A stretch of 64,000 bases of DNA from Oribacterium sp. oral taxon 102 (GTDB lineage Bacteria > Bacillota > Clostridia > Lachnospirales > Lachnospiraceae), in contig NZ_JABXYT010000001.1 of assembly GCF_013394775.1 (NCBI RefSeq), positions 448,501 to 512,500 on the forward strand. Reading direction: 5' to 3'. The translations under genes and the position numbers were made by a program. Numbering within the stretch: the first letter of the stretch is position 1; every line of letters starts with the position of its first letter. Below, one piece after another: positions 1 to 64,000 of this stretch. Below the pieces are notes generated by a model. It was not told the DNA's origin, did no database searches, and saw only the letters and a list, made by a program, of their open reading frames with translations.

Positions 1-1231
1 CCTCAAAGACTTGTTTGTTATCTTTGATGATGTCCGCATAGGTGAAGCATTTATTTAAGCTTTCTATCCTTGCGGTTTTTGCCTTAATGTCTTGACTAAT
101 CTTCTTATTTTTTTCTTGTAATGTACTTATCTTTTCTTGTAGGTCTGCAATGGTCTGCAATTTGTTATCTGATAAATATATCCTTGCTTTTGAAAATCGT
201 CTTAGGTCTGCACCTATCTTTTTGTTGCTTGCATAGGGATTTAACTTTCTTGCTTTTTCTCCCTGTAAGTCATAATAAATACTGATGTACTCATAGAGAT
301 TAAAGAGTTCCGCCTTGTTCTCATATTCTTCTTTTTTCTCCTGTTTGTATTCATCATATTTTACTTGCAGACTTCCAAGTAACGAGCCTATCCAAGATGT
401 AAGTTTGGATAGCTCCTCTTTTAATTTTCTAAATTCTAAATTCAAGGCGATGATTTTTCTGTTTTGGTTTCCTCTTTCTGTCTGTATGCCTTTTTTCTCC
501 ATTTGGTAACTGCTTGTTCCTAAATGGATTTGCGGAAGTTCTTCTCTACCTTGTTCTTCAAAGGTGCGTGGATCTATTCTCTTTTGGATATTGTTCCTTT
601 CCAAATATCCATTTGCTTTCTTTGAAAAGTTTTCTCTCCACTCTTTTGCTTTGTCAGGTTCGTTCCAATCATTCAGATTTACTTTTCTTGATTTGTAGTT
701 TCCACTTTTCAGCTTTATCTTTTCTCCGTTTTCATCAAGGATATATTCTTTTCTGCATTTCGGTTTCCATTTTCCCTCACTATCCATTTCTCTTAAGGTA
801 AGTAAGATATGGGCGTGTGGTTGTTCTTCATGATCGCTTGCCATAGGATTATGAATACTACAGTCTGCTATCATACCTTTAGAGGTAAAGTTTTCGTCTA
901 TAAATTCGCTGATTAACTTTATTCTGTCCTGTTCATTTAATTCTCTTGGCAGTTCAAAGAGTAGATTTCTTGCAAGTTGTGAGTTTTTACTTTTTTCGAT
1001 TTTCTCAACTTCATTCCATAGGTATTCTCTGTTTGAAAACTCTTTCGGGATATGTTCCGGCAGAAATATTTTTGAGAATACAAGGTCTGTTTTTTTAGAA
1101 TAGTCATGTGTTTTTCCATAGTATTCATCTTGTAATTTATCTCTTGCATTGTATGCAGCTTTTGCAATTACGCTTGCTCCTTTTGACCTTGTAACAATAT
1201 CTACATGGGTATGCAAACTTTTGATTTCCAT
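1..1231 (-). CDS. mobA: MobA/MobL family relaxase, 3' end cut by window edge
   Basis: The frame is open from an ATG at 1231 to position 1 (410 codons, no stop), so the protein is incomplete. The N-terminus (MEIKSLHTHVDIVTRSKGAS) and a His triad, H127 with H139-A-H141 in QPHAHILL, fit the HUH nicking domain of MobA/MobL (MobQ-type) relaxases. These cut the element at oriT and pilot the strand to the recipient. The C-terminal half is rich in Lys and Glu and looks coiled-coil. It follows the oriT-like hairpins at 1381-1512 and the DUF3847 gene, the same order as in elements A and B. The sequence is clearly more diverged from the A and B relaxases than those two are from each other. Confidence 0.88.
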   Translation of the reverse strand, partial: MEIKSLHTHVDIVTRSKGASVIAKAAYNARDKLQDEYYGKTHDYSKKTDLVFSKIFLPEHIPKEFSNREYLWNEVEKIEKSKNSQLARNLLFELPRELNEQDRIKLISEFIDENFTSKGMIADCSIHNPMASDHEEQPHAHILLTLREMDSEGKWKPKCRKEYILDENGEKIKLKSGNYKSRKVNLNDWNEPDKAKEWRENFSKKANGYLERNNIQKRIDPRTFEEQGREELPQIHLGTSSYQMEKKGIQTERGNQNRKIIALNLEFRKLKEELSKLTSWIGSLLGSLQVKYDEYKQEKKEEYENKAELFNLYEYISIYYDLQGEKARKLNPYASNKKIGADLRRFSKARIYLSDNKLQTIADLQEKISTLQEKNKKISQDIKAKTARIESLNKCFTYADIIKDNKQVFE

Positions 1232-1276
1232 TGTCTTTCACTCCTTTTGATTTATGATTTTTGTATTTTCGGGCAT

Positions 1277-1320
1277 AAGAAAAGCAGATAGATTTTCTTT
1301 AATAATTTTCCATCTGCTTA
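1277..1320 (-). terminator. Hairpin with T-run upstream of relaxase C
   Basis: Read on the minus strand, AAGCAGAT pairs with ATCTGCTT and is followed by TTTTCTT. It lies about 45 bases upstream of the relaxase start, so it is either a terminator for transcripts coming through oriT or a leader attenuator of the relaxase gene. Confidence 0.5.
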
Positions 1321-1380
1321 TCTTTATCCATTATTTAATTTTCATATTTTAATATCCTGATGTTGAAAGGTATCTTTACT

Positions 1381-1512
1381 CCCTTTTTCAAAGGGCGCAA
1401 AGATACACCGTTTAACTACGGTGCTTTGCGTTCCTGCGGAAAGCTATTAGCTCCGCTAAGGAAACAAAAACGCTAAAGCATTTTTATTTGTTCAAGGGGG
1501 TTACTCCCCCTT
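1381..1512. other. oriT-like hairpin cluster of element C
   Basis: The non-coding gap between the DUF3847 and relaxase genes holds a run of inverted repeats. They are CCCTTT/AAAGGG (1381-1395), a nested stem CGCAAAG...CTTTGCG enclosing CACCG/CGGTG (1396-1430), TTAGC/GCTAA (1447-1459) and AAGGGGG/CCCCCTT (1494-1512). The position matches that of the hairpin arrays in elements A and B. Such clusters next to the relaxase gene are typical of oriT. The nick site cannot be assigned from sequence alone. Confidence 0.55.
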
Positions 1513-1624
1513 AGACCCCTGTGAACTTTGTTTTTTGTAGATTTTTCAAATCCACAAAAAAGCAAAGTGTTAAAATGTTTCTCACTTTGCTCCATCTCAA
1601 TCCCTAATACATTTTCTGTTTTTC

Positions 1625-1999
1625 TTATTCTTCATCTTCCGGTTCTTCAAAATCATCATTTCCGTTTTCTTCTTCAAGATTTGGATTTTCTTCTAAGGAG
1701 ATTTCTTTTTCTCTTAAATGAATTTCTGTAAGTTCTTTTAGCTTTTCTCTATTTCGATTATCAGAAAGTACATAATCTAAAAAGGCATAGATTAAATCAT
1801 TATTTGTTTCTTCCTGCATACCTGTAATTTCTCTTTCAAAGGCTTCAAATACTCCACCTTTTTCTACTTTTCGTTTCGTGTCCGCCTTTCTTTTTAGCTG
1901 TGATTTCTTTTGTCTTAGTTGCTTGATTTTGTTTTCCGCCTGTTCTTTTTTCTTAGTTTCTTTTTCCAACTGGCTCATTACATTTTCTAACTCTTTCAT
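1625..1999 (-). CDS. DUF3847 family mobilization-associated protein
   Basis: A highly charged 124-residue protein. Residues 1-50 (MKELENVMSQLEKE onward) predict a coiled coil with a KIKQLRQKKSQLKRKA core, followed by GGVFEAF and a very acidic tail ending in EEPEDEE. The GGVFE motif and length match the DUF3847 proteins encoded next to MobA/MobL relaxases in mobilizable elements, and elements A and B each encode one. A role as a relaxosome accessory or oriT-binding protein is plausible from location but unproven. The start is the first ATG, with a weak GGAGG-like site just upstream. Confidence 0.75.
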   Translation of the reverse strand: MKELENVMSQLEKETKKKEQAENKIKQLRQKKSQLKRKADTKRKVEKGGVFEAFEREITGMQEETNNDLIYAFLDYVLSDNRNREKLKELTEIHLREKEISLEENPNLEEENGNDDFEEPEDEE

Positions 2000-2085
2000 T
2001 TTTCATTCCTCCGTTTCAATATTGTTGTGTTCCAAACAAAGAAAGGCTAAGCACCTTTCTTTGATACTTAACCTTTCAGCATTTT

Positions 2086-2502
2086 TTAGAATTTATCTTC
2101 TAAAAGTTTTCTTAGTTTTTCTAAAATCTTATCCCTCCTTTTTCCGATTGCTTGATAGCTTACTTTTTCTTTTTTGCTGATTGACCTTAGACTTTCTTCT
2201 CTGTAAAAGATGGCTTCCATTAACTCTCTTTCTTTTTTTGTGAGTGTAGCTAATGCCTTGTTTAATTCTTCAATTTGCATTTTGACTTCTACAATTTTTT
2301 CTAAGTCTATTCTTTCATCTATGATATTGTCTACAAAGTGTCCGTCATAATCCAGTGCTGAAAATAGTATTACATTGTTTTTCCAATCTTTCTTAATAAG
2401 GTATCTTTCATGCTCGGTTATCTTCCAATAGGCTTTATATACTTCTTCACTTACCTTAACCGCTTTGCCTTTGACATAAAGGAAATATTCTTTTTTGTCC
2501 AT
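2086..2502 (-). CDS. Sigma-70 region 4-like protein of the mobile element
   Basis: A 138-residue protein starting MDKKEYFLYVKGKAV. The C-terminal 60 residues (LTKKERELMEAIF through SYQAIGKRRDKIL) look like a sigma-70 region 4 helix-turn-helix. The N-terminal part resembles the short sigma-like proteins found in many Firmicute transposons. No region 2 is evident, so it is probably not a complete sigma factor. It lies directly upstream of the DUF3847 and relaxase genes and may control mobilization gene expression. A strong terminator at 2549-2590 separates it from the MATE operon, so it needs its own promoter. Confidence 0.65.
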   Translation of the reverse strand: MDKKEYFLYVKGKAVKVSEEVYKAYWKITEHERYLIKKDWKNNVILFSALDYDGHFVDNIIDERIDLEKIVEVKMQIEELNKALATLTKKERELMEAIFYREESLRSISKKEKVSYQAIGKRRDKILEKLRKLLEDKF

Positions 2503-2548
2503 TGTGTAATCCTCCTTTTTCTGCTCTCTGTTTTTGCTTTTTGAGAAT

Positions 2549-2590
2549 AAAAAAAGGAGGACTTCTACACTTTGGCGTAAATAGTCCTCC
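2549..2590 (-). terminator. Rho-independent terminator, strong
   Basis: On the minus strand, GGAGGACT and AGTCCTCC form an 8-bp perfect stem followed by TTTTTTT. It ends the TetR-ECF-MATE operon transcript or attenuates the sigma-like gene 47 bases downstream. Confidence 0.75.
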
Positions 2591-2647
2591 GAATTGAAAA
2601 GAGTTTACCTTTTCTTTAGATGTATTTAATTGTTTGAGAGAATAGAC

Positions 2648-2732
2648 AACTATAAGGCAAATAGAAATTTTTATTATTTATTTCTTTTGTATATAAAGAT
2701 TTTTTCATCTTAATCACCCATCCCTTATAGTT
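2648..2732. repeat. 10-bp inverted repeat AACTATAAGG / CCTTATAGTT
   Basis: Perfect 10-bp arms at 2648-2657 and 2723-2732 flank about 65 bases of very AT-rich non-coding sequence just downstream of the MATE gene. It could be a cargo boundary scar or a long weak hairpin. Function unknown. Confidence 0.35.
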
Positions 2733-2787
2733 AAATAATGTTCATACATCAAACCTTTCTCATTTTTTCTTTTGTCTTTTGAGCTAC

Positions 2788-4143
2788 CTAACTTTTTGTA
2801 ATTTGCTGTTTTCCCATTTTCCTAAGTTCATTAAGCATTAAAAACAGCCCAAACATAATCATACTAAAGTCTACGATAGGTTCTGTCCACCAAACTGCTG
2901 ACGCTCCAAATGCCTTTGGAAATAATAATATTGCAGGAATAAATAAAACTAACTGTCTAAACATTACAATCATACCTGCTTTTTTCCCATCTCCTATGGA
3001 TTGGAAAAATGTGAGTGTCATAATCATAATTCCATATAAGATGAATGTAGAATAAAACATCTTAAAATTTACAACACCAACTTCAATAATCTCCCTTCTT
3101 ACACTGAATAATGATAGTAATTTTTCTGAACAAAACATTGATGGTATCCATGAAGCTGCTGCAAGAATTGTTGCACCATACATAAAAATCTTCATCGTAT
3201 CTTTTACTCTTCCGTATTGTTTCGCTCCGAAATTAGCTCCAATAACAGGTTGTAACCCTTGACTCATCCCCCACAATGGAATAAAGGAAAACATATATAA
3301 TCTCATTGTAGCAGACATCAAAATTCCCCAATCATCTCCTCCATACGCAAAGGCTTGCTTAAACAAAAATGTTTGCTGTACTGCAAATAAAATTTGCATC
3401 ATCATTGCCGAACTTCCTATACTGAACATTTCGCTATAAATTGCCTTGTATTTTTGAATTTTATGGATACCCACAAAAGCACTTTTCTTTGAAAAATAAC
3501 TGAAAGTCAATATAGCTTGTACAATTTGAGATATAACAGTGGCAATAGCCGCACCTTCAATCGCATATTCTCCCATTAACTTCATAAAAATAGGGTCTAA
3601 AATGATATTTAATATAGCTCCTGCTCCCATAATCTTCATAGATTGCTTTAATGCACCTTCACCACGCATTGTCATATTGCCGGCTTGAGCAAAATTCACA
3701 AATATTGAGCCGAAGAAAACTACTCTTAAATATCTCACACCAAGTTCTTTAATATTTCCTTTAGCTCCTACCAAATCTAAAAAATGAGGTGCAAAAACTA
3801 AACCCAATATTGTAATAATTACAGAGAAAAATATTACCCAGTAACAAAAATTCCCGAATATTTTATCTGTTGTTTCTTTGTCCCCTTTTCCAATCGCTCT
3901 TGATAGTATTGAGGCACTGCCGACTCCTATCAATGCCGATATTCCTCCATTTATAATCGTTAAGGACATAGATACACTAATTGCTGACATAGCATAATCA
4001 CCAATCAACCATCCTGCAAATATTCCATCCATAAATGGATACAACCCTATAACAATCATTCCAATTATTCCGGGAATTGCCAACTTAAATAACAGTTCTT
4101 TAGGACTTTTGGTTAATAGTTGTGTTTTCATATCTTCTTTCAT
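2788..4143 (-). CDS. MATE family multidrug efflux transporter
   Basis: A 451-residue membrane protein with about twelve hydrophobic segments. Two halves of similar layout are visible: LFKLAIPGIIGMIVIGLYPF near residue 15, and the second half beginning near FSIGSSAMMMQIL. The NilDpiFM-type motif (ILNIILDPIFMKL) is typical of MATE exporters, which extrude cationic drugs using a Na+ or H+ gradient. The start ATG has AAGGAG nine bases upstream. It is the last gene of the TetR-S component-EcfT-ATPase operon, 24 bases after the ATPase gene, so it is probably induced with the ECF genes. The substrate cannot be read from sequence. Confidence 0.88.
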   Translation of the reverse strand: MKEDMKTQLLTKSPKELLFKLAIPGIIGMIVIGLYPFMDGIFAGWLIGDYAMSAISVSMSLTIINGGISALIGVGSASILSRAIGKGDKETTDKIFGNFCYWVIFFSVIITILGLVFAPHFLDLVGAKGNIKELGVRYLRVVFFGSIFVNFAQAGNMTMRGEGALKQSMKIMGAGAILNIILDPIFMKLMGEYAIEGAAIATVISQIVQAILTFSYFSKKSAFVGIHKIQKYKAIYSEMFSIGSSAMMMQILFAVQQTFLFKQAFAYGGDDWGILMSATMRLYMFSFIPLWGMSQGLQPVIGANFGAKQYGRVKDTMKIFMYGATILAAASWIPSMFCSEKLLSLFSVRREIIEVGVVNFKMFYSTFILYGIMIMTLTFFQSIGDGKKAGMIVMFRQLVLFIPAILLFPKAFGASAVWWTEPIVDFSMIMFGLFLMLNELRKMGKQQITKS

Positions 4144-4167
4144 TGTATCATTCTCCTTTACCTACAT

Positions 4168-5562
4168 TTATTTCATAAACTCATATACTTTTCCGTTACA
4201 TCTATCTATAAATTCATAATCGTGTGTGATTATGATAATTATCTTTCCTTGTTCGGTCATTTTATTAAGAAATCCAATCAAAATATCCATCTGCCTTTTA
4301 CATAGTCCGCTTGTCGGTTCATCGAAAATTATGATAGGCTTCTTGCTTAGCATTGACATAGCAAGTAATAATCGTTGTTTTTCACCTCCCGATAATGAGT
4401 TTGGGTGCATTTCTTTTTTATCAAATAAGTTTACTGTTCTCAAAATTTCATTTTTTAATTCATTCTCCTTAGTAATAGTTGAAATTTCTTGCCATACAGA
4501 CTCTGTAAAAAGTTGATAATTAACATCTTGCATAATCGCAAAAATATTGTCACATTGTTTTTTTACTTTTACTCCGTTATAAAAAACCTCACCTGTTCCT
4601 CTCGTCAGTCCCATCAGTAAATTGATAAAAGTGCTTTTCCCAACACCATTTTGACCAATGATGAAATTGATACCGGATTCAAAGGCAATACTGAAATCAA
4701 AGATTGCGGTTCTTTCATGTTTTTTTTTGAAATTCAAACAAGATAATGCTTTATAATCAAGATTTAAAGAGTTTTTCTTTAACAATTCTACTTGTTCATA
4801 TTTCCTGTTTGAAAATTTGTTTTTAGAAATTGCATTAAAACTCCTTAGATTGTGTTTTTCAGAAACCTGTTCAAAGAAATCATCACAAAAATGCTCTTTT
4901 GTATATTCTTTATAAGTTCCATTTTCTATCACACACAACTTATCAATCGTATCTTTCAGATAAAACAATCTATGCTCCACAATGACGATAATTTTCTTTC
5001 TTTTTTTCAGTTCCTCAATGGCTTTCTGTAAATGCTCTATTGCAGCCTGATCTAAAGAAGAAGAGGGTTCATCCAATAAGATAATTTCATTTTCAGAAAT
5101 TCCACAAGCCGTTACTGCAATCAATTGTTTTTCGCCTCCGGATAATTCAAAAATATTTCTGTCCAATAATTCTTTTGTACCTAAAACCTCTGAATAATAC
5201 CTAATTTTATCTAAAATCAAATTCTTATCTATGTTTCTATTTTCTAACTGAAAAGCCAGTTCATCGGTTGAATTGATACAATAAAATTGTGTTTTAGGAT
5301 TTTGAAACACTGTGGATATAAATTTAGATCGTTCCAATATCGTCAAGCCAAACAGTGATTTTCCGTTAAATACAATATCTCCTTCTAATTCTGCATTATT
5401 GTATTCCGGAATAATTCCATTGATAACTTTTAGTAAGCTACTTTTTCCTGTTCCTGAATGTCCTGTAATGACGGTTACTTCACCGGGTTTGAAAATCATA
5501 TTTATATTTTTCAATATGCTTTCGCCGTCAAAACTCACTGTTAAATTTTGTAATTCAAGCAT
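4168..5562 (-). CDS. Two-domain ECF-type ABC ATPase
   Basis: 464 residues with two complete ABC domains in one chain. Domain 1 has Walker A GHSGTGKSS (about residues 34-42), signature LSGGEKQ and Walker B IILLDEPSSSLD. Domain 2 has Walker A GQNGVGKST, signature LSGGEKQRLLLA and Walker B IIIFDEPTSGL. This is the fused EcfA1/EcfA2 arrangement that powers energy-coupling-factor transporters. It overlaps the preceding ecfT-like gene by 8 bp, which indicates translational coupling. With the T component and the S component upstream it forms a complete ECF module. Transport direction and substrate are not known. Confidence 0.88.
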   Translation of the reverse strand: MLELQNLTVSFDGESILKNINMIFKPGEVTVITGHSGTGKSSLLKVINGIIPEYNNAELEGDIVFNGKSLFGLTILERSKFISTVFQNPKTQFYCINSTDELAFQLENRNIDKNLILDKIRYYSEVLGTKELLDRNIFELSGGEKQLIAVTACGISENEIILLDEPSSSLDQAAIEHLQKAIEELKKRKKIIVIVEHRLFYLKDTIDKLCVIENGTYKEYTKEHFCDDFFEQVSEKHNLRSFNAISKNKFSNRKYEQVELLKKNSLNLDYKALSCLNFKKKHERTAIFDFSIAFESGINFIIGQNGVGKSTFINLLMGLTRGTGEVFYNGVKVKKQCDNIFAIMQDVNYQLFTESVWQEISTITKENELKNEILRTVNLFDKKEMHPNSLSGGEKQRLLLAMSMLSKKPIIIFDEPTSGLCKRQMDILIGFLNKMTEQGKIIIIITHDYEFIDRCNGKVYEFMK

Positions 5563-6256
5563 ATTTCCCCCTTATATACAGATAGATTATCCATACCATT
5601 ATTGAGAAAAATATATAATCCATAAGTCCCATATATGTTTCACTAATACTTGTCCTCTTTTGATTTACAGCCAACCCTTTCGTCATAGCTGATACCGTCA
5701 AATCATCTGCTGCTTTTGACAAGCACATCAATAATGGCACAAATCTATATTCAAATAATAAAATTGGACTCTTTATTAACTTTTTAAGCGTCAATCCTCT
5801 CAAACGCATAGCTTTTTTTATATGACTATAATCAATCCTTGCTGCATAAAAGAAACGTACCATTACCGTCAAGGGAATGGCTATTTCATCAGGACATTTC
5901 ATTTTTTTTAATGAGTAAATGCTTTCTCCAACATTTGATGTAAGTATGGTATATCTCCCCATCAAAAATGCAGGAAGAATTTTTTTAATAACCATTACTA
6001 TTATCAATAAAATTGCAACCATAGGATTGTAATTAAGCCCTATCAGAAATTTATCAGCAGCATAAACAAACAAAAGAGTAGCCACTCCAATAATAGCTAC
6101 TCTTGTATATTTTGCGTGAATTAAAAGTATTATCGGAATTGTGGATATTAAAATGGCTTGCACGAAATACTTTGTTTGAATATTGCCTAATACCATCACA
6201 TATGAAAGAACTATCGTCATAAAAAGTTTTGTACGAAAATCAAGTTTGATTATCAT
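5555..6256 (-). CDS. ECF transporter transmembrane T component
   Basis: A 233-residue membrane protein with four to five hydrophobic segments in the N-terminal half. A basic coupling region follows, containing AMRLRGLTLKKL, which corresponds to the EcfT coupling-helix motif built on small-Arg-Gly. EcfT bridges the ATPases and the substrate-binding S component. It lies 19 bases downstream of the S component gene and overlaps the ATPase gene. Confidence 0.85.
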   Translation of the reverse strand: MIIKLDFRTKLFMTIVLSYVMVLGNIQTKYFVQAILISTIPIILLIHAKYTRVAIIGVATLLFVYAADKFLIGLNYNPMVAILLIIVMVIKKILPAFLMGRYTILTSNVGESIYSLKKMKCPDEIAIPLTVMVRFFYAARIDYSHIKKAMRLRGLTLKKLIKSPILLFEYRFVPLLMCLSKAADDLTVSAMTKGLAVNQKRTSISETYMGLMDYIFFSIMVWIIYLYIRGKYA

Positions 6257-6275
6257 CCTAACTCTCCATGAAATC

Positions 6276-6863
6276 TTATTTTTCCATACCGGCTTTTTTG
6301 AAGTGTTTTTTTAGAAATGCCATTCCAATGCTGCAACCTATATATGCACCGATAATTCCTACTATTGCCATTACAACAATAATCCAATTCGGCATAACAC
6401 TAAGCATCTTATCAATGAACTCTTGATTGTATCCTTGTTCTAACATTTGCTTAATATATTCATTTCTCGATATAAAAATTGGAAGCCAATTTCCTAACGT
6501 GCAAAGAGGAGTAATTGAAAATGCTAATCTTGCTTTCTTTACATTGGTATATTCTCCTGATTTCAAAATTATTTCAGCAATAATACCGGCAATAACAGCA
6601 GTTAATAATGCCCAAGGTCCATGTCCCATAGCAACATATATCAATGCAATCAATAATGATTGAATAAAAATCATTCCTCTTTTTTTAATTTTGGTAGAAT
6701 ATAGCATATTTACAGGTCCTACCAAAACTCCCTGTGCAAATGGGACAACCGGCATTAAAACCGGAACCATTGCTAAAAATGATCCAATCATCATAAATAT
6801 GAATCCTAATACGGAAAATAATCCTATATTGATTAAATCCTTTACCTCTAATCGTTTGCTCAT
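6276..6863 (-). CDS. MptD-family putative ECF S component
   Basis: A 195-residue membrane protein with about six hydrophobic segments, beginning MSKRLEVKDLINIGLFSVLG. The KDLINIG...FIMMI opening and overall size match the Trep_Strep/MptD S-component group, which has no firmly assigned ligand. It is the first transporter gene after the TetR regulator (20-base gap) and should set the substrate specificity of the ECF module. Confidence 0.78.
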   Translation of the reverse strand: MSKRLEVKDLINIGLFSVLGFIFMMIGSFLAMVPVLMPVVPFAQGVLVGPVNMLYSTKIKKRGMIFIQSLLIALIYVAMGHGPWALLTAVIAGIIAEIILKSGEYTNVKKARLAFSITPLCTLGNWLPIFISRNEYIKQMLEQGYNQEFIDKMLSVMPNWIIVVMAIVGIIGAYIGCSIGMAFLKKHFKKAGMEK

Positions 6864-6882
6864 TTGAAACCTCCTAATTGTT

Positions 6883-7476
6883 TTAATTTTTCTTTTCTAC
6901 ATCAACAATATAATTTATCATTGTTTCTTTTATATATCGTTTATGCTCGCTATAAGACTTTCTCGCACCTAAAATTTCTGAACTTAATATCAATCCATTG
7001 ATATAATTCACTAAAAAACCGTCACCAAATATATCTGCTTTAATTCCAAGCTGCTTGGCGATTAAACTCAGCTCATTAGTCGTATTAAGTTTCAATTCTT
7101 GATACAACTTTTCCAAATCCTCATTATATTTTTTTGCCTGTAAAAGGAGCGTATATAATCTCATCAAATCTGTATCAGCCAGTGACTTATCAACCAAAAT
7201 ATCACCCATTTTCTGATATTTATCTTTGCCTCGATTATTTTCCAAATACTCATTTATCAAGCTATTTCTATAATCATTACCATCAAGCATTAAGTCTTTA
7301 AGCATTTCATTTGTACTTGCATAATGATGATAAACACCCCCTCTACTCATACCTATCTCTGTAATAACATCTTCCATCGTTGTGCTTTGAAAGCCTTTTG
7401 TTAAAAAACATTTTTTTGCAGCTTCTCTAATTTTCTTTTTTTTGATTTGTCCTACTTTTTGTTTTTCTTCTTTCAA
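6883..7476 (-). CDS. TetR/AcrR family regulator of the ECF-MATE operon
   Basis: The helix-turn-helix lies in residues 10-55 (KIREAAKKCFLTKGF, then MEDVITEIGMSRGGVYHHYA), the classic TetR fold, with a variable ligand-binding domain after it. I chose the TTG at 7476 because AGAGG sits 8 bases before it. A longer frame starts with TTG at 7503 but lacks a ribosome binding site and begins inside a palindrome. The gene heads the operon with the three ECF genes and MATE, and two inverted repeats overlap its promoter. It therefore most likely represses its own operon and is released by the exported compound. Confidence 0.85.
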   Translation of the reverse strand: MKEEKQKVGQIKKKKIREAAKKCFLTKGFQSTTMEDVITEIGMSRGGVYHHYASTNEMLKDLMLDGNDYRNSLINEYLENNRGKDKYQKMGDILVDKSLADTDLMRLYTLLLQAKKYNEDLEKLYQELKLNTTNELSLIAKQLGIKADIFGDGFLVNYINGLILSSEILGARKSYSEHKRYIKETMINYIVDVEKKN

Positions 7477-7505
7477 GCTAAAGACCTCTTTTCTACTCAA
7501 CAAAT

Positions 7506-7531
7506 AAAAACCGACAATGTCGTCGGTTTTT
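7506..7531. promoter_or_regulatory. Perfect palindrome at the TetR transcription start
   Basis: Ten-base arms AAAAACCGAC and GTCGGTTTTT flank a 6-base loop, immediately downstream of the -10 box. It could be a second TetR operator or a bidirectional terminator between the recombinase gene and this operon. The T-rich flank supports the terminator reading and the location supports the operator reading. Confidence 0.55.
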
Positions 7532-7568
7532 ATTATATACTATATGATAGTTAATGTCAACTAACTAT
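7532..7568 (-). promoter_or_regulatory. Consensus promoter with overlapping TetR-type operator
   Basis: On the minus strand, TTGACA (7555-7560) and TATAAT (7532-7537) are exact sigma-A boxes 17 bases apart. An inverted repeat ATAGTTA-N8-TAACTAT (7547-7568) covers the -35 box, so a bound dimer would block RNA polymerase. This is the promoter of the TetR-ECF-MATE operon. Confidence 0.8.
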
Positions 7569-7574
7569 TGTATA

Positions 7575-9422
7575 TCATTTTTGTTTTTTAAATATTTTTC
7601 TATACTCACTTACCGGTATCCCTGTTCTTTTCAAACTCTTTAGCTTTTCCTGTTTTTTCTCCTCTCGCCTTGCCTTATATCTATCCTCATACTCTTTTTG
7701 CTTGCCGTTTGCTTTACGCTTGAGGTAGTTTTGATGAAGCCTGTCTTTTCTTACTCGTTCTTTTTCTTCCTCCTCCCTTAATTTCTGCATTTCTTCTTCG
7801 GACAATTCTTCTTTTGGCGGTTCATAGTTCCCGATAAAGTTGAAGTAGATTTCGACTTTCTGATTGGCGGTTTGACTGCCTTTTCGATCTCGTTCGTGAA
7901 TTAAGATTTTTTCTACAAACTCGTTAATGATGGTTGGTGTCAGTTCGTCAAAGTTATCATAGCGTTCAATCAACCGGATAAACTTCTTGGCTCTGTCGGT
8001 TTCTTTTTCGTATCGCTTGATGGCTTTTTCCAACCCATCGATTTCTTTGCTGAGTTCTCTTTGCTCTGTTTCATACTGATTATTTAAGATTTCATATCGG
8101 GTATTCGGTATCTTCTCCAGTATCATATCTTCATATATCCGACACATTAAGCGTTCCAGTTCCTGAAGTCTGTTTTTACTATCTATGAGCCTTGTCCTTT
8201 TCTTTTCCATTTCCATTTTTTCGCTTTCTTCCATTTCGTTTTGAATGGAATGGAGAAAGGCTTCGTTATCTTCATCAAGGCTTTTCTTAATGTCTTGTAA
8301 GGTGCTTTGAATGAGATTTAAGACTGCTTCTGCTTTTATCCTGTGAGCGGATGGACAAAGTGTTCCACAAGGTACTTTTGTGTAGGCACTGCAAGTATAA
8401 TAGGGGATATTCTTGTAGTTGCTCGTTCTGTGAACATACATTTTACTGCCACAATCGGCACAATACATCAGTCCTGTAAGGGGGTGGTATTCGCCCCAAC
8501 CGTCAGGATACCGTTTGACATTTCCTCGTATTCTCTGCACATTATCAAAGGTTTCTTGGTCAATAATCGGCTCGTGGGTGTTTTCAAAGATGAGCCAGTT
8601 ATCTTCGGATACATATTTACTTTTCTTGTCTTTGAAATGCTTTCTGGTTTTGAAGTTGACCGTATGCCCTAAGTATTCTTGTTTCTTCAAGATACTTGCA
8701 ATCGTGGAACTGCACCAACGATATGGATATTCAAACACTTTGCTTTGATGTAGTCCATATCCCAATTTCTGCTGATGATAGGCGGGTATATCTATCTTGT
8801 CGGCTTCTAATATCCTTGCAATGGCATAGGGTCCTTTTCCATCCATTGTCAGATGGAATATTCTTCGGACAACTTCTGCCGCTTTTTCATCGATAATCCA
8901 CTGATTTTTATCGTCCTTGTCTTTTATATAGCCATAGGGTGGACTGCTTCCTGTATGCTTTCCGCTTTCGCCTTTAGCTTTGAATGTGGACTTGATTTTC
9001 CTTGAGGTATCTCTCGCATACCACTCGTTCATAATGTTTCGAAATGGAGTAAAATCATCGTCTTTGTAAAAGCTGTCTACATTGTCGTTTATGGCAATGA
9101 GTCTTACTCCCTTTTGTCTTAATATCTCCATACATTGACCGACTTTGAGGTAATCTCTGCCAAGTCTTGACATATCCTTTACGATGATACAACCGATATT
9201 TCCTTGATTGACTCCGTTCATCATTGCCATAAATCCCGGACGATCGAACTGCGTCCCGCTGATTCCATCATCGGTAAAATGAATGATGTTGAATAGATTA
9301 TTTTTGCTTGCATATTCTTCAAGAATTTTCTTTTGATTGACGATCGAATTGCTCTCGCCTTGTAGTTCATCATCTCGGCTTAACCTTTCATACAAAGCGG
9401 TTATTTTCTCATAACTTCTCAT
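7575..9422 (-). CDS. Large serine recombinase of element C
   Basis: 615 residues. The resolvase domain starts at ALYERLSRDDE with the nucleophile at about S15. It is followed by the recombinase domain, a zinc ribbon (YCADCGSK, then YYTCSAY), a long coiled coil rich in Glu and Lys, and a basic C-terminal tail. It should cut and join DNA through a phosphoserine link to integrate and excise element C. I start at ATG 9422, which has AAAGGAGG five bases upstream. A longer frame from 9482 begins in the element end and has no such site. The gene is about 100 bases from the traG junction, the usual place for an integrase. Confidence 0.93.
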   Translation of the reverse strand: MRSYEKITALYERLSRDDELQGESNSIVNQKKILEEYASKNNLFNIIHFTDDGISGTQFDRPGFMAMMNGVNQGNIGCIIVKDMSRLGRDYLKVGQCMEILRQKGVRLIAINDNVDSFYKDDDFTPFRNIMNEWYARDTSRKIKSTFKAKGESGKHTGSSPPYGYIKDKDDKNQWIIDEKAAEVVRRIFHLTMDGKGPYAIARILEADKIDIPAYHQQKLGYGLHQSKVFEYPYRWCSSTIASILKKQEYLGHTVNFKTRKHFKDKKSKYVSEDNWLIFENTHEPIIDQETFDNVQRIRGNVKRYPDGWGEYHPLTGLMYCADCGSKMYVHRTSNYKNIPYYTCSAYTKVPCGTLCPSAHRIKAEAVLNLIQSTLQDIKKSLDEDNEAFLHSIQNEMEESEKMEMEKKRTRLIDSKNRLQELERLMCRIYEDMILEKIPNTRYEILNNQYETEQRELSKEIDGLEKAIKRYEKETDRAKKFIRLIERYDNFDELTPTIINEFVEKILIHERDRKGSQTANQKVEIYFNFIGNYEPPKEELSEEEMQKLREEEEKERVRKDRLHQNYLKRKANGKQKEYEDRYKARREEKKQEKLKSLKRTGIPVSEYRKIFKKQK

Positions 9423-9520
9423 GATTACCTCCTTTCGCTCAAATTCTTCAATAAAAAAAGAATTAAGCAAAACATTTTTCACTCAAGTAGTGATGAAGTG
9501 TTCTTCTTAATTCTATTACT

Positions 9521-9954
9521 CCTGCAGCCAGCTTATATTTCTTGTACTGCCTGACTGCGAAGTGTTTGGGGTTCCGCTTTTCCAGGTTCTCAAACATGAT
9601 ATCCACTGGATTTTGGAACTCTTCATCATCCTCCCGGACTTCCATGGCGTTTATGAATTCAATCAGTGTGGCGAAGTTCTGCTCCTCAACCGGTGCCTCG
9701 TAATGGATATACCCGATCAGCGCACAGTAAAGCAGTGTTTCCGCCTTGGTCCAGAACTCATCTCCGGACTTGCCGTCACCCTTGGTGTTGGCGATCAGTG
9801 TTGTCACGAGCTTCAGGATATCCTTCTCGCTGTGGATATAGGCGAAAGGATTGTAGTGCATACTTTTGCTGAAATTGATGGTGTTGAACACCTTCACCTC
9901 ATACTTTCCAATCTTCTGGAGCGCATAACCGCACTCGACTAAAATGCTGCCTTT
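9521..9954 (-). pseudogene. traG: traG/virD4 fragment 3 (middle segment)
   Basis: The minus-strand frame from 9954 reads KGSILVECGYALQKIGKYE, then VKVFNTINFSKSMHYNPFAY, then a helical region ending KHFAVRQYKKYKLAAG. This is the segment after the Walker A region in conjugative coupling proteins of the TraG/VirD4 family. It has no start of its own. On its 5' side it is cut by element B and on its 3' side by element C, where about 20 foreign residues follow before a stop at 9463. GC content is clearly higher than in the flanking elements. The remainder of traG is expected left of the window. Confidence 0.9.
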
Positions 9955-9998
9955 TGGGAAGATTTGTCAAGGACATAAACAAAATTTTTTTGATAAAT

Positions 9999-10163
9999 TT
10001 ATATCTTCTCTGTTTCTCTCTTGATTAGCTTTAGTATTTTATCCTTGTATGTTTCCCCTGTACCTTGCTTGAAATGTAGGTTTACGGTGTATTTTGTTTT
10101 TCCAATATCCATTATTAACTGTTTATGTTGTGGTTCTTTTATTACTCTTTTTTCTTCTTCCAT
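9999..10163 (-). CDS. TnpW-like small transposon protein
   Basis: A 54-residue protein, MEEEKRVIKEPQHKQ at the start, with the core GKTKYTVNLHF and then ETYKDKILKLIKRE. This pattern (a short beta-strand segment, then hydrophobic-basic ETxxDKIxxLI) is that of TnpW proteins encoded with TnpX-type serine recombinases, and element A has a relative at 22107-22289. An AGGAGG lies a few bases before the ATG. It sits at the far left end of element B. In a circularized element it would therefore lie directly upstream of the recombinase gene on the same strand. Its biochemical role is unknown. Confidence 0.7.
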   Translation of the reverse strand: MEEEKRVIKEPQHKQLIMDIGKTKYTVNLHFKQGTGETYKDKILKLIKRETEKI

Positions 10164-10189
10164 GTGTCCTCCTTTCCGTTTTTAAGCAA

Positions 10190-10220
10190 AGAAAAAACAG
10201 CAAACCTTTTTGATTTACTG
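10190..10220 (-). terminator. Terminator-like hairpin upstream of the tnpW-like gene
   Basis: On the minus strand, CAGTAAATC pairs with GGTTTGCTG (two G-T pairs) and is followed by TTTTTTC. It lies about 30 bases upstream of the start codon at 10163. Confidence 0.6.
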
Positions 10221-10270
10221 CTTTCATGTTAGCTTTTATTGAATTGTTAGTTTAGCAAGCTAAAAATATC

Positions 10271-10888
10271 CTACTTGCAATACTCTTTTATTTTATCGGC
10301 ATATTCAGTCAAAAGATTCTTTGAATAAATTTTTTCATTTCTTGAATTTCTGACTTCTTTCCAAAGAATAGAAGCTACTTTTAATTTGTTTGAGTAGTTG
10401 CAACTATTTTCGTCTGCACAGAAATCCTTTAAAAATTGATTCCATTGACAAACCGAATTATCATACTTTGCATAATCTGATTTCCCATAATAAACTTTTA
10501 GCATATCTTGAATTGTAAAACTCAAATCATTTTCTCTTTTTACTTTTCTCCAAACTGTTGCCATATCAGCAGTAAATTTAAATGGTGAGATACCTGTTAA
10601 AACAGCGAAATATTCTCTGAACTTTGCATTAAAAGAAAAACCACATTCAAGTAATGGTGTATCTAAAGTAATATTTTCCACTTGCTTCTTTTCATTTTTT
10701 ATTGATGATTTTTTAATCAAATTGCCCTTAAAGTATTGCTCAATAATATAATTGAGTTCCTGTTTTGTGCCTCTATATTCTAATCCTAATGACTTGCATA
10801 TCTGTGAAAGTTCTTCACGATACCAATAGTATTTAGTAAATTCATCAAACGATGTAATTTTGTCAAACTCAGGTCTACTTTCCATCAA
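10271..10888 (-). CDS. SAP-domain-containing protein (DUF6434-like)
   Basis: 205 residues. The N-terminal region (FDEFTKYYWYREELSQICK, then LGLEYRGTKQELNYIIEQYF) has the two-helix pattern of a SAP nucleic-acid-binding motif. The C-terminal region (SPFKFTADMATVWRKVK onward) resembles the DUF6434 domain that often follows it. Proteins of this type occur as cargo in Firmicute mobile elements without a known function. DNA binding is inferred from the SAP-like fold only. It follows the NTF2-like gene by 12 bases, so the two are probably co-transcribed. Confidence 0.65.
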   Translation of the reverse strand: MMESRPEFDKITSFDEFTKYYWYREELSQICKSLGLEYRGTKQELNYIIEQYFKGNLIKKSSIKNEKKQVENITLDTPLLECGFSFNAKFREYFAVLTGISPFKFTADMATVWRKVKRENDLSFTIQDMLKVYYGKSDYAKYDNSVCQWNQFLKDFCADENSCNYSNKLKVASILWKEVRNSRNEKIYSKNLLTEYADKIKEYCK

Positions 10889-10900
10889 TATTTTATCTCC

Positions 10901-11320
10901 TCAAAACCAATTTACTTTTTCATCTCTAAATAATGGTGTTTCACTCTCTTTGTAAGGATTGTAGTTGTTACAATTACAACCAAACTCTTTCAACGCTTTT
11001 ATCTTATTATCGGCTGTCCAAACAATCAAAGAGATACCGTCAAATTCTTCAACTTTCCCCTCATTCATTTTATTTTTGAAGTGCCATTCTACAATAGTTT
11101 GATTATCCTTATGAAAAAATTGCTTTATATCCCACGCAAGAACTTTTCCTCTTGTATTCCACTCATTAAACCAGCGCTTTACTGTTTGCCGATTTTCATA
11201 CTTAGGACACCAACTCTCAATATAAATCACATCATCCAAAAAAATATCATCTATTCCTAAGTCTTGTTGTGTAAGCCACATATCAAACCATAAACGAATG
11301 ATTTTCTCTCTTTCATCCAT
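10901..11320 (-). CDS. NTF2/SnoaL-like small protein
   Basis: 139 residues with the alternation of an N-terminal helix (EKIIRLWFDMWLTQQ) and curved beta strands (VKRWFNEWN, TIVEWHFKN, GISLIVWTADNKIKALKEF) expected for the NTF2-like fold, which includes SnoaL-type cyclases and many proteins of unknown activity. I start at the ATG at 11320 because GGAGG lies 11 bases before it. The upstream in-frame ATG at 11344 would place this site inside the gene. Substrate unknown. Confidence 0.65.
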   Translation of the reverse strand: MDEREKIIRLWFDMWLTQQDLGIDDIFLDDVIYIESWCPKYENRQTVKRWFNEWNTRGKVLAWDIKQFFHKDNQTIVEWHFKNKMNEGKVEEFDGISLIVWTADNKIKALKEFGCNCNNYNPYKESETPLFRDEKVNWF

Positions 11321-11381
11321 GAATTTAAGCACCTCCAAAATCAAATACTTGTCTAATATTATACCATTTTTTCGCTTGATT

Positions 11382-12842
11382 TTATAGGTCTAACTCGTTC
11401 CGTTTTACCTGTGTTAGTTGCTTTGAATGTTCCTGTAACTGTTCAATACAAGTCTTAACTTTTTCAGCCTGTTCTACTTCCTCTCGTATCTCTAATATTT
11501 GATTGTATAGGCTATTTTTCTCTTTCTTCATATTGGCAACTTCCGATTTCCATTTGGATATATTTAAGGTCTTGCTTTCTCCTAAATGTTCTTTCAGATA
11601 TTTCTTGGCACTTTCAAACAAAATAATCTCTGCGGTATGCTCATTGTAGAAAGTATCTTGTTTGTTTTTCTTTAGCTTGGTATAAGCTGTATAGGTATCT
11701 TTATGCTTCAAATATTTTTCGGCGTGGTCGATAAGTTGTACTTTATTGTCAATCCGCTTTTCGGTATCTTTAATAGCTCTTGTGGTCTTGTAGTTCTTAT
11801 CTCTTAAAGTAACTATGTTTTCTTTCAGTTCAGATACGGAAATGATATTTTTCTCTTTTAAGAATTGATAGCTTTCGATGTATTGTTCTAAATCTGTATT
11901 ATGGTTATCTGCATTTTTACGGATAAGATTTTCAAAAACGGATAGCAAATTTTCTTTGAATGGGAGGGTAGATTTGAGATTATCAGTTTCTGCCTTTTCT
12001 TCTTTTCCTATTCCTCTTATCCAATTTAGTAAGGCTTTTATTCTTCTTGCAATCTCTTTTAATATCTTATTCTGATGTTTGATTTCTCGGTTGATATTTC
12101 CCCTGTCGGTAGTTATGCCTTTCTTTTCCATTTGGGTGGCTGATACGCCTAAATGAATGGTCGGTATTTGTTCTATGCCCTGTCTTTCATAGGAACGGTG
12201 ATCCACTTTTTCCTGTATGCTATTTTCTTCAAGATATTTATTTGTAATATCTGCCCATGCTTTTCGCCAATGCTCTGCTTTGTCTTGTTCGTTCCAGTCC
12301 ACTGTATTGATTTTTCTTGTTTTGTAGTTGCCATTTTTAAGTTTTACTTTCTCTCCGTTTTCATCAAGTATATATTCCTTTTTTGATTTTGCTCCCCATG
12401 TTGTATCTTCGTTTAGCGGTCGCATAGTTAATAGAATATGTGCATGTGGGTTTCCGTCATTTTTATCATGTAGGGCAATGTCGGCACACATACCAACTTT
12501 CACAAAATTTTCTTTTACATACTCTCTTACAAGCTCAATCTGTTTTTCCCTGTCTAATTCTTTGGGTAAGGCAACTTCAATTTCTCTTGCAAGCTGTGAG
12601 TTTTTACTCTTTTCGATTTTCTCTACGCTATTCCATAATGTTCCTCTGCCTGAAAATTCCTGTGGTGCATTTTGAGGCAATAGGATTTCTGTATGGGCTA
12701 TTCCGCCTTTTCTTGTAAAGTCGTGGACTATGCCGTCATATTCGTTTTTTATCTTTTCGCCACTTCGATAAGCGGAAGCTGCTACTGCACTTTTGCCTTT
12801 ACCTCTTGAGATAATCTTTATGCAAAGATGATATATCGCCAT
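11382..12842 (-). CDS. mobA: MobA/MobL relaxase of element B
   Basis: 486 residues. The N-terminal nicking domain begins MAIYHLCIKIISRGKGKSAV, and the metal-binding His triad is H125 with H133-A-H135 in NPHAHILLTMR. The middle carries RGNINREIKHQN and the C-terminal third is coiled coil. The relaxase nicks oriT and transfers the single strand through a helper ICE's type IV system. It is nearly identical over its length to the element A relaxase (19309-20769), differing mainly in the last 40 residues. The oriT-like array and the DUF3847 gene lie directly upstream. Confidence 0.92.
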   Translation of the reverse strand: MAIYHLCIKIISRGKGKSAVAASAYRSGEKIKNEYDGIVHDFTRKGGIAHTEILLPQNAPQEFSGRGTLWNSVEKIEKSKNSQLAREIEVALPKELDREKQIELVREYVKENFVKVGMCADIALHDKNDGNPHAHILLTMRPLNEDTTWGAKSKKEYILDENGEKVKLKNGNYKTRKINTVDWNEQDKAEHWRKAWADITNKYLEENSIQEKVDHRSYERQGIEQIPTIHLGVSATQMEKKGITTDRGNINREIKHQNKILKEIARRIKALLNWIRGIGKEEKAETDNLKSTLPFKENLLSVFENLIRKNADNHNTDLEQYIESYQFLKEKNIISVSELKENIVTLRDKNYKTTRAIKDTEKRIDNKVQLIDHAEKYLKHKDTYTAYTKLKKNKQDTFYNEHTAEIILFESAKKYLKEHLGESKTLNISKWKSEVANMKKEKNSLYNQILEIREEVEQAEKVKTCIEQLQEHSKQLTQVKRNELDL

Positions 12843-12892
12843 AAGAAAAAACCTCCTCTCTTTTTGATGTGGGCAAGGTGGCGATGATAAAG

Positions 12893-12940
12893 ACTTACTA
12901 AAAAAATCGGATTGTTTTTATCCGATTTCTTTTGGTAAGT
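12893..12940 (-). promoter_or_regulatory. Long hairpin with T-run in the relaxase leader, element B
   Basis: The outer arms ACTTAC and GTAAGT enclose an inner stem AAATCGGAT / ATCCGATTT, and a T-run lies in the 3' arm on the minus strand. In element A the outer arms are ACTTCC and GGAAGT, so an A-T pair is replaced by C-G with pairing kept. It lies about 50 bases upstream of the relaxase start. It may act as an attenuator or terminator, or as part of oriT. Confidence 0.65.
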
Positions 12941-13079
12941 ACACAAGGGGTAGGAAATTTATTTCCGTAGGGGAGTGTAGCTCCCCTGTATCAGCTTTAG
13001 CTGATATGCTCTCTGCAAGAGCCTTCGGAGAACGCACACACCCTTTAGGGTGTATAAGTGCGCCCTTGTAAACAAGGGA
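12941..13079. other. oriT-like array of hairpins, element B
   Basis: Six short hairpins follow each other without a gene: GGAAAT/ATTTCC, GGGGAG/CTCCCC, TATCAGC/GCTGATA, a weaker one near CTCTGCAAGAG, ACACCC/GGGTGT and CCCTTG/CAAGGG. The array lies between the DUF3847 and relaxase genes and is almost base-for-base the same in element A (20871-21009). The position and structure are those expected for an origin of transfer. Confidence 0.7.
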
Positions 13080-13400
13080 CTATTCCTCTGTTTCCATTCT
13101 TTCCTCTCGATTTTCTGTATTTTGATTTTTACTTTCTTCTCTGCTGTCTATGATTTTCTTGATTTTTTGATTGACTATTTCTTTGAGATTTGGATATGTG
13201 ATTAGCTGATAAAATTCATCTTTGGTGAAGTCCTTGCTTTCAGTAAAGATACTTTCAAAGACTGCTCCTTTTTCATAAAGCCGTCTATCTCTCTTTTTTC
13301 GTTCCTTCTGTTTCTGCTGACTGATAAGTTTTTTCCTTTTGTTTTGTAACTGCTTGATTTCTTCTTCTGTCATTAAAATTTTTTCGTCTATGTTTTTCAT
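13080..13400 (-). CDS. DUF3847 family protein, element B
   Basis: 106 residues: a coiled coil (MTEEEIKQLQNKRKKLISQQ), the basic segment KERKKRDRRLYEKG, the family motif GAVFESIF and an acidic tail (ENREERMETEE). Element A encodes a near-identical copy and element C a more distant one, always upstream of oriT and the relaxase. It is likely a relaxosome accessory protein, inferred from genomic position. Confidence 0.78.
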   Translation of the reverse strand: MKNIDEKILMTEEEIKQLQNKRKKLISQQKQKERKKRDRRLYEKGAVFESIFTESKDFTKDEFYQLITYPNLKEIVNQKIKKIIDSREESKNQNTENREERMETEE

Positions 13401-13433
13401 CTTCTGTTTTCCTTTCTTTATGTTTTGAGCAAA

Positions 13434-13466
13434 GAAAAAACAGTAAACCGATTTGATTTACTGTTT
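13434..13466 (-). terminator. Terminator-like hairpin upstream of DUF3847 B
   Basis: AAACAGTAAA pairs with TTTACTGTTT, with TTTTTTC following on the minus strand and TTTGCTC after that. It lies 34 bases before the DUF3847 start. Confidence 0.7.
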
Positions 13467-13531
13467 CGTAAGCTGCTATACTATTGTTTCTATTTAATTA
13501 TTTCATTTCGACAAACTGGAATTTGTCTGTC

Positions 13532-14284
13532 TCAAAACAATTCGTTTATCATTGTCACAAATAAATCCGGTTTCAATAAAACAAGACCTGCATGCCCCAG
13601 TTTAGGCAAAACCTTGAATTCTGTTTGCGGAAAATGCTGATTCATGTAGGCGATATCAAGTTTTCGCTCCTTTTCTTCGCCATCGGCATACCAGTAATGC
13701 ATTTGCGTATCGACCTTCGGAATGGGCTGTGGAATCTTATAGTTGTTGCATGAGTCAAAAGTTCTCCATAACGTTTTTCTACTGGAGCACTTCAAAACAT
13801 CTGCAACATATTGAAGATCTTCCTTCGAATATTCATCGGTAGCAAAAGCCTTCTCAAGCAAGCGCACTCCACCTGTCCTGCCCAGCATCATCATGAGATA
13901 GTCTCTCAAGGCGATAAAGCGTGTGACAAGCCATGGTAGCTGATATGGTGTAATGCCTCCGTCCATAATGCAGTGTCTGATTGGAATAAGTTGTCCAAGC
14001 GTTACCATTAAAGCAACGGAGCCGCCCATCGAGCACCCATATACTGCATACAATTCGGCAATCTCTTCAGCCTGAAGCCACTCATTCAATTCGGCAGCGA
14101 TCTTCTCAATGCTTGTAAAGTCACTTTCATCCTCAGAATCATATCCGGGAAGAGCCGGAATAATCAGATGATATTTGTTTTTGAGAAGCGGAATTAAATG
14201 TTCAAAATAATCCCATCTTACAACAGAAGGATGTATCAGCAGAATTGCTTGTTCATTACCTTTTCCAAATTCATGTATATTCAT
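13532..14284 (-). CDS. Alpha/beta-fold hydrolase
   Basis: 250 residues. The nucleophile elbow is GCSMGGS (GxSxG), the oxyanion region is LLIHPSVVRWDYF near residue 20, and the catalytic His is probably in KLGHAGLVLL near the C-terminus. It is a typical small esterase or lipase-like hydrolase without a signal peptide, so cytoplasmic. The start is ATG 14284, preceded by GGATGG; the in-frame ATG at 14308 has no site. Base composition is less AT-rich than its neighbours in element B, which suggests separate acquisition. Substrate unknown. Confidence 0.8.
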   Translation of the reverse strand: MNIHEFGKGNEQAILLIHPSVVRWDYFEHLIPLLKNKYHLIIPALPGYDSEDESDFTSIEKIAAELNEWLQAEEIAELYAVYGCSMGGSVALMVTLGQLIPIRHCIMDGGITPYQLPWLVTRFIALRDYLMMMLGRTGGVRLLEKAFATDEYSKEDLQYVADVLKCSSRKTLWRTFDSCNNYKIPQPIPKVDTQMHYWYADGEEKERKLDIAYMNQHFPQTEFKVLPKLGHAGLVLLKPDLFVTMINELF

Positions 14285-14351
14285 TAGTCTAATCCATCCT
14301 GTGTACAAATTCTAATTTACTTCACTCAATATTTGTAACATTATACCACTT

Positions 14352-16022
14352 TTAAGCCATTTTTTCTATATCTACTTTCTGTGGCACTTGACAGTTACCT
14401 ATAAAGTTAAAGTACACATCAACTTGTTGTTTTCTATATTTGCCTTGTCTTCCTCCTGTCGCTTCGTAGACTACAACTTTTTCTATATACTCATTTATCA
14501 TTGGTACTGTAAGTTTTTCAATATCTGTATATTTTTCTATCATCTTTAAGAATTTATCGGTATCAACTTTTCTCTGATGATAGCTTTCTATTTCTTGTTC
14601 AAAATACTGTATTTGCTTTTCTAAGTCTTGTTGCTCCATATCATAGGTATTAAATAATCTGTCAAAATGTTTTACAGGAATTTTACCAAGTGCGTGGTCT
14701 TCATACAGCTTTGTAATGAGTGTTGTTAGCTCTGCATTTCTTGATGACAGTTTTTCTAACTTTTCTTTATCCTCTTGATACTTTTCTTCTCTTTTTTCGT
14801 CGGATAACTTGTTCATCACTTTTAGAAACTCTTGCTTTTCTTCTTTTGCAAAGTCTGTGATTTCTTTGATTGATTTTAGGAGAATTTCATTTACTGTTTT
14901 TACTTTGATGTAGTGCATACTGCAAGAGCTTTTTCTGTGTCTGTAATGTTGACATACAAAACAATAATCGCAATCGTACTTCTTTTCTTTATGTTCTGCC
15001 GGCTCTCTATAGCTTAGCTTTCCTCCACAGTCGGAACAGATTAAAAGCCCTGTGAATGGGTGTGAGGTTGTACCATACTTTGGACTTCTTCTCACTGTTT
15101 TTCTTAACCTTTGGGCGTTATTCCATGTTTCTTCGTCAATGATGGCTTCGTGGGTATTTTTGAAGATAATGAGTTCATTTTCTTTTGCCTTTCTTCTTTT
15201 TTTGGTTTTATAGTCTAAACTAATTGTCTTTCCTAATACAGTATGCCCCATATATTCTCTTTTTTCTAAGATATAACCTACTGTGGTCGGTGTCCAAAAA
15301 TATGGGTCTTCTATTCCTCTTTTCTTTGAGCTATGGTTATTTTCGGGATAATGGGTTTCTGCATAGGCTGATGGGATAAGGACTTTGTCTTTGGTTAGTA
15401 TATCTGCTATCTGTGTTACTCCATATCCCTCTATTACAAGCCTGTAAATGCGTTTTACGACCTTTGCACTCTCTTTATCGACAAGTAGCTCCTGTTTGTT
15501 CTTTGGGTTTCTGTAATAGCCGTATGGTACGCTTGGAGATACTCTTTTCCCCTCTTCCATTCTTGCCCTGAAGATAGATTGTATTTTTCTTGATGTATCT
15601 CTTGCATACCATTCGTTCATGATATTTAGAAATGGGGTAAAGTCGCTTTCTGCTTGTTTTTCACTGTCTATTCCGTTATTGATGGCGATAAACCTTACTC
15701 CCTTTTCTTTGAAAAGTATTTCGGTGTAAAAACCTACTTTGAGGTAGTCTCTGCCAAACCTACTCATATCTTTTACTATCACAGTAGATACTTTGTTTTC
15801 TTCTACTGCTTTTATCATTTTTTGAAATCCCTCTCTATCAAAGGTTGTTCCGCTTACTCCATCATCGGTATAGTGATAGATATTTACAAAGCCGTTTCTT
15901 TTGGCATAGCTTTCAAGTAGTTGCTTTTGATTGGTGATGGAATTGCTTTCTCCTTGCATTTCATCATCTCGACTTAAACGCTCATAAAGGGCTGTTTGTC
16001 CTGTTCTTTTCGTATTTGACAT
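14352..16022 (-). CDS. Large serine recombinase of element B
   Basis: 556 residues. The catalytic domain starts TALYERLSRDDE with the nucleophile at about S17. The recombinase domain follows, then the zinc ribbon (CSDCGGK, then YDCDYCFVC), a coiled coil and a short C-terminal domain. It carries out integration and excision of element B at the CCTTT core in traG. The start ATG has AAAGGAGG upstream and lies about 55 bases from the right junction. It is related to but clearly different from the recombinases of A and C, and it lacks their long basic C-terminal tail. Confidence 0.93.
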   Translation of the reverse strand: MSNTKRTGQTALYERLSRDDEMQGESNSITNQKQLLESYAKRNGFVNIYHYTDDGVSGTTFDREGFQKMIKAVEENKVSTVIVKDMSRFGRDYLKVGFYTEILFKEKGVRFIAINNGIDSEKQAESDFTPFLNIMNEWYARDTSRKIQSIFRARMEEGKRVSPSVPYGYYRNPKNKQELLVDKESAKVVKRIYRLVIEGYGVTQIADILTKDKVLIPSAYAETHYPENNHSSKKRGIEDPYFWTPTTVGYILEKREYMGHTVLGKTISLDYKTKKRRKAKENELIIFKNTHEAIIDEETWNNAQRLRKTVRRSPKYGTTSHPFTGLLICSDCGGKLSYREPAEHKEKKYDCDYCFVCQHYRHRKSSCSMHYIKVKTVNEILLKSIKEITDFAKEEKQEFLKVMNKLSDEKREEKYQEDKEKLEKLSSRNAELTTLITKLYEDHALGKIPVKHFDRLFNTYDMEQQDLEKQIQYFEQEIESYHQRKVDTDKFLKMIEKYTDIEKLTVPMINEYIEKVVVYEATGGRQGKYRKQQVDVYFNFIGNCQVPQKVDIEKMA

Positions 16023-16077
16023 GAGAATTACCTCCTTTCCAAGTTTTTGTTATTTTCTCTGTCCCTAAAAGGTTAAT

Positions 16078-16307
16078 CCTTTCGGATCCGTCACTACATA
16101 GGAACTGTGCATCTGAAGGAGGTTCGGCTTCAGCCAAAATCGGGTCTTGCCGGAGCCGGATCCGCCGACAATCAGGACGTTCTTGTTCCTCGCTGTTGCC
16201 GGATTCTTTGGACGGTTGCTCATGGTCAGTCGTTCTGTTGCCGTCAGGATCACGTTGTTCTCAAACTTGGGATCCATGAAGGGCTCGATATCAGCGTGAG
16301 TACCCCA
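16078..16307 (-). pseudogene. traG: traG/virD4 fragment 2 (Walker A segment)
   Basis: The minus-strand frame reads WGTHADIEPFMDPKFENN, then LTMSNRPKNPATARNKN, the Walker A loop GGSGSGKTRFWLKPN and SSYVVTDPKG. It is then cut by element B, which adds LTF and a stop. The 5' side is cut by element A. The Walker A loop identifies the nucleotide-binding core of a VirD4/TraG coupling protein. Joined to fragment 1 at SARW and to fragment 3 at DPKG, it continues the family sequence without gaps. Confidence 0.93.
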
Positions 16308-16370
16308 GTAAGCGTTTTGTCAAGTACCTTTTTTGATTTATTGACGCTTTTCTTTTTAATTTTAAGCAAA

Positions 16371-16403
16371 GAAAAAGACGATAGATTTTTATTTTTCTAT
16401 CGC
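16371..16403 (-). terminator. Terminator downstream of the radical SAM gene
   Basis: GCGATAG and CTATCGTC arms, followed on the minus strand by TTTTTC. It ends the cargo operon just inside the left end of element A and limits read-through into traG. Confidence 0.7.
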
Positions 16404-16433
16404 CTCATAATCATAGATATTTAATTCCGTTAG

Positions 16434-17312
16434 TCAAACTTCATCAAAAAAACTAAGCTGCTTTGAGATGTCCTTTCCCTCAAATAGTCCCAAATAGTTA
16501 AATATTGCTTCATTATCATGAACGATACCGTTCCGCTCACAGAATTCGTGAAATACACCCATTAGTTTTTTATTGTTTACGCTGTTTGCTACATAATTGT
16601 TTCCGTATTCTCTGATGTATCGTTCTTTCAGCTTTGGAAACTTTTTATCTAACTGCGAATAAAAATACTCTCTATTTCCCTCTCTGAGTGTAACTCCCAT
16701 ACCAAAGCATATTATTCCAAACACTTTTGCTTCCTTGCAATAATTTAAAATACCAATAATGTTTCCCTCCGTATCGTTGATAAATGGCAGTATCGGAGTT
16801 AACCAAACTACTGTTGGTATTCCCTCATCACGCAATATTTTTAATGCTTCAACCCTTTCTTTTGTTGTTGAAACATTTGGCTCTATCTTTTTACAAAGTT
16901 CTTCATCATAAGTTGTTAGTGTCATTTGAATTACGCATTTTGCTTTTGAATTTATTTCTTTCAACAAGTCTAAATCCCTTAAAACATTAGCTGACTTTGT
17001 TATAAGAGTTACACCGAAGCCAAATTTATTTATTATCTCAAGTGCCTGTCTTGTATAATTTAGTCCAAGTTCCTCTTTAATGTATGGATCAGTCATAGAG
17101 CCTAAACCAATCATACATTTTTTTCGCTTTCGTTTTAGGCTCTCTTCCAAAAGACTGATTCCATTTTCCTTTACTTCTACATCTTCAAATTTATGGTTCA
17201 TTTGATAACATTTACTTCTTGAGTCGCAATAAATGCAGCCATGAGTACAGCCTCTGAACAAATTCATTCCATTCTTTGAAGATAGTATTCCTTTTACTTT
17301 TGTAAAATGCAC
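16434..17312 (-). CDS. Radical SAM protein, spore photoproduct lyase-like family
   Basis: 292 residues with the radical SAM cluster motif C22-x3-C26-x2-C29 (RGCTHGCIYCD), which binds a 4Fe-4S cluster that cleaves S-adenosylmethionine. The KGILSSKNGMN opening and the PYIKEELGLNYTRQALE segment fit the SPL-family radical SAM group (Rv2578c-like) rather than true spore photoproduct lyase. The substrate is unknown. It is the last gene of an operon with the zinc-ribbon and ClbS-like genes (18-base gap), under the WYL-type operator at 18191-18209. Membership in a DNA-damage-related operon is an inference from these partners. Confidence 0.82.
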   Translation of the reverse strand: MHFTKVKGILSSKNGMNLFRGCTHGCIYCDSRSKCYQMNHKFEDVEVKENGISLLEESLKRKRKKCMIGLGSMTDPYIKEELGLNYTRQALEIINKFGFGVTLITKSANVLRDLDLLKEINSKAKCVIQMTLTTYDEELCKKIEPNVSTTKERVEALKILRDEGIPTVVWLTPILPFINDTEGNIIGILNYCKEAKVFGIICFGMGVTLREGNREYFYSQLDKKFPKLKERYIREYGNNYVANSVNNKKLMGVFHEFCERNGIVHDNEAIFNYLGLFEGKDISKQLSFFDEV

Positions 17313-17330
17313 TTTACTATCCTATTCCGG

Positions 17331-17873
17331 CTATTTTGATTTACAATTTTTCTGATGAGCTTTTAACTTTTTCATAGCCCAATCATAATGACTTGATGTT
17401 GTACTTACAAAATAGGAACCAAGCGTACTACCTACTGTCCACTTATAGACACCTTTAGAAAACAATTCTTCACTTGTAAATTTTTCAGCTAATGCTAATA
17501 CATCACTATGGGATTTATGAAACATATCCGTAGCGTCTTCAAGAGAAGTATTTTGATGTTTCTTCCAAAATTCTACATTCATATCTCCATAAGTTTTCCA
17601 GTTATATGGTTCAGGCAAAAACATTTTTTCTTCTCCCTTTTGATTGGAATGTACCCAATTCAAAATAAGCTGATGCCATTCATAGAGATGGATTAAAACA
17701 TCTCTTAAGTTTTTATCTCTTTTCCAATGAGCTTCTTTTTTCTTTTCATCTTTTGAAAAATCAAACGGTGTGTTTAACTCTTCCTCTGTCATCTTTGAAA
17801 TAAGTAAATTTAACTTTTCATAGTTTTCCTTAGCAGCAGTCATCAAATCACTTTTTGTCGTTGGTCTTGGCAT
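17331..17873 (-). CDS. ClbS/DfsB family four-helix bundle protein
   Basis: 180 residues, MPRPTTKSDLMTAAKENYEK at the start, with LRDVLIHLYEWHQLILNW and SSHYDWAMKKLKAH later. This is the DUF1706 pattern of ClbS and DfsB, DinB-like bundles. ClbS hydrolyses the cyclopropane warhead of colibactin and so protects DNA in its producers. Family members elsewhere have unknown substrates. It lies between the zinc-ribbon gene (6-base gap) and the radical SAM gene (18-base gap). Protection against a genotoxin is a reasonable guess, not shown. Confidence 0.82.
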   Translation of the reverse strand: MPRPTTKSDLMTAAKENYEKLNLLISKMTEEELNTPFDFSKDEKKKEAHWKRDKNLRDVLIHLYEWHQLILNWVHSNQKGEEKMFLPEPYNWKTYGDMNVEFWKKHQNTSLEDATDMFHKSHSDVLALAEKFTSEELFSKGVYKWTVGSTLGSYFVSTTSSHYDWAMKKLKAHQKNCKSK

Positions 17874-17879
17874 AACATT

Positions 17880-18143
17880 TTACTCCTTCCATCTTTTTAG
17901 AGTGGGGAAAAACTCCATCATCATTTTTCTTGCACTATCTTCATTCATATCTTTATTAGCTTCGACTACATGAGGAACACATATCTCAATCATTTCCTCC
18001 ATTGTTCCTTTAAAAGTAAATTCGCCTTTCTCAAAGCAGTACTTACAATAATCTTCATTTACACTCTCATCTGAATTTGTACCATAAAGCTCTGTTCCCT
18101 CTCCCATAGGCATAGCACAACACTGACAATACTTCATATCCAT
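17880..18143 (-). CDS. Small zinc-ribbon protein
   Basis: 87 residues with cysteines at 6, 8 and 9 (KYCQCCAMPM) and at 33 and 36 (DYCKYCFEKG), the arrangement of the putative zinc-ribbon family annotated in many Firmicutes. The C-terminus is helical (ARKMMMEFFPTLKRW). It is the first gene after the predicted operator, and AGGAGG lies upstream of its start. Its function is unknown. The context suggests it works with the ClbS-like and radical SAM proteins. Confidence 0.75.
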   Translation of the reverse strand: MDMKYCQCCAMPMGEGTELYGTNSDESVNEDYCKYCFEKGEFTFKGTMEEMIEICVPHVVEANKDMNEDSARKMMMEFFPTLKRWKE

Positions 18144-18174
18144 TGTTTATTCCTCCTTATCTTTATTTAAGATA

Positions 18175-18209
18175 ATTATACCTCAATATACTTGACACCA
18201 TTTGTCAAG
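18175..18209 (-). promoter_or_regulatory. Predicted WYL operator and -10 box of the zinc-ribbon/ClbS/radical SAM operon
   Basis: The perfect inverted repeat CTTGACA-CCATT-TGTCAAG (18191-18209) is followed on the minus strand, 12 bases on, by TATAAT (18175-18180). There is no separate -35 box at 17 bases. The repeat also contains the stop codon of the WYL gene. A matching repeat lies upstream of the WYL gene itself. Confidence 0.7.
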
Positions 18210-19104
18210 TTATATATTTTTCTGCCATTTTATTTATCATTTCTTTAATCTGCATTCGTATCTCTTTTGGCTCTAATACTTCTGCTCCATCTCCGAAAGA
18301 AAAAATATAATTGTATAAGTTGTAATCATTTGGAACTTCTATTTCAGTATATAAATTTCCGTCACTATCTTCTATAATTTCTCCGTTTAACTCATCATAT
18401 ACCCTGAAGGCAACTTTACGATCAAACTTGACTTTTATATGCACTGTATTCTCGTATGGCATTTCTTTTTTGAGTATTGTATCTTCAAAGCTGTCATTAA
18501 ATTTTTCAGTATGGATGTCTAAATTCTTTATCCGGGACAATTTGAAATATCTAAAATCATTTCTAAGTAAACAGAAAGCATATAGATACCAATCCTGACT
18601 CTTGAAAAGTAATCTCACAGGCTTAACTCTCCTGCTTGTTTCTTTTTCATTACTGCTAAAATATGTGAATGAAACAATGTTCTTACTTAAAATTGCGGAC
18701 TTAATATCATTAAATGTTTTTTCATACATCTTATTGTTTTGCCAATTATTAAAATCAACTTCTATCCAACTGGTATTTTTCATTTTAAAGAGTGCGGACA
18801 GTTTTGTTAAAAGCTCATTCTCATGCTGTATTGCGGTATTATCCAATCCTTGAAGGGCTGACATAATCTGTTGTTTCTCGTTTTCAGACAGTAGTGATTT
18901 ACTAAGCACAAAATCTTCAGCAATTTCTATTCCACCACCCTTTCCTTGCAACGCATAGATGGGAATACCTGCACTGCTGATAGAGTCAATATCTCGATAT
19001 ATTGTCCTGACTGACACCTCAAATTTATCTGCAAGTTCACTTGCCGTAACTTTTCCCTTTTCTAAAATATAATATAGTATCCTAAATAGCCTATTATCTT
19101 TCAT
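18205..19104 (-). CDS. WYL-domain transcriptional regulator (YafY type)
   Basis: 299 residues. The N-terminal winged helix-turn-helix (MKDNRLFRILYYILEKGKVT, then FEVSVRTIYRDIDSISSAG) is of the HTH_11 type. The WYL domain comes around residues 140-220, including SQDWYLYAFCLLRNDFRYFK, with a C-terminal WCX extension after it. WYL domains sense nucleic acids or other ligands, and several such regulators respond to DNA damage. I start at ATG 19104, with AGGAGA ten bases upstream, instead of the in-frame codon at 19149 that overlaps the promoter. Inverted repeats occur at its own promoter and at that of the operon downstream, so it should control both. Confidence 0.85.
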   Translation of the reverse strand: MKDNRLFRILYYILEKGKVTASELADKFEVSVRTIYRDIDSISSAGIPIYALQGKGGGIEIAEDFVLSKSLLSENEKQQIMSALQGLDNTAIQHENELLTKLSALFKMKNTSWIEVDFNNWQNNKMYEKTFNDIKSAILSKNIVSFTYFSSNEKETSRRVKPVRLLFKSQDWYLYAFCLLRNDFRYFKLSRIKNLDIHTEKFNDSFEDTILKKEMPYENTVHIKVKFDRKVAFRVYDELNGEIIEDSDGNLYTEIEVPNDYNLYNYIFSFGDGAEVLEPKEIRMQIKEMINKMAEKYIT

Positions 19105-19126
19105 CGTTTTAACATCTCCTATAATT

Positions 19127-19158
19127 ATTATACCACAATAACTTGACATATGTTGTCA
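19127..19158 (-). promoter_or_regulatory. Predicted WYL operator and -10 box of the WYL gene
   Basis: TGACA-TATGT-TGTCA (19144-19158) is followed on the minus strand, 11 bases on, by TATAAT (19127-19132). The arrangement copies the site at 18175-18209, including GTCAAGT before the spacer. No good -35 box is present, so the regulator could be an activator or the repeat could occupy the -35 position. Confidence 0.65.
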
Positions 19159-19308
19159 TATTATTAAATATTTTTCCAAATCATGGTAGTACTACTTATC
19201 TCTCTTATTCACTGTTATAAAAATAGTCAAAGTTCATTCTTCCGTCTCGCTAAAATTAAATTTATTTCACCCAATATTATTATTGTTAGATTTATATTTT
19301 ACTAAGTT

Positions 19309-20769
19309 TTACAACCCTAACTCTTGCTTCTTTACCTGTGTTAATCCTCTCTTTTCTTGCAGTAATTTATCTATACAGCTTCTAACACTTTCAGCTTGTT
19401 CAACCTTTTTTCGTATATCTATCATTTGAGAATATAGAGTATCTTTTTCTTTCCTCAAAGTACCTATTTCTGATTTCCATTTGGATATATTTAGGGTCTT
19501 GTTTTCTCCTAAATGCTCTTTCAGATATTTTTTGGCACTTTCAAATAAAATAATCTCTGCTGTATGTTCATTGTAGAAAGTATCTTGTTTGTTTTTCTTT
19601 AGCTTGGTATAGGCTGTATAGGTATCTTTATGCTTCAAATATTTTTCGGCATGGTCGATAAGTTGTACTCTATCATCTATTTTCTTTTCGGTATCTTTTA
19701 TAGCTCTTGTGGTCTTATAGTTCTTATCTCTTAAAATAACTATACTTTCTTTCAGTTCAGATACGGAAGTGATATTTTTCTCTTTTAAGAATTGATAGCT
19801 TTCGATGTATTGTTCTAAATCTGTATTATGGTTATCTGCATTTTTACGGATAAGATTTTCAAAAACGGATAGCAAATTTTCTTTGGGTGGGAGAGTGGAT
19901 TTGAGATTATCAGTTTCTGCTTTTTCTTCTTTTCCTATTCCTCTTATCCAATTCAGCAAAGCTTTTATTCTTCTTGCAATTTCTTTTAGTATCTTGTTTT
20001 GATGTTTGATTTCTCGGTTGATATTTCCTCTATCAGTGGCTATGCCTTTCTTTTCCATTTGACTTGCTGATACTCCTAAATGAATGGTCGGTATTTGCTC
20101 TATATCCTGTCTTTGATAGGAACGATGGTCTACTTTGTCTTGTATGCTGTTTTCTTCCAAATATTTATTTGTAATATCTGCCCATGCTTTTCGCCACTCT
20201 TCTGCTTTTTCTTGCTCATTCCAATCTACTGTATCTATTTTTCTTGTTTTGTAATTTCCATTTTTAAGTTTTATTTTCTCGCCATTTTTATCAAAGATAT
20301 ATTCCTTTTTTGATTTTGCTCCCCATGTTTTATCTTCATTTAACGGTCGCATGGTAAGTAGGATATGTGCGTGTGGGTTTCCGTCATTTTTATCGTGTAT
20401 AGCAATGTCTGCACACATACCGACATCTACAAAATTTTCTTTCACATAGTTCCTTACAAGTTCAATCTGTTTTTCCCTGTCTAATTCTTTAGGCAATGCA
20501 ATTTCTATTTCTCTTGCAAGCTGTGAGTTTTTACTTTTTTCTATTTTCTCGACACTGTTCCATAAGACAGAACGGTTTGCAAATTCCTGTGGTGCATTTT
20601 GTGGTAATAGAATTTCAGTATGGGCTATTCCACCTTTTCTTGTAAAGTCGTGGACTATGCCGTCATATTCATTTTTTATCTTTTCGCCACTTCGATAGGC
20701 GGAAGCTGCAACTGCACTCTTGCCTTTGCCTCTTGAGATAATTTTGATACTGAGATGATATATCGCCAT
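19309..20769 (-). CDS. mobA: MobA/MobL relaxase of element A
   Basis: 486 residues, with the nicking domain and His triad in the same positions as in element B (H125, H133, H135). It differs from the B protein at scattered sites, with most changes in the C-terminal 40 residues (EKRGLTQVKKQELGL at the end). The start has AGGAGGTG upstream on the minus strand. It is the mobilization protein for element A and probably recognizes the same oriT as the B relaxase, because the two oriT regions are almost identical. The 150 bases between this gene and the WYL promoter hold no gene. Confidence 0.92.
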   Translation of the reverse strand: MAIYHLSIKIISRGKGKSAVAASAYRSGEKIKNEYDGIVHDFTRKGGIAHTEILLPQNAPQEFANRSVLWNSVEKIEKSKNSQLAREIEIALPKELDREKQIELVRNYVKENFVDVGMCADIAIHDKNDGNPHAHILLTMRPLNEDKTWGAKSKKEYIFDKNGEKIKLKNGNYKTRKIDTVDWNEQEKAEEWRKAWADITNKYLEENSIQDKVDHRSYQRQDIEQIPTIHLGVSASQMEKKGIATDRGNINREIKHQNKILKEIARRIKALLNWIRGIGKEEKAETDNLKSTLPPKENLLSVFENLIRKNADNHNTDLEQYIESYQFLKEKNITSVSELKESIVILRDKNYKTTRAIKDTEKKIDDRVQLIDHAEKYLKHKDTYTAYTKLKKNKQDTFYNEHTAEIILFESAKKYLKEHLGENKTLNISKWKSEIGTLRKEKDTLYSQMIDIRKKVEQAESVRSCIDKLLQEKRGLTQVKKQELGL

Positions 20770-20821
20770 AAGGGAACACCTCCTTTCGTTTCTCTGATAC
20801 TTTGGTGTGGCGATGAATAAG

Positions 20822-20870
20822 ACTTCCTAAAAAAATCGGATAGCTTTTTATCCGATTTCTTTTGGGAAGT
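20822..20870 (-). promoter_or_regulatory. Long hairpin with T-run in the relaxase leader, element A
   Basis: The outer arms ACTTCC/GGAAGT and inner stem AAATCGGAT/ATCCGATTT are the counterpart of the hairpin at 12893-12940. The outer stem keeps pairing by a double change, which supports a selected structure. Confidence 0.65.
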
Positions 20871-21009
20871 ACACAAGGGGTAGGAAATTTATTTCCGTAG
20901 GGGAGTGTAGCTCCCCTGTATCAGCGTTAGCTGATATGCTCTCTGCAAGAGCCTTCGGAGAACGCACACACCCTTTAGGGTGTATAAGTGCGCCCTTGTA
21001 AACAAGGGA
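20871..21009. other. oriT-like array of hairpins, element A
   Basis: The same six-hairpin series as at 12941-13079, with a difference seen in one loop (TATCAGC-GTTA-GCTGATA in place of CTTA... in the same stem). The near-identity of this non-coding block in two elements with different integrases marks it as functional, most likely oriT. Confidence 0.7.
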
Positions 21010-21330
21010 CTATTCCTCTGTGTCTGTTTCTTCCTCTTGGTTTTCTGTATTTTGATTTTCGCTTTGTTCTCGCTTCTCAATAATTTTTAGGATTTTTTGA
21101 TTGACTGCTTCTTTGATGTTTGGGAATGTGATTAGCTGATAGAATTCATCTTTGGTAAAATCCTTGCTTTCGATAAATATACTTTCAAAGACTCCTCCTT
21201 TTTCATAAAGCCGTCTATCCCTCTTTTTTCTCTCTTCCTGTTTCTGCTGACTGATGAGCTTTTTTCTTTTATTTTGTAACTGCTTGATTTCTTCTTCTGC
21301 CATTAAAATTTTTTCATCTATATTTTTCAT
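21010..21330 (-). CDS. DUF3847 family protein, element A
   Basis: 106 residues with the coiled coil MAEEEIKQLQNKRKKLISQQ, the basic patch ERKKRDRRLYEKG, the motif GGVFESIF and an acidic tail. Most residues are the same as in the element B protein; differences cluster in the last 30 residues. It lies directly upstream of the oriT array and is probably part of the mobilization apparatus. Confidence 0.78.
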   Translation of the reverse strand: MKNIDEKILMAEEEIKQLQNKRKKLISQQKQEERKKRDRRLYEKGGVFESIFIESKDFTKDEFYQLITFPNIKEAVNQKILKIIEKREQSENQNTENQEEETDTEE

Positions 21331-21363
21331 TTTTCCTGTCCTTTCTTTCTAATTTTGAGCAAT

Positions 21364-21395
21364 AAAAAACAGTAAACCGATTTGATTTACTGTTT
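21364..21395 (-). terminator. Terminator-like hairpin upstream of DUF3847 A
   Basis: AAACAGTAAA and TTTACTGTTT arms followed by TTTTTTATTGCTC on the minus strand, the counterpart of 13434-13466. Confidence 0.7.
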
Positions 21396-21453
21396 TGTGA
21401 ACTGCTATGTTACAGCTTGTATTTAGTTGTTTAAGTTAGATAAAAACTGGGAT

Positions 21454-21939
21454 TTACTGATTTTCAATCATCAATTCTTTGCATTTCCATTCTTCTCCCA
21501 AAATATAATATGTTTCTGTCTTATCAAAAATTACATCATCAAAACCAACTGCCTTGTAACAGAAATATGCAGATTCATTGTTTTCAAAAACACTTAATGA
21601 AACCTTTTTTGTACCATAAATTTCAAATGCAAACTTTAAGCCTAACTGAAGCATTTTCTTGCCATATCCTTTGCCACGCTTTGAAGGGGCAATAATTACA
21701 AAACCAAACCTCAACTCATCAAAGCTTTTTGAAGGTCTTCTCATTGTAAAAAAACCTACTATCTTATCATCTTCAATAGCTGTAAAAGCCATTAGATTAT
21801 TAACAAACCCAAACTTCTCTTTTGTTATCGGATATTTGCCCAAAACACCTGCTGACCATTTATAAAAATCTATTTCATCTTTAATCCAAGAAAGAATTAT
21901 ATCTGCATCGTTTATATTATAAGGCTTTAATCTCAACAT
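21454..21939 (-). CDS. GNAT family N-acetyltransferase
   Basis: 161 residues. The acetyl-CoA binding motif A is APSKRGKGYGKKMLQ (R/QxxGxG/A), with the following helix LGLKFAFEIYG and the NNESAYFCYKAVGF segment typical of GNAT enzymes. It begins MLRLKPYNINDADIILSWI. The acceptor could be a small molecule or a protein N-terminus and cannot be told from sequence. It is a cargo gene between the recombinase/TnpW block and the mobilization module of element A, with about 165 non-coding bases on its 5' side. Confidence 0.88.
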   Translation of the reverse strand: MLRLKPYNINDADIILSWIKDEIDFYKWSAGVLGKYPITKEKFGFVNNLMAFTAIEDDKIVGFFTMRRPSKSFDELRFGFVIIAPSKRGKGYGKKMLQLGLKFAFEIYGTKKVSLSVFENNESAYFCYKAVGFDDVIFDKTETYYILGEEWKCKELMIENQ

Positions 21940-22106
21940 TATTATTTACCTTCACAATTTCAAATTTTTTCTATAAATCATCTGAAAATATTATACCATT
22001 TTCAATGGCTTTTTTCCACTGTCAGATTTCCTACTTGCCCTCAGGAATTCATCAAGACATACAGAAAAATAATAGAAAAGATAGATACAAAAATTATCTT
22101 TTTCCT

Positions 22107-22289
22107 TTATTCTTTCCGTTCCGCTTGCACTATCTTTAACAGCTTATCTTGAAAGGTATCCTTGCTCTCTTTATCAAAATATATCTCGCTTACAAAGGTC
22201 TTTCCTCTAATCTTTTTTATTAAAATGCCATCAGGTTTTCGGGACATGACTCGTTCACCTTTAGTCTGTGCTTCTTGTTTTTCTGTCAT
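22107..22289 (-). CDS. TnpW-like small transposon protein
   Basis: 60 residues. The core MSRKPDGILIKKIRGKTF, followed by DTFQDKLLKIV, matches TnpW, the small protein encoded near TnpX-type serine recombinases. The ATG at 22289 has GGAGG six bases upstream. It lies directly downstream of the element A recombinase gene. Element B has its relative at the opposite end of the element. Confidence 0.75.
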   Translation of the reverse strand: MTEKQEAQTKGERVMSRKPDGILIKKIRGKTFVSEIYFDKESKDTFQDKLLKIVQAERKE

Positions 22290-22313
22290 TCAATTCCTCC
22301 TTTTTACTTGCAC

Positions 22314-22343
22314 AAAAAAAGATTTCCTGTAATCTAGGAAACC
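22314..22343 (-). terminator. Terminator between recombinase A and tnpW A
   Basis: TTTCCT and AGGAAA arms with TTTTTTT after them on the minus strand. It lies about 25 bases before the tnpW start. Confidence 0.6.
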
Positions 22344-22370
22344 TCTTTTCATTTTGATTGATATTTAATT

Positions 22371-24209
22371 TTAGGTTACCGCTTGTAGCTTCTTTCTTGC
22401 CCTGTATTCTCGTGCTTTTATCCGTTCATACTCTCTGAATTTTTCAATATTTTTAGATCGGTATTCTTTGGAATATGCCCTGTGATATGCTCTTGTTTTT
22501 TCTTTCTTGGCTTCTTCGATTTCTTCCCTCATCTGTATCATTTCTTGTTCTGTCGGCTCTATCTCTTTTGTAAGTTCATTTTCAAATTTTCCGATATAAT
22601 TGAAATAGACTTCAATACGCTGAACGGCATATTTTGCTCTTTTGACATCTCGTTCATGTACTACAATTTTACTGATAAATTCATTGATGGCGGTGGGGGT
22701 AAGTTCTTCAAAATCTGAGTAGCTTTCTGCCAGTTTGATAAAGTTCTTTGCTCTTTGGTTGGCGTTTTCAAATTCGGATAAGCGTTCCTCTATTTGCTCC
22801 TGTTCTGCTTTTAAGCTGTAATATTCTTCTGCATATTTCCCCGATAATTGCTCATAACGCTTCGGCTCAATATTTCCCAGTGCATTATCCTCATACAGCT
22901 TATTCATAACTCTTTCTATCTGTTCCATTCTGTCTGTGATTTGTGGTATACGTTTTTTCTGTTTTTTGATTTCTTCCGTCTGTTCTTTGGCAAGACTGCT
23001 TTTTACCAGTGCTTCAAATTCTTCTTTATTTGCCAATGAATACTGTGCTATCTTTCGCAAAACCTCTGTGAGATTTTCCATCACATCATCGACATCAATA
23101 CGGTGGGGAGAATGGCATTTCGGGTGTTTGGATTTTCCTTTGGCATATTCGCTGCAATAGGTTACATGTTGCACTTTTCCGCTTTTGTGTATGGTACGGA
23201 TGTGCATTTTTGTACCGCAATCTTTACAGTACATCAGTCCGGATAAAGCGTGGATTTCTCCATCTCCGTTTGGTCTTTTTACAGGTGCGTTTTTTAATAT
23301 CCGTTGTACATTTTCATAAGTAGCTCGATCTATGATTGGCTCATGCACATTTTTGATTACCTGCCACTTATCTTTATCTACATAGTGGTTTCGTTTGTCT
23401 TTGTAATGCTTTTCGGTCTTGAAGTTGACTACATCGCCACAATACTCCTGCCTTTTCAGTATGTGTGTTAGGGTTGCTTTGTTCCAGTTATAACGGTTTT
23501 CTTCATTCAGCTTTCTGTTTTTCGCCGTTCCTCTGTCTTGCTGTTTCATATAAAAGGTTGGGGTTAGTATTTCTTTCTCTTTCAAGTAAACGGCTATCTG
23601 ATTTCTGTTTTTTCCATCCATAAACAGTCTAAAAATGAGTTTTACGACTTCGGCAGCTTCTTTATCGACTATCCAAAAATCTTTGTTATCAGGGTCTTTT
23701 ATATAGCCGTAGGGGGCTTCTGTTGCAACTGGCTTTCCGCTTGCTCCTTTGGTCTTAATGCCTGTTGTTACTTTCTTGCTGATGTCTCTTGCATACCACT
23801 CTGACATGATATTGATAAATGGGGCAAATTCCAATGTATTTTGGTCTTTACTGTCGATACCGTTATTGATGGCAATAAACCGTACATTATTTCTTCTAAA
23901 TATTTCCATAGCGTTTCCTACTTGAAGATAATCTCGTCCCCACCTTGTCATATCTTTCATAATGACAATGCCGATTTTTCCGCTTTCTACATCACTTATC
24001 ATCTGTGTATAGGCGGAACGGTCAAAGAACCTGCCGCTTTCATCATCATCAATATAGTGGCGAATGTTCATCAATTTGTTCTGTCTTGCATATCTCTCTA
24101 AAAATGCCTTTTGATTTACAATACTGTTGCTTTCGCCACCGTCCCTGTCCTCATCACCAACTGAAAGGCGGGAGTATAGCGCAGTGATTTTGGTTGCATA
24201 TTCTATCAT
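22371..24209 (-). CDS. Large serine recombinase of element A
   Basis: 612 residues. The catalytic domain starts ITALYSRLSVGDED with the nucleophile at about S16. The recombinase domain, a zinc ribbon (YCKDCGTKM, then YCSEYAKG) and a coiled coil of about 100 residues follow, then a basic tail rich in Tyr and Arg (RAYHRAYSKEYRSKN). It integrates and excises element A at the CCCA core in traG. GGAGG lies 8 bases before the ATG, and the start is about 60 bases from the right junction. It is closer in layout to recombinase C than to B. Confidence 0.93.
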   Translation of the reverse strand: MIEYATKITALYSRLSVGDEDRDGGESNSIVNQKAFLERYARQNKLMNIRHYIDDDESGRFFDRSAYTQMISDVESGKIGIVIMKDMTRWGRDYLQVGNAMEIFRRNNVRFIAINNGIDSKDQNTLEFAPFINIMSEWYARDISKKVTTGIKTKGASGKPVATEAPYGYIKDPDNKDFWIVDKEAAEVVKLIFRLFMDGKNRNQIAVYLKEKEILTPTFYMKQQDRGTAKNRKLNEENRYNWNKATLTHILKRQEYCGDVVNFKTEKHYKDKRNHYVDKDKWQVIKNVHEPIIDRATYENVQRILKNAPVKRPNGDGEIHALSGLMYCKDCGTKMHIRTIHKSGKVQHVTYCSEYAKGKSKHPKCHSPHRIDVDDVMENLTEVLRKIAQYSLANKEEFEALVKSSLAKEQTEEIKKQKKRIPQITDRMEQIERVMNKLYEDNALGNIEPKRYEQLSGKYAEEYYSLKAEQEQIEERLSEFENANQRAKNFIKLAESYSDFEELTPTAINEFISKIVVHERDVKRAKYAVQRIEVYFNYIGKFENELTKEIEPTEQEMIQMREEIEEAKKEKTRAYHRAYSKEYRSKNIEKFREYERIKAREYRARKKLQAVT

Positions 24210-24268
24210 GGCGTTATCCTCCTTTTTCCATGTCTATATATCACTCCTGTTCAGTTAATATTATGCAA

Positions 24269-24569
24269 CCCATCGGGCGGAACCGTATTCCTGGTTGTGC
24301 TTGAAGTGCTTGGCATTCTTATGACGGATATAGACAGCAAGGTACAGAGCACCACCGCAGATGACACCGACCAGAAGATCTGCTGGATGGAAACTCGGGA
24401 GAGGATTTCCGAAAGCCGTTCCCAGAGTGCTGAAGAACGACAGCAGCTTCTTACTGGCATCAGCGCCTTCGGCCAGCCGCCAGGCCTCGCCCAGATTGGT
24501 ACAGACGAGGCCCACCAGCACATACGGCAGAGCTTTGATGATGATCTTTTTCAGCTTCTTCGTATTCAT
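24269..24569 (-). pseudogene. traG: traG/virD4 fragment 1 (N-terminal membrane segment)
   Basis: The N-terminus begins MNTKKLKKIIIKALPYVLVG with a first membrane segment. A second (LLVGVICGGALYLAVYI) follows, then KNAKHFKHNQEYGSARW, where element A interrupts and adds VA and a stop. Two N-terminal membrane spans followed by the EYGSARW motif are typical of TraG/VirD4 coupling proteins in Tn1549-like ICEs. The gene start overlaps the end of pcfB by four bases (ATGA). It would deliver relaxosomes to the type IV channel if the three insertions were excised. Confidence 0.93.
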
Positions 24570-25060
24570 CGTGTCTGCTCCCTTTGTCTGTCACGGTTGA
24601 TGACTCTTCCAGGCAGAGCCAGGATAGCTGCCTTGATCTTACGGAGCTGTTCAAGGACACTCGGACGTTCCTCCTTCCTCAGAACTCTCTGAGAATACTC
24701 ATTGAAAGCGGCGGTCATCGCATCCGCATCCTTTGCTTTGAAGAATACCAGATAGTGAGGCGGTTCCACGGAGGAGTCCTTCCGAATCGCATAGTCGAGA
24801 CCGTACTTCCTGGCTACTTTTTCAAAGCCCCGGAGGTCCGTTTTGGCAATGTCGATATTGGTGACGCCCTGACCCTGGCCGATCAGTTCTTTGACCGTCT
24901 GCTTGCCATGCGTGGGGATCTCTGCCTCATGCTCCTTCTTTACTTTCACATTCTTCCTGTGATTCAGGTAGGCCTTGACTGCCGAGACAATGGTACGTGC
25001 GCTCAGCTTCGATGTGCTGATCGCCAGATTCACTGTCCTGCTTTCGACTTCCTCCTGCAT
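24566..25060 (-). CDS. PcfB family conjugation protein (DUF3801)
   Basis: 164 residues, MQEEVESRTVNLAISTSKLS at the start, with a central VKELIGQGQGVTNIDIAKTD and then LRGFEKVARKYGLDYAIRKD. This matches PcfB/DUF3801 proteins that are encoded just before the coupling protein in Firmicute conjugative elements. PcfB of pCF10 is a relaxase accessory factor that interacts with the coupling protein. It overlaps traG by four bases, so translation is coupled. No sign of decay. Confidence 0.87.
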   Translation of the reverse strand: MQEEVESRTVNLAISTSKLSARTIVSAVKAYLNHRKNVKVKKEHEAEIPTHGKQTVKELIGQGQGVTNIDIAKTDLRGFEKVARKYGLDYAIRKDSSVEPPHYLVFFKAKDADAMTAAFNEYSQRVLRKEERPSVLEQLRKIKAAILALPGRVINRDRQREQTR

Positions 25061-25178
25061 CCGTCATCACCTCCTCTTTTCCTTCTTCCCGGCTGCTTGC
25101 CACCATCAGGGCCATGGTCAGCATGCCGAACATGGCCCCTCCGAAGAAGCACAGCATCGGGATGATCCATCTCATCAC
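24927..25178 (-). CDS. Small membrane protein (DUF3789-like), overlapping pcfB
   Basis: The N-terminal 30 residues (MMRWIIPMLCFFGGAMFGML) form one membrane span followed by SSREEGKEEV. This is the pattern of the short DUF3789 proteins placed between DUF3846 and PcfB genes in such ICEs. The frame does not stop where family members usually end (about 40 residues). It runs 130 bases into pcfB in another frame, giving a tail that is probably not conserved. Either an indel removed the original stop or the tail is tolerated. It overlaps the preceding gene by four bases. Confidence 0.6.
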   Translation of the reverse strand: MMRWIIPMLCFFGGAMFGMLTMALMVASSREEGKEEVMTDAGGSRKQDSESGDQHIEAERTYHCLGSQGLPESQEECESKEGA

Positions 25179-26569
25179 AGGGCTTCCTCCTTCACTTTCT
25201 TGTGCGGCTTCAGCTCGGGGACATCTAGCTTCTTTTCCTGCTGTTTCTCGACCTTCTCGTCCGGGAGGGGGACAGCCATGATCCCACGGCCCATCCGGAC
25301 AAAGACTTCCGGGGAATGGAACTTCTCTTCAAAGGCCTTCATCTGATCCGGAGAAAGGGAACCGAAGTCCTCGTCTGTCAGGCCGACCACCAGGAAAGAG
25401 CCTGCTACCACATCGTAGATCTCGCCGTTATCATCACGGAGGGCTCTGTTCAGAGTCAGACCATCGAGTTTTCCTTCCTCATTCATGACCAGTCCGACCG
25501 GCTCATCAAACGGATACACCACCTCGATATAGCCGCCGACAGCAGCCTGAAGATCCTCCAGCTCTGTTCCGATCTCCACAGGACGAGGATGCTGATTAGG
25601 TTCAACCAGAAGTACGGTCATGGTGTCCCTCGTGGGTTCTGCGCCATAGAGTTCCGGAGATTCTGCCACTCGGCTTTCAAAGGTGACAGCCTTCTCAAAG
25701 ATGTGATCATCACTGTCATAGTGGTAAACACTGTCGGAGAGGAAATCCGCTTCGCTGACTTCAGTGGCGTTCACACCCCGGACCATACTTTCCAGCTGGT
25801 CCCTTTCAAAGGATCCGTCATCGCGGATAAAGAGGACCTCATGGACAGAGGAAGGCAGGACGAAGTAGTCACCGCCAAGCCTGTCCGCAGCCTCCTGAAG
25901 GAAATCCGGGAGCTGGGTCACGGAAGCACCGTTCATGCCGCCTTCAACCGTCGCCACCCACATGGGCGATTCCGGCATATCGAACATGCCGCCGGACATC
26001 TCAGCCATCATCTCAGACATATTCTTAAGGACCGGAGGATGGTTGGCCAGCTGGGCGGCAACCGCGTCTGCATGGAGCTGTTCCGAAGTGACGCCGTACT
26101 GATCCAGCAGCTGGTTCGTAACCAGGGTCGTAGCGGAGCTGTCTTCGGGATGAGGAAGCTCCACTCGGTACACGACCGCGATGTCCTCAACGGTCTTATG
26201 CGGGATATTCTCCAGCATCTCCTTGTTGGGCTCCACAGGGACAACCTGCATTACGAGATGACTCTTCGCGCTTTCGTAGTCCGTGATGCTGTTGACCTCA
26301 AAGACCGGGATGGCGGCAGACACCTGCCTTGCATCAGAGGCGATCTTATCGAGGATGGCGCTCTCCTGGGACGGATCCGCCTGGTAACGCTCAAAAGCAG
26401 GGCCGATGTTGAACGTGGCGGCTGCAACTGCGCCTTCCGGCTGTACGGAGATACCGACATAGGATTCACCCTGCAGCTTGTTTACCTGCTGGATCTTCAC
26501 CTGCGTATCAGGAAGCTCCTCCTGAACACGGGTTCTGGTAGCTTCCAGGAATTCATCAAAGTTCATCAT
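25175..26569 (-). CDS. DUF5688 and DUF3846 two-domain ICE protein
   Basis: 464 residues. The first 300 (MNFDEFLEATRTRVQEELPD onward, with AAQLANHPPVLKNMSEMM and VLPSSVHEVLFI) fit DUF5688. Residues of about 315-420 (TMTVLLVEPNQHPRPVEIG, then LQAAVGGYIEVVYPFDEPV) fit DUF3846. A basic tail follows. Both domains are common in Lachnospiraceae and Ruminococcaceae conjugative elements and have no known activity. It is intact, GC-rich and co-oriented with repA, parB, pcfB and traG. Confidence 0.8.
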   Translation of the reverse strand: MMNFDEFLEATRTRVQEELPDTQVKIQQVNKLQGESYVGISVQPEGAVAAATFNIGPAFERYQADPSQESAILDKIASDARQVSAAIPVFEVNSITDYESAKSHLVMQVVPVEPNKEMLENIPHKTVEDIAVVYRVELPHPEDSSATTLVTNQLLDQYGVTSEQLHADAVAAQLANHPPVLKNMSEMMAEMSGGMFDMPESPMWVATVEGGMNGASVTQLPDFLQEAADRLGGDYFVLPSSVHEVLFIRDDGSFERDQLESMVRGVNATEVSEADFLSDSVYHYDSDDHIFEKAVTFESRVAESPELYGAEPTRDTMTVLLVEPNQHPRPVEIGTELEDLQAAVGGYIEVVYPFDEPVGLVMNEEGKLDGLTLNRALRDDNGEIYDVVAGSFLVVGLTDEDFGSLSPDQMKAFEEKFHSPEVFVRMGRGIMAVPLPDEKVEKQQEKKLDVPELKPHKKVKEEAL

Positions 26570-26834
26570 CGCAGTTCACCTCCACAACACAGCACGGGAA
26601 GCAGGAATCAGCTTCGATGTCTTTGTCTCTCAACAGAAAAGAGACCTGTACAAGCAGATCGGCAGCATCTTCGATAAGATTTGCCGCCTCCATAAGCATA
26701 TCGGCAGCCAGATCCATATCATCGTCCTCAGCCTCTGCTGTCTCACGGGCTTTCTGCTCGTCCTGCTCCTTCATAAGCTTTGCAACGGCCTCCGCCATAG
26801 CCTTCAGTCTTTTCTTGGAATCTTCGTTCATCAT
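26556..26834 (-). CDS. Small acidic helical protein of the ICE
   Basis: 92 residues from the first of two ATG codons at 26834, with AAGGAG ten bases upstream; the in-frame start at 26894 lies beyond a terminator. It is rich in Ala, Glu, Asp and Met and strongly helical (RLKAMAEAVAKLMKEQ, then LAADMLMEAANLIEDAADLL), ending with two cysteines in FPCCVVEV. I do not recognise a family. It overlaps the DUF5688 gene by 14 bases, so it is probably translated with it. Confidence 0.6.
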   Translation of the reverse strand: MMNEDSKKRLKAMAEAVAKLMKEQDEQKARETAEAEDDDMDLAADMLMEAANLIEDAADLLVQVSFLLRDKDIEADSCFPCCVVEVNCDDEL

Positions 26835-26865
26835 TTGTTCGTTTCTCCTTTTAATGTTTTTTGAT

Positions 26866-26901
26866 AAATAAAAAGCGCCTCTGATTCTCATCAAAGACGC
26901 T
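26866..26901 (-). terminator. Terminator between parB and the downstream ICE genes
   Basis: AGCGTCTTTGAT and ATCAGAGGCGCT arms (two mismatches) followed by TTTTATTT on the minus strand. It separates the repA-parB transcript from the conjugation genes. Confidence 0.7.
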
Positions 26902-26925
26902 GCCTTGGGGGTACGTATTCAGTTG

Positions 26926-27798
26926 TCATCGTGCCTTGTCCCGCTGACGTTTCTTCTGCCACTGATCCAGCAGTTTTAGAATCACATCGCTCATCTGCCT
27001 GGGCGTATAGGACTTGGGAAAATACTTTCGGAGCTGTTCGCTCTTGAAAGCGACCCGTTCCAGATCACCCTTTTTGATTTCACCGAGGATCTCGCACATG
27101 TCATCCAGCCTGCATTCTCCTTCCTGGCTGAGCTTTTTTAGACGCATCGCCTGGGAGAGGGAAGGGGCCGCCTGCGTGAAATCCATAGCTTCGATCAGGT
27201 TTCTCTGTTCCTCCGGCCTCAGGTACGAAAGCTCCACCGCAGGATTGAAGGAGATCTTTTTCTGATCGAGCATTTCCAGAAGCTCCGGGATCAGGTTGGT
27301 AAGACGGATAAAGCGCTTTACTGTATCTTTGCTTACGCCGTCTTTCTCACCAATAATGGCTGTGGTCAACTTCGGTGCAACTTGCACTGAAGTTCCTTCT
27401 TTCTGCAAATCCGTTCGTTCTCCCTGATGCTTCATGGCATCCGCCTTCATCTTATAGGCGAACGCACGCTCAGACGGGAGAATGTTCTCTCTTTGCAGGT
27501 TACTGTCCACAACAAGGATCCTGGCCATGTCATCATCCATATCCCGGACAATGACCGGCACCTCCGTCAGGCCGACAGCCGCAGCAGCATGAGCTCTCCG
27601 ATGGCCTGAAATAATCTCATATTTACCGTCTTCGGCAGGCCGTGCGATCAGCGGCGTCAGAACGCCAAACATCGAAATGCTCTCCGTGGTCCTGAGCATG
27701 GATTCATCCTCAACCACCTTGAAAGGATGGTCCTTAAATGGGACCAATTCACTGATCGGGATCTTCTGAACCCGGTCCATCTGTTTTTCATCATCCAT
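26926..27798 (-). CDS. parB: ParB/Spo0J family partition protein of the ICE
   Basis: 290 residues. The ParB N-terminal domain spans PISELVPFKDHPFKV to the box EIISGHRRAHAAAAVG, which in the family binds and hydrolyses CTP. A helix-turn-helix region (IGEKDGVSKDTVKRFIRL) and helical C-terminus follow. I start at ATG 27798, with AAGGAGGT ten bases upstream; the frame also has in-frame starts at 27822 and 27870, the former containing this site. No ParA is seen nearby. Following repA closely, it probably stabilizes the excised circular ICE. Confidence 0.85.
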   Translation of the reverse strand: MDDEKQMDRVQKIPISELVPFKDHPFKVVEDESMLRTTESISMFGVLTPLIARPAEDGKYEIISGHRRAHAAAAVGLTEVPVIVRDMDDDMARILVVDSNLQRENILPSERAFAYKMKADAMKHQGERTDLQKEGTSVQVAPKLTTAIIGEKDGVSKDTVKRFIRLTNLIPELLEMLDQKKISFNPAVELSYLRPEEQRNLIEAMDFTQAAPSLSQAMRLKKLSQEGECRLDDMCEILGEIKKGDLERVAFKSEQLRKYFPKSYTPRQMSDVILKLLDQWQKKRQRDKAR

Positions 27799-27814
27799 CG
27801 GTAATGTCACCTCC

Positions 27815-28702
27815 TTAAGCATGGATGCCTGGGAAATCGTGATTGACCCTGGCCCGATAGTAGGAGTCAATCGTTACCGGGGCATTGAACAGCGTTGTCA
27901 GCAGATATTGCTTCATATCCCGGACATAGGTGGTATTCTCCTTCAAACAGTCCAGAACAAACTGAATGTGCATGGAATTCAGCTTCATCAGCCTGCTCTT
28001 TACCACCTCTAAGGGTTTATCGTCTCCGGCGATTCGAACAGACTTCCTTTTTGATGAACAGGTCTCAACCAGGAGATCCAGTATACCCTCCAGGGTTTCT
28101 CTCTCTGTCGGGTAGTTTTGAATCAGGATAGGGATCTCAAGTTCTGTCATAAAATAATCCTCGTATCGCTCGTAATCATCGATTCCCTTCGCTTCGCTTC
28201 CCGGAAGGAAAGAAAGATCAGTATGATTCTTATAAGTCTTTTTTGAATCATTATTAATTGAGTTTGATTCCGAGACTTCCGGAGGTTTTGTTTTCGGACT
28301 TCCAGAAGTTTTATTTTCAAACTTCAAGAAGTGTCTTTCCCCAGAGTTATCCACAGTCCGGTAGAAGCTTTTCACATAGATCAGGTTGGGCTTTCCGAGT
28401 CCCTGCCGCTTTCTTTCAATCAGACCGGCCTTCTGCTCAAGCTCATCCAGAAGCTGCACTGCCTTGTTCTTGCCGCAATTCATCTCTTCCATGATCTCTG
28501 CGATCGGATAGATGATATAAACGCGGTCCTGCTTATCCTTCCAGCCACTCCGAAGTGAAATGCCGACCCGATCCAGAAGAAGGCTGTACAGCAGTTTTGC
28601 TTCTGAAGAAATCCTCTGGTAGGTCTCATGCTGCAGAAGGATCTTTGGAACTCTGATAAATGAGTACTGTTCAGCCTCCATGTCATAAATATAGTCAAGC
28701 AC
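27815..28702 (-). CDS. Replication initiator protein A (RepA_N type) of the ICE
   Basis: 295 residues. Residues 10-85 (QYSFIRVPKILLQHETYQRIS, a 21-residue stretch given here only by its ends QYSF and QRIS, then SEAKLLYSLLLDRVGIS) carry the RepA_N domain. A linker with many Ser and Lys comes next, and the C-terminal DUF6017-like region contains DDYERYEDYFMTELEI. Proteins of this kind start plasmid or ICE replication. It is the first large gene of the ICE end and is followed by parB after 16 bases, so the pair forms a replication-partition module. Confidence 0.85.
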   Translation of the reverse strand: MLDYIYDMEAEQYSFIRVPKILLQHETYQRISSEAKLLYSLLLDRVGISLRSGWKDKQDRVYIIYPIAEIMEEMNCGKNKAVQLLDELEQKAGLIERKRQGLGKPNLIYVKSFYRTVDNSGERHFLKFENKTSGSPKTKPPEVSESNSINNDSKKTYKNHTDLSFLPGSEAKGIDDYERYEDYFMTELEIPILIQNYPTERETLEGILDLLVETCSSKRKSVRIAGDDKPLEVVKSRLMKLNSMHIQFVLDCLKENTTYVRDMKQYLLTTLFNAPVTIDSYYRARVNHDFPGIHA

Positions 28703-28933
28703 TCATATCACCACCTCCCGGCATGGGAACTTATCCTTCGGAAGCGGCTTCTGCCGGAACACCTCATTGTCGGTCTTCCCATAAGGACATGTGGCAAACA
28801 GGCATCTGCGGTACTTGAAGTCCGGATGGAAATAGCAGCAGTTCCTGCATCTGGGAGCCGTCTTGTTCCGGTCCACTGTCACCTTGTGCTTCATGAGGTT
28901 TCTGTAGAAGTTCAATCCTCCATTCTCACGCAT
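28703..28933 (-). CDS. Cys-rich small protein 1 of the ICE
   Basis: 76 residues with four closely spaced cysteines in RCRNCCYFHPDFKYRRC and another in FATCPYG, plus one in FPCREV, suggesting a zinc-binding fold. It begins MRENGGLNFYRNLMKHKVTV. It abuts repA (stop at 28703, repA start at 28702) and overlaps the upstream Cys-rich gene by 8 bases. Proteins like this occur at the same place in related ICEs, but I know of no function. Confidence 0.6.
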   Translation of the reverse strand: MRENGGLNFYRNLMKHKVTVDRNKTAPRCRNCCYFHPDFKYRRCLFATCPYGKTDNEVFRQKPLPKDKFPCREVVI

Positions 28934-29183
28934 TGACTGGCACCTCCATCTTCGTCTTAAAGACCTCGTTCATGCATTTCTTCATGCAGAAGCTGACGCA
29001 GGGGCCATAGCAGCAGCCATTACAGGGCGATTTCTTTTTCGGAGACTCGGCCAGGTAGTAACAGTTCTCCTTCTTGAGAGAGCACCCTGCCTTTCGGTTC
29101 TTCCAGAAGAAACAGCCTCTGCAGCTTGTAGGACGGTCAGCGTAGTAACGCACGCCGTCAATCACGATCGTTTCTTTTTCCAT
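28926..29183 (-). CDS. Cys-rich small protein 2 of the ICE
   Basis: 85 residues with eleven cysteines, including SCRGCFFWKNRKAGC, ENCYYL, PCNGCCYGPCVSFC and KKC. Such density suggests two metal-binding knuckles. I start at ATG 29183, with AGGAGG eight bases upstream; an in-frame ATG at 29204 precedes that site. It is the first gene of the ICE reading leftwards and follows a strong terminator. Function not recognised. Confidence 0.65.
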   Translation of the reverse strand: MEKETIVIDGVRYYADRPTSCRGCFFWKNRKAGCSLKKENCYYLAESPKKKSPCNGCCYGPCVSFCMKKCMNEVFKTKMEVPVNA

Positions 29184-29231
29184 CGAATAATCCTCCTTTT
29201 TCATGATGGTTCTGCAGAGCCTGCAGAAATG

Positions 29232-29269
29232 AAAAAAGCCCGGCTACCGTTTCGTACAGCAACCGGGCT
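29232..29269 (-). terminator. Strong terminator at the start of the ICE gene row
   Basis: AGCCCGG and CCGGGCT arms with an internal partly paired loop, followed by TTTTTTC on the minus strand. It shields the ICE genes from transcripts coming from the chromosome side, or attenuates the leader of the Cys-rich gene. Confidence 0.8.
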
Positions 29270-29339
29270 ATGTATGGAGGCTTTTCTTCTGGGAAGACAA
29301 AGACGCCCGGCAGGAAGAGCTTTCTGCTGAGCGCCATAA

Positions 29340-29604
29340 ACACGGATAAAACCGGATTAGAAATGTCGGGTTCCGTCAGAATCCGTCAAACGTTCCTGTT
29401 CCGTAATATGAGGTCATTTGGGTAGCTTGAGACAAATTATCTGCGAGACGTGATCTGGGTCTAAAATGAGCACAAGGACACTTCTTGCTCTCGCTCATTT
29501 TCATTTTTTTGTCTCATTCATTAACTATTGTCTCAGTATTAACTACTAAATTCCCGGCAAAATCCATGATTCGCCATCAAAAGCCATCAAAGATTCACGG
29601 GCAT
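29340..29604. other. Probable ICE terminus next to rpsI, with short repeats
   Basis: No gene is seen here. It contains TGAGACA (29428-29434) and two inverse copies TGTCTCA (29510-29516, 29529-29535). It also has direct repeats TTAACTA (29521-29527, 29539-29545) and GCCATCAAA (29573-29581, 29583-29591, with 10-base spacing). Clusters of short repeats are common at integrase arm-binding sites. The chromosome begins no later than the rpsI terminator at 29605. The exact attachment site cannot be fixed without the other ICE end. Confidence 0.45.
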
Positions 29605-29640
29605 GAAAAGACCCCGGAAATGGCGTATTTCCGAGGTTTT
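29605..29640 (-). terminator. Terminator of the rplM-rpsI operon
   Basis: ACCTCGGAAAT and ATTTCCGGGGT arms followed by CTTTTC on the minus strand, 21 bases beyond the rpsI stop. Confidence 0.8.
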
Positions 29641-29660
29641 TCGACTCTTGTTGGGTCTGA

Positions 29661-30053
29661 TTAACGCTTCGAGAACTGAGGCGCTCTGCGCGCGGCCTTC
29701 AAGCCGTACTTCTTTCTCTCCTTCATTCTCGGATCTCTGGTCAGGAAGCCTGCCTTCTTCAGAAGCGGTCTGTACTCCTGATCCATCTCGCAGAGAGCGC
29801 GGGCGATGCCGTGACGGATCGCGCCGGCCTGTCCGGTATATCCGCCGCCGCCTACATTGACGAGGATGTCCAGCTTGCCCTCGGTCTGGGTAGCTACGAG
29901 CGGCTGCTTCACGATGGTCTTCAGGGTCTCGAGTCCGAAGTACTCATCCATGCTTCTCTTGTTGATGGTGACCTTGCCAGTGCCCGGCATGATGTAGACT
30001 CTAGCTACGGAGCTCTTTCTTCTTCCGGTGCCGTAATTTCTATTTGTAGCCAT
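29661..30053 (-). CDS. rpsI: 30S ribosomal protein S9
   Basis: 130 residues with the S9 signatures [12 protein letters not shown] near the N-terminus and [19 protein letters not shown] in the middle. The C-terminus ([17 protein letters not shown]) is conserved and contacts P-site tRNA. The gene is intact and 14 bases downstream of rplM, the standard pairing. Its 3' end faces the ICE boundary. As I recall, rpsI 3' ends are integration sites for some streptococcal ICEs, so this may be the target here too. Confidence 0.98.
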
Positions 30054-30067
30054 TTAGATATCCCTCC

Positions 30068-30496
30068 TTAGAATGTAAGCGCAGCCGGCTGCTGTGCCTG
30101 ATGCTTGTGCTCCGGTCCAGCGTATACGAAAAGCTTCTTATACATCTGTCTTCCGAGCGGTCCCTTTGGAAGCATACCCTTAACTGCGAGCTCGATTACC
30201 TGCTCCGGCTTGTTTGCCTTCATGTCGCGAAGCGTGGTCTCCTTCATGGAGCCGACATACTTCGAATGCGTGCGGTAAAGCTTCTGCTCCAGCTTCTTAC
30301 CGGTAGTGTGAATCTTCTCTGCGTTTACAACGATGACATAATCCCCGCAATCAAGGAACGGAGTGAATGTCGGCTTGCGCTTACCGCGAAGAACGGCAGC
30401 GATCTCTGATGCAAGGCGTCCCAGCGTCTTGCCTTCTGCGTCTACTACATACCATTTTCTGTCGATAGTAGAAGCCTTTGCTACGTATGAATTCAT
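30068..30496 (-). CDS. rplM: 50S ribosomal protein L13
   Basis: 142 residues. It has [20 protein letters not shown] near the N-terminus, then [14 protein letters not shown] and [20 protein letters not shown], all diagnostic for L13. The start has AGGAGG upstream. First gene of the rplM-rpsI operon, behind the promoter at 30619-30647 and a structured leader. Confidence 0.98.
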
Positions 30497-30509
30497 AACA
30501 ACCTCCTGT

Positions 30510-30612
30510 GTGCAGGCTACTTACTCTGGTCCAGTCCAGGACTGATTTCAGTATTTAATGTAGCCCGGGCCTATGCCCTGCTTAATGTTCCGATGCAGAA
30601 AATCTGCAAAGC
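30510..30612 (-). ncRNA. L13-leader-like structured 5' region of rplM
   Basis: The roughly 110-base untranslated leader between the promoter and rplM contains GGGCTAC pairing with GTAGCCTG and an inner hairpin CAGTCC/GGACTG. It ends at the ribosome binding site. The placement and pairing fit the Firmicute L13 leader, through which L13 controls its own operon. I have not checked it against a covariance model. Confidence 0.55.
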
Positions 30613-30618
30613 CTATTC

Positions 30619-30647
30619 ATTCTAGCGGAAAAGTTCCTCTCTGTCAA
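30619..30647 (-). promoter_or_regulatory. rplM-rpsI promoter
   Basis: TTGACA (30642-30647) and TAGAAT (30619-30624) on the minus strand with a 17-base spacer, about 120 bases before rplM. Confidence 0.8.
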
Positions 30648-30697
30648 TTCCATTCTTTGGGAAGTGTCCGTGAATTTTCGCGAATTTCCGTTGAAAT

Positions 30698-31609
30698 TCA
30701 GACCTGCTTTCGCATTTTCTCTTTCCGCATTCCATATCCCCACTTTGCGACGGCAGTTCCGATGATGAGCAGGTAGCCGATCAGACTGCAGCGGTCGGGG
30801 CGTTCGCCGAGGAAAAGGAGACCGAGGAGGGAGGCGAAGAGTACCTGGGTGTAATCGAAGACGGAGATTTCCCTTGCCGGTGCACAGGTATAGGCGGCGG
30901 TGACAGCGAGCTGGGCGGCTGCGGCGGCACAGCCGCCCAGCAGCAGGCAAAGAAGCTGGGCTGCCGTCATTGGTGCAAAATGCAGGAGCGTCATCGGAAT
31001 GCTGGAGAGGGCGGAGAAGAGCGAGAAGGCAAATACGATGATCGGACCGTAAACACCGTGCGTTCCGAGCTTTCGGATGAAGGTGTAGGCAGTGCCGGCG
31101 AAGAAGCCTCCGAGCAGTGCAAGCAGAGCGGGAAGGCTCGCGATTCCGGAGCCCGGCTTCACAACGAAGGCAGCGCCGAGAAGTGCGACAAGCAGTGTCA
31201 GGAGGTCGATCCGGCTCGGCTTTTCTCCCAGCAGGAAAACAGACATCAGGGTGGAGAAGAAGGGAGCCATTTTATTCAGCATATTGGCGTCCCCGATGTA
31301 CATTTTCCCGATGGCATAGAAGTTCAGGAAGAGCCCGGCTGTGCCGAAGAGGCAGCGCAGGAAGAGAGCGGAGAGGCTGCTTCTCGGAAGCTCCCGGAGA
31401 TTATGACCGGAGCGTCGGAGCAGATAGAGGGAGACGAAGATTGCGACGAAGTTACGGAAAAATGCTTTTTCCCAGAAGGGCAGATCTCCGGAAAGCTTTA
31501 CGAAGAAGGACATCAGGGAAAAGAAGAAGGCGGCGCAGAGGATATACAGGATGCCCCGAAGCCGCCGACTGTGCGGGCCGGGTTCGGGGAGCTGCTTCAG
31601 ATCAGGCAT
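30698..31609 (-). CDS. DMT superfamily (EamA) transporter
   Basis: 303 residues with ten hydrophobic segments arranged as two five-helix EamA repeats. The first begins at LRGILYILCAAFFFSLMSFF and the second at LPALLALLGGFFAGTAYTFI. The family exports metabolites or drugs, and the closest pattern (ANMLNKMAPFFSTLMSVFLLGE) is shared with RarD/YojE-like permeases. The start is ATG 31609, with AAAGGAAC upstream; the frame also opens at 31642. It is transcribed divergently from adhE. Substrate unknown. Confidence 0.85.
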   Translation of the reverse strand: MPDLKQLPEPGPHSRRLRGILYILCAAFFFSLMSFFVKLSGDLPFWEKAFFRNFVAIFVSLYLLRRSGHNLRELPRSSLSALFLRCLFGTAGLFLNFYAIGKMYIGDANMLNKMAPFFSTLMSVFLLGEKPSRIDLLTLLVALLGAAFVVKPGSGIASLPALLALLGGFFAGTAYTFIRKLGTHGVYGPIIVFAFSLFSALSSIPMTLLHFAPMTAAQLLCLLLGGCAAAAAQLAVTAAYTCAPAREISVFDYTQVLFASLLGLLFLGERPDRCSLIGYLLIIGTAVAKWGYGMRKEKMRKQV

Positions 31610-31804
31610 AGTAGGTTCCTTTCTATATAATAATATAAACAATATAAATAAAAATCATATAAAACATATAAACAAGGCAGGACGGGAGCTGCAGGGATGC
31701 CCGTATCGCCGACAGCTCTAGCATAGCGGAAAACAGCGGCGGCGGAAAGCCCTCCGGTACATTGTGCTTTTGTAAAAACAGCTTGATAAAAAAATGACGA
31801 GATG

Positions 31805-31833
31805 TTGACATGAAAATAACGATGGCGTATAAT
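31805..31833 (+). promoter_or_regulatory. adhE promoter, perfect sigma-A consensus
   Basis: TTGACA at 31805-31810 and TATAAT at 31828-31833 with a 17-base spacer. It lies 143 bases before the chosen adhE start. Confidence 0.88.
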
Positions 31834-31842
31834 GCAATTGCA

Positions 31843-31860
31843 TTGATAAAAGATTAACAA
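31843..31860. promoter_or_regulatory. Rex-type operator over the adhE transcription start
   Basis: TTGATAA-AAGA-TTAACAA differs at one base from the clostridial Rex consensus TTGTTAA-N4-TTAACAA. It lies 9 bases past the -10 box, where bound Rex would block initiation. Rex releases DNA when NADH is high, which would raise AdhE to reoxidise NADH. Confidence 0.75.
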
Positions 31861-31976
31861 AAACGCGAACTCGCAAGAGCCAGCCACCCTAACTGATAGT
31901 TTATCCTTTGTCAATGCTTTTTGAGGAAGCTAAAGCCGTGGAACCGGCGTCCGGGCTGAGAGAAGGAGCAGAGAAG

Positions 31977-34631
31977 ATGGAAACGATTATCGTGAAAGAC
32001 ATGGATACGCTTGCGGAGAAGATCAGGCAGGTGAGGGAAGCGCAGGCAAGGTTTGCGACCTATACGCAGGAACAGGTAGACGCGATCTTTAACGCTGCGG
32101 CAACGGCGGCAAATCTGCAGAGAATCCCTCTGGCACAGCTCGCAGTAGAGGAGACCGGGATGGGGCTTGTCGAGGACAAGGTCATCAAGAACAACTATGC
32201 GGCAGAGTATATCTACAATAAATATAAGTACAGAAAGACCTGCGGTGTGATCGCAGAGGATCCGGCATTCGGTACGAAGACCGTGGCGGAGCCCCTCGGA
32301 CTTGTGGCGGCAGTGATCCCGACGACGAATCCGACCTCTACCGCGATCTTCAAGACGCTCGTCTGCCTGAAGACCCGAAACGGCATCATTATCAGCCCGC
32401 ACCCGCGCGCGAAGAAGTGTACGATCGAGGCAGCCCGCATTGTTCTCGAGGCAGCGGTCAAGGCAGGCGCGCCGGAGAATATCATAGGCTGGATCGACGA
32501 GCCGTCTCTCGAGATGACGACGGAGATCATGCATGACGCGGACTGCATTCTCGCGACCGGCGGTCCGGGCATGGTGAATGCTGCCTATTCCTCCGGCACG
32601 CCGGCGCTTGGTGTCGGCGCGGGCAATAATCCGTGTATCATCGATGATACGGCGAACATTCAGGAGGCAGTTTCCTCTATTCTGCACTCGAAGACCTTTG
32701 ACAATGGGATGATCTGCGCCTCCGAGCAGTCTGTCACCGTGCTCGCCGGGATCTATGAGAAGGTGAAGAAGGAGTTTGAGTACCGCGGTGCCTATTTCCT
32801 GAAGAAGGATGAGATCGAGAAGGTGCGGAAGACCATTCTGATCAACGGCTCCCTCAATGCGAAGATCGTCGGACAGCCGGCATGGAAGATCGCGGAGATG
32901 GCGGGCGTTTCGATCCCGCATGATAAGAAGGTCATCATCGGCGAGGTGACGGACTACACAAAGGCGGAGCCCTTTGCGCATGAGAAGCTTTCCCCGGTGC
33001 TTGCGATGTATAAGGCGAAGGACTTCGACGAGGCAGTCGCGCATGCAGAGGTGCTGCTGATGGATGGCGGGCCCGGACATACCGCATCGCTCTTCATTGA
33101 TGTGAGAGAGCAGGAAAAGATTCGGAAGCATGCCCATGTGATGCATGCCTGCCGTATTCTGATCAATCAGCCGTCTTCGCAGGGCGGGATCGGAGATCTT
33201 TACAATTTCCGGCTGACGCCGTCTCTGACGCTTGGCTGCGGTTCCTACGGCGGAAACTCTGTTTCCGAGAATGTAGGCGTGAAGCATCTTTTGAACTACA
33301 AGACGGTTGCGGAGAGGAGAGAGAATATGCTCTGGTTCAGAACACCGCAGAAGGTGTATTTCAAGAAGGGCTGCATGCCGGTGGCGCTGCAGGAGCTTAA
33401 GGAGGTTTACGGCAAGAAGAAGTGCTTCATCGTGACAGACTCCTTCCTCGCCTCCGCGGGCTATACGAAGCCGATTACGGATCGCCTGCATGAGATGGGA
33501 ATCGATTATACGGTATTCTCTCATGTGCAGCCGGATCCGACGCTTGCCAATGCGCAGGAGGGAGCCGCTGCGATGGCTGCCTTTCAGCCGGACTGCATCC
33601 TCGCCTTCGGCGGAGGCTCGGCAATGGATGCCGGCAAGATCATGTGGGTGCTGTACGAGCATCCGGATGTGAAGTTCGAGGATATGGCGATGCGCTATAT
33701 CGATATCCGAAAGAAGGTTTATCAGTTCCCGAAGATGGGAGAGAAGGCGTTGTTTATCGCTGTGCCGACCTCCTCCGGTACCGGATCTGAGGTGACGCCG
33801 TTCGCTGTCATCACAGATCAGGAAACCAATACGAAGTATCCGATCACGGACTACGAGCTGCTGCCGAACATTGCGATCGTAGATACCGATAATATGATGT
33901 CGCAGCCAAGGGGACTGACGGCGGCATCCGGTGTTGATGTGCTGGTACACGCGCTCGAGGCCTATGCCTCCATGATGGCGACGCCGTATACGGACGGACT
34001 TGCGCTGCAGGCAATGAAGAGGGTCTTCGACTATCTGCCGACGGCGTACAATGAGCCGAGCAATATCAAGGCACGTGACGAGATGGCGAACGCGTCCTGT
34101 ATGGCGGGTATGGCCTTTGCCAATGCTTTTCTCGGGATCTGTCATTCCATGGCACACAAGCTCGGAGCCTTCCACCACATTCCGCACGGTCTGGCAAACG
34201 CGCTGCTGCTCAATGAGGTTATCCGCTACAATTCCTGCGAGAAGCCGCCGAAGATGGGAACCTTCCCGCAGTATGAGTATCCGCATACGCTTGCCCGTTA
34301 TGCAGACTGTGCGCGCTTCTGCGGCATTGCCGAGAAGGACGATCAGAAGGCAGTCGAGAAGTTCTGCGACAAGATCGCGGAGCTCAAGAGGACAGTCGGC
34401 GTGAAGGAGACCATCGCGGACTACAATGTCTCTGAGGAAGACTTCCTGAAGACGCTGGACGAGATGGCGCTGCAGGCGTTTGACGACCAGTGTACCGGTG
34501 CAAATCCGCGCTATCCGCTGGTATCGGATCTGAAGGAGATGTACAGGATGGCGTTCTACGGGAAGAAGTATCAGCAGAATGAGCTGACACCGGTAGAAAT
34601 CATGTCCGGCCTTCGGGATTATACGGTATAA
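31977..34631 (+). CDS. adhE: Bifunctional acetaldehyde-CoA/alcohol dehydrogenase
   Basis: 884 residues. The N-terminal half is a CoA-acylating aldehyde dehydrogenase (catalytic Cys in GMICASEQSV). The C-terminal half is an iron-dependent alcohol dehydrogenase (metal region HSMAHKLGAFHHIPHG, nucleotide loop AFGGGSAMDAGK). It converts acetyl-CoA to ethanol with two NADH and assembles into cytoplasmic spirosomes in known relatives. I start at ATG 31977, with AAGGAG upstream; a longer frame from 31908 lacks a site. A consensus promoter and a Rex-type operator precede it, and two terminators follow. Confidence 0.97.
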   Translation: METIIVKDMDTLAEKIRQVREAQARFATYTQEQVDAIFNAAATAANLQRIPLAQLAVEETGMGLVEDKVIKNNYAAEYIYNKYKYRKTCGVIAEDPAFGTKTVAEPLGLVAAVIPTTNPTSTAIFKTLVCLKTRNGIIISPHPRAKKCTIEAARIVLEAAVKAGAPENIIGWIDEPSLEMTTEIMHDADCILATGGPGMVNAAYSSGTPALGVGAGNNPCIIDDTANIQEAVSSILHSKTFDNGMICASEQSVTVLAGIYEKVKKEFEYRGAYFLKKDEIEKVRKTILINGSLNAKIVGQPAWKIAEMAGVSIPHDKKVIIGEVTDYTKAEPFAHEKLSPVLAMYKAKDFDEAVAHAEVLLMDGGPGHTASLFIDVREQEKIRKHAHVMHACRILINQPSSQGGIGDLYNFRLTPSLTLGCGSYGGNSVSENVGVKHLLNYKTVAERRENMLWFRTPQKVYFKKGCMPVALQELKEVYGKKKCFIVTDSFLASAGYTKPITDRLHEMGIDYTVFSHVQPDPTLANAQEGAAAMAAFQPDCILAFGGGSAMDAGKIMWVLYEHPDVKFEDMAMRYIDIRKKVYQFPKMGEKALFIAVPTSSGTGSEVTPFAVITDQETNTKYPITDYELLPNIAIVDTDNMMSQPRGLTAASGVDVLVHALEAYASMMATPYTDGLALQAMKRVFDYLPTAYNEPSNIKARDEMANASCMAGMAFANAFLGICHSMAHKLGAFHHIPHGLANALLLNEVIRYNSCEKPPKMGTFPQYEYPHTLARYADCARFCGIAEKDDQKAVEKFCDKIAELKRTVGVKETIADYNVSEEDFLKTLDEMALQAFDDQCTGANPRYPLVSDLKEMYRMAFYGKKYQQNELTPVEIMSGLRDYTV

Positions 34632-34675
34632 GTCCCCTGTCAAGCGGCCGAACGGGAGGCAAGCTTGCCTCGCGT
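34626..34675 (+). repeat. Dispersed repeat copy 1 (GTATAAGTCCCC end)
   Basis: Starts inside the adhE stop region with GTATAAGTCCCCTGTCAAGC and continues with a CGAACG...CAAGCTTGC body. The inverse of this sequence, with a few changes, occurs at 44111-44160, and the end sequence occurs again at 45810-45874. Confidence 0.65.
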
Positions 34676-34690
34676 TCGGCTGTTTTCCTT
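34646..34690 (+). terminator. adhE terminator
   Basis: GCCGAACG and CGTTCGGC arms enclosing a second stem GGCAAGCTTGCC, followed by TGTTTTCC. It forms the body of dispersed repeat copy 1. Confidence 0.75.
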
Positions 34691-34693
34691 CGT

Positions 34694-34727
34694 TCACATA
34701 GAAAAAAGCTATGTGAGCGATTTTTTG
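34694..34727 (+). terminator. Second terminator after adhE
   Basis: TCACATAG and CTATGTGA arms with an A-rich loop, then GCGATTTTTT. The remaining sequence up to 34850 should hold the gdhA promoter; a TATATT box follows TTGCGG at about 18 bases. Confidence 0.75.
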
Positions 34728-34850
34728 TTGCGGGTTATAATATTCCTGTGTTATATTATTTAAGTTCATAGAAGCGTTTCGGGAAGCGCGAGATGAGGAA
34801 GCGGTCCGAAGCATGGAGGGAATGACATTCCGAAAGAGGAGGAGAATACC

Positions 34851-36185
34851 ATGTCCTATGTAAGCGAAGTATATGCCGAGCTGGAAAGAAAGCATGCGAA
34901 TGAAGCGGAGTTTCTGGAGGCTGTCAAGAGAATTCTCGAATCCCTGCAGCCGATCGTAGATGCCAATGAAGAGCTGTACCGCAGGAACGCGCTGCTGGAG
35001 CGGTTCGTGGAGCCGGAGCGGATCATTACCTTCCGGGTTCCGTGGACGGATGATAAGGGCGTGAACCACATCAACCTCGGGTACAGGGTGCAGTTTAACT
35101 CTGCGATCGGACCGTATAAGGGCGGGCTTCGCTTTCATCCGTCTGTGACCCAGTCTATCCTGAAGTTTCTCGGCATGGAGCAGATCCTGAAAAATTCACT
35201 GACCGGTCTGCCGATCGGCGGCGGCAAGGGCGGCGCGGATTTCGACCCGCACGGAAAGTCGGATGCGGAGGTGATGCGCTTTTGTCAGAGCTTCATGACG
35301 GAGCTGTATAAGTACATCGGCAAGGATGTCGATGTGCCGGCGGGCGATATCGGCGTGGGAGGACGTGAGGTCGCCTATATGTATGGACAGTACAAGCGGA
35401 TTACCAATCTCTATGAGGGCGTGCTCACCGGCAAGGGGCTGAGCTTCGGCGGCTCACTCGCGCGCCCGGAGGCGACCGGCTATGGCCTGATCTATATCGT
35501 GGATGAAATGGTTCGCACCGCGGGCAGGGAGCTCGCGGGCAAGACGGTCGTGATCTCCGGCTCCGGCAATGTGGCGCAGTATGCGACGGAGAAGGCGCAG
35601 CAGCTCGGTGCGAAGGTCGTGACGCTTTCCGATTCTGACGGGTATATCTATGATCCGGACGGGATCCGGCTGGACATCGTGAAGGAGATCAAGCAGGTTC
35701 GCCGCGGCAGGATCCGGGAATATCTCGAGGCGGTTCCTACGGCGAAGTATGTCGAGGGAGAGAGACCGTGGGGGATTCGCTGCGACATCGCACTTCCCTG
35801 CGCGACCCAGAATGAGATCAACGGTACGCAGGCGGGACAGCTGATCAAAAATGGCTGCTGGTGTGTGGCAGAGGGCGCCAATATGCCATCTGACGCGGCG
35901 GCGGTAGATGCCTTTCTCGCCGCGAAGATTCTGTATATGCCGGGAAAGGCTGCGAATGCCGGCGGCGTGGCGGTATCCGCGCTGGAGATGTCGCAGAATT
36001 CCGAGCGGCTTTCCTGGAGCTTCGAGGAGGTGGACGGCAAGCTTCGGGAGATCATGGTGAATATTTACAGAAACGTTTCCGAAACCGCTGCAAGGTACGG
36101 CTATGAGGGGAACTTCGTCGTGGGTGCGAACATCGCCGGCTTCGAGAAGGTTTCCAACGCGATGATAGCGCAGGGCTTGGTATAA
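34851..36185 (+). CDS. gdhA: Glutamate dehydrogenase, NADP-type hexameric
   Basis: 444 residues. The substrate-binding region includes GPYKGGLRFHPSV and the catalytic Lys motif LPIGGGKGGADFDP. The nucleotide fold starts at KTVVISGSGNVAQYA. Length and the PAGDIGVGGREVAYM motif fit the hexameric class-I enzymes that make glutamate from 2-oxoglutarate and ammonia. It has its own promoter region and terminator, so it is transcribed alone. The start ATG is preceded by GAGGAGG. Confidence 0.97.
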   Translation: MSYVSEVYAELERKHANEAEFLEAVKRILESLQPIVDANEELYRRNALLERFVEPERIITFRVPWTDDKGVNHINLGYRVQFNSAIGPYKGGLRFHPSVTQSILKFLGMEQILKNSLTGLPIGGGKGGADFDPHGKSDAEVMRFCQSFMTELYKYIGKDVDVPAGDIGVGGREVAYMYGQYKRITNLYEGVLTGKGLSFGGSLARPEATGYGLIYIVDEMVRTAGRELAGKTVVISGSGNVAQYATEKAQQLGAKVVTLSDSDGYIYDPDGIRLDIVKEIKQVRRGRIREYLEAVPTAKYVEGERPWGIRCDIALPCATQNEINGTQAGQLIKNGCWCVAEGANMPSDAAAVDAFLAAKILYMPGKAANAGGVAVSALEMSQNSERLSWSFEEVDGKLREIMVNIYRNVSETAARYGYEGNFVVGANIAGFEKVSNAMIAQGLV

Positions 36186-36226
36186 GGAAATATAGCTTGA
36201 AATATCGTTTGGAATTCGGGAAATCA

Positions 36227-36256
36227 GCGCGCGGTCGGAAACGGCCGCGCGCTTTT
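36227..36256 (+). terminator. gdhA terminator
   Basis: GCGCGCGG and CCGCGCGC arms around a short loop, followed by TTTTAAAT. Confidence 0.85.
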
Positions 36257-36394
36257 AAATAGCTGTCCGCACGGCAGACTTTTGAAATGAACTAAAGAAA
36301 GTGCTTTCCATTTTTCGCGTTCTGCGGTATTGTTTAAGCAATAAGCTATGCAGATCTTTATGACGGATACGGTAACGGGATGGAGGAAAGAACG

Positions 36395-37042
36395 GTGAAG
36401 ATTTATCATGTAAATGATCCGGCGTTTCGCGCTTATGGAAGAGTCCTTGCGGACTATGATGTGAGGGAGCTGCTGGAGGCGCTCGATGCCCATACGCCGT
36501 GCCCTGAGGACAGGACGGAATATGTGCCGGAGGAGCCGGCGCTGCAGGGGCTTCCGACATCGAAGAGACTGGCACTGTCTCTGTTCGGCGGAGCTGCGGC
36601 GCAGTTTGGCTGGTGCAACGGACGCAATACGAGATTGAACTGTCTGGAATATCACAGAAGCAGCGAATTTAACCTTCCCTCCGGGGATATCGTGCTCCTG
36701 CTGGCGAAGCAGGAAGAGGTAGATGCGGATTATCGGCTTGACAGTGCCAGAGTGAAGGCATTTCTGGTTCCGGCAGGGACGCTGGTGGAGCTCTATGCCA
36801 CGACCCTGCATTACGCGCCCTGTCAGGCGCAGCGGTCGAGAGGCTTCCGCGTGGCGGTTATCCTTCCGAGAGGAACCAATGCCGCGATGACGGAGCGGGC
36901 GGGAAGCTCGAAGGAGGATGGCTATCTCACGGCGGTCAACAAGTGGCTCCTCGCGCACCCGGAGTCCGGGGAGGCGAAGCGCGGCGCGCTCACAGGGCTG
37001 TATGGAGAAAATATAGATATCCGGGAGGATATCGCGGACTGA
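36395..37042 (+). CDS. DUF4867 family protein (cupin-like)
   Basis: 215 residues from the GTG at 36395, which has GGAGG eight bases upstream; the in-frame ATG at 36380 overlaps that site. The opening VKIYHVNDPAFRAYGRVL fits DUF4867. The strand-rich middle (NCLEYHRSSEFNLPSGDIVL, then AFLVPAGTLVELYATTLHYA) has the HxxxE and His positions of a cupin metal site. The family is found in sugar-use loci and probably acts on a carbohydrate, but no reaction is known. It is followed after 16 bases by the ROK regulator. Confidence 0.8.
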   Translation: MKIYHVNDPAFRAYGRVLADYDVRELLEALDAHTPCPEDRTEYVPEEPALQGLPTSKRLALSLFGGAAAQFGWCNGRNTRLNCLEYHRSSEFNLPSGDIVLLLAKQEEVDADYRLDSARVKAFLVPAGTLVELYATTLHYAPCQAQRSRGFRVAVILPRGTNAAMTERAGSSKEDGYLTAVNKWLLAHPESGEAKRGALTGLYGENIDIREDIAD

Positions 37043-37058
37043 CCGCAGGAAGGACAGG

Positions 37059-38201
37059 ATGGAGAAGCTGACAGTGCCTGCGACCGAGCGCAGGCGGAAG
37101 ACGCGCAATCGGATCTACCGGTTCATTTACAGCTCGGCGGAGCCGGTGACGAAGCCGCAGATCGCAGAGGGGGTCGGGATATCCCAGCCTGCCGTGCAGC
37201 CCAATCTCGCAGAGCTTCTGGAGGCGGGAGTTGTTTCGGAGGGCGAGCTGCAGAAGTCGACCGGCGGGCGTCCGCCGATCGGCTACTATGTAGACGCAAA
37301 GTCGAAGTATTCGATCGGGGCGGCAGTATCTGCCAACCATATCCGGATCGTGATTCTGGATCTGAAAGGGAAGGAAACAGCTTCCGATATCGTGCGGATT
37401 TCGGAACTGGATCTGAACCGCATCGCGGAAATGCTGCAGATGCGTATTTATGCCCTGACAGAAAAATATGGGATTCCGCAGGAGCGGCTTCTGGGACTGG
37501 GAGTGACATTTCCCGGGATTATTTCAGAGGACGAGCGATACATCGTCCAGTCTCCGACGCTCAATATGCAGAATGTGGATCTCGGCGGCTTCAAGAGCCG
37601 TTTCGAGCTGCCTGTTTTTATCGAAAATGATGGGAGTGCGGCGGCGCAGGTGGAGATCACCGCGGCGGAAAATCGGACGGCGCTTCGGAATTTCACCTAT
37701 CTTTTCCTGGAAAACGGCGTCGGCGGAGCGGTCGTCGTCAACGGACGCGAGATGAGGGGAGAGCATAACCGCTGCGGCGAGTTCGGACACATGATCCTCG
37801 TGCCGAACGGGAAGCCGTGCAGCTGTGGCAGGAACGGATGCGCGGAGGCGTATCTCAGCACGAAGCGGATCAGCACGGATTTTGCCGTCTCTCTCGAGGA
37901 ATTTTTCTCGATTCTGGAAAGGGAGCGCCGTCCTGCTTTCGCGGAGGTCTGGGAGGATATCTTATACTATCTGGCACTTGCCATTCACAACCTGCACATG
38001 GCGTTTGACACGGAGGTAGTTCTGGGCGGGATGCTGACGGAGTTTCTGCCGCCGTATCTCGATGTTCTGAGGGAGAAGCTGAAACGGCTGGATCAGAGTG
38101 AGGACTGCGAGACCTATCTGCATATCACCGAATGTCCGCATTATGCCGGGATGATCGGCGCCGCCGGACATTTCATCCGGCAGTACATTCATTCTCTGTA
38201 A
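37059..38201 (+). CDS. ROK family transcriptional regulator
   Basis: 380 residues. The N-terminal winged helix-turn-helix (KTRNRIYRFIYSSAEPVTKP, then GISQPAVQPNLAEL) is followed by a sugar-kinase-like ROK domain. The ROK domain contains LENGVGGAVVVNGREMRGE and the zinc-binding motif CGEFGH...CSCGRNGCAEAY. Such NagC/XylR-type regulators repress sugar genes until a sugar or sugar phosphate binds. Together with the ABC importer, kinase and isomerase downstream, it is the likely local regulator. It is transcribed with the DUF4867 gene and has its own terminator. Confidence 0.88.
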   Translation: MEKLTVPATERRRKTRNRIYRFIYSSAEPVTKPQIAEGVGISQPAVQPNLAELLEAGVVSEGELQKSTGGRPPIGYYVDAKSKYSIGAAVSANHIRIVILDLKGKETASDIVRISELDLNRIAEMLQMRIYALTEKYGIPQERLLGLGVTFPGIISEDERYIVQSPTLNMQNVDLGGFKSRFELPVFIENDGSAAAQVEITAAENRTALRNFTYLFLENGVGGAVVVNGREMRGEHNRCGEFGHMILVPNGKPCSCGRNGCAEAYLSTKRISTDFAVSLEEFFSILERERRPAFAEVWEDILYYLALAIHNLHMAFDTEVVLGGMLTEFLPPYLDVLREKLKRLDQSEDCETYLHITECPHYAGMIGAAGHFIRQYIHSL

Positions 38202-38245
38202 ACAATGCTCTGCCGCGGAGGAGCAGGGTGCTGTCCATTGCAGGA

Positions 38246-38290
38246 GCGTACGAGGAAGCTGCGAAAAGCGTTTCTTCGTACGCTTTTTTT
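38246..38290 (+). terminator. Terminator after the ROK regulator gene
   Basis: GCGTACGA and TCGTACGC arms, with GAA/TTC continuing the stem, then TTTTTTT. Confidence 0.88.
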
Positions 38291-38386
38291 GCAGTGTAAT
38301 GGCAACACATGAACTGAAATTCTGCCTAAATTTCGAAATAAAATATGTGCGAGTGCTACAAAGATGAAAAATATATTTGCAAATTA

Positions 38387-38415
38387 TTGACAAAATAGAA
38401 CAAAAGAAGCATTAT
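38387..38415 (+). promoter_or_regulatory. Probable promoter of the sugar ABC operon
   Basis: TTGACA at 38387-38392 with CATTAT at 17 bases or TATAAA at 20 bases. The stretch 38291-38470 is distinctly AT-rich and otherwise empty. Confidence 0.55.
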
Positions 38416-38470
38416 AAAGTTACTTAATAAAGGAACATTAAAAAGCGTCATGTGAAAAGGAGGATACGAC

Positions 38471-39652
38471 ATGAAACGCAAGAGCTTATTGGCAGGAGTA
38501 TTGGCGGGGACACTGGCGGCAGCGCTTTCGGCATGCGGAGGCGGCTCCGCGGCAGCACCCTCTTCGGCAGCCCCGGCATCGGAGGCATCGTCCGCTGCAG
38601 AGACAAAATCCGACGGGAAGAAGGTCGGGATCTCCATGCCGACCAAGTCTCTGGAGAGATGGAACCGCGACGGCTCCTATCTGGAGAAGCAGTTTCAGGA
38701 GAAGGGCTTCAAGACGGAGACGACCTACGCCGATAATAAGGTGGATCAGCAGGTGAAGGATCTCGAGGGGCTGATCGCGGATGAGGTGGATCTTCTCGTC
38801 GTAGCGGCGATCGACGGAGAGTCGCTCTCTCAGGTTCTCGGCGATGCGAAGGACGCGAACATTCCGGTGATCGCCTATGACCGGCTGATCAGAAACACAG
38901 ATGCGATCAGCTATTATGTATCCTTCGACAACTACAAGGTCGGACAGCTGCAGGGACAGTTCATCATTGACTCGCTGAAGCTTGATGAAGCAGGAAGCAG
39001 TACCTTCAACATGGAGGTCACGGCGGGAGATCCGGCGGATAACAATGCGACCTTCTTCTTCAACGGCGCGATGGATCTCCTGAAGCCGTATATTGAGAAG
39101 GGAACGATCCGCATTCCGTCGGGGCAGGATACCTTCGAGCAGTGCGGAACCAAGCAGTGGGACACTGCTACGGCGATGACGCGGATGCAGAATATTCTTG
39201 GCTCCAACTATTCTGATGGGACAAAGCTCGACATCGCGCTCTGCTCCAATGATTCCACAGCGCTGGGCGTCACACAGGCGATCGAGTCAGACTATGCGGG
39301 GGACGGCAGGCCGCTGATCACCGGACAGGATTGTGACGAAGCAAATCTGGCAAATATCGTGGACGGAAAGCAGACGATGAGCGTGTATAAGGCGGTTGCG
39401 AATGAGGCGGTCGCGACATTGGATCTCGGTGAGGCGATCCTGAAGGGCGAGAAGCCGGACGAGAAGCTGATTGTAGATTCCAACTGGAGCTTCGACTGCG
39501 CTTATGATACGACATCCTATGACAATGGCAGGGCGGTCATTCCTTCCTATCTTCTGACGCCGGTTGCCGTCACGAAGGACAATATCCAGAAGGAACTGAT
39601 CGATACGGGCTACTACAGAATGGATGGAGCATACCCGAAGGCGCTTGCCTGA
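38471..39652 (+). CDS. Sugar ABC transporter substrate-binding lipoprotein, ChvE type
   Basis: 393 residues. A lipoprotein signal ends at the lipobox LSAC (Cys about residue 21) and is followed by a Ser/Ala linker, so it is anchored outside the membrane. The mature domain (KKVGISMPTKSLERWNRDGS, then DNKVDQQVKDLEGLI and VIAYDRLI) matches ChvE and related multiple-monosaccharide binding proteins. It is the first gene of the importer operon, with AAGGAGG before the start. A link to L-arabinose, xylose, glucose or similar monosaccharides is family-based. Confidence 0.9.
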   Translation: MKRKSLLAGVLAGTLAAALSACGGGSAAAPSSAAPASEASSAAETKSDGKKVGISMPTKSLERWNRDGSYLEKQFQEKGFKTETTYADNKVDQQVKDLEGLIADEVDLLVVAAIDGESLSQVLGDAKDANIPVIAYDRLIRNTDAISYYVSFDNYKVGQLQGQFIIDSLKLDEAGSSTFNMEVTAGDPADNNATFFFNGAMDLLKPYIEKGTIRIPSGQDTFEQCGTKQWDTATAMTRMQNILGSNYSDGTKLDIALCSNDSTALGVTQAIESDYAGDGRPLITGQDCDEANLANIVDGKQTMSVYKAVANEAVATLDLGEAILKGEKPDEKLIVDSNWSFDCAYDTTSYDNGRAVIPSYLLTPVAVTKDNIQKELIDTGYYRMDGAYPKALA

Positions 39653-39726
39653 CGGTGCTGTGCGGAAAACCGATATGCGGCGGGGAGGGCTCCGCCGCAT
39701 ATTTTCAGATAAGGTGAGGTGCGAGG

Positions 39727-41265
39727 TTGTCTGATTATATTCTCGAAATGAAAAATATCACCAAGGAATATCCCGGAGTCAGAGCGCTGAATCATGTCAA
39801 TCTCCAGGTGGAGAGGGGGGAGATCCACGCACTGGTCGGGGAGAACGGTGCAGGGAAATCTACGCTGATGAATGTCCTGTCCGGTACGATTCCGCACGGC
39901 GAATATTCGGGAGAGATTCTGTATAACGGCAAGGTATGCAGCTTCCATAATATCCATGATTCGGAAAAGCTGGGAATCGTCATCATTCATCAGGAGCTGG
40001 CGCTGATCCCGGAGCTGACGATCGCTGAGAACATGTTTCTGGGAAATGAGCGGAAAAACAGCTTCGGAAGGATTGATTGGGGAGAGACCTATAGCAGGGC
40101 GCAGGCGGAAATGCGGAGGGTAGGCCTGAAGGAAAGGTCTGACGTTCTGATTAAGGACATCGGAACCGGCAAGCAGCAGCTGGTAGAGATCGCCAAGGCG
40201 CTTTCCAAGAACGTGAAGCTGCTCATTCTTGATGAGCCGACCTCCTCCTTGAATGAGGAGGATTCGCAGATGCTTCTGGATATGCTTCTGGAGTTCAGGA
40301 AGCAGGGGCTGAGCTCCATTATTATTACCCACAAGCTGAATGAGGTTGCCTACTGTGCCGATCACATTACGGTGCTCCGCGACGGCTCGACGATCGAAAC
40401 CATGGGAAATCCGGAGCACAATATCGACGAGGAGAGGATCATACGGGGGATGGTCGGGCGGGAGCTGAGCAATCGTTATCCTGCCCGGGAGCATAATGCC
40501 GGCGGCGAGATGCTTTTCGAATGCAGAAACTGGACGGTCTATCATCCGGTTTATACCGAGAAATGCATGGTCAGGGATATCAGCTTCCATGTCAACAGAG
40601 GAGAGGTCGTCGGCTTTTCCGGATTGCAGGGCGCGGGGAGGACGGAGCTCGCGATGTCCTTGTTCGGGAGGAGCTACGGCAGCCATATCTCCGGGCAGGA
40701 GTTTATTCATGGCAGAGAGGTTCATCTGAAAAATGAGCAGGATGCGATCCGGCATGGGCTCGCCTATGTTACGGAGGATCGGAAGACGAACGGACTGATC
40801 CTTTCCGATACCATCGCCAGAAACACGACGATGGCGAAGCTGTCCAAGGTTGCCGACCGGCATGGGATTGTCGATGCGTCGCGCGAAAACCGCTATGCCA
40901 GGGAGTATATGGAAGCAATGAATACCAAGGCGCCGAGCGAGCAGCAGTTGGTCGGAAATCTCTCCGGCGGGAACCAGCAGAAGGTACTCCTGTCCAAGTG
41001 GCTGTTCGCCGATCCGGATATCCTGATTCTGGACGAGCCGACCCGGGGGATCGATGTCGGCGCGAAATATGAGATCTACTGCATCATCAACGATATGGTG
41101 AAGAGCGGAAAGGCGGTTGTGATGATTTCTTCCGAGCTTCCGGAACTGCTGGGGATGTGCGACCGTATTTATGTCATGAATGAGGGCATGATGGCGGCGG
41201 AGTTCCAGGCGGAGGAGGCGACGCAGGAGAAGATCATGAGTACGATTCTGAAGCCCTCTGTCTGA
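39727..41265 (+). CDS. Sugar ABC transporter ATP-binding protein, two ABC domains
   Basis: 512 residues with a TTG start. Domain 1 has Walker [10 protein letters not shown] and Walker [12 protein letters not shown]. Domain 2 has the usual degenerate Walker A region ([16 protein letters not shown]), signature [15 protein letters not shown] and Walker [13 protein letters not shown]. This is the GguA/MmsA-type ATPase of monosaccharide importers. It follows the binding protein by 74 bases and precedes the permease by 33. Confidence 0.93.
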
Positions 41266-41298
41266 GCGGCTTGATTTTAAGAAAGGGTTCACGGGACT

Positions 41299-42456
41299 AT
41301 GAAGGCATCTGCAATCATAAAAAAATATACGATGATTATCGCTTTGGTGATCGTATTCCTCTTCTTTACGGCGCTGACCGGAGGCAGGCTGCTGCAGGCG
41401 CAGAACATTTCCAATCTGCTCCTCCAAAATGCCTATGTGCTGGTCATGGCATCCGGCATGCTTCTCTGTATCCTTACGGGAGGCAATGTGGATCTGTCAG
41501 TCGGCTCTACGCTCTGCTTTGCCGGCGCGGCGGCGGCGAAGCTGATGGGCTCCGGTGTGAACGCTCTTTTTGCGATTGCCGTTTCGCTTCTGATCGGCGC
41601 GGTGATCGGGCTGGCGCAGGGGTATCTGATCGGCTATGTTCATGTGCCGCCCTTTATCTGTACGCTGGCGGGAATGTTCCTCTTTCGGGGACTGGGACGT
41701 GCGGTACTGGATTCCAGAACGGTCAATATTCAGAACCAGAGCTATCTGAATATTTTTTCCTCCTATATCAATATTCCGGGGCTGGACAGCCCGCGGCACT
41801 GCGTATCGGCGCTGTTCGCCGGAATCGCGGTCGCTGCGCTGCTGACGATCGTGACGCTCAATGGCAGGAGAAGCAGGATCAAGAAGGGCTATGCAGCTGC
41901 TTCCCTCGGCGGAGAGCTCGCGCGGCTTGCCGTTCTGGATGCGCTTATCATCTGGTATTCCTCCAAGCTTATGCAGTACAAGGGGATTCCGGTCATGCTG
42001 CTCTGGATCCTTGCCGTCGTACTTCTTTTCGCATTCCTTACCTCCTCTACCGTGTTTGGACGTTATTTCTATGCGGTTGGCGGCAATGAGAAGGCGACGA
42101 AGCTTTCCGGTATCGACCCGAGGCGGATTTACTTCTGGGCATACTTTCTGATGAGTCTCCTCGCGGCGCTGTCCGGACTTCTGGTTTCCGCGAGAATCGG
42201 TTCTGTGGATGGAAATATGGGAAGCTCCTACGAGATGGATGCCATTGCCTCATGCTTTATCGGCGGCGCTTCCGCATATGGCGGCTCCGGCAACATCGGC
42301 GGCGTTATGATCGGTGCGGTTCTGCTGGGTGTCATCAATCAGGGAATGTCGATTTTCGGGCTTCCCGATCAATGGCAGTATGTCGTCAAGGGGGCTGTTC
42401 TCCTCGCGGCAGTTGTCTTCGATGTCGTATCCAACCATAAGACAGGTAAATCATGA
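41299..42456 (+). CDS. Sugar ABC transporter permease, GguB/MmsB type
   Basis: 385 residues with about ten to eleven membrane segments. It contains the BPD_transp_2 features GGNVDLSVGSTLCFAG and YEMDAIASCFIGGASAYGGS, which is the coupling-loop region. It is longer than ribose-type permeases, as expected for the GguB group. The stop overlaps the first ATG of the kinase frame (ATGA), giving a tight operon. Confidence 0.93.
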   Translation: MKASAIIKKYTMIIALVIVFLFFTALTGGRLLQAQNISNLLLQNAYVLVMASGMLLCILTGGNVDLSVGSTLCFAGAAAAKLMGSGVNALFAIAVSLLIGAVIGLAQGYLIGYVHVPPFICTLAGMFLFRGLGRAVLDSRTVNIQNQSYLNIFSSYINIPGLDSPRHCVSALFAGIAVAALLTIVTLNGRRSRIKKGYAAASLGGELARLAVLDALIIWYSSKLMQYKGIPVMLLWILAVVLLFAFLTSSTVFGRYFYAVGGNEKATKLSGIDPRRIYFWAYFLMSLLAALSGLLVSARIGSVDGNMGSSYEMDAIASCFIGGASAYGGSGNIGGVMIGAVLLGVINQGMSIFGLPDQWQYVVKGAVLLAAVVFDVVSNHKTGKS

Positions 42457-42470
42457 GGAGGGGAAATGCG

Positions 42471-43943
42471 ATGTATTATATCGGAGTGGATCTGGGCACG
42501 TCTGCGGCGAAGCTTCTTCTGATGGATGAAAAGGGCGCGATTCTCAATATTGTTTCGAAGGAGTACCCACTCTTTTTCCCGAAGCCGGGTTGGGCGGAGC
42601 AGAATCCGGAGGACTGGATGCGGGCGGTGCGGGCGGGCATCCCGGAGCTGGTTTCCGGCATCGACAGAGCTGATATAGCCGGCATCGGCTGCGGCGGGCA
42701 GATGCACGGGCTGGTCGTGCTCGACGAAAGCGATCGGGTGATCCGTCCGGCAATCCTCTGGAATGACGGCAGGACGCAGGTAGAAACCGAGTATCTGAAT
42801 CGGGAGATCGGACGGGAACGCCTCGCGGCGCTGACCGGAAATATCGCCTTTGCCGGTTTTACGGCGCCGAAGCTTCTCTGGATGCGGAAGCAGGAGCCGG
42901 AAAATTTCACGCGGATCAGAAGGATCATGCTTCCGAAGGATTATATCAACTATTGTCTGACCGGCGTGCATGCTACGGACTATTCGGATGCGTCCGGCAT
43001 GCTGCTGCTGGATGTTTGTAATAAGCGCTGGTCGGAGGAAATGCTTCGGATCTGCGGTGTTGCGCCGGAGCAGCTGCCGCGGCTCTATGAAAGCTATGAA
43101 GCGATTGGGACGCTGCGCCCTGTGATGGCGGAGGCGCTCGGGCTTCCGGAGACGGTTCGTGTGGCTGCCGGCGCGGGAGACAATGCCGCCGCCGCGATCG
43201 GCTGCGGCGTCGTCGGACAGGGAGGCTGCAATATTTCCCTCGGAACCTCGGGCACCATCTTCCTCTCCTCGGAGCGCTTCCGTGCCGATTCCGGAAATGC
43301 ACTGCATTCTTTTGTACATGCGGACGGAGGCTGGCACTTCATGGGCTGTATGCTTTCGGCAGCATCCTGTAATAAATGGTGGATGGACGAAATCCTCCGG
43401 ACGAGGGAGTACAGCGGGGAGCAGGCGGGCATTACGGAGGAGAGGCTCGGCCGGAATCATGTTTATTACCTTCCGTACCTGATGGGAGAGCGCGCGCCGC
43501 ACAATGATCCGGATGCGAGGAGCTGCTTCATCGGCATGACAATGGATACGGGGCGGGAGACCATGACGCAGGCGGTGCTGGAGGGTGTGGCATTCGGACT
43601 TCGGGACTCGCTGGAGGCAGCGAAGAAGCTCGGCGTCTGCCCGTCGTCCAGCATGCTCTGCGGCGGCGGTGCGAAGAGTCCGATCTGGCGGCGGATACTC
43701 GCGAACATCCTGAATATCCGTCTGACGATTCCGGAGACTGAGCAGGGACCGGGCTATGGCGGCGCCATTCTGGCGGCTGTTGCCTGCGGCGCATACCCCT
43801 CCGTGCGTGCCGCTGCTGCGGCGCTGGTTCATGTGACAGGCACGGTAGAGCCGGATCCGCTCATCGCTGCCCGCTATGAGGAAAAGTATCGGAATTACAG
43901 GAGCCTGTATCCGGCGCTTCGGGACATTTTCCCGAGGCTCTGA
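42471..43943 (+). CDS. xylB: FGGY-family carbohydrate kinase, xylulokinase-like
   Basis: 490 residues. The N-terminal FGGY domain begins MYYIGVDLGTSAAKLLLMDE, with GGQMHGLVVLD and then RPAILWNDGRT. The C-terminal domain contains the FGGY signature region YLMGERAPHNDPDARSCFIG and the nucleotide loop LCGGGAKSPIWRRI. It most resembles xylulokinases, which phosphorylate D-xylulose. I start at ATG 42471, with AGGAGG upstream. Together with the downstream isomerase family protein it suggests pentose or deoxyhexose use. Confidence 0.85.
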   Translation: MYYIGVDLGTSAAKLLLMDEKGAILNIVSKEYPLFFPKPGWAEQNPEDWMRAVRAGIPELVSGIDRADIAGIGCGGQMHGLVVLDESDRVIRPAILWNDGRTQVETEYLNREIGRERLAALTGNIAFAGFTAPKLLWMRKQEPENFTRIRRIMLPKDYINYCLTGVHATDYSDASGMLLLDVCNKRWSEEMLRICGVAPEQLPRLYESYEAIGTLRPVMAEALGLPETVRVAAGAGDNAAAAIGCGVVGQGGCNISLGTSGTIFLSSERFRADSGNALHSFVHADGGWHFMGCMLSAASCNKWWMDEILRTREYSGEQAGITEERLGRNHVYYLPYLMGERAPHNDPDARSCFIGMTMDTGRETMTQAVLEGVAFGLRDSLEAAKKLGVCPSSSMLCGGGAKSPIWRRILANILNIRLTIPETEQGPGYGGAILAAVACGAYPSVRAAAAALVHVTGTVEPDPLIAARYEEKYRNYRSLYPALRDIFPRL

Positions 43944-44110
43944 GGAGCCTGCTCCGTTTCTTCGAAGCTTTCGCATCGCTAACAGCTATTCGCGATGCTT
44001 GCACATCGCTTCGAGATGTGGTCAAGTACGCTCTGAGTCTGCCCGGGTCGTGCTCTGTCCGGCAGACTCGGAGCTTTCATACCTGTTGCGCTGTCAAATG
44101 TCCGGACGCT

Positions 44111-44160
44111 CGTGCAAGCAAGCTTGTTTCACGTTCGTCCGCTTGACAGGGGACTTATAC
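44111..44160 (-). repeat. Dispersed repeat copy 2, inverse orientation
   Basis: Ends in CTTGACAGGGGACTTATAC, the reverse complement of the end at 34626. The body TTCGTCCGC and CAAGCAAGCTTG also matches copy 1 with a few changes. It sits in the kinase-isomerase gap (43944-44191), which has two further hairpins (GCATCGC/GCGATGC and GTCTGCC/GGCAGAC) and no gene. Confidence 0.65.
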
Positions 44161-44191
44161 AGTAGAGTAAGGAAAAGAGAGGAAAACAAAA

Positions 44192-45736
44192 ATGAAGAAT
44201 ATTCCGGAGATCAAGGTGGGACTTGTCGCAGTCAGCCGAGACTGCTTTCCAGCGCCGCTTGCCGTCAACCGGAGAAGGGCGGTTATGGAGGCGTATGGGA
44301 GGAAATACAGGGCGGCGGAGCTCTATGAGTGCCCGGTCACGATCGTCGAGAGCGAGACCGATATGACGGATGCGCTCGAGGATGTGAAGGCGCACGGCTG
44401 CAATGCGGTCTGCGTCTATCTGGGAAACTTCGGGCCGGAGATCGCGGAGACGCTGCTTGCGAAGCACTTCGATGGGCCGGTGATGTTCAGCGCTGCTGCG
44501 GAGGAATCGCAGGACAAGCTTGGCGTGGCGGGAAGAGGCGATGCCTACTGCGGGATGCTGAACGCCTCCTACAATCTGGCTCTTCGGAATACGAGGGCAT
44601 GGATCCCGGAGAACCCGGTGCGGGATGCGGAGGGGGTAGCAGATAATATCCATGATTTCCTGCCGATTGCGAGAGTCCGGATCGGGCTGGACGGGCTGAA
44701 AATCATTTCCTTCGGTCCGAGACCGCAGAACTTCCTGGCATGCAATGCGCCGATCAAGCAGCTCTATAATCTGAATGTAGAGATCGAGGAGGAATCGGAG
44801 CTGGATCTCTTCGAGGCGTACCGGAAGCATTATGCGCCGGAGGAATTTCGGCTGGACGCGATAGTCGTAGAGAGGCAGAACAGGGAGATCGCGGAGATCA
44901 AGGCGGATATGATGCGGGAGCTTCATATCGAGACGCCAAGTGAAAAGCAGCATGAGATGTTGGACAAGTTCGCCGCCTATGAGGCGACGCTTCTGGACTG
45001 GATCGAAGCGAACAGAGGATCCCGTAAATATGTGGCGCTTGCCACGAAGTGCTGGCCGGCGTTTGAGGACATGTTCCGCTTTGTGCCGTGCTATGTGAAC
45101 AGTCGTCTGACAGGACGCGGCATTCCGGTTTCCTGTGAAGTCGATATCTACGGCGCGCTTTCGGAATATATTGGAACCTGCATTTCGGAGGAATCCGTCA
45201 CGCTTCTGGATATCAACAATTCCGTGCCGGCGGATATGTATGCGGAGGGGATCAAGGGGAACTACGACTACAAGCCGACAGACGTATTTATGGGCTTCCA
45301 CTGCGGGAATACCTGCTCGGGCAGGCTGGTGCAGCCGCATATCGGTTATCAGAAGATCATGGCGAATACGCATCCTGCGGAGTGGTGCGACGGTACGATG
45401 GAGGGCGATATTCAGCCCGGTGAGATCACCTTCTACAGACTTCAGTCCACGGCGGACGCAAGGCTCCGCGCATATGCGGCGGAGGGAGAGGTGCTGCCGC
45501 TTGCGACCCGCTCCTTCGGCTCAATCGGCGTCTTCGCGATCCGGGAGATGGGACGCTTCTACCGCTATGAGCTGCTCGAAAAGAACTATCCGCATCACGG
45601 TGCGGTAATGTTCGGGCATTACGGCAGAACGCTGTATGAGACGCTGAGGTTCATCGGCGTCGAGGCGGCGGAGATCGGCTACAATCGTCCGGCGGGCGAC
45701 CGTTATCCGGACGAGAATCCGTGGGGAACGCTGTAG
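44192..45736 (+). CDS. L-fucose/L-arabinose isomerase family protein
   Basis: 514 residues. The N-terminal half (IKVGLVAVSRDCFPAPLAVN, then GCNAVCVYLGNFGPE) has the Rossmann-like layout of the isomerases. The C-terminal half carries CEVDIYGALSEYIGT and LLDINNSVP, with acidic residues that would bind the metal, and FMGFHCGNTCSG. The reaction would be an aldose-ketose isomerization whose product feeds the FGGY kinase. The sugar could be L-arabinose, D-arabinose, L-fucose or another. A kinase-isomerase gap of 248 bases with hairpins suggests partly separate expression. Confidence 0.85.
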   Translation: MKNIPEIKVGLVAVSRDCFPAPLAVNRRRAVMEAYGRKYRAAELYECPVTIVESETDMTDALEDVKAHGCNAVCVYLGNFGPEIAETLLAKHFDGPVMFSAAAEESQDKLGVAGRGDAYCGMLNASYNLALRNTRAWIPENPVRDAEGVADNIHDFLPIARVRIGLDGLKIISFGPRPQNFLACNAPIKQLYNLNVEIEEESELDLFEAYRKHYAPEEFRLDAIVVERQNREIAEIKADMMRELHIETPSEKQHEMLDKFAAYEATLLDWIEANRGSRKYVALATKCWPAFEDMFRFVPCYVNSRLTGRGIPVSCEVDIYGALSEYIGTCISEESVTLLDINNSVPADMYAEGIKGNYDYKPTDVFMGFHCGNTCSGRLVQPHIGYQKIMANTHPAEWCDGTMEGDIQPGEITFYRLQSTADARLRAYAAEGEVLPLATRSFGSIGVFAIREMGRFYRYELLEKNYPHHGAVMFGHYGRTLYETLRFIGVEAAEIGYNRPAGDRYPDENPWGTL

Positions 45737-45809
45737 GGTGTCCGCACTGCCTGCATTCGCCTCCTCCTGCCTCGGAGGCTACTTGTAAAGAAACCTGCCT
45801 TAGTGTATA

Positions 45810-45874
45810 GTATAAGTTCCCAAGCGCCGCTTTGCTGCTTTGCGGCTCTCGTGCCGCTGACAGGGGACTTATAC
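45810..45874. repeat. Dispersed repeat copy 3: 65-base element with inverted ends
   Basis: GTATAAGTTCCC (45810-45821) and GGGGACTTATAC (45863-45874) are inverted copies of the end sequence in copies 1 and 2. Between them, GCCGC/GCGGC stems are possible. It resembles a very small palindromic mobile or REP-like element in the gap before the DUF3881 gene. Confidence 0.6.
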
Positions 45875-45948
45875 AGCAGGAATCGCCGAGGCCTTCGGTA
45901 TTGGGGCTGCTTGGGAATATTCCGTCAGAATTACCGAGGAGCAGAGGA

Positions 45949-46869
45949 ATGCATAAATTTTTACGTTCAATAGGTTTTTCAGGGCTGCGCGACGATTATG
46001 AGGTGGATGCTTATCTGGATCGCGCAGTTCACGAGAAGAACCGCACGCATATCGTCTCCATGGGGAGGGGCAGAACGCTGGAGCAGTATCAGCTTCAGGT
46101 AGCGCCGTCGATGGGACTCACGGTCGTGGGGCAGCGCGATGAAAACGGCAGCTTCCGGCGCGACTATTACTTTCCCTATGTGAGGAGCTATGACGGGACG
46201 CTGACCGAGGAGGGAGCCGCAGAGCGCCATGCGGAGCGGGAGACCTATGCCGGCGTGCTGGAGGATTTCCGCACAGGGATCACCCTGATCTTCTATCTCT
46301 GCAACTCGGTGCAGCTTCGTGAGCTTCGCCGGATGCGGATTCCGGTGCGGCCGCGGCAGGCATTTTTGACCGGGCTCGCTGTGGAGGGGAAGATCCTCTT
46401 CCCGCTGGAGAAACGTGAGGGAGATGAGGAGCGCCGGATGCGGCAGCAGAGAGAGCAGCGGGCACTGCATGAGGCGGCGCGGGACGGGGACGAGGACGCG
46501 ATCGAGACGCTGACGGAGACGGATATGAATCTGATGTCCGAGGTTTCCCGCCGTATTGAGACGGAGGATCTGTATACGCTGGTGGAGTCCTCCTTCATGC
46601 CGACCGGGGTGGAGTGCGACCAGTATACGGTGCTGGGCGAGATCACGGGTATCCGCGTCAAGGAGAATATCTATACGCATGAGAATGTCGTGGATCTTCA
46701 GCTGAACTGCAATGAGGCTGTCTTCCATGTCTGCATCAACGAGGCGGATCTGATCGGCGTTCCGGCGATCGGGCGGCGCTTCAAGGGAGAGGTCTGGATG
46801 CAGGGGGAGATGGAATTCACAAAGCTCCCGGAGGAGAATGCTGCTTCTCCGGAGAGGCAGGCGGAGTAG
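45949..46869 (+). CDS. DUF3881 family protein
   Basis: 306 residues from ATG 45949, with GAGGAGCAGAGG upstream; the frame is open back to 45832 through the repeat but has no site there. The opening MHKFLRSIGFSGLRDDYEVD and the later VRSYDGTLTEEGAAERHAER are typical of DUF3881, a family confined largely to Lachnospiraceae with no known function. No signal peptide or membrane span. It is followed after two bases by the S4-domain gene, so the two are co-translated. Confidence 0.82.
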   Translation: MHKFLRSIGFSGLRDDYEVDAYLDRAVHEKNRTHIVSMGRGRTLEQYQLQVAPSMGLTVVGQRDENGSFRRDYYFPYVRSYDGTLTEEGAAERHAERETYAGVLEDFRTGITLIFYLCNSVQLRELRRMRIPVRPRQAFLTGLAVEGKILFPLEKREGDEERRMRQQREQRALHEAARDGDEDAIETLTETDMNLMSEVSRRIETEDLYTLVESSFMPTGVECDQYTVLGEITGIRVKENIYTHENVVDLQLNCNEAVFHVCINEADLIGVPAIGRRFKGEVWMQGEMEFTKLPEENAASPERQAE

Positions 46870-46871
46870 AC

Positions 46872-47690
46872 ATGGAACGAGAGGATTTTTTGCTCGCGCA
46901 TCTTAGAGATCTTTCCCGCCGCACTTATCAGAATGCCTATCTGACGCACAGTAATTTTCTTTCCGAGGCGGAACTTGCCAGAGCTTCTGATATGCTTTCC
47001 CGAGAGGGGATGTCCGGACAGGGGAATGCGCCCTTCTTCTCCTACGGCGGGTGGGAGGAGGCAGAGCGTCGTGTGCTGGTTTTCCTGCCGGAGTATCTGA
47101 CGCAGGAGGAATTTCTCTATGCAGAGCGGCAGGAGAGCACGGTGGTCGCTCTGCTCCATGTTTTTCCACGGAATCATCGCTTCGCAGAGCCGCTTGGCCA
47201 CAGGGATTATCTCGGCAGCCTGATGCAGCTCGGACTCGAGCGGGAGCAGATCGGGGACATTTTGGTGGGAAACCACAGGGAGGAGGAGCCGGATTCAAAG
47301 GACGAGGCGTATCTCTATGTGATGGCGGACCGTGCGGAGCTGATCGCGGCAGAGCTTCGGCGGGTGAGGCACAGTACAGTAGTCTGCGAGCGGGTTCCGC
47401 TGACGGACTGCCGGCTGGGGAAGCGCTTCCGGGAGCTGTCCGGCTCTGTCGCATCGGAGCGGCTGGACGCGGTGCTCGCGATGGCCTATCATCTCTCGCG
47501 CGGCAGGGCACAGGAGTTGATCGGCGCGGAGCTGGTGCGGATCGACGGCAGGACGGCGGACTCTGCCGGGACGCTCCTTCGGGAGGGACAGAGGGTTTCC
47601 GCGCGCGGGCTTGGGAAGTTTCTCTACCTTGGTACAGGCTCCCGCACTAAAAAGGGAAGAGTCTATGCGTCGGTACGGCTCTACGTCTGA
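46872..47690 (+). CDS. YlmH family S4-domain RNA-binding protein
   Basis: 272 residues. The C-terminal S4 domain spans SERLDAVLAMAYHLSRGRAQ to ELVRIDGRTADSAGTLLREG. The N-terminal part (LTHSNFLSEAELARASDML) is the YlmH region. YlmH-type proteins bind ribosomal RNA or ribosomes and have been linked to cell division and ribosome rescue. The location beside DUF3881 rather than in the usual ylm/div cluster is a small difference. Confidence 0.87.
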   Translation: MEREDFLLAHLRDLSRRTYQNAYLTHSNFLSEAELARASDMLSREGMSGQGNAPFFSYGGWEEAERRVLVFLPEYLTQEEFLYAERQESTVVALLHVFPRNHRFAEPLGHRDYLGSLMQLGLEREQIGDILVGNHREEEPDSKDEAYLYVMADRAELIAAELRRVRHSTVVCERVPLTDCRLGKRFRELSGSVASERLDAVLAMAYHLSRGRAQELIGAELVRIDGRTADSAGTLLREGQRVSARGLGKFLYLGTGSRTKKGRVYASVRLYV

Positions 47691-47844
47691 ACGGACAGAG
47701 AAGCTTTCGGAGGGCGTGGGGCATCTTCGCGGCATCCGGCGCTTCCGGCGTGCCGTTTGAGAAGCAGAAAGCACTTGCAATCCTTCCGCATTTGTGATAG
47801 TGTGATAAGGCTGAAAACCAAGTGACCGTGAGGTCGATGAGACA

Positions 47845-47865
47845 GCATGGTTGGAAACCATGCGG
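47845..47865 (+). promoter_or_regulatory. Hairpin in the rpmE leader
   Basis: GCATGGTT and AACCATGC form an 8-bp stem just before the ribosome binding site region of rpmE. TTGCAA at about 47776 is a possible -35 box. The hairpin may be an L31 leader for autoregulation. Confidence 0.5.
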
Positions 47866-47878
47866 AAAGAGGGAACAA

Positions 47879-48079
47879 ATGAGAGAGGGAATTCATCCGA
47901 CTTACTATCAGGCAACTGTTACCTGCAACTGCGGCAACACCTTCGTGACCGGCTCTACCAAGCAGGACATTCACGTCGAGGTCTGCTCCAAGTGCCATTC
48001 GTTCTATACCGGCGCGCAGAAGACGGCCTCCGCGAAGGGACGTATCGATAAGTTCAATAAGAAGTTCGGTATCCGGTAA
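47879..48079 (+). CDS. rpmE: 50S ribosomal protein L31
   Basis: 66 residues, [20 protein letters not shown] at the start. It has cysteines in CNC and CSKC, the zinc-binding (C+) form of L31. The start is ATG 47879; the frame is open upstream to 47822 but runs through the leader hairpin. It has its own terminator. Confidence 0.97.
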
Positions 48080-48091
48080 GAGAAGAATAAG

Positions 48092-48130
48092 AAGGGGGTG
48101 GGAGTCTTTGGCTTCCGCCCCTTTATTATT
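48092..48130 (+). terminator. rpmE terminator
   Basis: AGGGGGTGGGAG and CTTCCGCCCCT arms (one G-T pair, one mismatch) followed by TTATTATT. Confidence 0.8.
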
Positions 48131-48230
48131 GTATGAGCTCCTGTGCAGCGAAGTGACGCGTAAGCTTATATAATATATGGCGTGATTTATTTATTATGCG
48201 GGGCTTTGCGGCAGTATAAGAAAGGACAGA

Positions 48231-49187
48231 ATGATGGCGAGGGAAAAGCGGCGGCAGCGCTACAGCGGGATCGGCGGACAGGCAGTTATAGAGGGGATTA
48301 TGATGAAGAACGGAGAGGACTATGCCGTCGCCGTGCGGAAGCCGAACGGCGAGATCGAAGTGAAGAAGGAGAAGTACCGTGCGCTCCCGGATCGATATCC
48401 CCTCCTGCGGATGCCCTTCCTGCGGGGGATCTTCTCCTTTGCAGATGCCATGGTGCTGGGGATGCGCTGCCTCAGCTACAGCGCCTCCTTTTTTGAGGAT
48501 GACGCGGATTCCGAGCCCTCGAGGCTGGAACGCTGGCTGATCGGGGTCTTCGGAGAGCGGCTTGAGGCGGTGCTCTCTGCGGTCGTCATTGCCTTCTCTT
48601 TTGTCGCTGCGCTGCTGCTCTTCGTGCTTCTCCCGACCCTTGCCGTGAATTTTCTCTCGCGTTGGATCGTTTCGGAGTCGGGACGGGCACTTCTCGAGGG
48701 GCTTCTTCGGGTACTGATTTTCGTGCTCTATATCCGACTGATCTCGAAGGCGCCGGACATCCGCAGAACCTTCGAATATCATGGTGCAGAGCACAAGTGC
48801 ATTAACTGTGTGGAGCATGGGCTCCCTCTGACGGTGGAGAATGTCATGGCATCCTCGAAGGAACACAAGCGCTGTGGGACGAGCTTCCTCGTATATGTGA
48901 TGATGATTTCCATCCTTCTCTTCATGTTGCTCCGCTTCGATACACTCTGGCTTCGGCTCCTCTCAAGGCTTTTACTGATTCCGGTGATTGCCGGGATCAG
49001 CTATGAGCTTCTCCGCGTTGTCGGCATCTACGATAATTTGCTTACAGAGCTGCTATTTATCCCGGGCATGTGGATGCAGGGGCTCACGACGACCGAGCCG
49101 GATGCGGAGGAGGTTGCGGTGGCGATCGCGGCGACGGAGGCGGTATTTGACTGGAGGGAATATCTGAGGAAGCGGGAGCAGGAGTAA
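48231..49187 (+). CDS. DUF1385 family membrane protein
   Basis: 318 residues. It has the DUF1385 features GIGGQAVIEGIMMKNGEDYA and YHGAEHKCINCVEHGLPLTV, the latter with His and Cys residues that could bind a metal. There are about five to six membrane segments. The family is widespread in Firmicutes next to rpmE and prmC, as here, but its activity is not established. The stop overlaps the prmC start by one base. Confidence 0.9.
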   Translation: MMAREKRRQRYSGIGGQAVIEGIMMKNGEDYAVAVRKPNGEIEVKKEKYRALPDRYPLLRMPFLRGIFSFADAMVLGMRCLSYSASFFEDDADSEPSRLERWLIGVFGERLEAVLSAVVIAFSFVAALLLFVLLPTLAVNFLSRWIVSESGRALLEGLLRVLIFVLYIRLISKAPDIRRTFEYHGAEHKCINCVEHGLPLTVENVMASSKEHKRCGTSFLVYVMMISILLFMLLRFDTLWLRLLSRLLLIPVIAGISYELLRVVGIYDNLLTELLFIPGMWMQGLTTTEPDAEEVAVAIAATEAVFDWREYLRKREQE

Positions 49188-50098
49188 TGATAGTACGGGA
49201 GCTGATGCGGGAAATGACGGAGATGCTTCGGGCAGCGGGGGTGGAGGATGCACGCTTCGATGCGCGGCAGCTCCTGAAAGGAGCGCTCGGGCTGGATACC
49301 GCGCACTACCTTCTGTGGGAGCAGAGGGAGCTCTCGGCGCTGTTTCCGGAAGAGGAGCTTCGGAGGAAGCTCCGTAGGCTCCGGCGGGACTGCGAGAGGC
49401 GGGCGGCGCGGGAGCCGCTCCAGCAGATCCTCGGGGAGACGATATTCTATGGGCTTCGCTTTCTTGTAAATGAGGATGTGCTGTGTCCCCGGCAGGATAC
49501 GGAGCTTCTCGTGGAAAGGGTGATAAAGGACTATGAAAATGTGGACAAGTCCGCGCTTCGCGTCCTCGATCTCTGCACCGGAAGCGGCTGCATCGCACTG
49601 AGCCTCGCAAGCTGCGGGGGATTTCCGGATGTGAGTGCGGCAGATATTTCAGAAGCGGCGCTGGCGCTTGCCGAGAAGAACCGGGCGGCGCTGCTGGGGG
49701 AGGAGAAGGGGAGCCTGCGCCTGCTCCGCTCCGACCTCTTCGAGGCGCTTTCCGGAGAGTGCTTCGACATCATTGTATCGAATCCGCCTTATATCCCGAC
49801 GGCGGTCATCGATACGCTTTCACCGGAGGTGAGGGAGCATGAGCCGCGAATCGCGCTGGATGGGCATGCGGACGGGCTGTATTTTTACAGAAGGATTACC
49901 GAAGAGGCAGGGCGCTTCCTTCGGGCAGGCGGCAGACTCTATGTCGAGATCGGTTACGATCAGGGCGAGTGCGTGCAGGAGCTTTTTCTCCGCGCGGGCT
50001 TCACAGAGGTGAGGCTCTGCCAGGATCTCGGCGGTAACGACCGGCTTGTCTGCGGACGCCGGAGCGGGTATAATATGATTCCAGTGTATAAGGTCTGA
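49187..50098 (+). CDS. prmC: Peptide chain release factor N5-glutamine methyltransferase
   Basis: 303 residues. The S-adenosylmethionine site is VLDLCTGSGCIALSLA and the catalytic motif is NPPY in FDIIVSNPPYIPT. PrmC methylates the Gln of the GGQ motif of release factors, and its substrate PrfA is encoded just downstream. The C-terminal codons run directly into the first 168-base repeat, which starts at the last two codons (GTC TGA). Confidence 0.95.
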   Translation: MIVRELMREMTEMLRAAGVEDARFDARQLLKGALGLDTAHYLLWEQRELSALFPEEELRRKLRRLRRDCERRAAREPLQQILGETIFYGLRFLVNEDVLCPRQDTELLVERVIKDYENVDKSALRVLDLCTGSGCIALSLASCGGFPDVSAADISEAALALAEKNRAALLGEEKGSLRLLRSDLFEALSGECFDIIVSNPPYIPTAVIDTLSPEVREHEPRIALDGHADGLYFYRRITEEAGRFLRAGGRLYVEIGYDQGECVQELFLRAGFTEVRLCQDLGGNDRLVCGRRSGYNMIPVYKV

Positions 50099-50764
50099 GA
50101 GCGCCGCTATGCCGGCATAGCGGCGGTCGGAAGACCTTAAGACACGCCCCGCATGGAGCGCGAAGTGATGCGAATGCGGCACGGGAGCGCGGAATGCGGG
50201 GCGATTGCGAGAATCGCAAAGCGATGGAGCAATCGGAATCATATGTAAGAAAGCGAGGCAGTCTGAGAGCGCCGCTATGCTGGCATAGCGGCGGTCGGAA
50301 GACCTTAAGACACGCCCCGCATGGAGCGCGAAGTGATGCGAATGCGGCACGGGAGCGCGGAATGCGGGGCGATTGCGAGAATCGCGAAGCGATGGAGCAA
50401 TCGGAATCATATGTAAGAAAGCGAGGCAGTCTGAGAGCGCTGCAATGCTGGCATAGCGGCGGTCGGAAGACCTTAAGACACGCCCCGCATGGAGCGCGAA
50501 GTGATGCGAATGCGGCACGGGAGCGCGGAATGCGGGACGATTGCGAGAATCGCAAAGCGATGGAGCAATCGGAATCATATGTAAGAAAGCGAGGCAGTCT
50601 GAGAGCGCGGCAATGCTGGCATAGCGGCGGTCGGAAGACCTTAAGACACGCCCCGCATGGAGCGCGAAGTGATGCGAATGCGGCACGGGAGCGCGGAATG
50701 CGGGACGATTGCGAGAATCGCAAAGCGATGGAGCAATCGGAATCATATGTAAGAAGGCGGGAAA
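50093..50764 (+). repeat. Four tandem 168-base repeats between prmC and prfA
   Basis: Units start at 50093, 50261, 50429 and 50597, each beginning GTCTGAGAGCG. Each unit contains a palindrome near its start (GCCGCTATGC/GCATAGCGGC, perfect in copy 1, decayed in copies 3 and 4). It also has a long hairpin CGCCCCGCAT/ATGCGGGGCG (the G-to-A change in copies 3 and 4 is in the arm) and a third one GCGATTGCGAGAATCGC. The period is a multiple of three and three reading frames stay open, yet no codon pattern suggests a protein. Copies are nearly identical, so the duplications are recent or homogenized. Confidence 0.93.
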
Positions 50765-50769
50765 CAGAA

Positions 50770-51837
50770 ATGTTTGAGAATTTAGAGGATGTGAAGCATC
50801 GATATGAGGAAATCGTGGAGAACCTCACCATCCCGGAGGTCGTTTCGGACATCGCGAAATACAGGAAGCTGATTCGGGAGCAGGGTGAGCTCGAGCCGGT
50901 CTACCGTGCCTATCTCGCATTTCGGCGTGCCGAGGCATCGGAAACCGATGCGTTGACCCTGCTTTCGAGGGAGAAGGATCCGGAGCTGCTGGAGCTCGCG
51001 AAGGAGGAGCTCTCGGAGGCGAAGGCGCAGCAGGCGGCGCTCACGCAGGAGCTCCGGCTGCTGCTGCTTCCGAAGGATGAAAATGACGAACGGAATATCG
51101 TGATGGAGATCCGCGGCGGCGCGGGAGGAGAGGAGGCGGCACTGTTTGCCGCATCCCTCTATCGGATGTATCAGAGCTATGCAGACCGGCGGGGCTGGCG
51201 GACAGAGCTGGTTTCCTTCAATGAGACCGGGCTCGGCGGCTTGAAGGAGGTTGTCTTCATTGTGAACGGTACAGGCGCCTTCTCCCGTCTGAAATACGAG
51301 TCCGGCGTGCACCGTGTGCAGCGGGTGCCGGAGACGGAGAGCGGCGGACGCATTCACACCTCTACGGCGACGGTGTCCGTCATGCCGGAGGCGGAGGAGG
51401 TGGATGTGGAGATCAATCCGGCGGATGTGCGGATGGAGGTCTTCCGCGCCTCCGGCGCGGGCGGACAGCATATCAACAAGACCTCCTCCGCAGTGCGCCT
51501 GATCCATGTGCCGACCGGTTTGGTGGCGGAGTGTCAGGAGGAGCGGTCGCAGCTGCAGAACCGAGAGAAGGCAATGCGGCTCCTTCGTGCCCGGCTCTAT
51601 GAAATCGAATATACGAGGAAGCATGAGGCGGAGGCGCAGGAGAAGCGCTCTCAGCTCGGTACGGGAGACCGTTCGGAGAAAATCCGGACGTACAACTTTC
51701 CGCAGGGCAGGGTGACTGACCATCGAATCAAGCTGACGCTGTATTCCATAGAACAGGTGCTGAACGGGGATCTTGATCTGCTGATTGATCCGCTGATTAC
51801 TGCGGATCAGGCGGAGAAGCTGAGCAGAAGCCAGTGA
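50770..51837 (+). CDS. prfA: Peptide chain release factor 1
   Basis: 355 residues, MFENLEDVKHRYEEIVENLT at the start. The GGQ motif is in SGAGGQHINKTSSAVRL, and the stop-codon recognition segment (PxT type) lies near residue 185. It ends translation at UAA and UAG and is methylated on GGQ by PrmC. The start is ATG 50770, with a weak GGCGGG site upstream; an in-frame extension through the repeats to 50194 is rejected. Expression coupled to prmC must pass the 670-base repeat block. Confidence 0.96.
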   Translation: MFENLEDVKHRYEEIVENLTIPEVVSDIAKYRKLIREQGELEPVYRAYLAFRRAEASETDALTLLSREKDPELLELAKEELSEAKAQQAALTQELRLLLLPKDENDERNIVMEIRGGAGGEEAALFAASLYRMYQSYADRRGWRTELVSFNETGLGGLKEVVFIVNGTGAFSRLKYESGVHRVQRVPETESGGRIHTSTATVSVMPEAEEVDVEINPADVRMEVFRASGAGGQHINKTSSAVRLIHVPTGLVAECQEERSQLQNREKAMRLLRARLYEIEYTRKHEAEAQEKRSQLGTGDRSEKIRTYNFPQGRVTDHRIKLTLYSIEQVLNGDLDLLIDPLITADQAEKLSRSQ

Positions 51838-51949
51838 ACTGCTTCGCCGAGAAACTGAGCAGAAGCCGGTGATCCGCCCCGCGGTGAAGCCGTGCCTGCG
51901 CTGTTTTCTGGAGGAGGCGGTGAGGAGAGAAGGAATTTTGGAGGGAAAA

Positions 51950-53697
51950 ATGGCAGAGGGCGAAAGAACCGGACACCGAAATGCGGGAAGAAACCGGAAG
52001 AGACAGGGAGGACGGCGCAGGCTGCTGCCCTTCCTGGTACTGCTTTGCCTCTTGCTGCTCTCGGGGCTGTGTCTCGGCGGTTACCTTTATATAAAGAAAT
52101 ATATGCCGACGAAGGCGCGGGCAGATCTGGGGGAGTATTTCGACGTAGCAGGCAATAATGTGCAGGTCTATTTGAATGAGGAGAAGCAGAGAACCTCTAA
52201 GTCCTATCTCGTAGTGGGGCGCTTTCAGGAGAATCATGTCTATCTGCCCTATGAGTTCGTCAGGGAGAAGCTGAACCGCCGCTTCTACTGGCAGGAGAGC
52301 AGCGCAGTATTCCTCTATACCCTCCCTGCGGAGACGGTCGCGACAGGAGAGGGAGATCTGCTCCCGGACGGCAGCCATGCTTTTTTTCAAGAGGGAAAAA
52401 ATCTCTATCTGAATGTGGACTGGGTGAAAGAATATACGGATCTTCGCTATCAGCAGAATACCGACGGCGAATACAAGCGGATCTTCCTGGACAACGACTG
52501 GGGTGCTTATGCAGGCGCGACAGTACAGAAGAAGGAAGCGGTCAGGGTGCAGGGCGGCGTGAAGAGTCCGGTGCTGACAGAGCTTATGCCGGGAACGGAG
52601 GTACGGATTCTGGAGCAGCTGGAAAAGTGGACGAAGGTTTCTACGCCGGACGGCTTTCAGGGCTATCTCCGGAGCAGCCGCCTCGGAGAGGCGCGGGAGG
52701 TGAAGCCGGAGAGCAGCTTCCATGCAGCAGATTATACGCGCCGGTCGCTGCCGGAGGGACAGAAGGTGGTGCTCGGCTTCCAGCAGGTGATGAATGCCGC
52801 GGCGAATGAGAACCTCGATGCTCTGACGGAGAATACGCCGGGGATGAATGTGATCGCGCCGACCTGGTTCGTGCTGAGCAGCAGCGAGGGGGATTTCATC
52901 AGCTATGCCTCCGCGGATTATGTGGCGCGGGCGCATGAAAAGGGTTATCAGGTCTGGGCGACGGTCAACAATTTCGACCTCGGCAGGCTCGACGAGGGCG
53001 TGCTGCTTCGGGATCTTTCCCTGCGGGGGCAGCTGATCGGCGGGTTGGTGCAGAATGCGCTGGAGAATGATATTGATGGTCTGAATATCGACTTTGAGCT
53101 GATCCCGGCGGAGCTGGGGCAGGATTATGTACAGTTCATGCGGGAGCTGTCCGTCGCCTGCCGGAATGCGGGGCTCATTCTTTCCGTTGACTGCTATGTC
53201 CCGTTCTCCTACAACAGCCACTATGATCTGGAGGAGCTGGGCGTATTCTGCGACTATGTGATCATAATGTGCTATGATGAGCATTATGCCGGTTCGGAGG
53301 AGGCGGCTCGGTGGCATCTATCTCTTACACGGACAGAGGTATCCGCGAGACCGAGAAGCTGGTTCCGAAGGAGCGGATCGTCATTGCCGTTCCGTTCTAT
53401 ACCCGGGTGTGGATCACCAAGGCGGATGGAAGCCTGAGCTCGGAGGCGCTCAGTGCGAAGCGTGCGCAGCAGTGGGTGCAGGAGAAGAACGTCACGCTGG
53501 AGTGGCAGGATGAGATCGGACAGTATTACGGCAGTATCGAGGACGAGGGTGTTCGGAAGCAGATCTGGATGGAGGAGGCGCAGTCAATGGGACTGAAGCT
53601 CAGTCATATCCGGGCGGCGGAGCTGGGCGGTGTCGCGGCATGGAAGCTCGGACAGGAGCCGGAGGGCTTCTGGAATATTTTGAATCTAAACCAATAA
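51950..53697 (+). pseudogene. GH18-like protein with SH3-type domain, one frameshift
   Basis: A membrane anchor (LLPFLVLLCLLLLSGLCLGG, about residues 25-44) is followed by a copper-amine-oxidase-like/SH3 region (VKSPVLTELMPGTEVRILEQ). After that comes a glycosyl hydrolase 18-like barrel (IDGLNIDFELIP, the DxxDxE-type segment). The frame breaks at about 53300 (YAGSEE, then a +/-1 shift) and resumes as SVASISYTDRGIRETEKLVP in the second frame to 53697. One extra G near 53300 would restore a 582-residue protein. So it is a recent pseudogene or a sequencing error in a G-rich run. The start ATG has GGAGGG upstream. Confidence 0.85.
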
Positions 53698-53711
53698 ATA
53701 GGAAAGGAATC

Positions 53712-54830
53712 ATGGAAACAATCATTAAGGGAATCGATGGGGTAGAAGAGGCGGCAGAGGTAATCAAACGAGGGGGTCTGGTGGCATTCCCGACCGAGAC
53801 AGTATACGGACTTGGCGGCAATGCGTTGGATCCGGAGGTAGCGAGGCGGATCTATGCGGCGAAGGGACGTCCCTCCGATAATCCGCTGATCGTCCATGTC
53901 TCTTCTGCAGAAGAGGCAGAACCTCTGGTTTCTGTGCTGTCGGAGACAGCGCGGCGGCTGATGAGCCGTTTCTGGCCGGGACCGCTGACACTCGTGCTTC
54001 CGAAGTCGGAGCGCGTCCCGTATGAGACGACCGGCGGACTGGACACCGTTGCCCTGAGATGCCCGGAGAATAAATGTACGCTGGAGTTTATCCGGGCATG
54101 CGGGCTGCCGATTGCGGGGCCCTCCGCGAATACTTCCGGGAAACCTTCCCCGACAGAGGCGCGGCATGTCTATGAGGATTTGCAGGGAAGGATTGAAATG
54201 ATTCTGGATGACGGAGAAGCGAGCATTGGCGTGGAGTCCACCATTCTCGATCTGAGCGGCGAGACGCCGACACTGCTCCGGCCGGGTGCGGTCACTGCAG
54301 CAGAGCTGGAAAGCGCGCTGGGGAGAAGCGTCGTGATTGATCCGGCGGTTCTTTCAGGTTCGGTCGGAGAGGGCGTGCATCCGAAGGCACCGGGCATGAA
54401 GTACCGGCATTATGCGCCGAAGGCGAAAATGACGCTGGTGACGACCGCATTTCTCCGGGAGAAGGACTTCCGTGTTGCGGAGAGCGAGAGAGTAAGAGAG
54501 GATGAGCGGATCGCTGATTTTATCAATGAAGAGACAGAGATCTCTGTGAAGGCAGGCAACCGGGTAGGGATACTTTGCTGCAGGGAAACCGAGGAGCTTT
54601 ACCGTACCGGTTACGGCAACATCAAGGTGGACATCAAGCTGCTCGGCAGCCGCGAGGATCCACTCTCCATGACGCATACACTCTTCCGCCTGCTGCGGGA
54701 GTTCGACGCGGATGCAGTGGATGAGATTTTCGCGGAGAGCTATCCGGAGCGCGGCGTCGGCTTCGCGTTGATGAACCGGCTTCGAAAGGCTTCGGGCATG
54801 CGGGAGGAGCTTTTGACAGAGGAGGAATAA
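53712..54830 (+). CDS. tsaC: L-threonylcarbamoyladenylate synthase (Sua5/TsaC type)
   Basis: 372 residues. The YrdC domain (GGLVAFPTETVYGLGGNAL, then RPSDNPLIVHVSS and SANTSGKPSPT) is followed by the Sua5 C-terminal domain (MKYRHYAPKAKMTLV). The enzyme makes threonylcarbamoyl-AMP from threonine, bicarbonate and ATP for the t6A modification of tRNAs. The start is ATG 53712, with AGGAAAGGAATC upstream; the longer frame from 53640 overlaps the preceding gene. The next gene starts two bases after its stop. Confidence 0.95.
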   Translation: METIIKGIDGVEEAAEVIKRGGLVAFPTETVYGLGGNALDPEVARRIYAAKGRPSDNPLIVHVSSAEEAEPLVSVLSETARRLMSRFWPGPLTLVLPKSERVPYETTGGLDTVALRCPENKCTLEFIRACGLPIAGPSANTSGKPSPTEARHVYEDLQGRIEMILDDGEASIGVESTILDLSGETPTLLRPGAVTAAELESALGRSVVIDPAVLSGSVGEGVHPKAPGMKYRHYAPKAKMTLVTTAFLREKDFRVAESERVREDERIADFINEETEISVKAGNRVGILCCRETEELYRTGYGNIKVDIKLLGSREDPLSMTHTLFRLLREFDADAVDEIFAESYPERGVGFALMNRLRKASGMREELLTEEE

Positions 54831-54832
54831 GC

Positions 54833-55333
54833 ATGGGAGAGAGCGGAAAGAGAGAGGATTATATCAGCTGGGACGAGTATTTCATGGGCGTGGCGGAGCT
54901 ATCGGCGCGGCGCTCCAAGGATCCGAGCACACAGGTCGGCGCCTGCATCGTGTCTGAGGACAACAAGATCCTGTCCATGGGCTATAACGGTTTCCCGAAG
55001 GGCTGCTCGGACGATGTATTTCCGTGGACGAAGATCCGGGTGGAGGAGGATCCATACAATGCGAAGTATTTCTACACCACGCACGCCGAGCTGAATGCGA
55101 TCCTGAACTACCGCGGCGGCTCCCTAGAGGGCTCGAAGATCTTCGTGACACTCTTCCCCTGCAATGAGTGCGCCAAGGCGCTGATTCAGGCAGGGGTGAA
55201 GACCATGATCTATCGTGAGGACAAGTATGCGGACACTGCGGCGGTGCGTGCCTCGAAGCGGATGCTGGATGCGGCAGGTGTGCGCTATTACCAGTATCTG
55301 CCAAGCGGCAGAACCCTCACGATCACGTTATAA
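54833..55333 (+). CDS. dCMP deaminase
   Basis: 166 residues with the zinc-dependent deaminase motifs HAELNAI (His ligand and catalytic Glu) and PCNECAK (Cys ligands). The typical deoxycytidylate deaminase features MGYNGFPKGCSDD and YTTHAE are also present. It converts dCMP to dUMP for dTMP synthesis. It is the ComEB-like group in Firmicutes. Two bases separate it from tsaC, so one transcript is likely. Confidence 0.93.
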   Translation: MGESGKREDYISWDEYFMGVAELSARRSKDPSTQVGACIVSEDNKILSMGYNGFPKGCSDDVFPWTKIRVEEDPYNAKYFYTTHAELNAILNYRGGSLEGSKIFVTLFPCNECAKALIQAGVKTMIYREDKYADTAAVRASKRMLDAAGVRYYQYLPSGRTLTITL

Positions 55334-55336
55334 CTG

Positions 55337-55357
55337 CCCCCGAGCTAAGCTCGGGGG
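55337..55357. other. Perfect 10-bp hairpin in a short repeat-bounded gap
   Basis: CCCCCGAGCT and AGCTCGGGGG are inverted around one base. The gap is bounded by the direct repeat TATAACTGCCC (55329-55339 and 55407-55417) and holds a second palindrome CAATCGC-TT-GCGATTG. No T-run follows on the plus strand, so it is not a classic terminator. It may be an inserted small repeat element. Confidence 0.5.
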
Positions 55358-55431
55358 AGCCACGCGGCTTTGAGCGATTCAAGGCAATCGCTTGCGATTG
55401 CTTCTCTATAACTGCCCACGAAGGGAGAACT

Positions 55432-56109
55432 ATGTTTATCAAGGGAGAGGGCGCGAAAGCGCGGACAGAGAGGGTGCATGAAATCATGCGCCGCATGGAC
55501 AGTCGCTACGGCGCAGAGCCGCCGATCTTTCTTCAGCATCAGAATGCATGGCAGCTTCTGTTCGCGACGATATTGAGTGCGCAGTGTACGGACGCCCGCG
55601 TCAATATGGTGACAGAGCAGCTGTACCGGAAGTACCGGAGCCTGCAGGATTTCGCGGACTGTCAGCTTTCGGAGCTGGAGCAGGACATCAAGTCCACCGG
55701 CTTCTATCACAATAAGGCGAAGAACATCAAGGCGTGTGCGGGAGAGCTGCTTCAGCGCTTCCACGGCACGGTGCCGCAGACGATAGAGGAGCTGACCTCC
55801 CTTCCGGGCGTCGGCAGGAAGACGGGAAACCTGATCCTCGGCAACATTTACGGCAAGCCCTCTATCGTGGTGGATACCCATGTAAAGCGGATCTCGAACC
55901 GGCTCGGTCTGGCGGATTCTGCCGATCCGACGAAGGTGGAGTTCCAGCTTCAGGAGGTGCTGCCGAAGGAATACTGGGTTCGCTGGAACACGCACATCAT
56001 TTCGCTGGGGCGTGCGATCTGCACCTCGCAGAGACCGAAGTGCGGAGAATGCTATCTGTCGGAGCTCTGCCCGAGCAGGGAGCACGATCCGGAAACATGG
56101 AGGAGCTGA
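55432..56109 (+). CDS. nth: Endonuclease III
   Basis: 225 residues. The helix-hairpin-helix is LTSLPGVGRKTGN with the catalytic Lys, and the catalytic Asp is in IVVDTHV. A 4Fe-4S cluster motif C-x6-C-x2-C-x5-C closes the protein (CTSQRPKCGECYLSELC). It removes oxidised pyrimidines and nicks the abasic site. The ATG is preceded by AAGGGAG. The next gene starts one base after its stop. Confidence 0.96.
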   Translation: MFIKGEGAKARTERVHEIMRRMDSRYGAEPPIFLQHQNAWQLLFATILSAQCTDARVNMVTEQLYRKYRSLQDFADCQLSELEQDIKSTGFYHNKAKNIKACAGELLQRFHGTVPQTIEELTSLPGVGRKTGNLILGNIYGKPSIVVDTHVKRISNRLGLADSADPTKVEFQLQEVLPKEYWVRWNTHIISLGRAICTSQRPKCGECYLSELCPSREHDPETWRS

Positions 56110-56110
56110 G

Positions 56111-56362
56111 ATGACGGAATGTGAGCTCTGCGGCAATTACAGCTATGATTCGGAGCTGGACGACTGGCTCTGCGAGGCATATATGGATGAGGACGACAGG
56201 GCGCGGCTTTCTTTGGATCGGTATACGCATTGTCCGTATTGGAGATCCGATGATGAATATCGGACTGTGAAGCATCAGGCGGTTGGGCATCTGCCGGGCT
56301 ATACGGACGAGGGACGTTTCGCGGAGCCGAAGCAGGACAGGAAGTATGAGGGTGAGCGCTGA
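56111..56362 (+). CDS. DUF6472 family small Cys-containing protein
   Basis: 83 residues. MTECELCGNYSYDSELDDWL at the start, CEAYMDEDD and then THCPYWRSDDEY give a Cys pattern that suggests zinc binding. It matches DUF6472, a family found in Lachnospiraceae with no known role. It sits between nth and trmL with a 1-base gap and a 1-base overlap, so it is co-translated with both. Confidence 0.75.
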   Translation: MTECELCGNYSYDSELDDWLCEAYMDEDDRARLSLDRYTHCPYWRSDDEYRTVKHQAVGHLPGYTDEGRFAEPKQDRKYEGER

Positions 56363-56919
56363 TGAACATCGTACTGCATGAGCCGGAGATTCCCTTCAAT
56401 ACCGGTGCGATCGGGCGAACCTGTGTGGCGACAGGGACGGTGCTGCATCTGATTCGTCCCTACGGCTTCCTTCTGAATGACAGGAATCTGAAGCGGGCGG
56501 GGATGGACTACTGGGAAAAGCTTCGGCTCTTCGAGTACAGGGACTATACAGACTTTCGGAGACAGCATTCGGAGCTCTGTCTCGGCTCGCATGCGAAGAT
56601 GTGCACAGAGGACGATGCTCCGCGTCTCTGGTTCGCTACGACGAAGGCGCGGCAGATTTACAGTGAGGTCTGCTTCGGAATGGACGACTACATCATGTTC
56701 GGGAAGGAGTCTGCCGGAATCCCGGAGGAGATCCTCGCGGAGCATCCGGAGAGCTGCATCCGTATCCCGATGTACGGAGACATCCGCTCGCTGAATCTCT
56801 CGAATTCCGTTTCCGTTCTCCTCTATGAGGCGCTCCGGCAGAATAACTTCGGCGGACTCAGGAGAGAGGGTGCGCTGCATCGCCTGCATTGGCGGGAAGG
56901 GAACGCCCATGGCACATGA
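56362..56919 (+). CDS. trmL: tRNA (cytidine(34)-2'-O)-methyltransferase
   Basis: 185 residues of the SPOUT class. MNIVLHEPEIPFNTGAIGRT at the start and motifs FGKESAGIPEEIL and RIPMYGDIRSLNLSNSV near the end form the trefoil-knot S-adenosylmethionine site. TrmL methylates the wobble base ribose of tRNA-Leu isoacceptors. Overlaps the DUF6472 gene by one base. Confidence 0.95.
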   Translation: MNIVLHEPEIPFNTGAIGRTCVATGTVLHLIRPYGFLLNDRNLKRAGMDYWEKLRLFEYRDYTDFRRQHSELCLGSHAKMCTEDDAPRLWFATTKARQIYSEVCFGMDDYIMFGKESAGIPEEILAEHPESCIRIPMYGDIRSLNLSNSVSVLLYEALRQNNFGGLRREGALHRLHWREGNAHGT

Positions 56920-56982
56920 ATCAGAAAAAAATCAGCGCTTTCTCAGAGAGGGACGGGACATGACCCGATAAGGAGGAATGAA

Positions 56983-57495
56983 ATGAAGCTTGGGAAGAGA
57001 TGGAGTTCACTGGCAGCAGTGCTGCTGCTCTGCCTGACGCTGCTTGCCGCCTGCAAGCCGCGCTATCAGGCGCAGGTGCAGGATCCGAGAGCGACGATCG
57101 CAGCGGATGCGCCGCAGGTGCTGGACTTCGACCAGATTCATAATGACATCGTGGAGCGGTATTCGGACAATGAGGCGTACGGTTTCATTAAAAATATGGA
57201 TATCAGCGGCTCCAACGATGCGCCGAAGACGATCCGGATCAGCATGGACTGCGTAGAGGAGGTCTCTGACGAAGCGCTGGACATCTTCATGTCGCTGCTT
57301 CTGCAGAGCATCTCTGAGGAAGCGATCGTGCAGGACAGCCGTTATACCGGTCCGACGGAGGATAGCTTCGGCTCGGTCTATGACAGCTATGATATCCAGT
57401 ACCGCATCAGTCGCGGGGATACGGTTTATCAGGATACTGTGATTTCGGCAGGAGAGAATATCCCGTTCCCGGCGGGGGTGTCACTTGAGGGCTGA
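56983..57495 (+). CDS. Small lipoprotein of unknown function
   Basis: 170 residues. The signal sequence MKLGKRWSSLAAVLLLCLTL ends at a lipobox LAAC (Cys about residue 24), so it is lipid-anchored outside the membrane. The mature part (DFDQIHNDIVERYSDNEAYG, then KTIRISMDCVEEVSDEALD) has mixed strands and helices; I recognise no family. A GGAGG lies before the start. It overlaps the cca start by 11 bases. Confidence 0.7.
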   Translation: MKLGKRWSSLAAVLLLCLTLLAACKPRYQAQVQDPRATIAADAPQVLDFDQIHNDIVERYSDNEAYGFIKNMDISGSNDAPKTIRISMDCVEEVSDEALDIFMSLLLQSISEEAIVQDSRYTGPTEDSFGSVYDSYDIQYRISRGDTVYQDTVISAGENIPFPAGVSLEG

Positions 57496-58834
57496 GTCTG
57501 TGCGGCTCCCGATTGCTGTTGAAAAAATCATTGCGAGACTGGAGAATGCGGGCTTCGAGGCGTATGCGGTCGGCGGCTGCGTCCGGGACAGTCTGCTGGG
57601 GCGGCTGCCGGATGATTGGGATATTACGACCTCAGCGCTGCCGGCTGAGGTGAAGCAGCTCTTCCGGCGCACGATCGATACCGGCATACAGCACGGTACG
57701 GTGACGGTGCTGATGAGCGGAGCGGATACGATCCTCCGCGGGGAGAGAGGCTACGAGGTGACGACCTATCGGCTCGACGGCATCTATCTGGACGGGCGGC
57801 ACCCGTCTACAGTTGCCTTCACTCCCTCTCTCCATGAAGATCTCGCCCGCAGAGACTTCACGATCAATGCGATGGCATATAATCAAAGGGCAGGACTCGT
57901 AGATGACTTCGGCGGGCTGCGGGATCTCTCCGCCCGGCAGATCCGCGCCGTCGGCATAGCGGAGCAGCGCTTCACGGAGGATGCGCTCCGGATGCTCCGT
58001 GCGCTCCGCTTTTCGGCACAGCTTTCCTTCAAGATCGAGGAGGAAACGAAGCTTGCCGTGAAGGCACTTGCCCCGAATCTCCGGAAGATTTCGAAGGAGA
58101 GGATACAGGCGGAGCTTTCGAAGCTGCTTCTCTCGGAGCATCCGGAGCATTACCAAAGGATATTCGAGACGGGACTTGCCCCGTATATTACCCCGCATTT
58201 TCCGCTGCTGGCGGATGCCGCGTATCCGGCGATGCCGGACAGTGCGCCTCGAAAGAAGTATCTCCGCTACGGGATGCTCCTTCGGAATGTGCCGGAGCAG
58301 GCGGGGCAGATCCTTCGGGAGCTGAAGCTGGACAATGAGACCATCCGGCTGGGGCGGAGCATTGCAGAGCTGCATGGGACAGCGCTTCCGGAAACAGCGT
58401 ATCGATGCCGGAGCCTGCTGTCGGAGTATGGATCGGAGCTGCTTTCTGACTGGCTTCGAATGGAGGAAGCGCTGCTTTTGGCAGAGGACTGCGCTGCTCC
58501 GGGGCGCTGTGAAGTGCTTCCGGAGACCGCCGAGGGCGGAGAAACAGTGCCTGCGCCGGCGGCTTCGGATGCCGTGCGCTCTCGAGACACACGGCGGGAG
58601 CGGCTTCGGAAGATCCGGCAGGCAGAGAAACAGATCGAAGAGATATTAAGCAGAGGCGACTGCCTCAGCATTGCCGGACTTGCCGTGAACGGGCGGGACC
58701 TGATGGAGCAAGGCATAGAGAGCGGGCCGAAGCTCGGGGAGATGCTCCATATGCTTTTGGATTATGTTCTGGAGGATCCGGAGCGGAACCGCAGAGAGAC
58801 GCTGCTGCGAAGGCTTTTCTTGACGCTTCTGTGA
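57485..58834 (+). CDS. cca: CCA tRNA nucleotidyltransferase
   Basis: 449 residues. The class II nucleotidyltransferase head contains YAVGGCVRDSLLGRLPDDWD with the catalytic Asp pair, then RRDFTINAMAYN. The RNA-binding head domain has TEDALRMLRALRFSAQL. An HD-type region is not obvious. It adds or repairs the tRNA 3' CCA. The TTG start at 57485 overlaps the preceding lipoprotein gene; a GTG at 57500 is a second choice. Confidence 0.92.
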   Translation: MRAESVRLPIAVEKIIARLENAGFEAYAVGGCVRDSLLGRLPDDWDITTSALPAEVKQLFRRTIDTGIQHGTVTVLMSGADTILRGERGYEVTTYRLDGIYLDGRHPSTVAFTPSLHEDLARRDFTINAMAYNQRAGLVDDFGGLRDLSARQIRAVGIAEQRFTEDALRMLRALRFSAQLSFKIEEETKLAVKALAPNLRKISKERIQAELSKLLLSEHPEHYQRIFETGLAPYITPHFPLLADAAYPAMPDSAPRKKYLRYGMLLRNVPEQAGQILRELKLDNETIRLGRSIAELHGTALPETAYRCRSLLSEYGSELLSDWLRMEEALLLAEDCAAPGRCEVLPETAEGGETVPAPAASDAVRSRDTRRERLRKIRQAEKQIEEILSRGDCLSIAGLAVNGRDLMEQGIESGPKLGEMLHMLLDYVLEDPERNRRETLLRRLFLTLL

Positions 58835-58910
58835 GGATAGGGTAAACTAAGGGCATAAATTTGTGATACTTTCACAGGTCGGCGGCAGTGCGCAGGAAAG
58901 GACGGCATTC

Positions 58911-60593
58911 ATGTATCAGGACGAATATCAGCGTTGGAGGGCGGCGGAGCTTTTGGACTTCGACCTGCAGAAGGAGCTCCGGGACATTGAAGGCGCGGAG
59001 GAGGAGATCAAAGAGCGCTTCTCTGTAGCACTCAGCTTCGGAACGGCAGGTCTTCGCGGTACGCTCGGTGCAGGGACAAACCGCATGAATATCTGGGTAG
59101 TCCGACAGGCGACGCAGGGCGTAGCGGATTGGGTGAAGACGCAGGGCGGCAGCCAGACCGTGGCGGTCAGCTACGATTCCCGCCTGAAGGGCTGGCGCTT
59201 CGCCCGGGATGCCGCCTCTGTGCTCGCGGCAAACGGCATCCGGGTGCGGATCTATGACGAGCTGATGCCGGTACCGGCGCTGTCCTTCGCGACGCGCTAC
59301 TACGGCTGCAATGCCGGCATCATGGTGACGGCGAGTCACAATCCGGCGCAGTACAACGGCTATAAGGCGTATGGGCCGGACGGCTGCCAGATGACGGATG
59401 ATGCCGCCGCTGTGGTCTATGCCTCCATTCAGAAAACGGATGTCCTGACCGGCGCGCGCTTTATGAGCTTCGCGGAGGGCGTGGAGAGGGGACTGATCCA
59501 GTTCGTCGGGGACGACTGCAAGGAAGCCTTTTATCAGGCAGTAGAGGAGCGGCAGGTGCGTCCGGGGCTCTGCCGGACGGCGGGGCTGCGGCTCGTGTAT
59601 TCCCCGCTGAACGGAACCGGACTCGTGCCGGTGACGAGGGTGCTTCGTGATATCGGGATTACCGATATTACGATCGTACCGGAGCAGGAGTATCCCAACG
59701 GCTACTTTACGACCTGCTCCTATCCGAATCCGGAGATTTATGCCGCGCTGGAGAAGGGACTGCGGCTCGCGGAGCAGACCGGTGCCGATCTGATGCTTGC
59801 GACCGATCCGGATGCGGATCGCGTAGGGATCGCGATGAAGTGCGCAGACGGCAGCTACGAGCTGGTTTCCGGCAATGAGATGGGCGTGCTGCTCCTCGAT
59901 TATATCGCGGCGGGACGGATCGAGAAGGGAATGATGCCGGAGCGCCCGGTGGCGGTGATGTCTATCGTTTCGACGCCGCTCGCGGACAAGGTGGCAGAGC
60001 ATTACGGTGTGGAGCTCCGTCATACGCTGACGGGCTTCAAGTGGATCGGGGATCAGATTGCGCAGCTGGAGGCGGCGGGAGAGGCGGATCGCTTCCTCTT
60101 TGGCTTCGAGGAGAGCTATGGTTACCTGGCCGGTCCTTATGTACGGGACAAGGATGCTGTGGTCAGCTCCATGCTGATCTGTGAGATGGCGGCATATTAC
60201 CGTTCCGTCGGCTCCTCCATCAAGGAGCGGCTGGAGGAGATCTACCGGCAGTACGGCAGATATCTGAACAAGGTGGACAGCTTCGAGTTTCCGGGGCTTT
60301 CCGGGATGGACAGGATGTCGGGCATCATGGCGAAGCTCCGTGCGGAGGTGCCGACGGAGATCGGCGGACGCCGCGTCGTGAAGGTGACTGATTATACGAG
60401 GCCGGAGGAGACCGGGCTGCCGAAGGCAAATGTTCTGATCTATGGACTGGAGGACGGGGCGACCGTCGTTGTCCGTCCGTCCGGAACAGAGCCGAAGATC
60501 AAGTGCTATTACACGACGCTTGGCAGAGATTTGGCTGCTGCGGAGCAGGAGCAGGCGGAGCTTGCGGAGAGTATGAAGCCGCTCTTCGCCTGA
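58911..60593 (+). CDS. Phosphoglucomutase/phosphomannomutase
   Basis: 560 residues. The active-site serine is in IMVTASHNPAQYNGYKAYG, the metal loop is ATDPDADRVGIAM, the sugar-binding loop is FGFEESYGYLAG and the phosphate-binding loop is VRPSGTEPKIKCY. Length and order fit the PgcA-type alpha-phosphohexomutases that interconvert glucose 1- and 6-phosphate. The start is ATG 58911, with AAAGGA upstream; the frame also opens at 58863. A terminator follows. Confidence 0.93.
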   Translation: MYQDEYQRWRAAELLDFDLQKELRDIEGAEEEIKERFSVALSFGTAGLRGTLGAGTNRMNIWVVRQATQGVADWVKTQGGSQTVAVSYDSRLKGWRFARDAASVLAANGIRVRIYDELMPVPALSFATRYYGCNAGIMVTASHNPAQYNGYKAYGPDGCQMTDDAAAVVYASIQKTDVLTGARFMSFAEGVERGLIQFVGDDCKEAFYQAVEERQVRPGLCRTAGLRLVYSPLNGTGLVPVTRVLRDIGITDITIVPEQEYPNGYFTTCSYPNPEIYAALEKGLRLAEQTGADLMLATDPDADRVGIAMKCADGSYELVSGNEMGVLLLDYIAAGRIEKGMMPERPVAVMSIVSTPLADKVAEHYGVELRHTLTGFKWIGDQIAQLEAAGEADRFLFGFEESYGYLAGPYVRDKDAVVSSMLICEMAAYYRSVGSSIKERLEEIYRQYGRYLNKVDSFEFPGLSGMDRMSGIMAKLRAEVPTEIGGRRVVKVTDYTRPEETGLPKANVLIYGLEDGATVVVRPSGTEPKIKCYYTTLGRDLAAAEQEQAELAESMKPLFA

Positions 60594-60612
60594 GCTTTGC
60601 GGCGGAAGAAGG

Positions 60613-60650
60613 AAGGGCGGTTGCCGTTTGCCCCGGCAGTCGCCCTTTTC
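60613..60650 (+). terminator. Terminator after the phosphohexomutase gene
   Basis: AGGGCG and CGCCCT arms with an inner TGCCG/CGGCA stem, then TTTTCTG. Confidence 0.82.
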
Positions 60651-60705
60651 TGATGATTCCCTGATCAAAAAATCGGAGGAGCCATGTCAAACGGAGATAT
60701 GGGGG

Positions 60706-61671
60706 ATGTACGCTATGTACTATATAGGACAATATACCTTTCTGCAATGGGCGGTTATTTTCATTGCCTACTGCATCTTCGGATGGTTCTTTGAGTCGGC
60801 GTATTGCTCACTGAAATCCGGACATCTGCAGAACCGCGGCTTTTGTCACGGACCGTGGATCCCGATCTATGGCAGCGGCGCGACGCTTCTGGTGCTGCTC
60901 GCGGGGCCCTTCCGCACGAATCACCTCGCGGTGTTTCTGATCGGTGCATTCGGCGGCAGCGCGCTGGAGCTCCTGACCGGCTGGACGATGGAGAAGCTCT
61001 TCGGAATGCGTTGGTGGGATTATTCGCAGAATGCCTTCAATTTCCATGGCTATATCTGCCTCTATGCCTCTCTTTCATGGGGCTTTCTCGCGCTTCTTAT
61101 CATGGACTATGTTCATCCGGTCGTGGAGAGCATTTCGCAGAATTGGAGTTATCTGACCTTCATTGTCATCAATACCATGCTCTACACTCTCTTTATCGAG
61201 GACATCATCCTTTCCGCGATTTCTGCAATGGATCTGAAGAAGCGGCTGCAGTCCCTCGCGGAAAATTCGGAGGAGATTCAGCGTCTCAGGAGCTCCATTC
61301 AGGATGCCTACAGCCGGCTGGAGGATGCGAAGAGGGAAATTGACGCCGGATTCGAGGCAATGCAGGATGTGCGGAAAAACGAGGGAAATGTCGCAGTAGC
61401 GAAGGCCGCCGTGAAGGAGACCCTGCGCGCTGTCCGCAGCGGTGCGAGTGCGGCGGAGGAGCGGATACGCGGAATGGAGCGCCGCCTCAATGTGCTGCTG
61501 GATGGAGGGGATGATAATGTCGGGTACATGAGCTGGTGGACGAAGACGATGCTTCGCAATAATCCGGATGCGGTCTCGAAAAATCCGGGCTTCGGGCTTC
61601 TGAAGGCGGCGGCGCTCCGACGGCAGGGAAAGAAGAAAAAGAGCGAGGAGAACGAAAAGAACGCGAAATGA
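60706..61671 (+). CDS. CmpB-type putative ABC transporter permease with coiled coil
   Basis: 321 residues. Five membrane segments occupy residues 10-180. The conserved CIFGWFFESAYCSLKSGHLQ and then GFCHGPWIPIYGSGA are characteristic of the ABC_trans_CmpB family (PF06541). The C-terminal third is a coiled coil (LQSLAENSEEIQRLRSSIQD). No ATPase lies next to it, so an ABC role is doubtful. I start at ATG 60706, after GGAG; ATG 60715 is a possible alternative. Confidence 0.78.
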   Translation: MYAMYYIGQYTFLQWAVIFIAYCIFGWFFESAYCSLKSGHLQNRGFCHGPWIPIYGSGATLLVLLAGPFRTNHLAVFLIGAFGGSALELLTGWTMEKLFGMRWWDYSQNAFNFHGYICLYASLSWGFLALLIMDYVHPVVESISQNWSYLTFIVINTMLYTLFIEDIILSAISAMDLKKRLQSLAENSEEIQRLRSSIQDAYSRLEDAKREIDAGFEAMQDVRKNEGNVAVAKAAVKETLRAVRSGASAAEERIRGMERRLNVLLDGGDDNVGYMSWWTKTMLRNNPDAVSKNPGFGLLKAAALRRQGKKKKSEENEKNAK

Positions 61672-61702
61672 GAAAATTCATTGCGGAGATTTGGAGGAAA
61701 CT

Positions 61703-62917
61703 ATGGTGATTTCGAAGAGTATGGAGGCGCTTTCGGCAGGCGCGTCGGTGATCCGAAAGATGTTTGAAAGGGGGCAGGAGCTTGCTGCATGCTACGGCGC
61801 GGAAAATGTCTACGATTTCAGCCTCGGGAATCCGGCATCTCCGGTACCTTATGAAGTGAAGAACGCCGTTTTCAGCATTCTGGAGAATCAGGATCCGAAA
61901 TATGTGCATGGGTATATGAACAATGCGGGATACGGGGATGTGCGCGAGAGGGTAGCGCAGCATCTGAATGCACGCTTCGGCATGCACTACGGAAAAGAGG
62001 AGATCGTTATGACGGCGGGGGCTGCGGGCGGGCTCAATATCGTCCTCCGTGCACTGCTGGATCCGGGCGACGAGGTGCTCTGCTTCGCTCCCTTCTTCTC
62101 CGAGTACCGCAGCTATACGACAAATTACGGCGGTATCCTGCGGGTCGTCCCCGCGGATACCCATCATTTCCAGCTGGATATCGAGGCGGCGGAGCAGCGG
62201 ATCGGGGAGAGGACGAAGGCGGTCATTCTGAACAATCCGAACAATCCGTCCGGGGCGGTATATACGGAGGAGACGCTCCGCTGTCTCGGGGAGATGCTTC
62301 AGCGCGCGGAGCAGCGGGCAGGACATCCGATCTGGCTGCTCTGTGACGAGCCCTACCGGGAGCTCGTATACGATGGCAGGGAGCTGCCCTATGTACCGGC
62401 ATTTTTCCGGAATGCCATCTATCTTTATTCGTTTTCGAAAACGCTCTCGCTCCCCGGGGAGCGGATCGGCTACCTCGCGATCCGCCCTGACGCAGACTGT
62501 TGTGCGGAGCTCAGAGCGGCGCTTGTCCTTGCGAACCGCTGTCTCGGCTTCGTCAATGCGCCGTCGCTCTTCCAGCTCGTTATCGGCGAATGTCTGGAAG
62601 TGAAGGCGGACCTCGCCTTCTATGATCGGAATCGGAAGCTGATCTATACGGAGCTCTGCGCGATGGGATACGATTGTGTCCGCCCGGAGGGCGCCTTCTA
62701 TCTCTGCATTCGTGTGCCGGACGGAGACGCGGCGGCATTTGCGGAAAGGGCGGAGAAGCATCATATTCTTCTGGTACCGACCGACGGCTTCGGGCTGCCG
62801 GGCTTCGTGCGGCTCGCTTACTGCGTGCCCTACGAGCGGATCGAGCGCTCCCTGCCGGCATTTCGTGCACTGGCGGAGGAATGCGGACTGCATCCGGAGA
62901 ATGGGAATGCCCAGTGA
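61703..62917 (+). CDS. Pyridoxal-phosphate aminotransferase, class I/II
   Basis: 404 residues. It has AAGGLNIVLRALL near the cofactor loop, the substrate segment NNPNNPSGAVY and the Schiff-base Lys in YSFSKTLSLPGERIGY. It resembles AspC/AlaT-like fold-type I enzymes of Firmicutes whose substrate cannot be set from sequence. The start is ATG 61703, with GGAGG six bases upstream; the frame is open to 61691. A terminator follows. Confidence 0.9.
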   Translation: MVISKSMEALSAGASVIRKMFERGQELAACYGAENVYDFSLGNPASPVPYEVKNAVFSILENQDPKYVHGYMNNAGYGDVRERVAQHLNARFGMHYGKEEIVMTAGAAGGLNIVLRALLDPGDEVLCFAPFFSEYRSYTTNYGGILRVVPADTHHFQLDIEAAEQRIGERTKAVILNNPNNPSGAVYTEETLRCLGEMLQRAEQRAGHPIWLLCDEPYRELVYDGRELPYVPAFFRNAIYLYSFSKTLSLPGERIGYLAIRPDADCCAELRAALVLANRCLGFVNAPSLFQLVIGECLEVKADLAFYDRNRKLIYTELCAMGYDCVRPEGAFYLCIRVPDGDAAAFAERAEKHHILLVPTDGFGLPGFVRLAYCVPYERIERSLPAFRALAEECGLHPENGNAQ

Positions 62918-62951
62918 CCGCGGGCAGAAAAGGATACCGTGCAGCGAAAAG

Positions 62952-62980
62952 ACCCCCGACGGAATCCGCCGGGGGCTTTC
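62952..62980 (+). terminator. Aminotransferase terminator
   Basis: CCCCCG and CGGGGG arms with an inner CGG/CCG pair, then CTTTC; AAAAGA precedes it, so it may work in both directions. Confidence 0.75.
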
Positions 62981-63036
62981 AAGCTTATGATATAGTCAGA
63001 ACTTCACGGGGAAGGGGGGATAAACCGGGAAGCTCT

Positions 63037-63180
63037 ATGAATCAATTAAGAAGGGGGCTCCGGAGCATTCCGGCTCCGGAGTATGAGTATGAAAACTATT
63101 TCAAGCTACATTTCTGTAACTATTTTTATAATAGCTTTGTTTTGTGTCCAATCTATGTCTTGTTTCTAAAAGAAATCTAA
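63037..63180 (+). CDS. Possible small protein, 47 residues
   Basis: ATG 63037 opens a 47-residue frame with Arg-rich start MNQLRRGLRSIPAPEYEYEN and a hydrophobic, Tyr/Phe/Cys-rich end. The upstream GGGA is a weak site and the codon use is not like that of the neighbours. Low confidence; it may only be chance sequence. Confidence 0.2.
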   Translation: MNQLRRGLRSIPAPEYEYENYFKLHFCNYFYNSFVLCPIYVLFLKEI

Positions 63181-63288
63181 CGTTTCTAAAAAATATATGA
63201 AGACAATTGCTGCTGCCGGGGCTTCTCCATACAATGCATCAGGAATCCCGACAACAGCCCCTTTTGATTGCATGAAGTTCCAGAGCCT

Positions 63289-63858
63289 CTAAAAGCGCTT
63301 CAGCGCGTCATAGAGACGCGCGAGCGGAAGTCCGACGACATTGTAATAGTCGCCGGATATCCCGCGGACATGCTTCGCGAAGCTGCCCTGAATCCCGTAG
63401 GCGCCCGCTTTGTCCATCGGATCTCCGGAGCGAACGTAGGTGCGGATTTCCTCGTCCGTGAGCACCTGAAACGTTACCTCGGTCTTCTCGACAAAGCGCT
63501 CCTCCTTTTCGCCGGAGAGCAGCGTCACGCCGGTGTATACCTGATGTGTCCGTCCGGACAGGCGGCGGAGCATGGCGCACGCCTCCTCGGGGCTTTTCGG
63601 CTTTCCGAGGATCTGCCCGTCGATGGAAACGACCGTATCGGCGGCGATCACGAGCCGCCCCGGGCAGCGCGCGGCGACATCCCTTGCCTTTTCTTCGGAA
63701 AGTGCAGAAACGACTGCCTCCGGTTTCTCGGAGCGGATCTGCTTCGGAATGCCGCTGGGCATCACCTCTGCATCGATTCCGATTATTCGAAGCAGCTGGA
63801 TTCGCCGTGGGGACTGTGAGGCGAGGACGATTCTTTTTTCTGTGGAGTCTGGATTCAT
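63289..63858 (-). CDS. maf: Maf family nucleoside triphosphate pyrophosphatase
   Basis: 189 residues. The N-terminal motif ASQSPRRIQLLRIIG and the later AADTVVSIDGQILGKPKS are diagnostic for Maf. GAYGIQGSFAKHVRGISGDY is near the C-terminus. Maf proteins hydrolyse non-canonical or dTTP/UTP nucleotides and affect cell division. I start at ATG 63858, after AAAGGAAAG; the frame is open to 63990 but lacks a site. The last 140 bases of the window hold only a possible gene end, which I cannot identify. Confidence 0.93.
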   Translation of the reverse strand: MNPDSTEKRIVLASQSPRRIQLLRIIGIDAEVMPSGIPKQIRSEKPEAVVSALSEEKARDVAARCPGRLVIAADTVVSIDGQILGKPKSPEEACAMLRRLSGRTHQVYTGVTLLSGEKEERFVEKTEVTFQVLTDEEIRTYVRSGDPMDKAGAYGIQGSFAKHVRGISGDYYNVVGLPLARLYDALKRF

Positions 63859-64000
63859 TTTCTTTCCTTTTTTCTTCCTTTTTGTAATTGTTTCACGGTA
63901 CCGGAAAATAGGTAATAGCTCAGGTAGGCAGATGCCTTCTGGCGGCGCTGCCACCCGGTAGAGCTGATTCGGGAGATTCACGAAAAACATGAACCGGCCC

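What the first reader, a model, noticed from the sequence alone, without database searches (positions are those of the whole stretch)
1..24569. One coupling-protein gene (traG) interrupted by three different mobilizable elements
TraG fragments at 24269-24569, 16078-16307 and 9521-9954 are consecutive pieces of one protein. Elements A, B and C lie in the gaps, all in the same orientation with the serine recombinase next to the 5' side of the gene. Shared bases CCCA (A) and CCTTT (B) at the two ends allow exact reconstruction of SARW-GTHADIEP and DPKG-SILVEC. The three insertion points are separate, conserved stretches of the coupling protein (EYGSARW, VVTDPKG, KLAAG). Integrative mobilizable elements need a helper's coupling protein, so three of them targeting this gene at three sites is striking. 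It would silence the helper and make TraG function depend on excision of all three.
Basis: partly seen in the sequence, partly recalled or inferred. Interest (0 to 1): 0.85.

Follow-up and report, generated by a model that had tools for sequence, protein, structure and literature searches.

The report
One transfer gene, three parasitic insertions
In one bacterial genome, a gene that a mobile DNA element needs to move between cells is cut into four pieces by three smaller hitchhiking elements, each with its own enzyme for its own seat in the gene, and the same pile-up is seen in other bacteria.

Summary
Four coding pieces (three in the window, the fourth about 2.8 kb left of it) tile one 584-residue VirD4/TraG coupling protein without gap or internal stop. 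Three IME-like elements (A 8.0, B 6.1, C 12.3 kb) fill the gaps, all in traG orientation. Each carries a large serine recombinase just 3' of the break, a MobA/MobL relaxase and a DUF3847-type protein. The recombinases share 39-46% identity and each family has its own seat: A after W101, B in K176, C after A318. Stacking recurs: of 21 traG genes with a close B relative and readable at both other seats, 19 are broken again and 5 are broken at all three. TraG DNA of six stacks differs by 8-35%, while B recombinase genes stay 91-93% identical to ours, so stacks were assembled more than once. One or two IMEs in one traG was already published; eight searches found no three-seat stack. Most likely each element excises by its own recombinase and TraG needs all three to leave; circularisation would assemble a recombinase promoter (strong for A and our C, at chance level by score for B). 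Excision was not shown.

The parts
24269..24569 (-). traG piece f1 (TraG residues 1-101), ends at ...EYGSARW
16308..24268 (-). Element A (about 8.0 kb), in seat 1; coding-strand core TGGG at 24272-24269 and 16307-16304
22371..24209 (-). large serine recombinase of A (612 aa)
   Evidence: Pfam Resolvase, Recombinase, Zn_ribbon_recom, DUF4368
21454..21939 (-). GNAT acetyltransferase, cargo of A
   Evidence: below the cut-off of each NCBIfam model listed
21010..21330 (-). DUF3847 protein of A
19309..20769 (-). MobA/MobL relaxase of A
   Evidence: 88% aa to that of B
16434..19149 (-). cargo of A: WYL/HTH regulator, zinc ribbon, DUF1706, radical SAM
16078..16307 (-). traG piece f2 (residues 101-176; contains GSGSGKT), ends in VVTDPK
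9955..16077 (-). Element B (6.1 kb), in seat 2; core AAAGG at 16082-16078 and 9954-9950
14352..16022 (-). large serine recombinase of B (556 aa)
   Evidence: relatives in 78 loci
13532..14308 (-). alpha/beta hydrolase, cargo of B
13080..13400 (-). DUF3847 protein of B
11382..12842 (-). MobA/MobL (MobQ) relaxase of B
   Evidence: NCBIfam MobQ over cut-off
10271..11344 (-). cargo of B: SnoaL-like and SAP_new25 proteins
9521..9954 (-). traG piece f3 (residues 176-318), ends at KLAAG
1..9520 (-). Element C in seat 3 (window part; whole element about C1:445716-458020, 12.3 kb); core CAGG at 9524-9521 and C1:445712-445715
   Evidence: one search used an end 12 bases off
7575..9482 (-). large serine recombinase of C
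2788..7503 (-). cargo of C: TetR regulator, Trep_Strep membrane protein, CbiQ-like, double ABC ATPase, MATE transporter
   Evidence: three of the five (TetR, ABC, MATE) also in NCBIfam, under the cut-off of each model listed
1625..2502 (-). DUF3847-like and sigma-70 region 4 proteins of C
   Evidence: both under the Pfam cut-off
1..1231 (-). 5' part of the C relaxase MobA/MobL (whole ORF L006 8091-9731)
24566..25060 (-). DUF3801 gene directly upstream of traG, host ICE (PcfB-like: recalled label)
29503..29527 (+). putative right end of the host ICE: 25-bp repeat, 92% to C1:402169-402193
   Evidence: two tyrosine integrases at the far end

Best explanation
A host ICE (MobP relaxase, VirB4, VirD4/TraG) carries three IMEs nested side by side inside traG. 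SHOWN: each IME has its own large serine recombinase, and relatives of that recombinase mostly sit at the same codon of TraG in other genomes: seat 1 after W101, seat 2 in K176, seat 3 after A318. The seats are conserved protein motifs, the elements lie in traG orientation with the recombinase next to the 5' piece, the pieces are all open, and triple stacks were assembled more than once. INFERRED: each recombinase integrates and excises its element at a few shared bases without loss of traG sequence, so TraG is made only after all three have left. In the integrated state the recombinase has no good -35 box and would be transcribed mainly from the tra operon, so tra expression would trigger excision. 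In the excised circle a TTGACA from the far end and a -10 box from the near end come together 17 bp apart in front of the recombinase, favouring reintegration in the recipient. The freed IMEs use the restored machinery with their own relaxases.
For: Tiling without gap. Seat specificity: 56 of 78 recB relatives sit directly 3' of TraG residue 176; of places with a locus, 9 of 11 distinct recA relatives (71% or more, ours included) follow residue 101-103 and 13 of 19 distinct recC relatives (58% or more, ours included) follow residue 319, the alignment running on to 333 in two. Of 19 distinct places fetched with longer flanks, 13 show TraG on both sides of the element. Every TraG match beside a recombinase has its strand. 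Spread independent of traG: own against Suipraeoptans recA 91.7% and recB 91.9% nt but traG f3 65%; element C about 95% over 12 kb to G008 while traG f3 is 67%. Off-target copies of B at AAAGG-like cores in unrelated sequence. Joint promoter: A 11 of 12 in 6 of 6 distinct joints, C 9-11 in 6, attL mean 7.1 over 31; 12 of 14 distinct -10 hexamers are TANNNT against 1.7% background (one anchoring error removed; rows are related).
Against: No excised form was seen: joint patterns of A and B were absent from viral contigs, A's in 0 of 299 family genomes, B's in the own genome; C's was not searched, and assemblies seldom hold such forms. For B the joint score (9-10 of 12) is no better than right ends set before random 40-mers (9 or more in 59.5%). 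Two B left ends reach 9 and one B right end 11 in the integrated state. 22 of 78 recB, 2 of 11 recA and 6 of 19 recC relatives have no TraG next to them, some at contig ends. Terminator-like hairpins lie between the recombinases (13 found, 13.0 in shuffles), which would weaken read-through to the later ones.
Confidence: 0.72

Rival explanations
1. Graveyard (shares the structural part of the best explanation, denies the function): the ICE no longer transfers, traG is free of selection, and IMEs pile up in it because losing it costs the cell nothing; the stack is a dead end.
For: No one-piece TraG of this type among the matches in the genome, and a second copy is also truncated at seat 3 beside a recombinase in two frames. 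Disruption is cheap for the host cell (argument of PMC5357655 section 25).
Against: All four pieces are open and together cover the protein; the MobP relaxase, VirB4, NlpC/P60 and topoisomerase ORFs of the ICE are of full-looking length. The pile-up hits three fixed codons, not random places. Recent spread of the elements needs working helpers somewhere.
Confidence: 0.35
2. Inherited composite: the stack was built once and travels with the ICE as one unit.
For: Further breaks accompany close B relatives far more often than distant ones (19 of 21 against 3 of 14).
Against: TraG f3 DNA of the stacked loci differs by 8-35% while B recombinase genes are 91-93% identical to ours; single and double states exist with the same elements.
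Confidence: 0.1
3. Assembly or annotation artefact: pieces of different traG genes joined wrongly.
For: None found.
Against: Gap-free tiling, shared bases at each junction, and the same architecture in other assemblies.
Confidence: 0.02

Closest known systems
Tn6104 and Tn6105 in ORF 1743 of Tn6103, C. difficile R20291 (PMC3158075, passages; traG as target of Tn6104 from the table in PMC5704250)
   Same: Mobilizable elements with large serine recombinases inside an ICE; two insertions in one ORF and a third, in ORF 1776; excision of Tn6104 shown by PCR; authors suggest the insertions may explain failed transfer.
   Different: Two, not three, in one gene; no mapping of recombinase family to seat in the passages seen; excision of Tn6105 and Tn6106 not detected.
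IME_Sco1050_traG_site1 and _site2, Streptococcus constellatus C1050 (PMC5704250 table; PMC5357655 sections 14 and 25)
   Same: Serine-recombinase IMEs at two internal sites of traG of Tn5252-superfamily ICEs; hypothesis of excision on induction of conjugation.
   Different: Two sites; I could not check whether they are the same codons as here or one gene copy, as figures and supplements were not seen.
IMEs in Tn1549_traG of Streptococcus suis (PMC7168690, passages)
   Same: IME inside the coupling-protein gene of a Tn1549-related ICE.
   Different: No stack described in the passages seen.
Tn4451/Tn4453 with TnpX (Lyras and Rood 2000: title seen as reference 38 of PMC13023037; content recalled)
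   Same: Large serine recombinase; TnpW (Pfam hit in C); circle joint that makes a recombinase promoter.
   Different: Tn4451 is listed with numerous GA sites (PMC5704250 table); the families here mostly use fixed seats in traG.

Membership tests
Integrative and mobilizable element (IME) | own integrase | tested here: met
   serine recombinase in A, B, C
Integrative and mobilizable element (IME) | own relaxase, no mating-pore genes | tested here: met
   MobA/MobL in each; no T4SS family among the ORFs scanned inside A, B and C; small ORFs not all scanned
Integrative and mobilizable element (IME) | short direct repeats at the ends, precise insertion | tested here: met
   TGGG, AAAGG, CAGG; TraG residues continuous across each break
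Integrative and mobilizable element (IME) | excision and transfer with a helper | not testable with these tools
   needs culture; circle joints of A and B not found in the assemblies searched
Tn5252/Tn1549-type ICE (host element) | VirD4 coupling protein of the CD1115 family, MobP relaxase, VirB4 | tested here: met
   NF045973 matches to the pieces, PF03432 and PF19044
Tn5252/Tn1549-type ICE (host element) | ends and integrase defined | tested here: inconclusive
   25-bp imperfect repeat and two tyrosine integrases; no empty site compared
Tn4451/TnpX-type regulation | circle joint creates a promoter for the recombinase | tested here: inconclusive
   A and our C strong, B at chance by score; transcription not tested

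The most novel reading that the evidence does not exclude
TraG is a three-seat gate. Three recombinase families have each evolved a separate seat in the same helper gene, and all place their recombinase as the next cistron of the tra operon. Tra transcription would then release the elements in turn, first A, then B, then C, and only a full release would rebuild the coupling protein; each circle would then switch on its own recombinase promoter to retake its seat in the recipient's ICE. Stacked hitchhikers would thus gate the helper's transfer to the moment when all of them are free to ride.
Probability: 0.22. Interest if true: 0.85.

Novelty: new variant of a known kind. Interest (0 to 1): 0.56.

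Why it matters
Why an IME should break the gene it depends on is an open puzzle, stated for traG in PMC5357655 section 25. A recurrent stack of three seat-specific families in one coupling-protein gene turns that puzzle into a test: either transcription-coupled release of all three rebuilds TraG, or such ICEs are immobile harbours. It also gives three families of large serine recombinases with natural target sites at conserved codons.

Tried and rejected
Assembly artefact: rejected. One inherited stack: rejected as the sole account. Circle joints in databases: absent, taken as uninformative; C's joint was not searched. Plasmid relatives of host DNA, to name the host: none. Simple promoter score as proof for B: rejected, not above the random control. 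Rows dropped: of 55 B rows, 38 have both ends; one of these (L068), whose right end fell on another TraG copy, was left out, leaving 37 plus our own B. One A row (L184) has no left end. In some searches one C joint (L196) was wrongly anchored; re-anchored it and there it is a duplicate of another C joint. Of the 22 recB loci without TraG at seat 2, 20 were examined. Literature: eight searches gave no three-seat traG stack; the library lacks most subscription papers.
Full report
What is there. The window is C1:448501-512500 of a 2.5-Mb genome in two contigs. Left of about 24 kb the G+C falls from about 47-62% to about 29-41%, and on the minus strand runs a series of coding blocks. TraG pieces lie at 24269-24569, 16078-16307 and 9521-9954. 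A fourth lies outside the window at C1:444916-445715. Compared one by one with an intact TraG from the same genus (L091, 584 aa), they cover residues 1-101, 101-176, 176-318 and 315-583 at 57-84% identity. None has an internal stop.

The three elements. A (16308-24268), B (9955-16077) and C (about C1:445716-458020, window part 1-9520) each begin, next to the 5' piece of traG and on its strand, with a large serine recombinase of four Pfam domains. Each carries a MobA/MobL relaxase and a DUF3847 protein (for C under the cut-off). C ends with a TnpW gene. The recombinases share 39-46% identity, whereas A and B share a 2.1-kb relaxase module at 87% nt, so the integration and mobilization modules have separate histories. 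Cargo differs: GNAT, WYL regulator and radical SAM in A; hydrolase, SnoaL and SAP in B; TetR, ECF-like transporter genes, MATE and a YhcG-type nuclease in C. Of 20 sequences compared with NCBIfam (two of them with only the best 25 families shown), no resistance model listed reached its cut-off; the MATE protein fell below each one listed for it.

Host element. Around the stack are DUF3801, Maff2, VirB4, NlpC/P60, topoisomerase, ArdC-like and MobP relaxase genes, a type I-like restriction-modification set and two tyrosine integrases. A 25-bp imperfect repeat at window 29503-29527 and C1:402169-402193 may mark its ends, next to a ribosomal L13 gene and a 130-aa ORF that I take, unscanned, for rpsI. 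The element would then span about 76 kb.

Seat specificity. In 56 of 78 the recombinase lies directly 3' of TraG residue 176, 55-109 bases from it in the 55 loci measured. The other 22 include contig ends and off-target sites; among the 20 examined, the readable ones of high identity have AAAGG-like cores in unrelated sequence, for instance in Schaalia suimastitidis and Pasteurella bettyae. For A, 9 of 11 distinct relatives of at least 71% identity follow residue 101-103; for C, 13 of 19 of at least 58% follow residue 319, the alignment running on to 333 in two (our own copies included, only places given a locus counted). Of 19 distinct places fetched with longer flanks, 13 show TraG on both sides of the element. 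The seats fall in strongly conserved stretches: residues E95, G97, S98 and G102; D174-G177; and G319-T321 are invariant in 12 intact TraG.

Stacking recurs. Among the 28 loci with a close B recombinase (90% or more) in seat 2, seats 1 and 3 were both readable in 21: both open 2, only seat 3 broken 10, only seat 1 broken 4, both broken 5. For more distant B relatives (14 readable of 28) the counts are 11, 2, 1 and 0. Any further break is thus 19 of 21 against 3 of 14, Fisher P 5e-5 (rows are not independent). A break was called from loss of the reading frame across the seat; in 9 of the 10 seat-3-only loci and in 5 of 5 triples a recC-like recombinase follows. Triples with all three recombinases seen are this genome, Suipraeoptans intestinalis (L027, L178/L179), Peptoniphilus gorbachii (L034) and Urinicoccus massiliensis (L041); in Anaerococcus degeneri (L068) and an Ezakiella MAG (L075) seat 1 is inferred from the A-type right end only. 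In an evenly drawn family sample of 60 genomes and the 17 genomes of the genus, my hand tally of the listed rows gives 25 one-piece genes of this type, about 14 broken at seat positions and about 9 split elsewhere by gaps of about 2.5-2.7 kb (rough, because contig ends also cut genes).

Independent assembly. TraG f3 DNA of the six stacks differs by 8-35% between pairs (the pair own/L041 gave no alignment), while their B recombinase genes are 91-93% identical to ours. The B recombinase and relaxase genes are 98.3% and 99.6% identical to those in Mogibacterium timidum (L010), and C is about 95% identical over 12 kb to the copy in G008, whose traG f3 is only 67% identical.

Mechanism. The right ends of the three families carry TTGAC(A/G/T) and the left ends a -10-like hexamer; joined as in a circle, the best pair lies 17 bp apart (16 in one B joint) in the 31 distinct joints. 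Scores are 11 of 12 for A (6 of 6), 9-10 for B (19) and 9-11 for C (6); integrated left ends average 7.1 (two B ones reach 9), integrated right ends 8.3 (one B one reaches 11), empty traG 6.8. A right end before random 40-mers reaches 9 in 59.5%, 10 in 18.1% and 11 in 2.4%, so A and our C stand out and B does not by score alone. At the fixed distance 12 of 14 distinct hexamers have the form TANNNT, against 1.7% background (L196 corrected), though the rows are related. The arrangement is that named in the title of Lyras and Rood 2000 for Tn4451 (seen only as a reference in PMC13023037). Since the integrated recombinase has a poor -35 and stands as the next gene after the 5' traG piece, its transcription would depend on the tra operon. 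This agrees with the proposal in PMC5357655 section 25 that induction of conjugation triggers excision. These steps are inferred.

Against. No circle joint of A or B was found; C's was not searched. The genome shows no one-piece coupling protein of this type: its second copy ends at seat 3 beside a recombinase in two frames. So the graveyard reading stays open.

Known and new. Papers seen: PMC3158075 (passages) describes two insertions in ORF 1743 of Tn6103 and excision of Tn6104; PMC5704250 (passages) lists traG as target of Tn6104 and of two IMEs at two sites; PMC5357655 (passages and sections 14, 25); PMC7168690 (passages); PMC6907783, PMC11389934 and PMC13214566 (passages) gave nothing on stacks in traG. 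Eight searches gave no three-seat stack. I therefore file single elements as IMEs and the recurrent, seat-specific triple stack as a new variant of a known kind.

Noticed in passing
L008 6431-9585 (C1:621431-624585): A second, diverged traG in the same genome ends near the seat 3 motif (KVAAG) and is followed by a recC-like serine recombinase spread over two frames.
   Followed up: partly
L188 1382-4789 (G270:C19): A 1135-aa open frame fuses an A-type serine recombinase, sitting in traG seat 1, to the ATPase part of another VirD4 coupling protein. It may be a deletion fusion or an element that brings its own coupling protein.
   Followed up: partly
G114:C1, G031:C58, G111:C3 and others: TraG genes split at model positions near 160, 208 and 458 by gaps of about 2.5-2.7 kb, five copies at 160 in G114; the size suggests group II introns, not checked.
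   Followed up: no
L020, L026: Near-identical B recombinases (96%) in records named Pasteurella bettyae and Schaalia suimastitidis, outside Bacillota by name and away from traG; contamination not excluded.
   Followed up: partly
window 50076-50748: Four Clostridiales-1 RNAs (RF01699) of about 167 bases each, head to tail.
   Followed up: no
window 21366-21396 and 13437-13467: Nearly identical hairpins (CAGTAAATC...GGTTTACTG) just upstream of DUF3847 in A and B; terminator or oriT-like, not tested.
   Followed up: no
L006 2511-4861: Two near-identical Maff2-like ORFs in the host ICE (one scanned; the other alike by eye) with two small genes between them, one weakly GNAT-like.
   Followed up: no
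window 7532-7560: Perfect sigma-70 consensus (TTGACA, 17 bp, TATAAT) on the minus strand in front of the TetR, ECF-like and MATE genes of element C.
   Followed up: no
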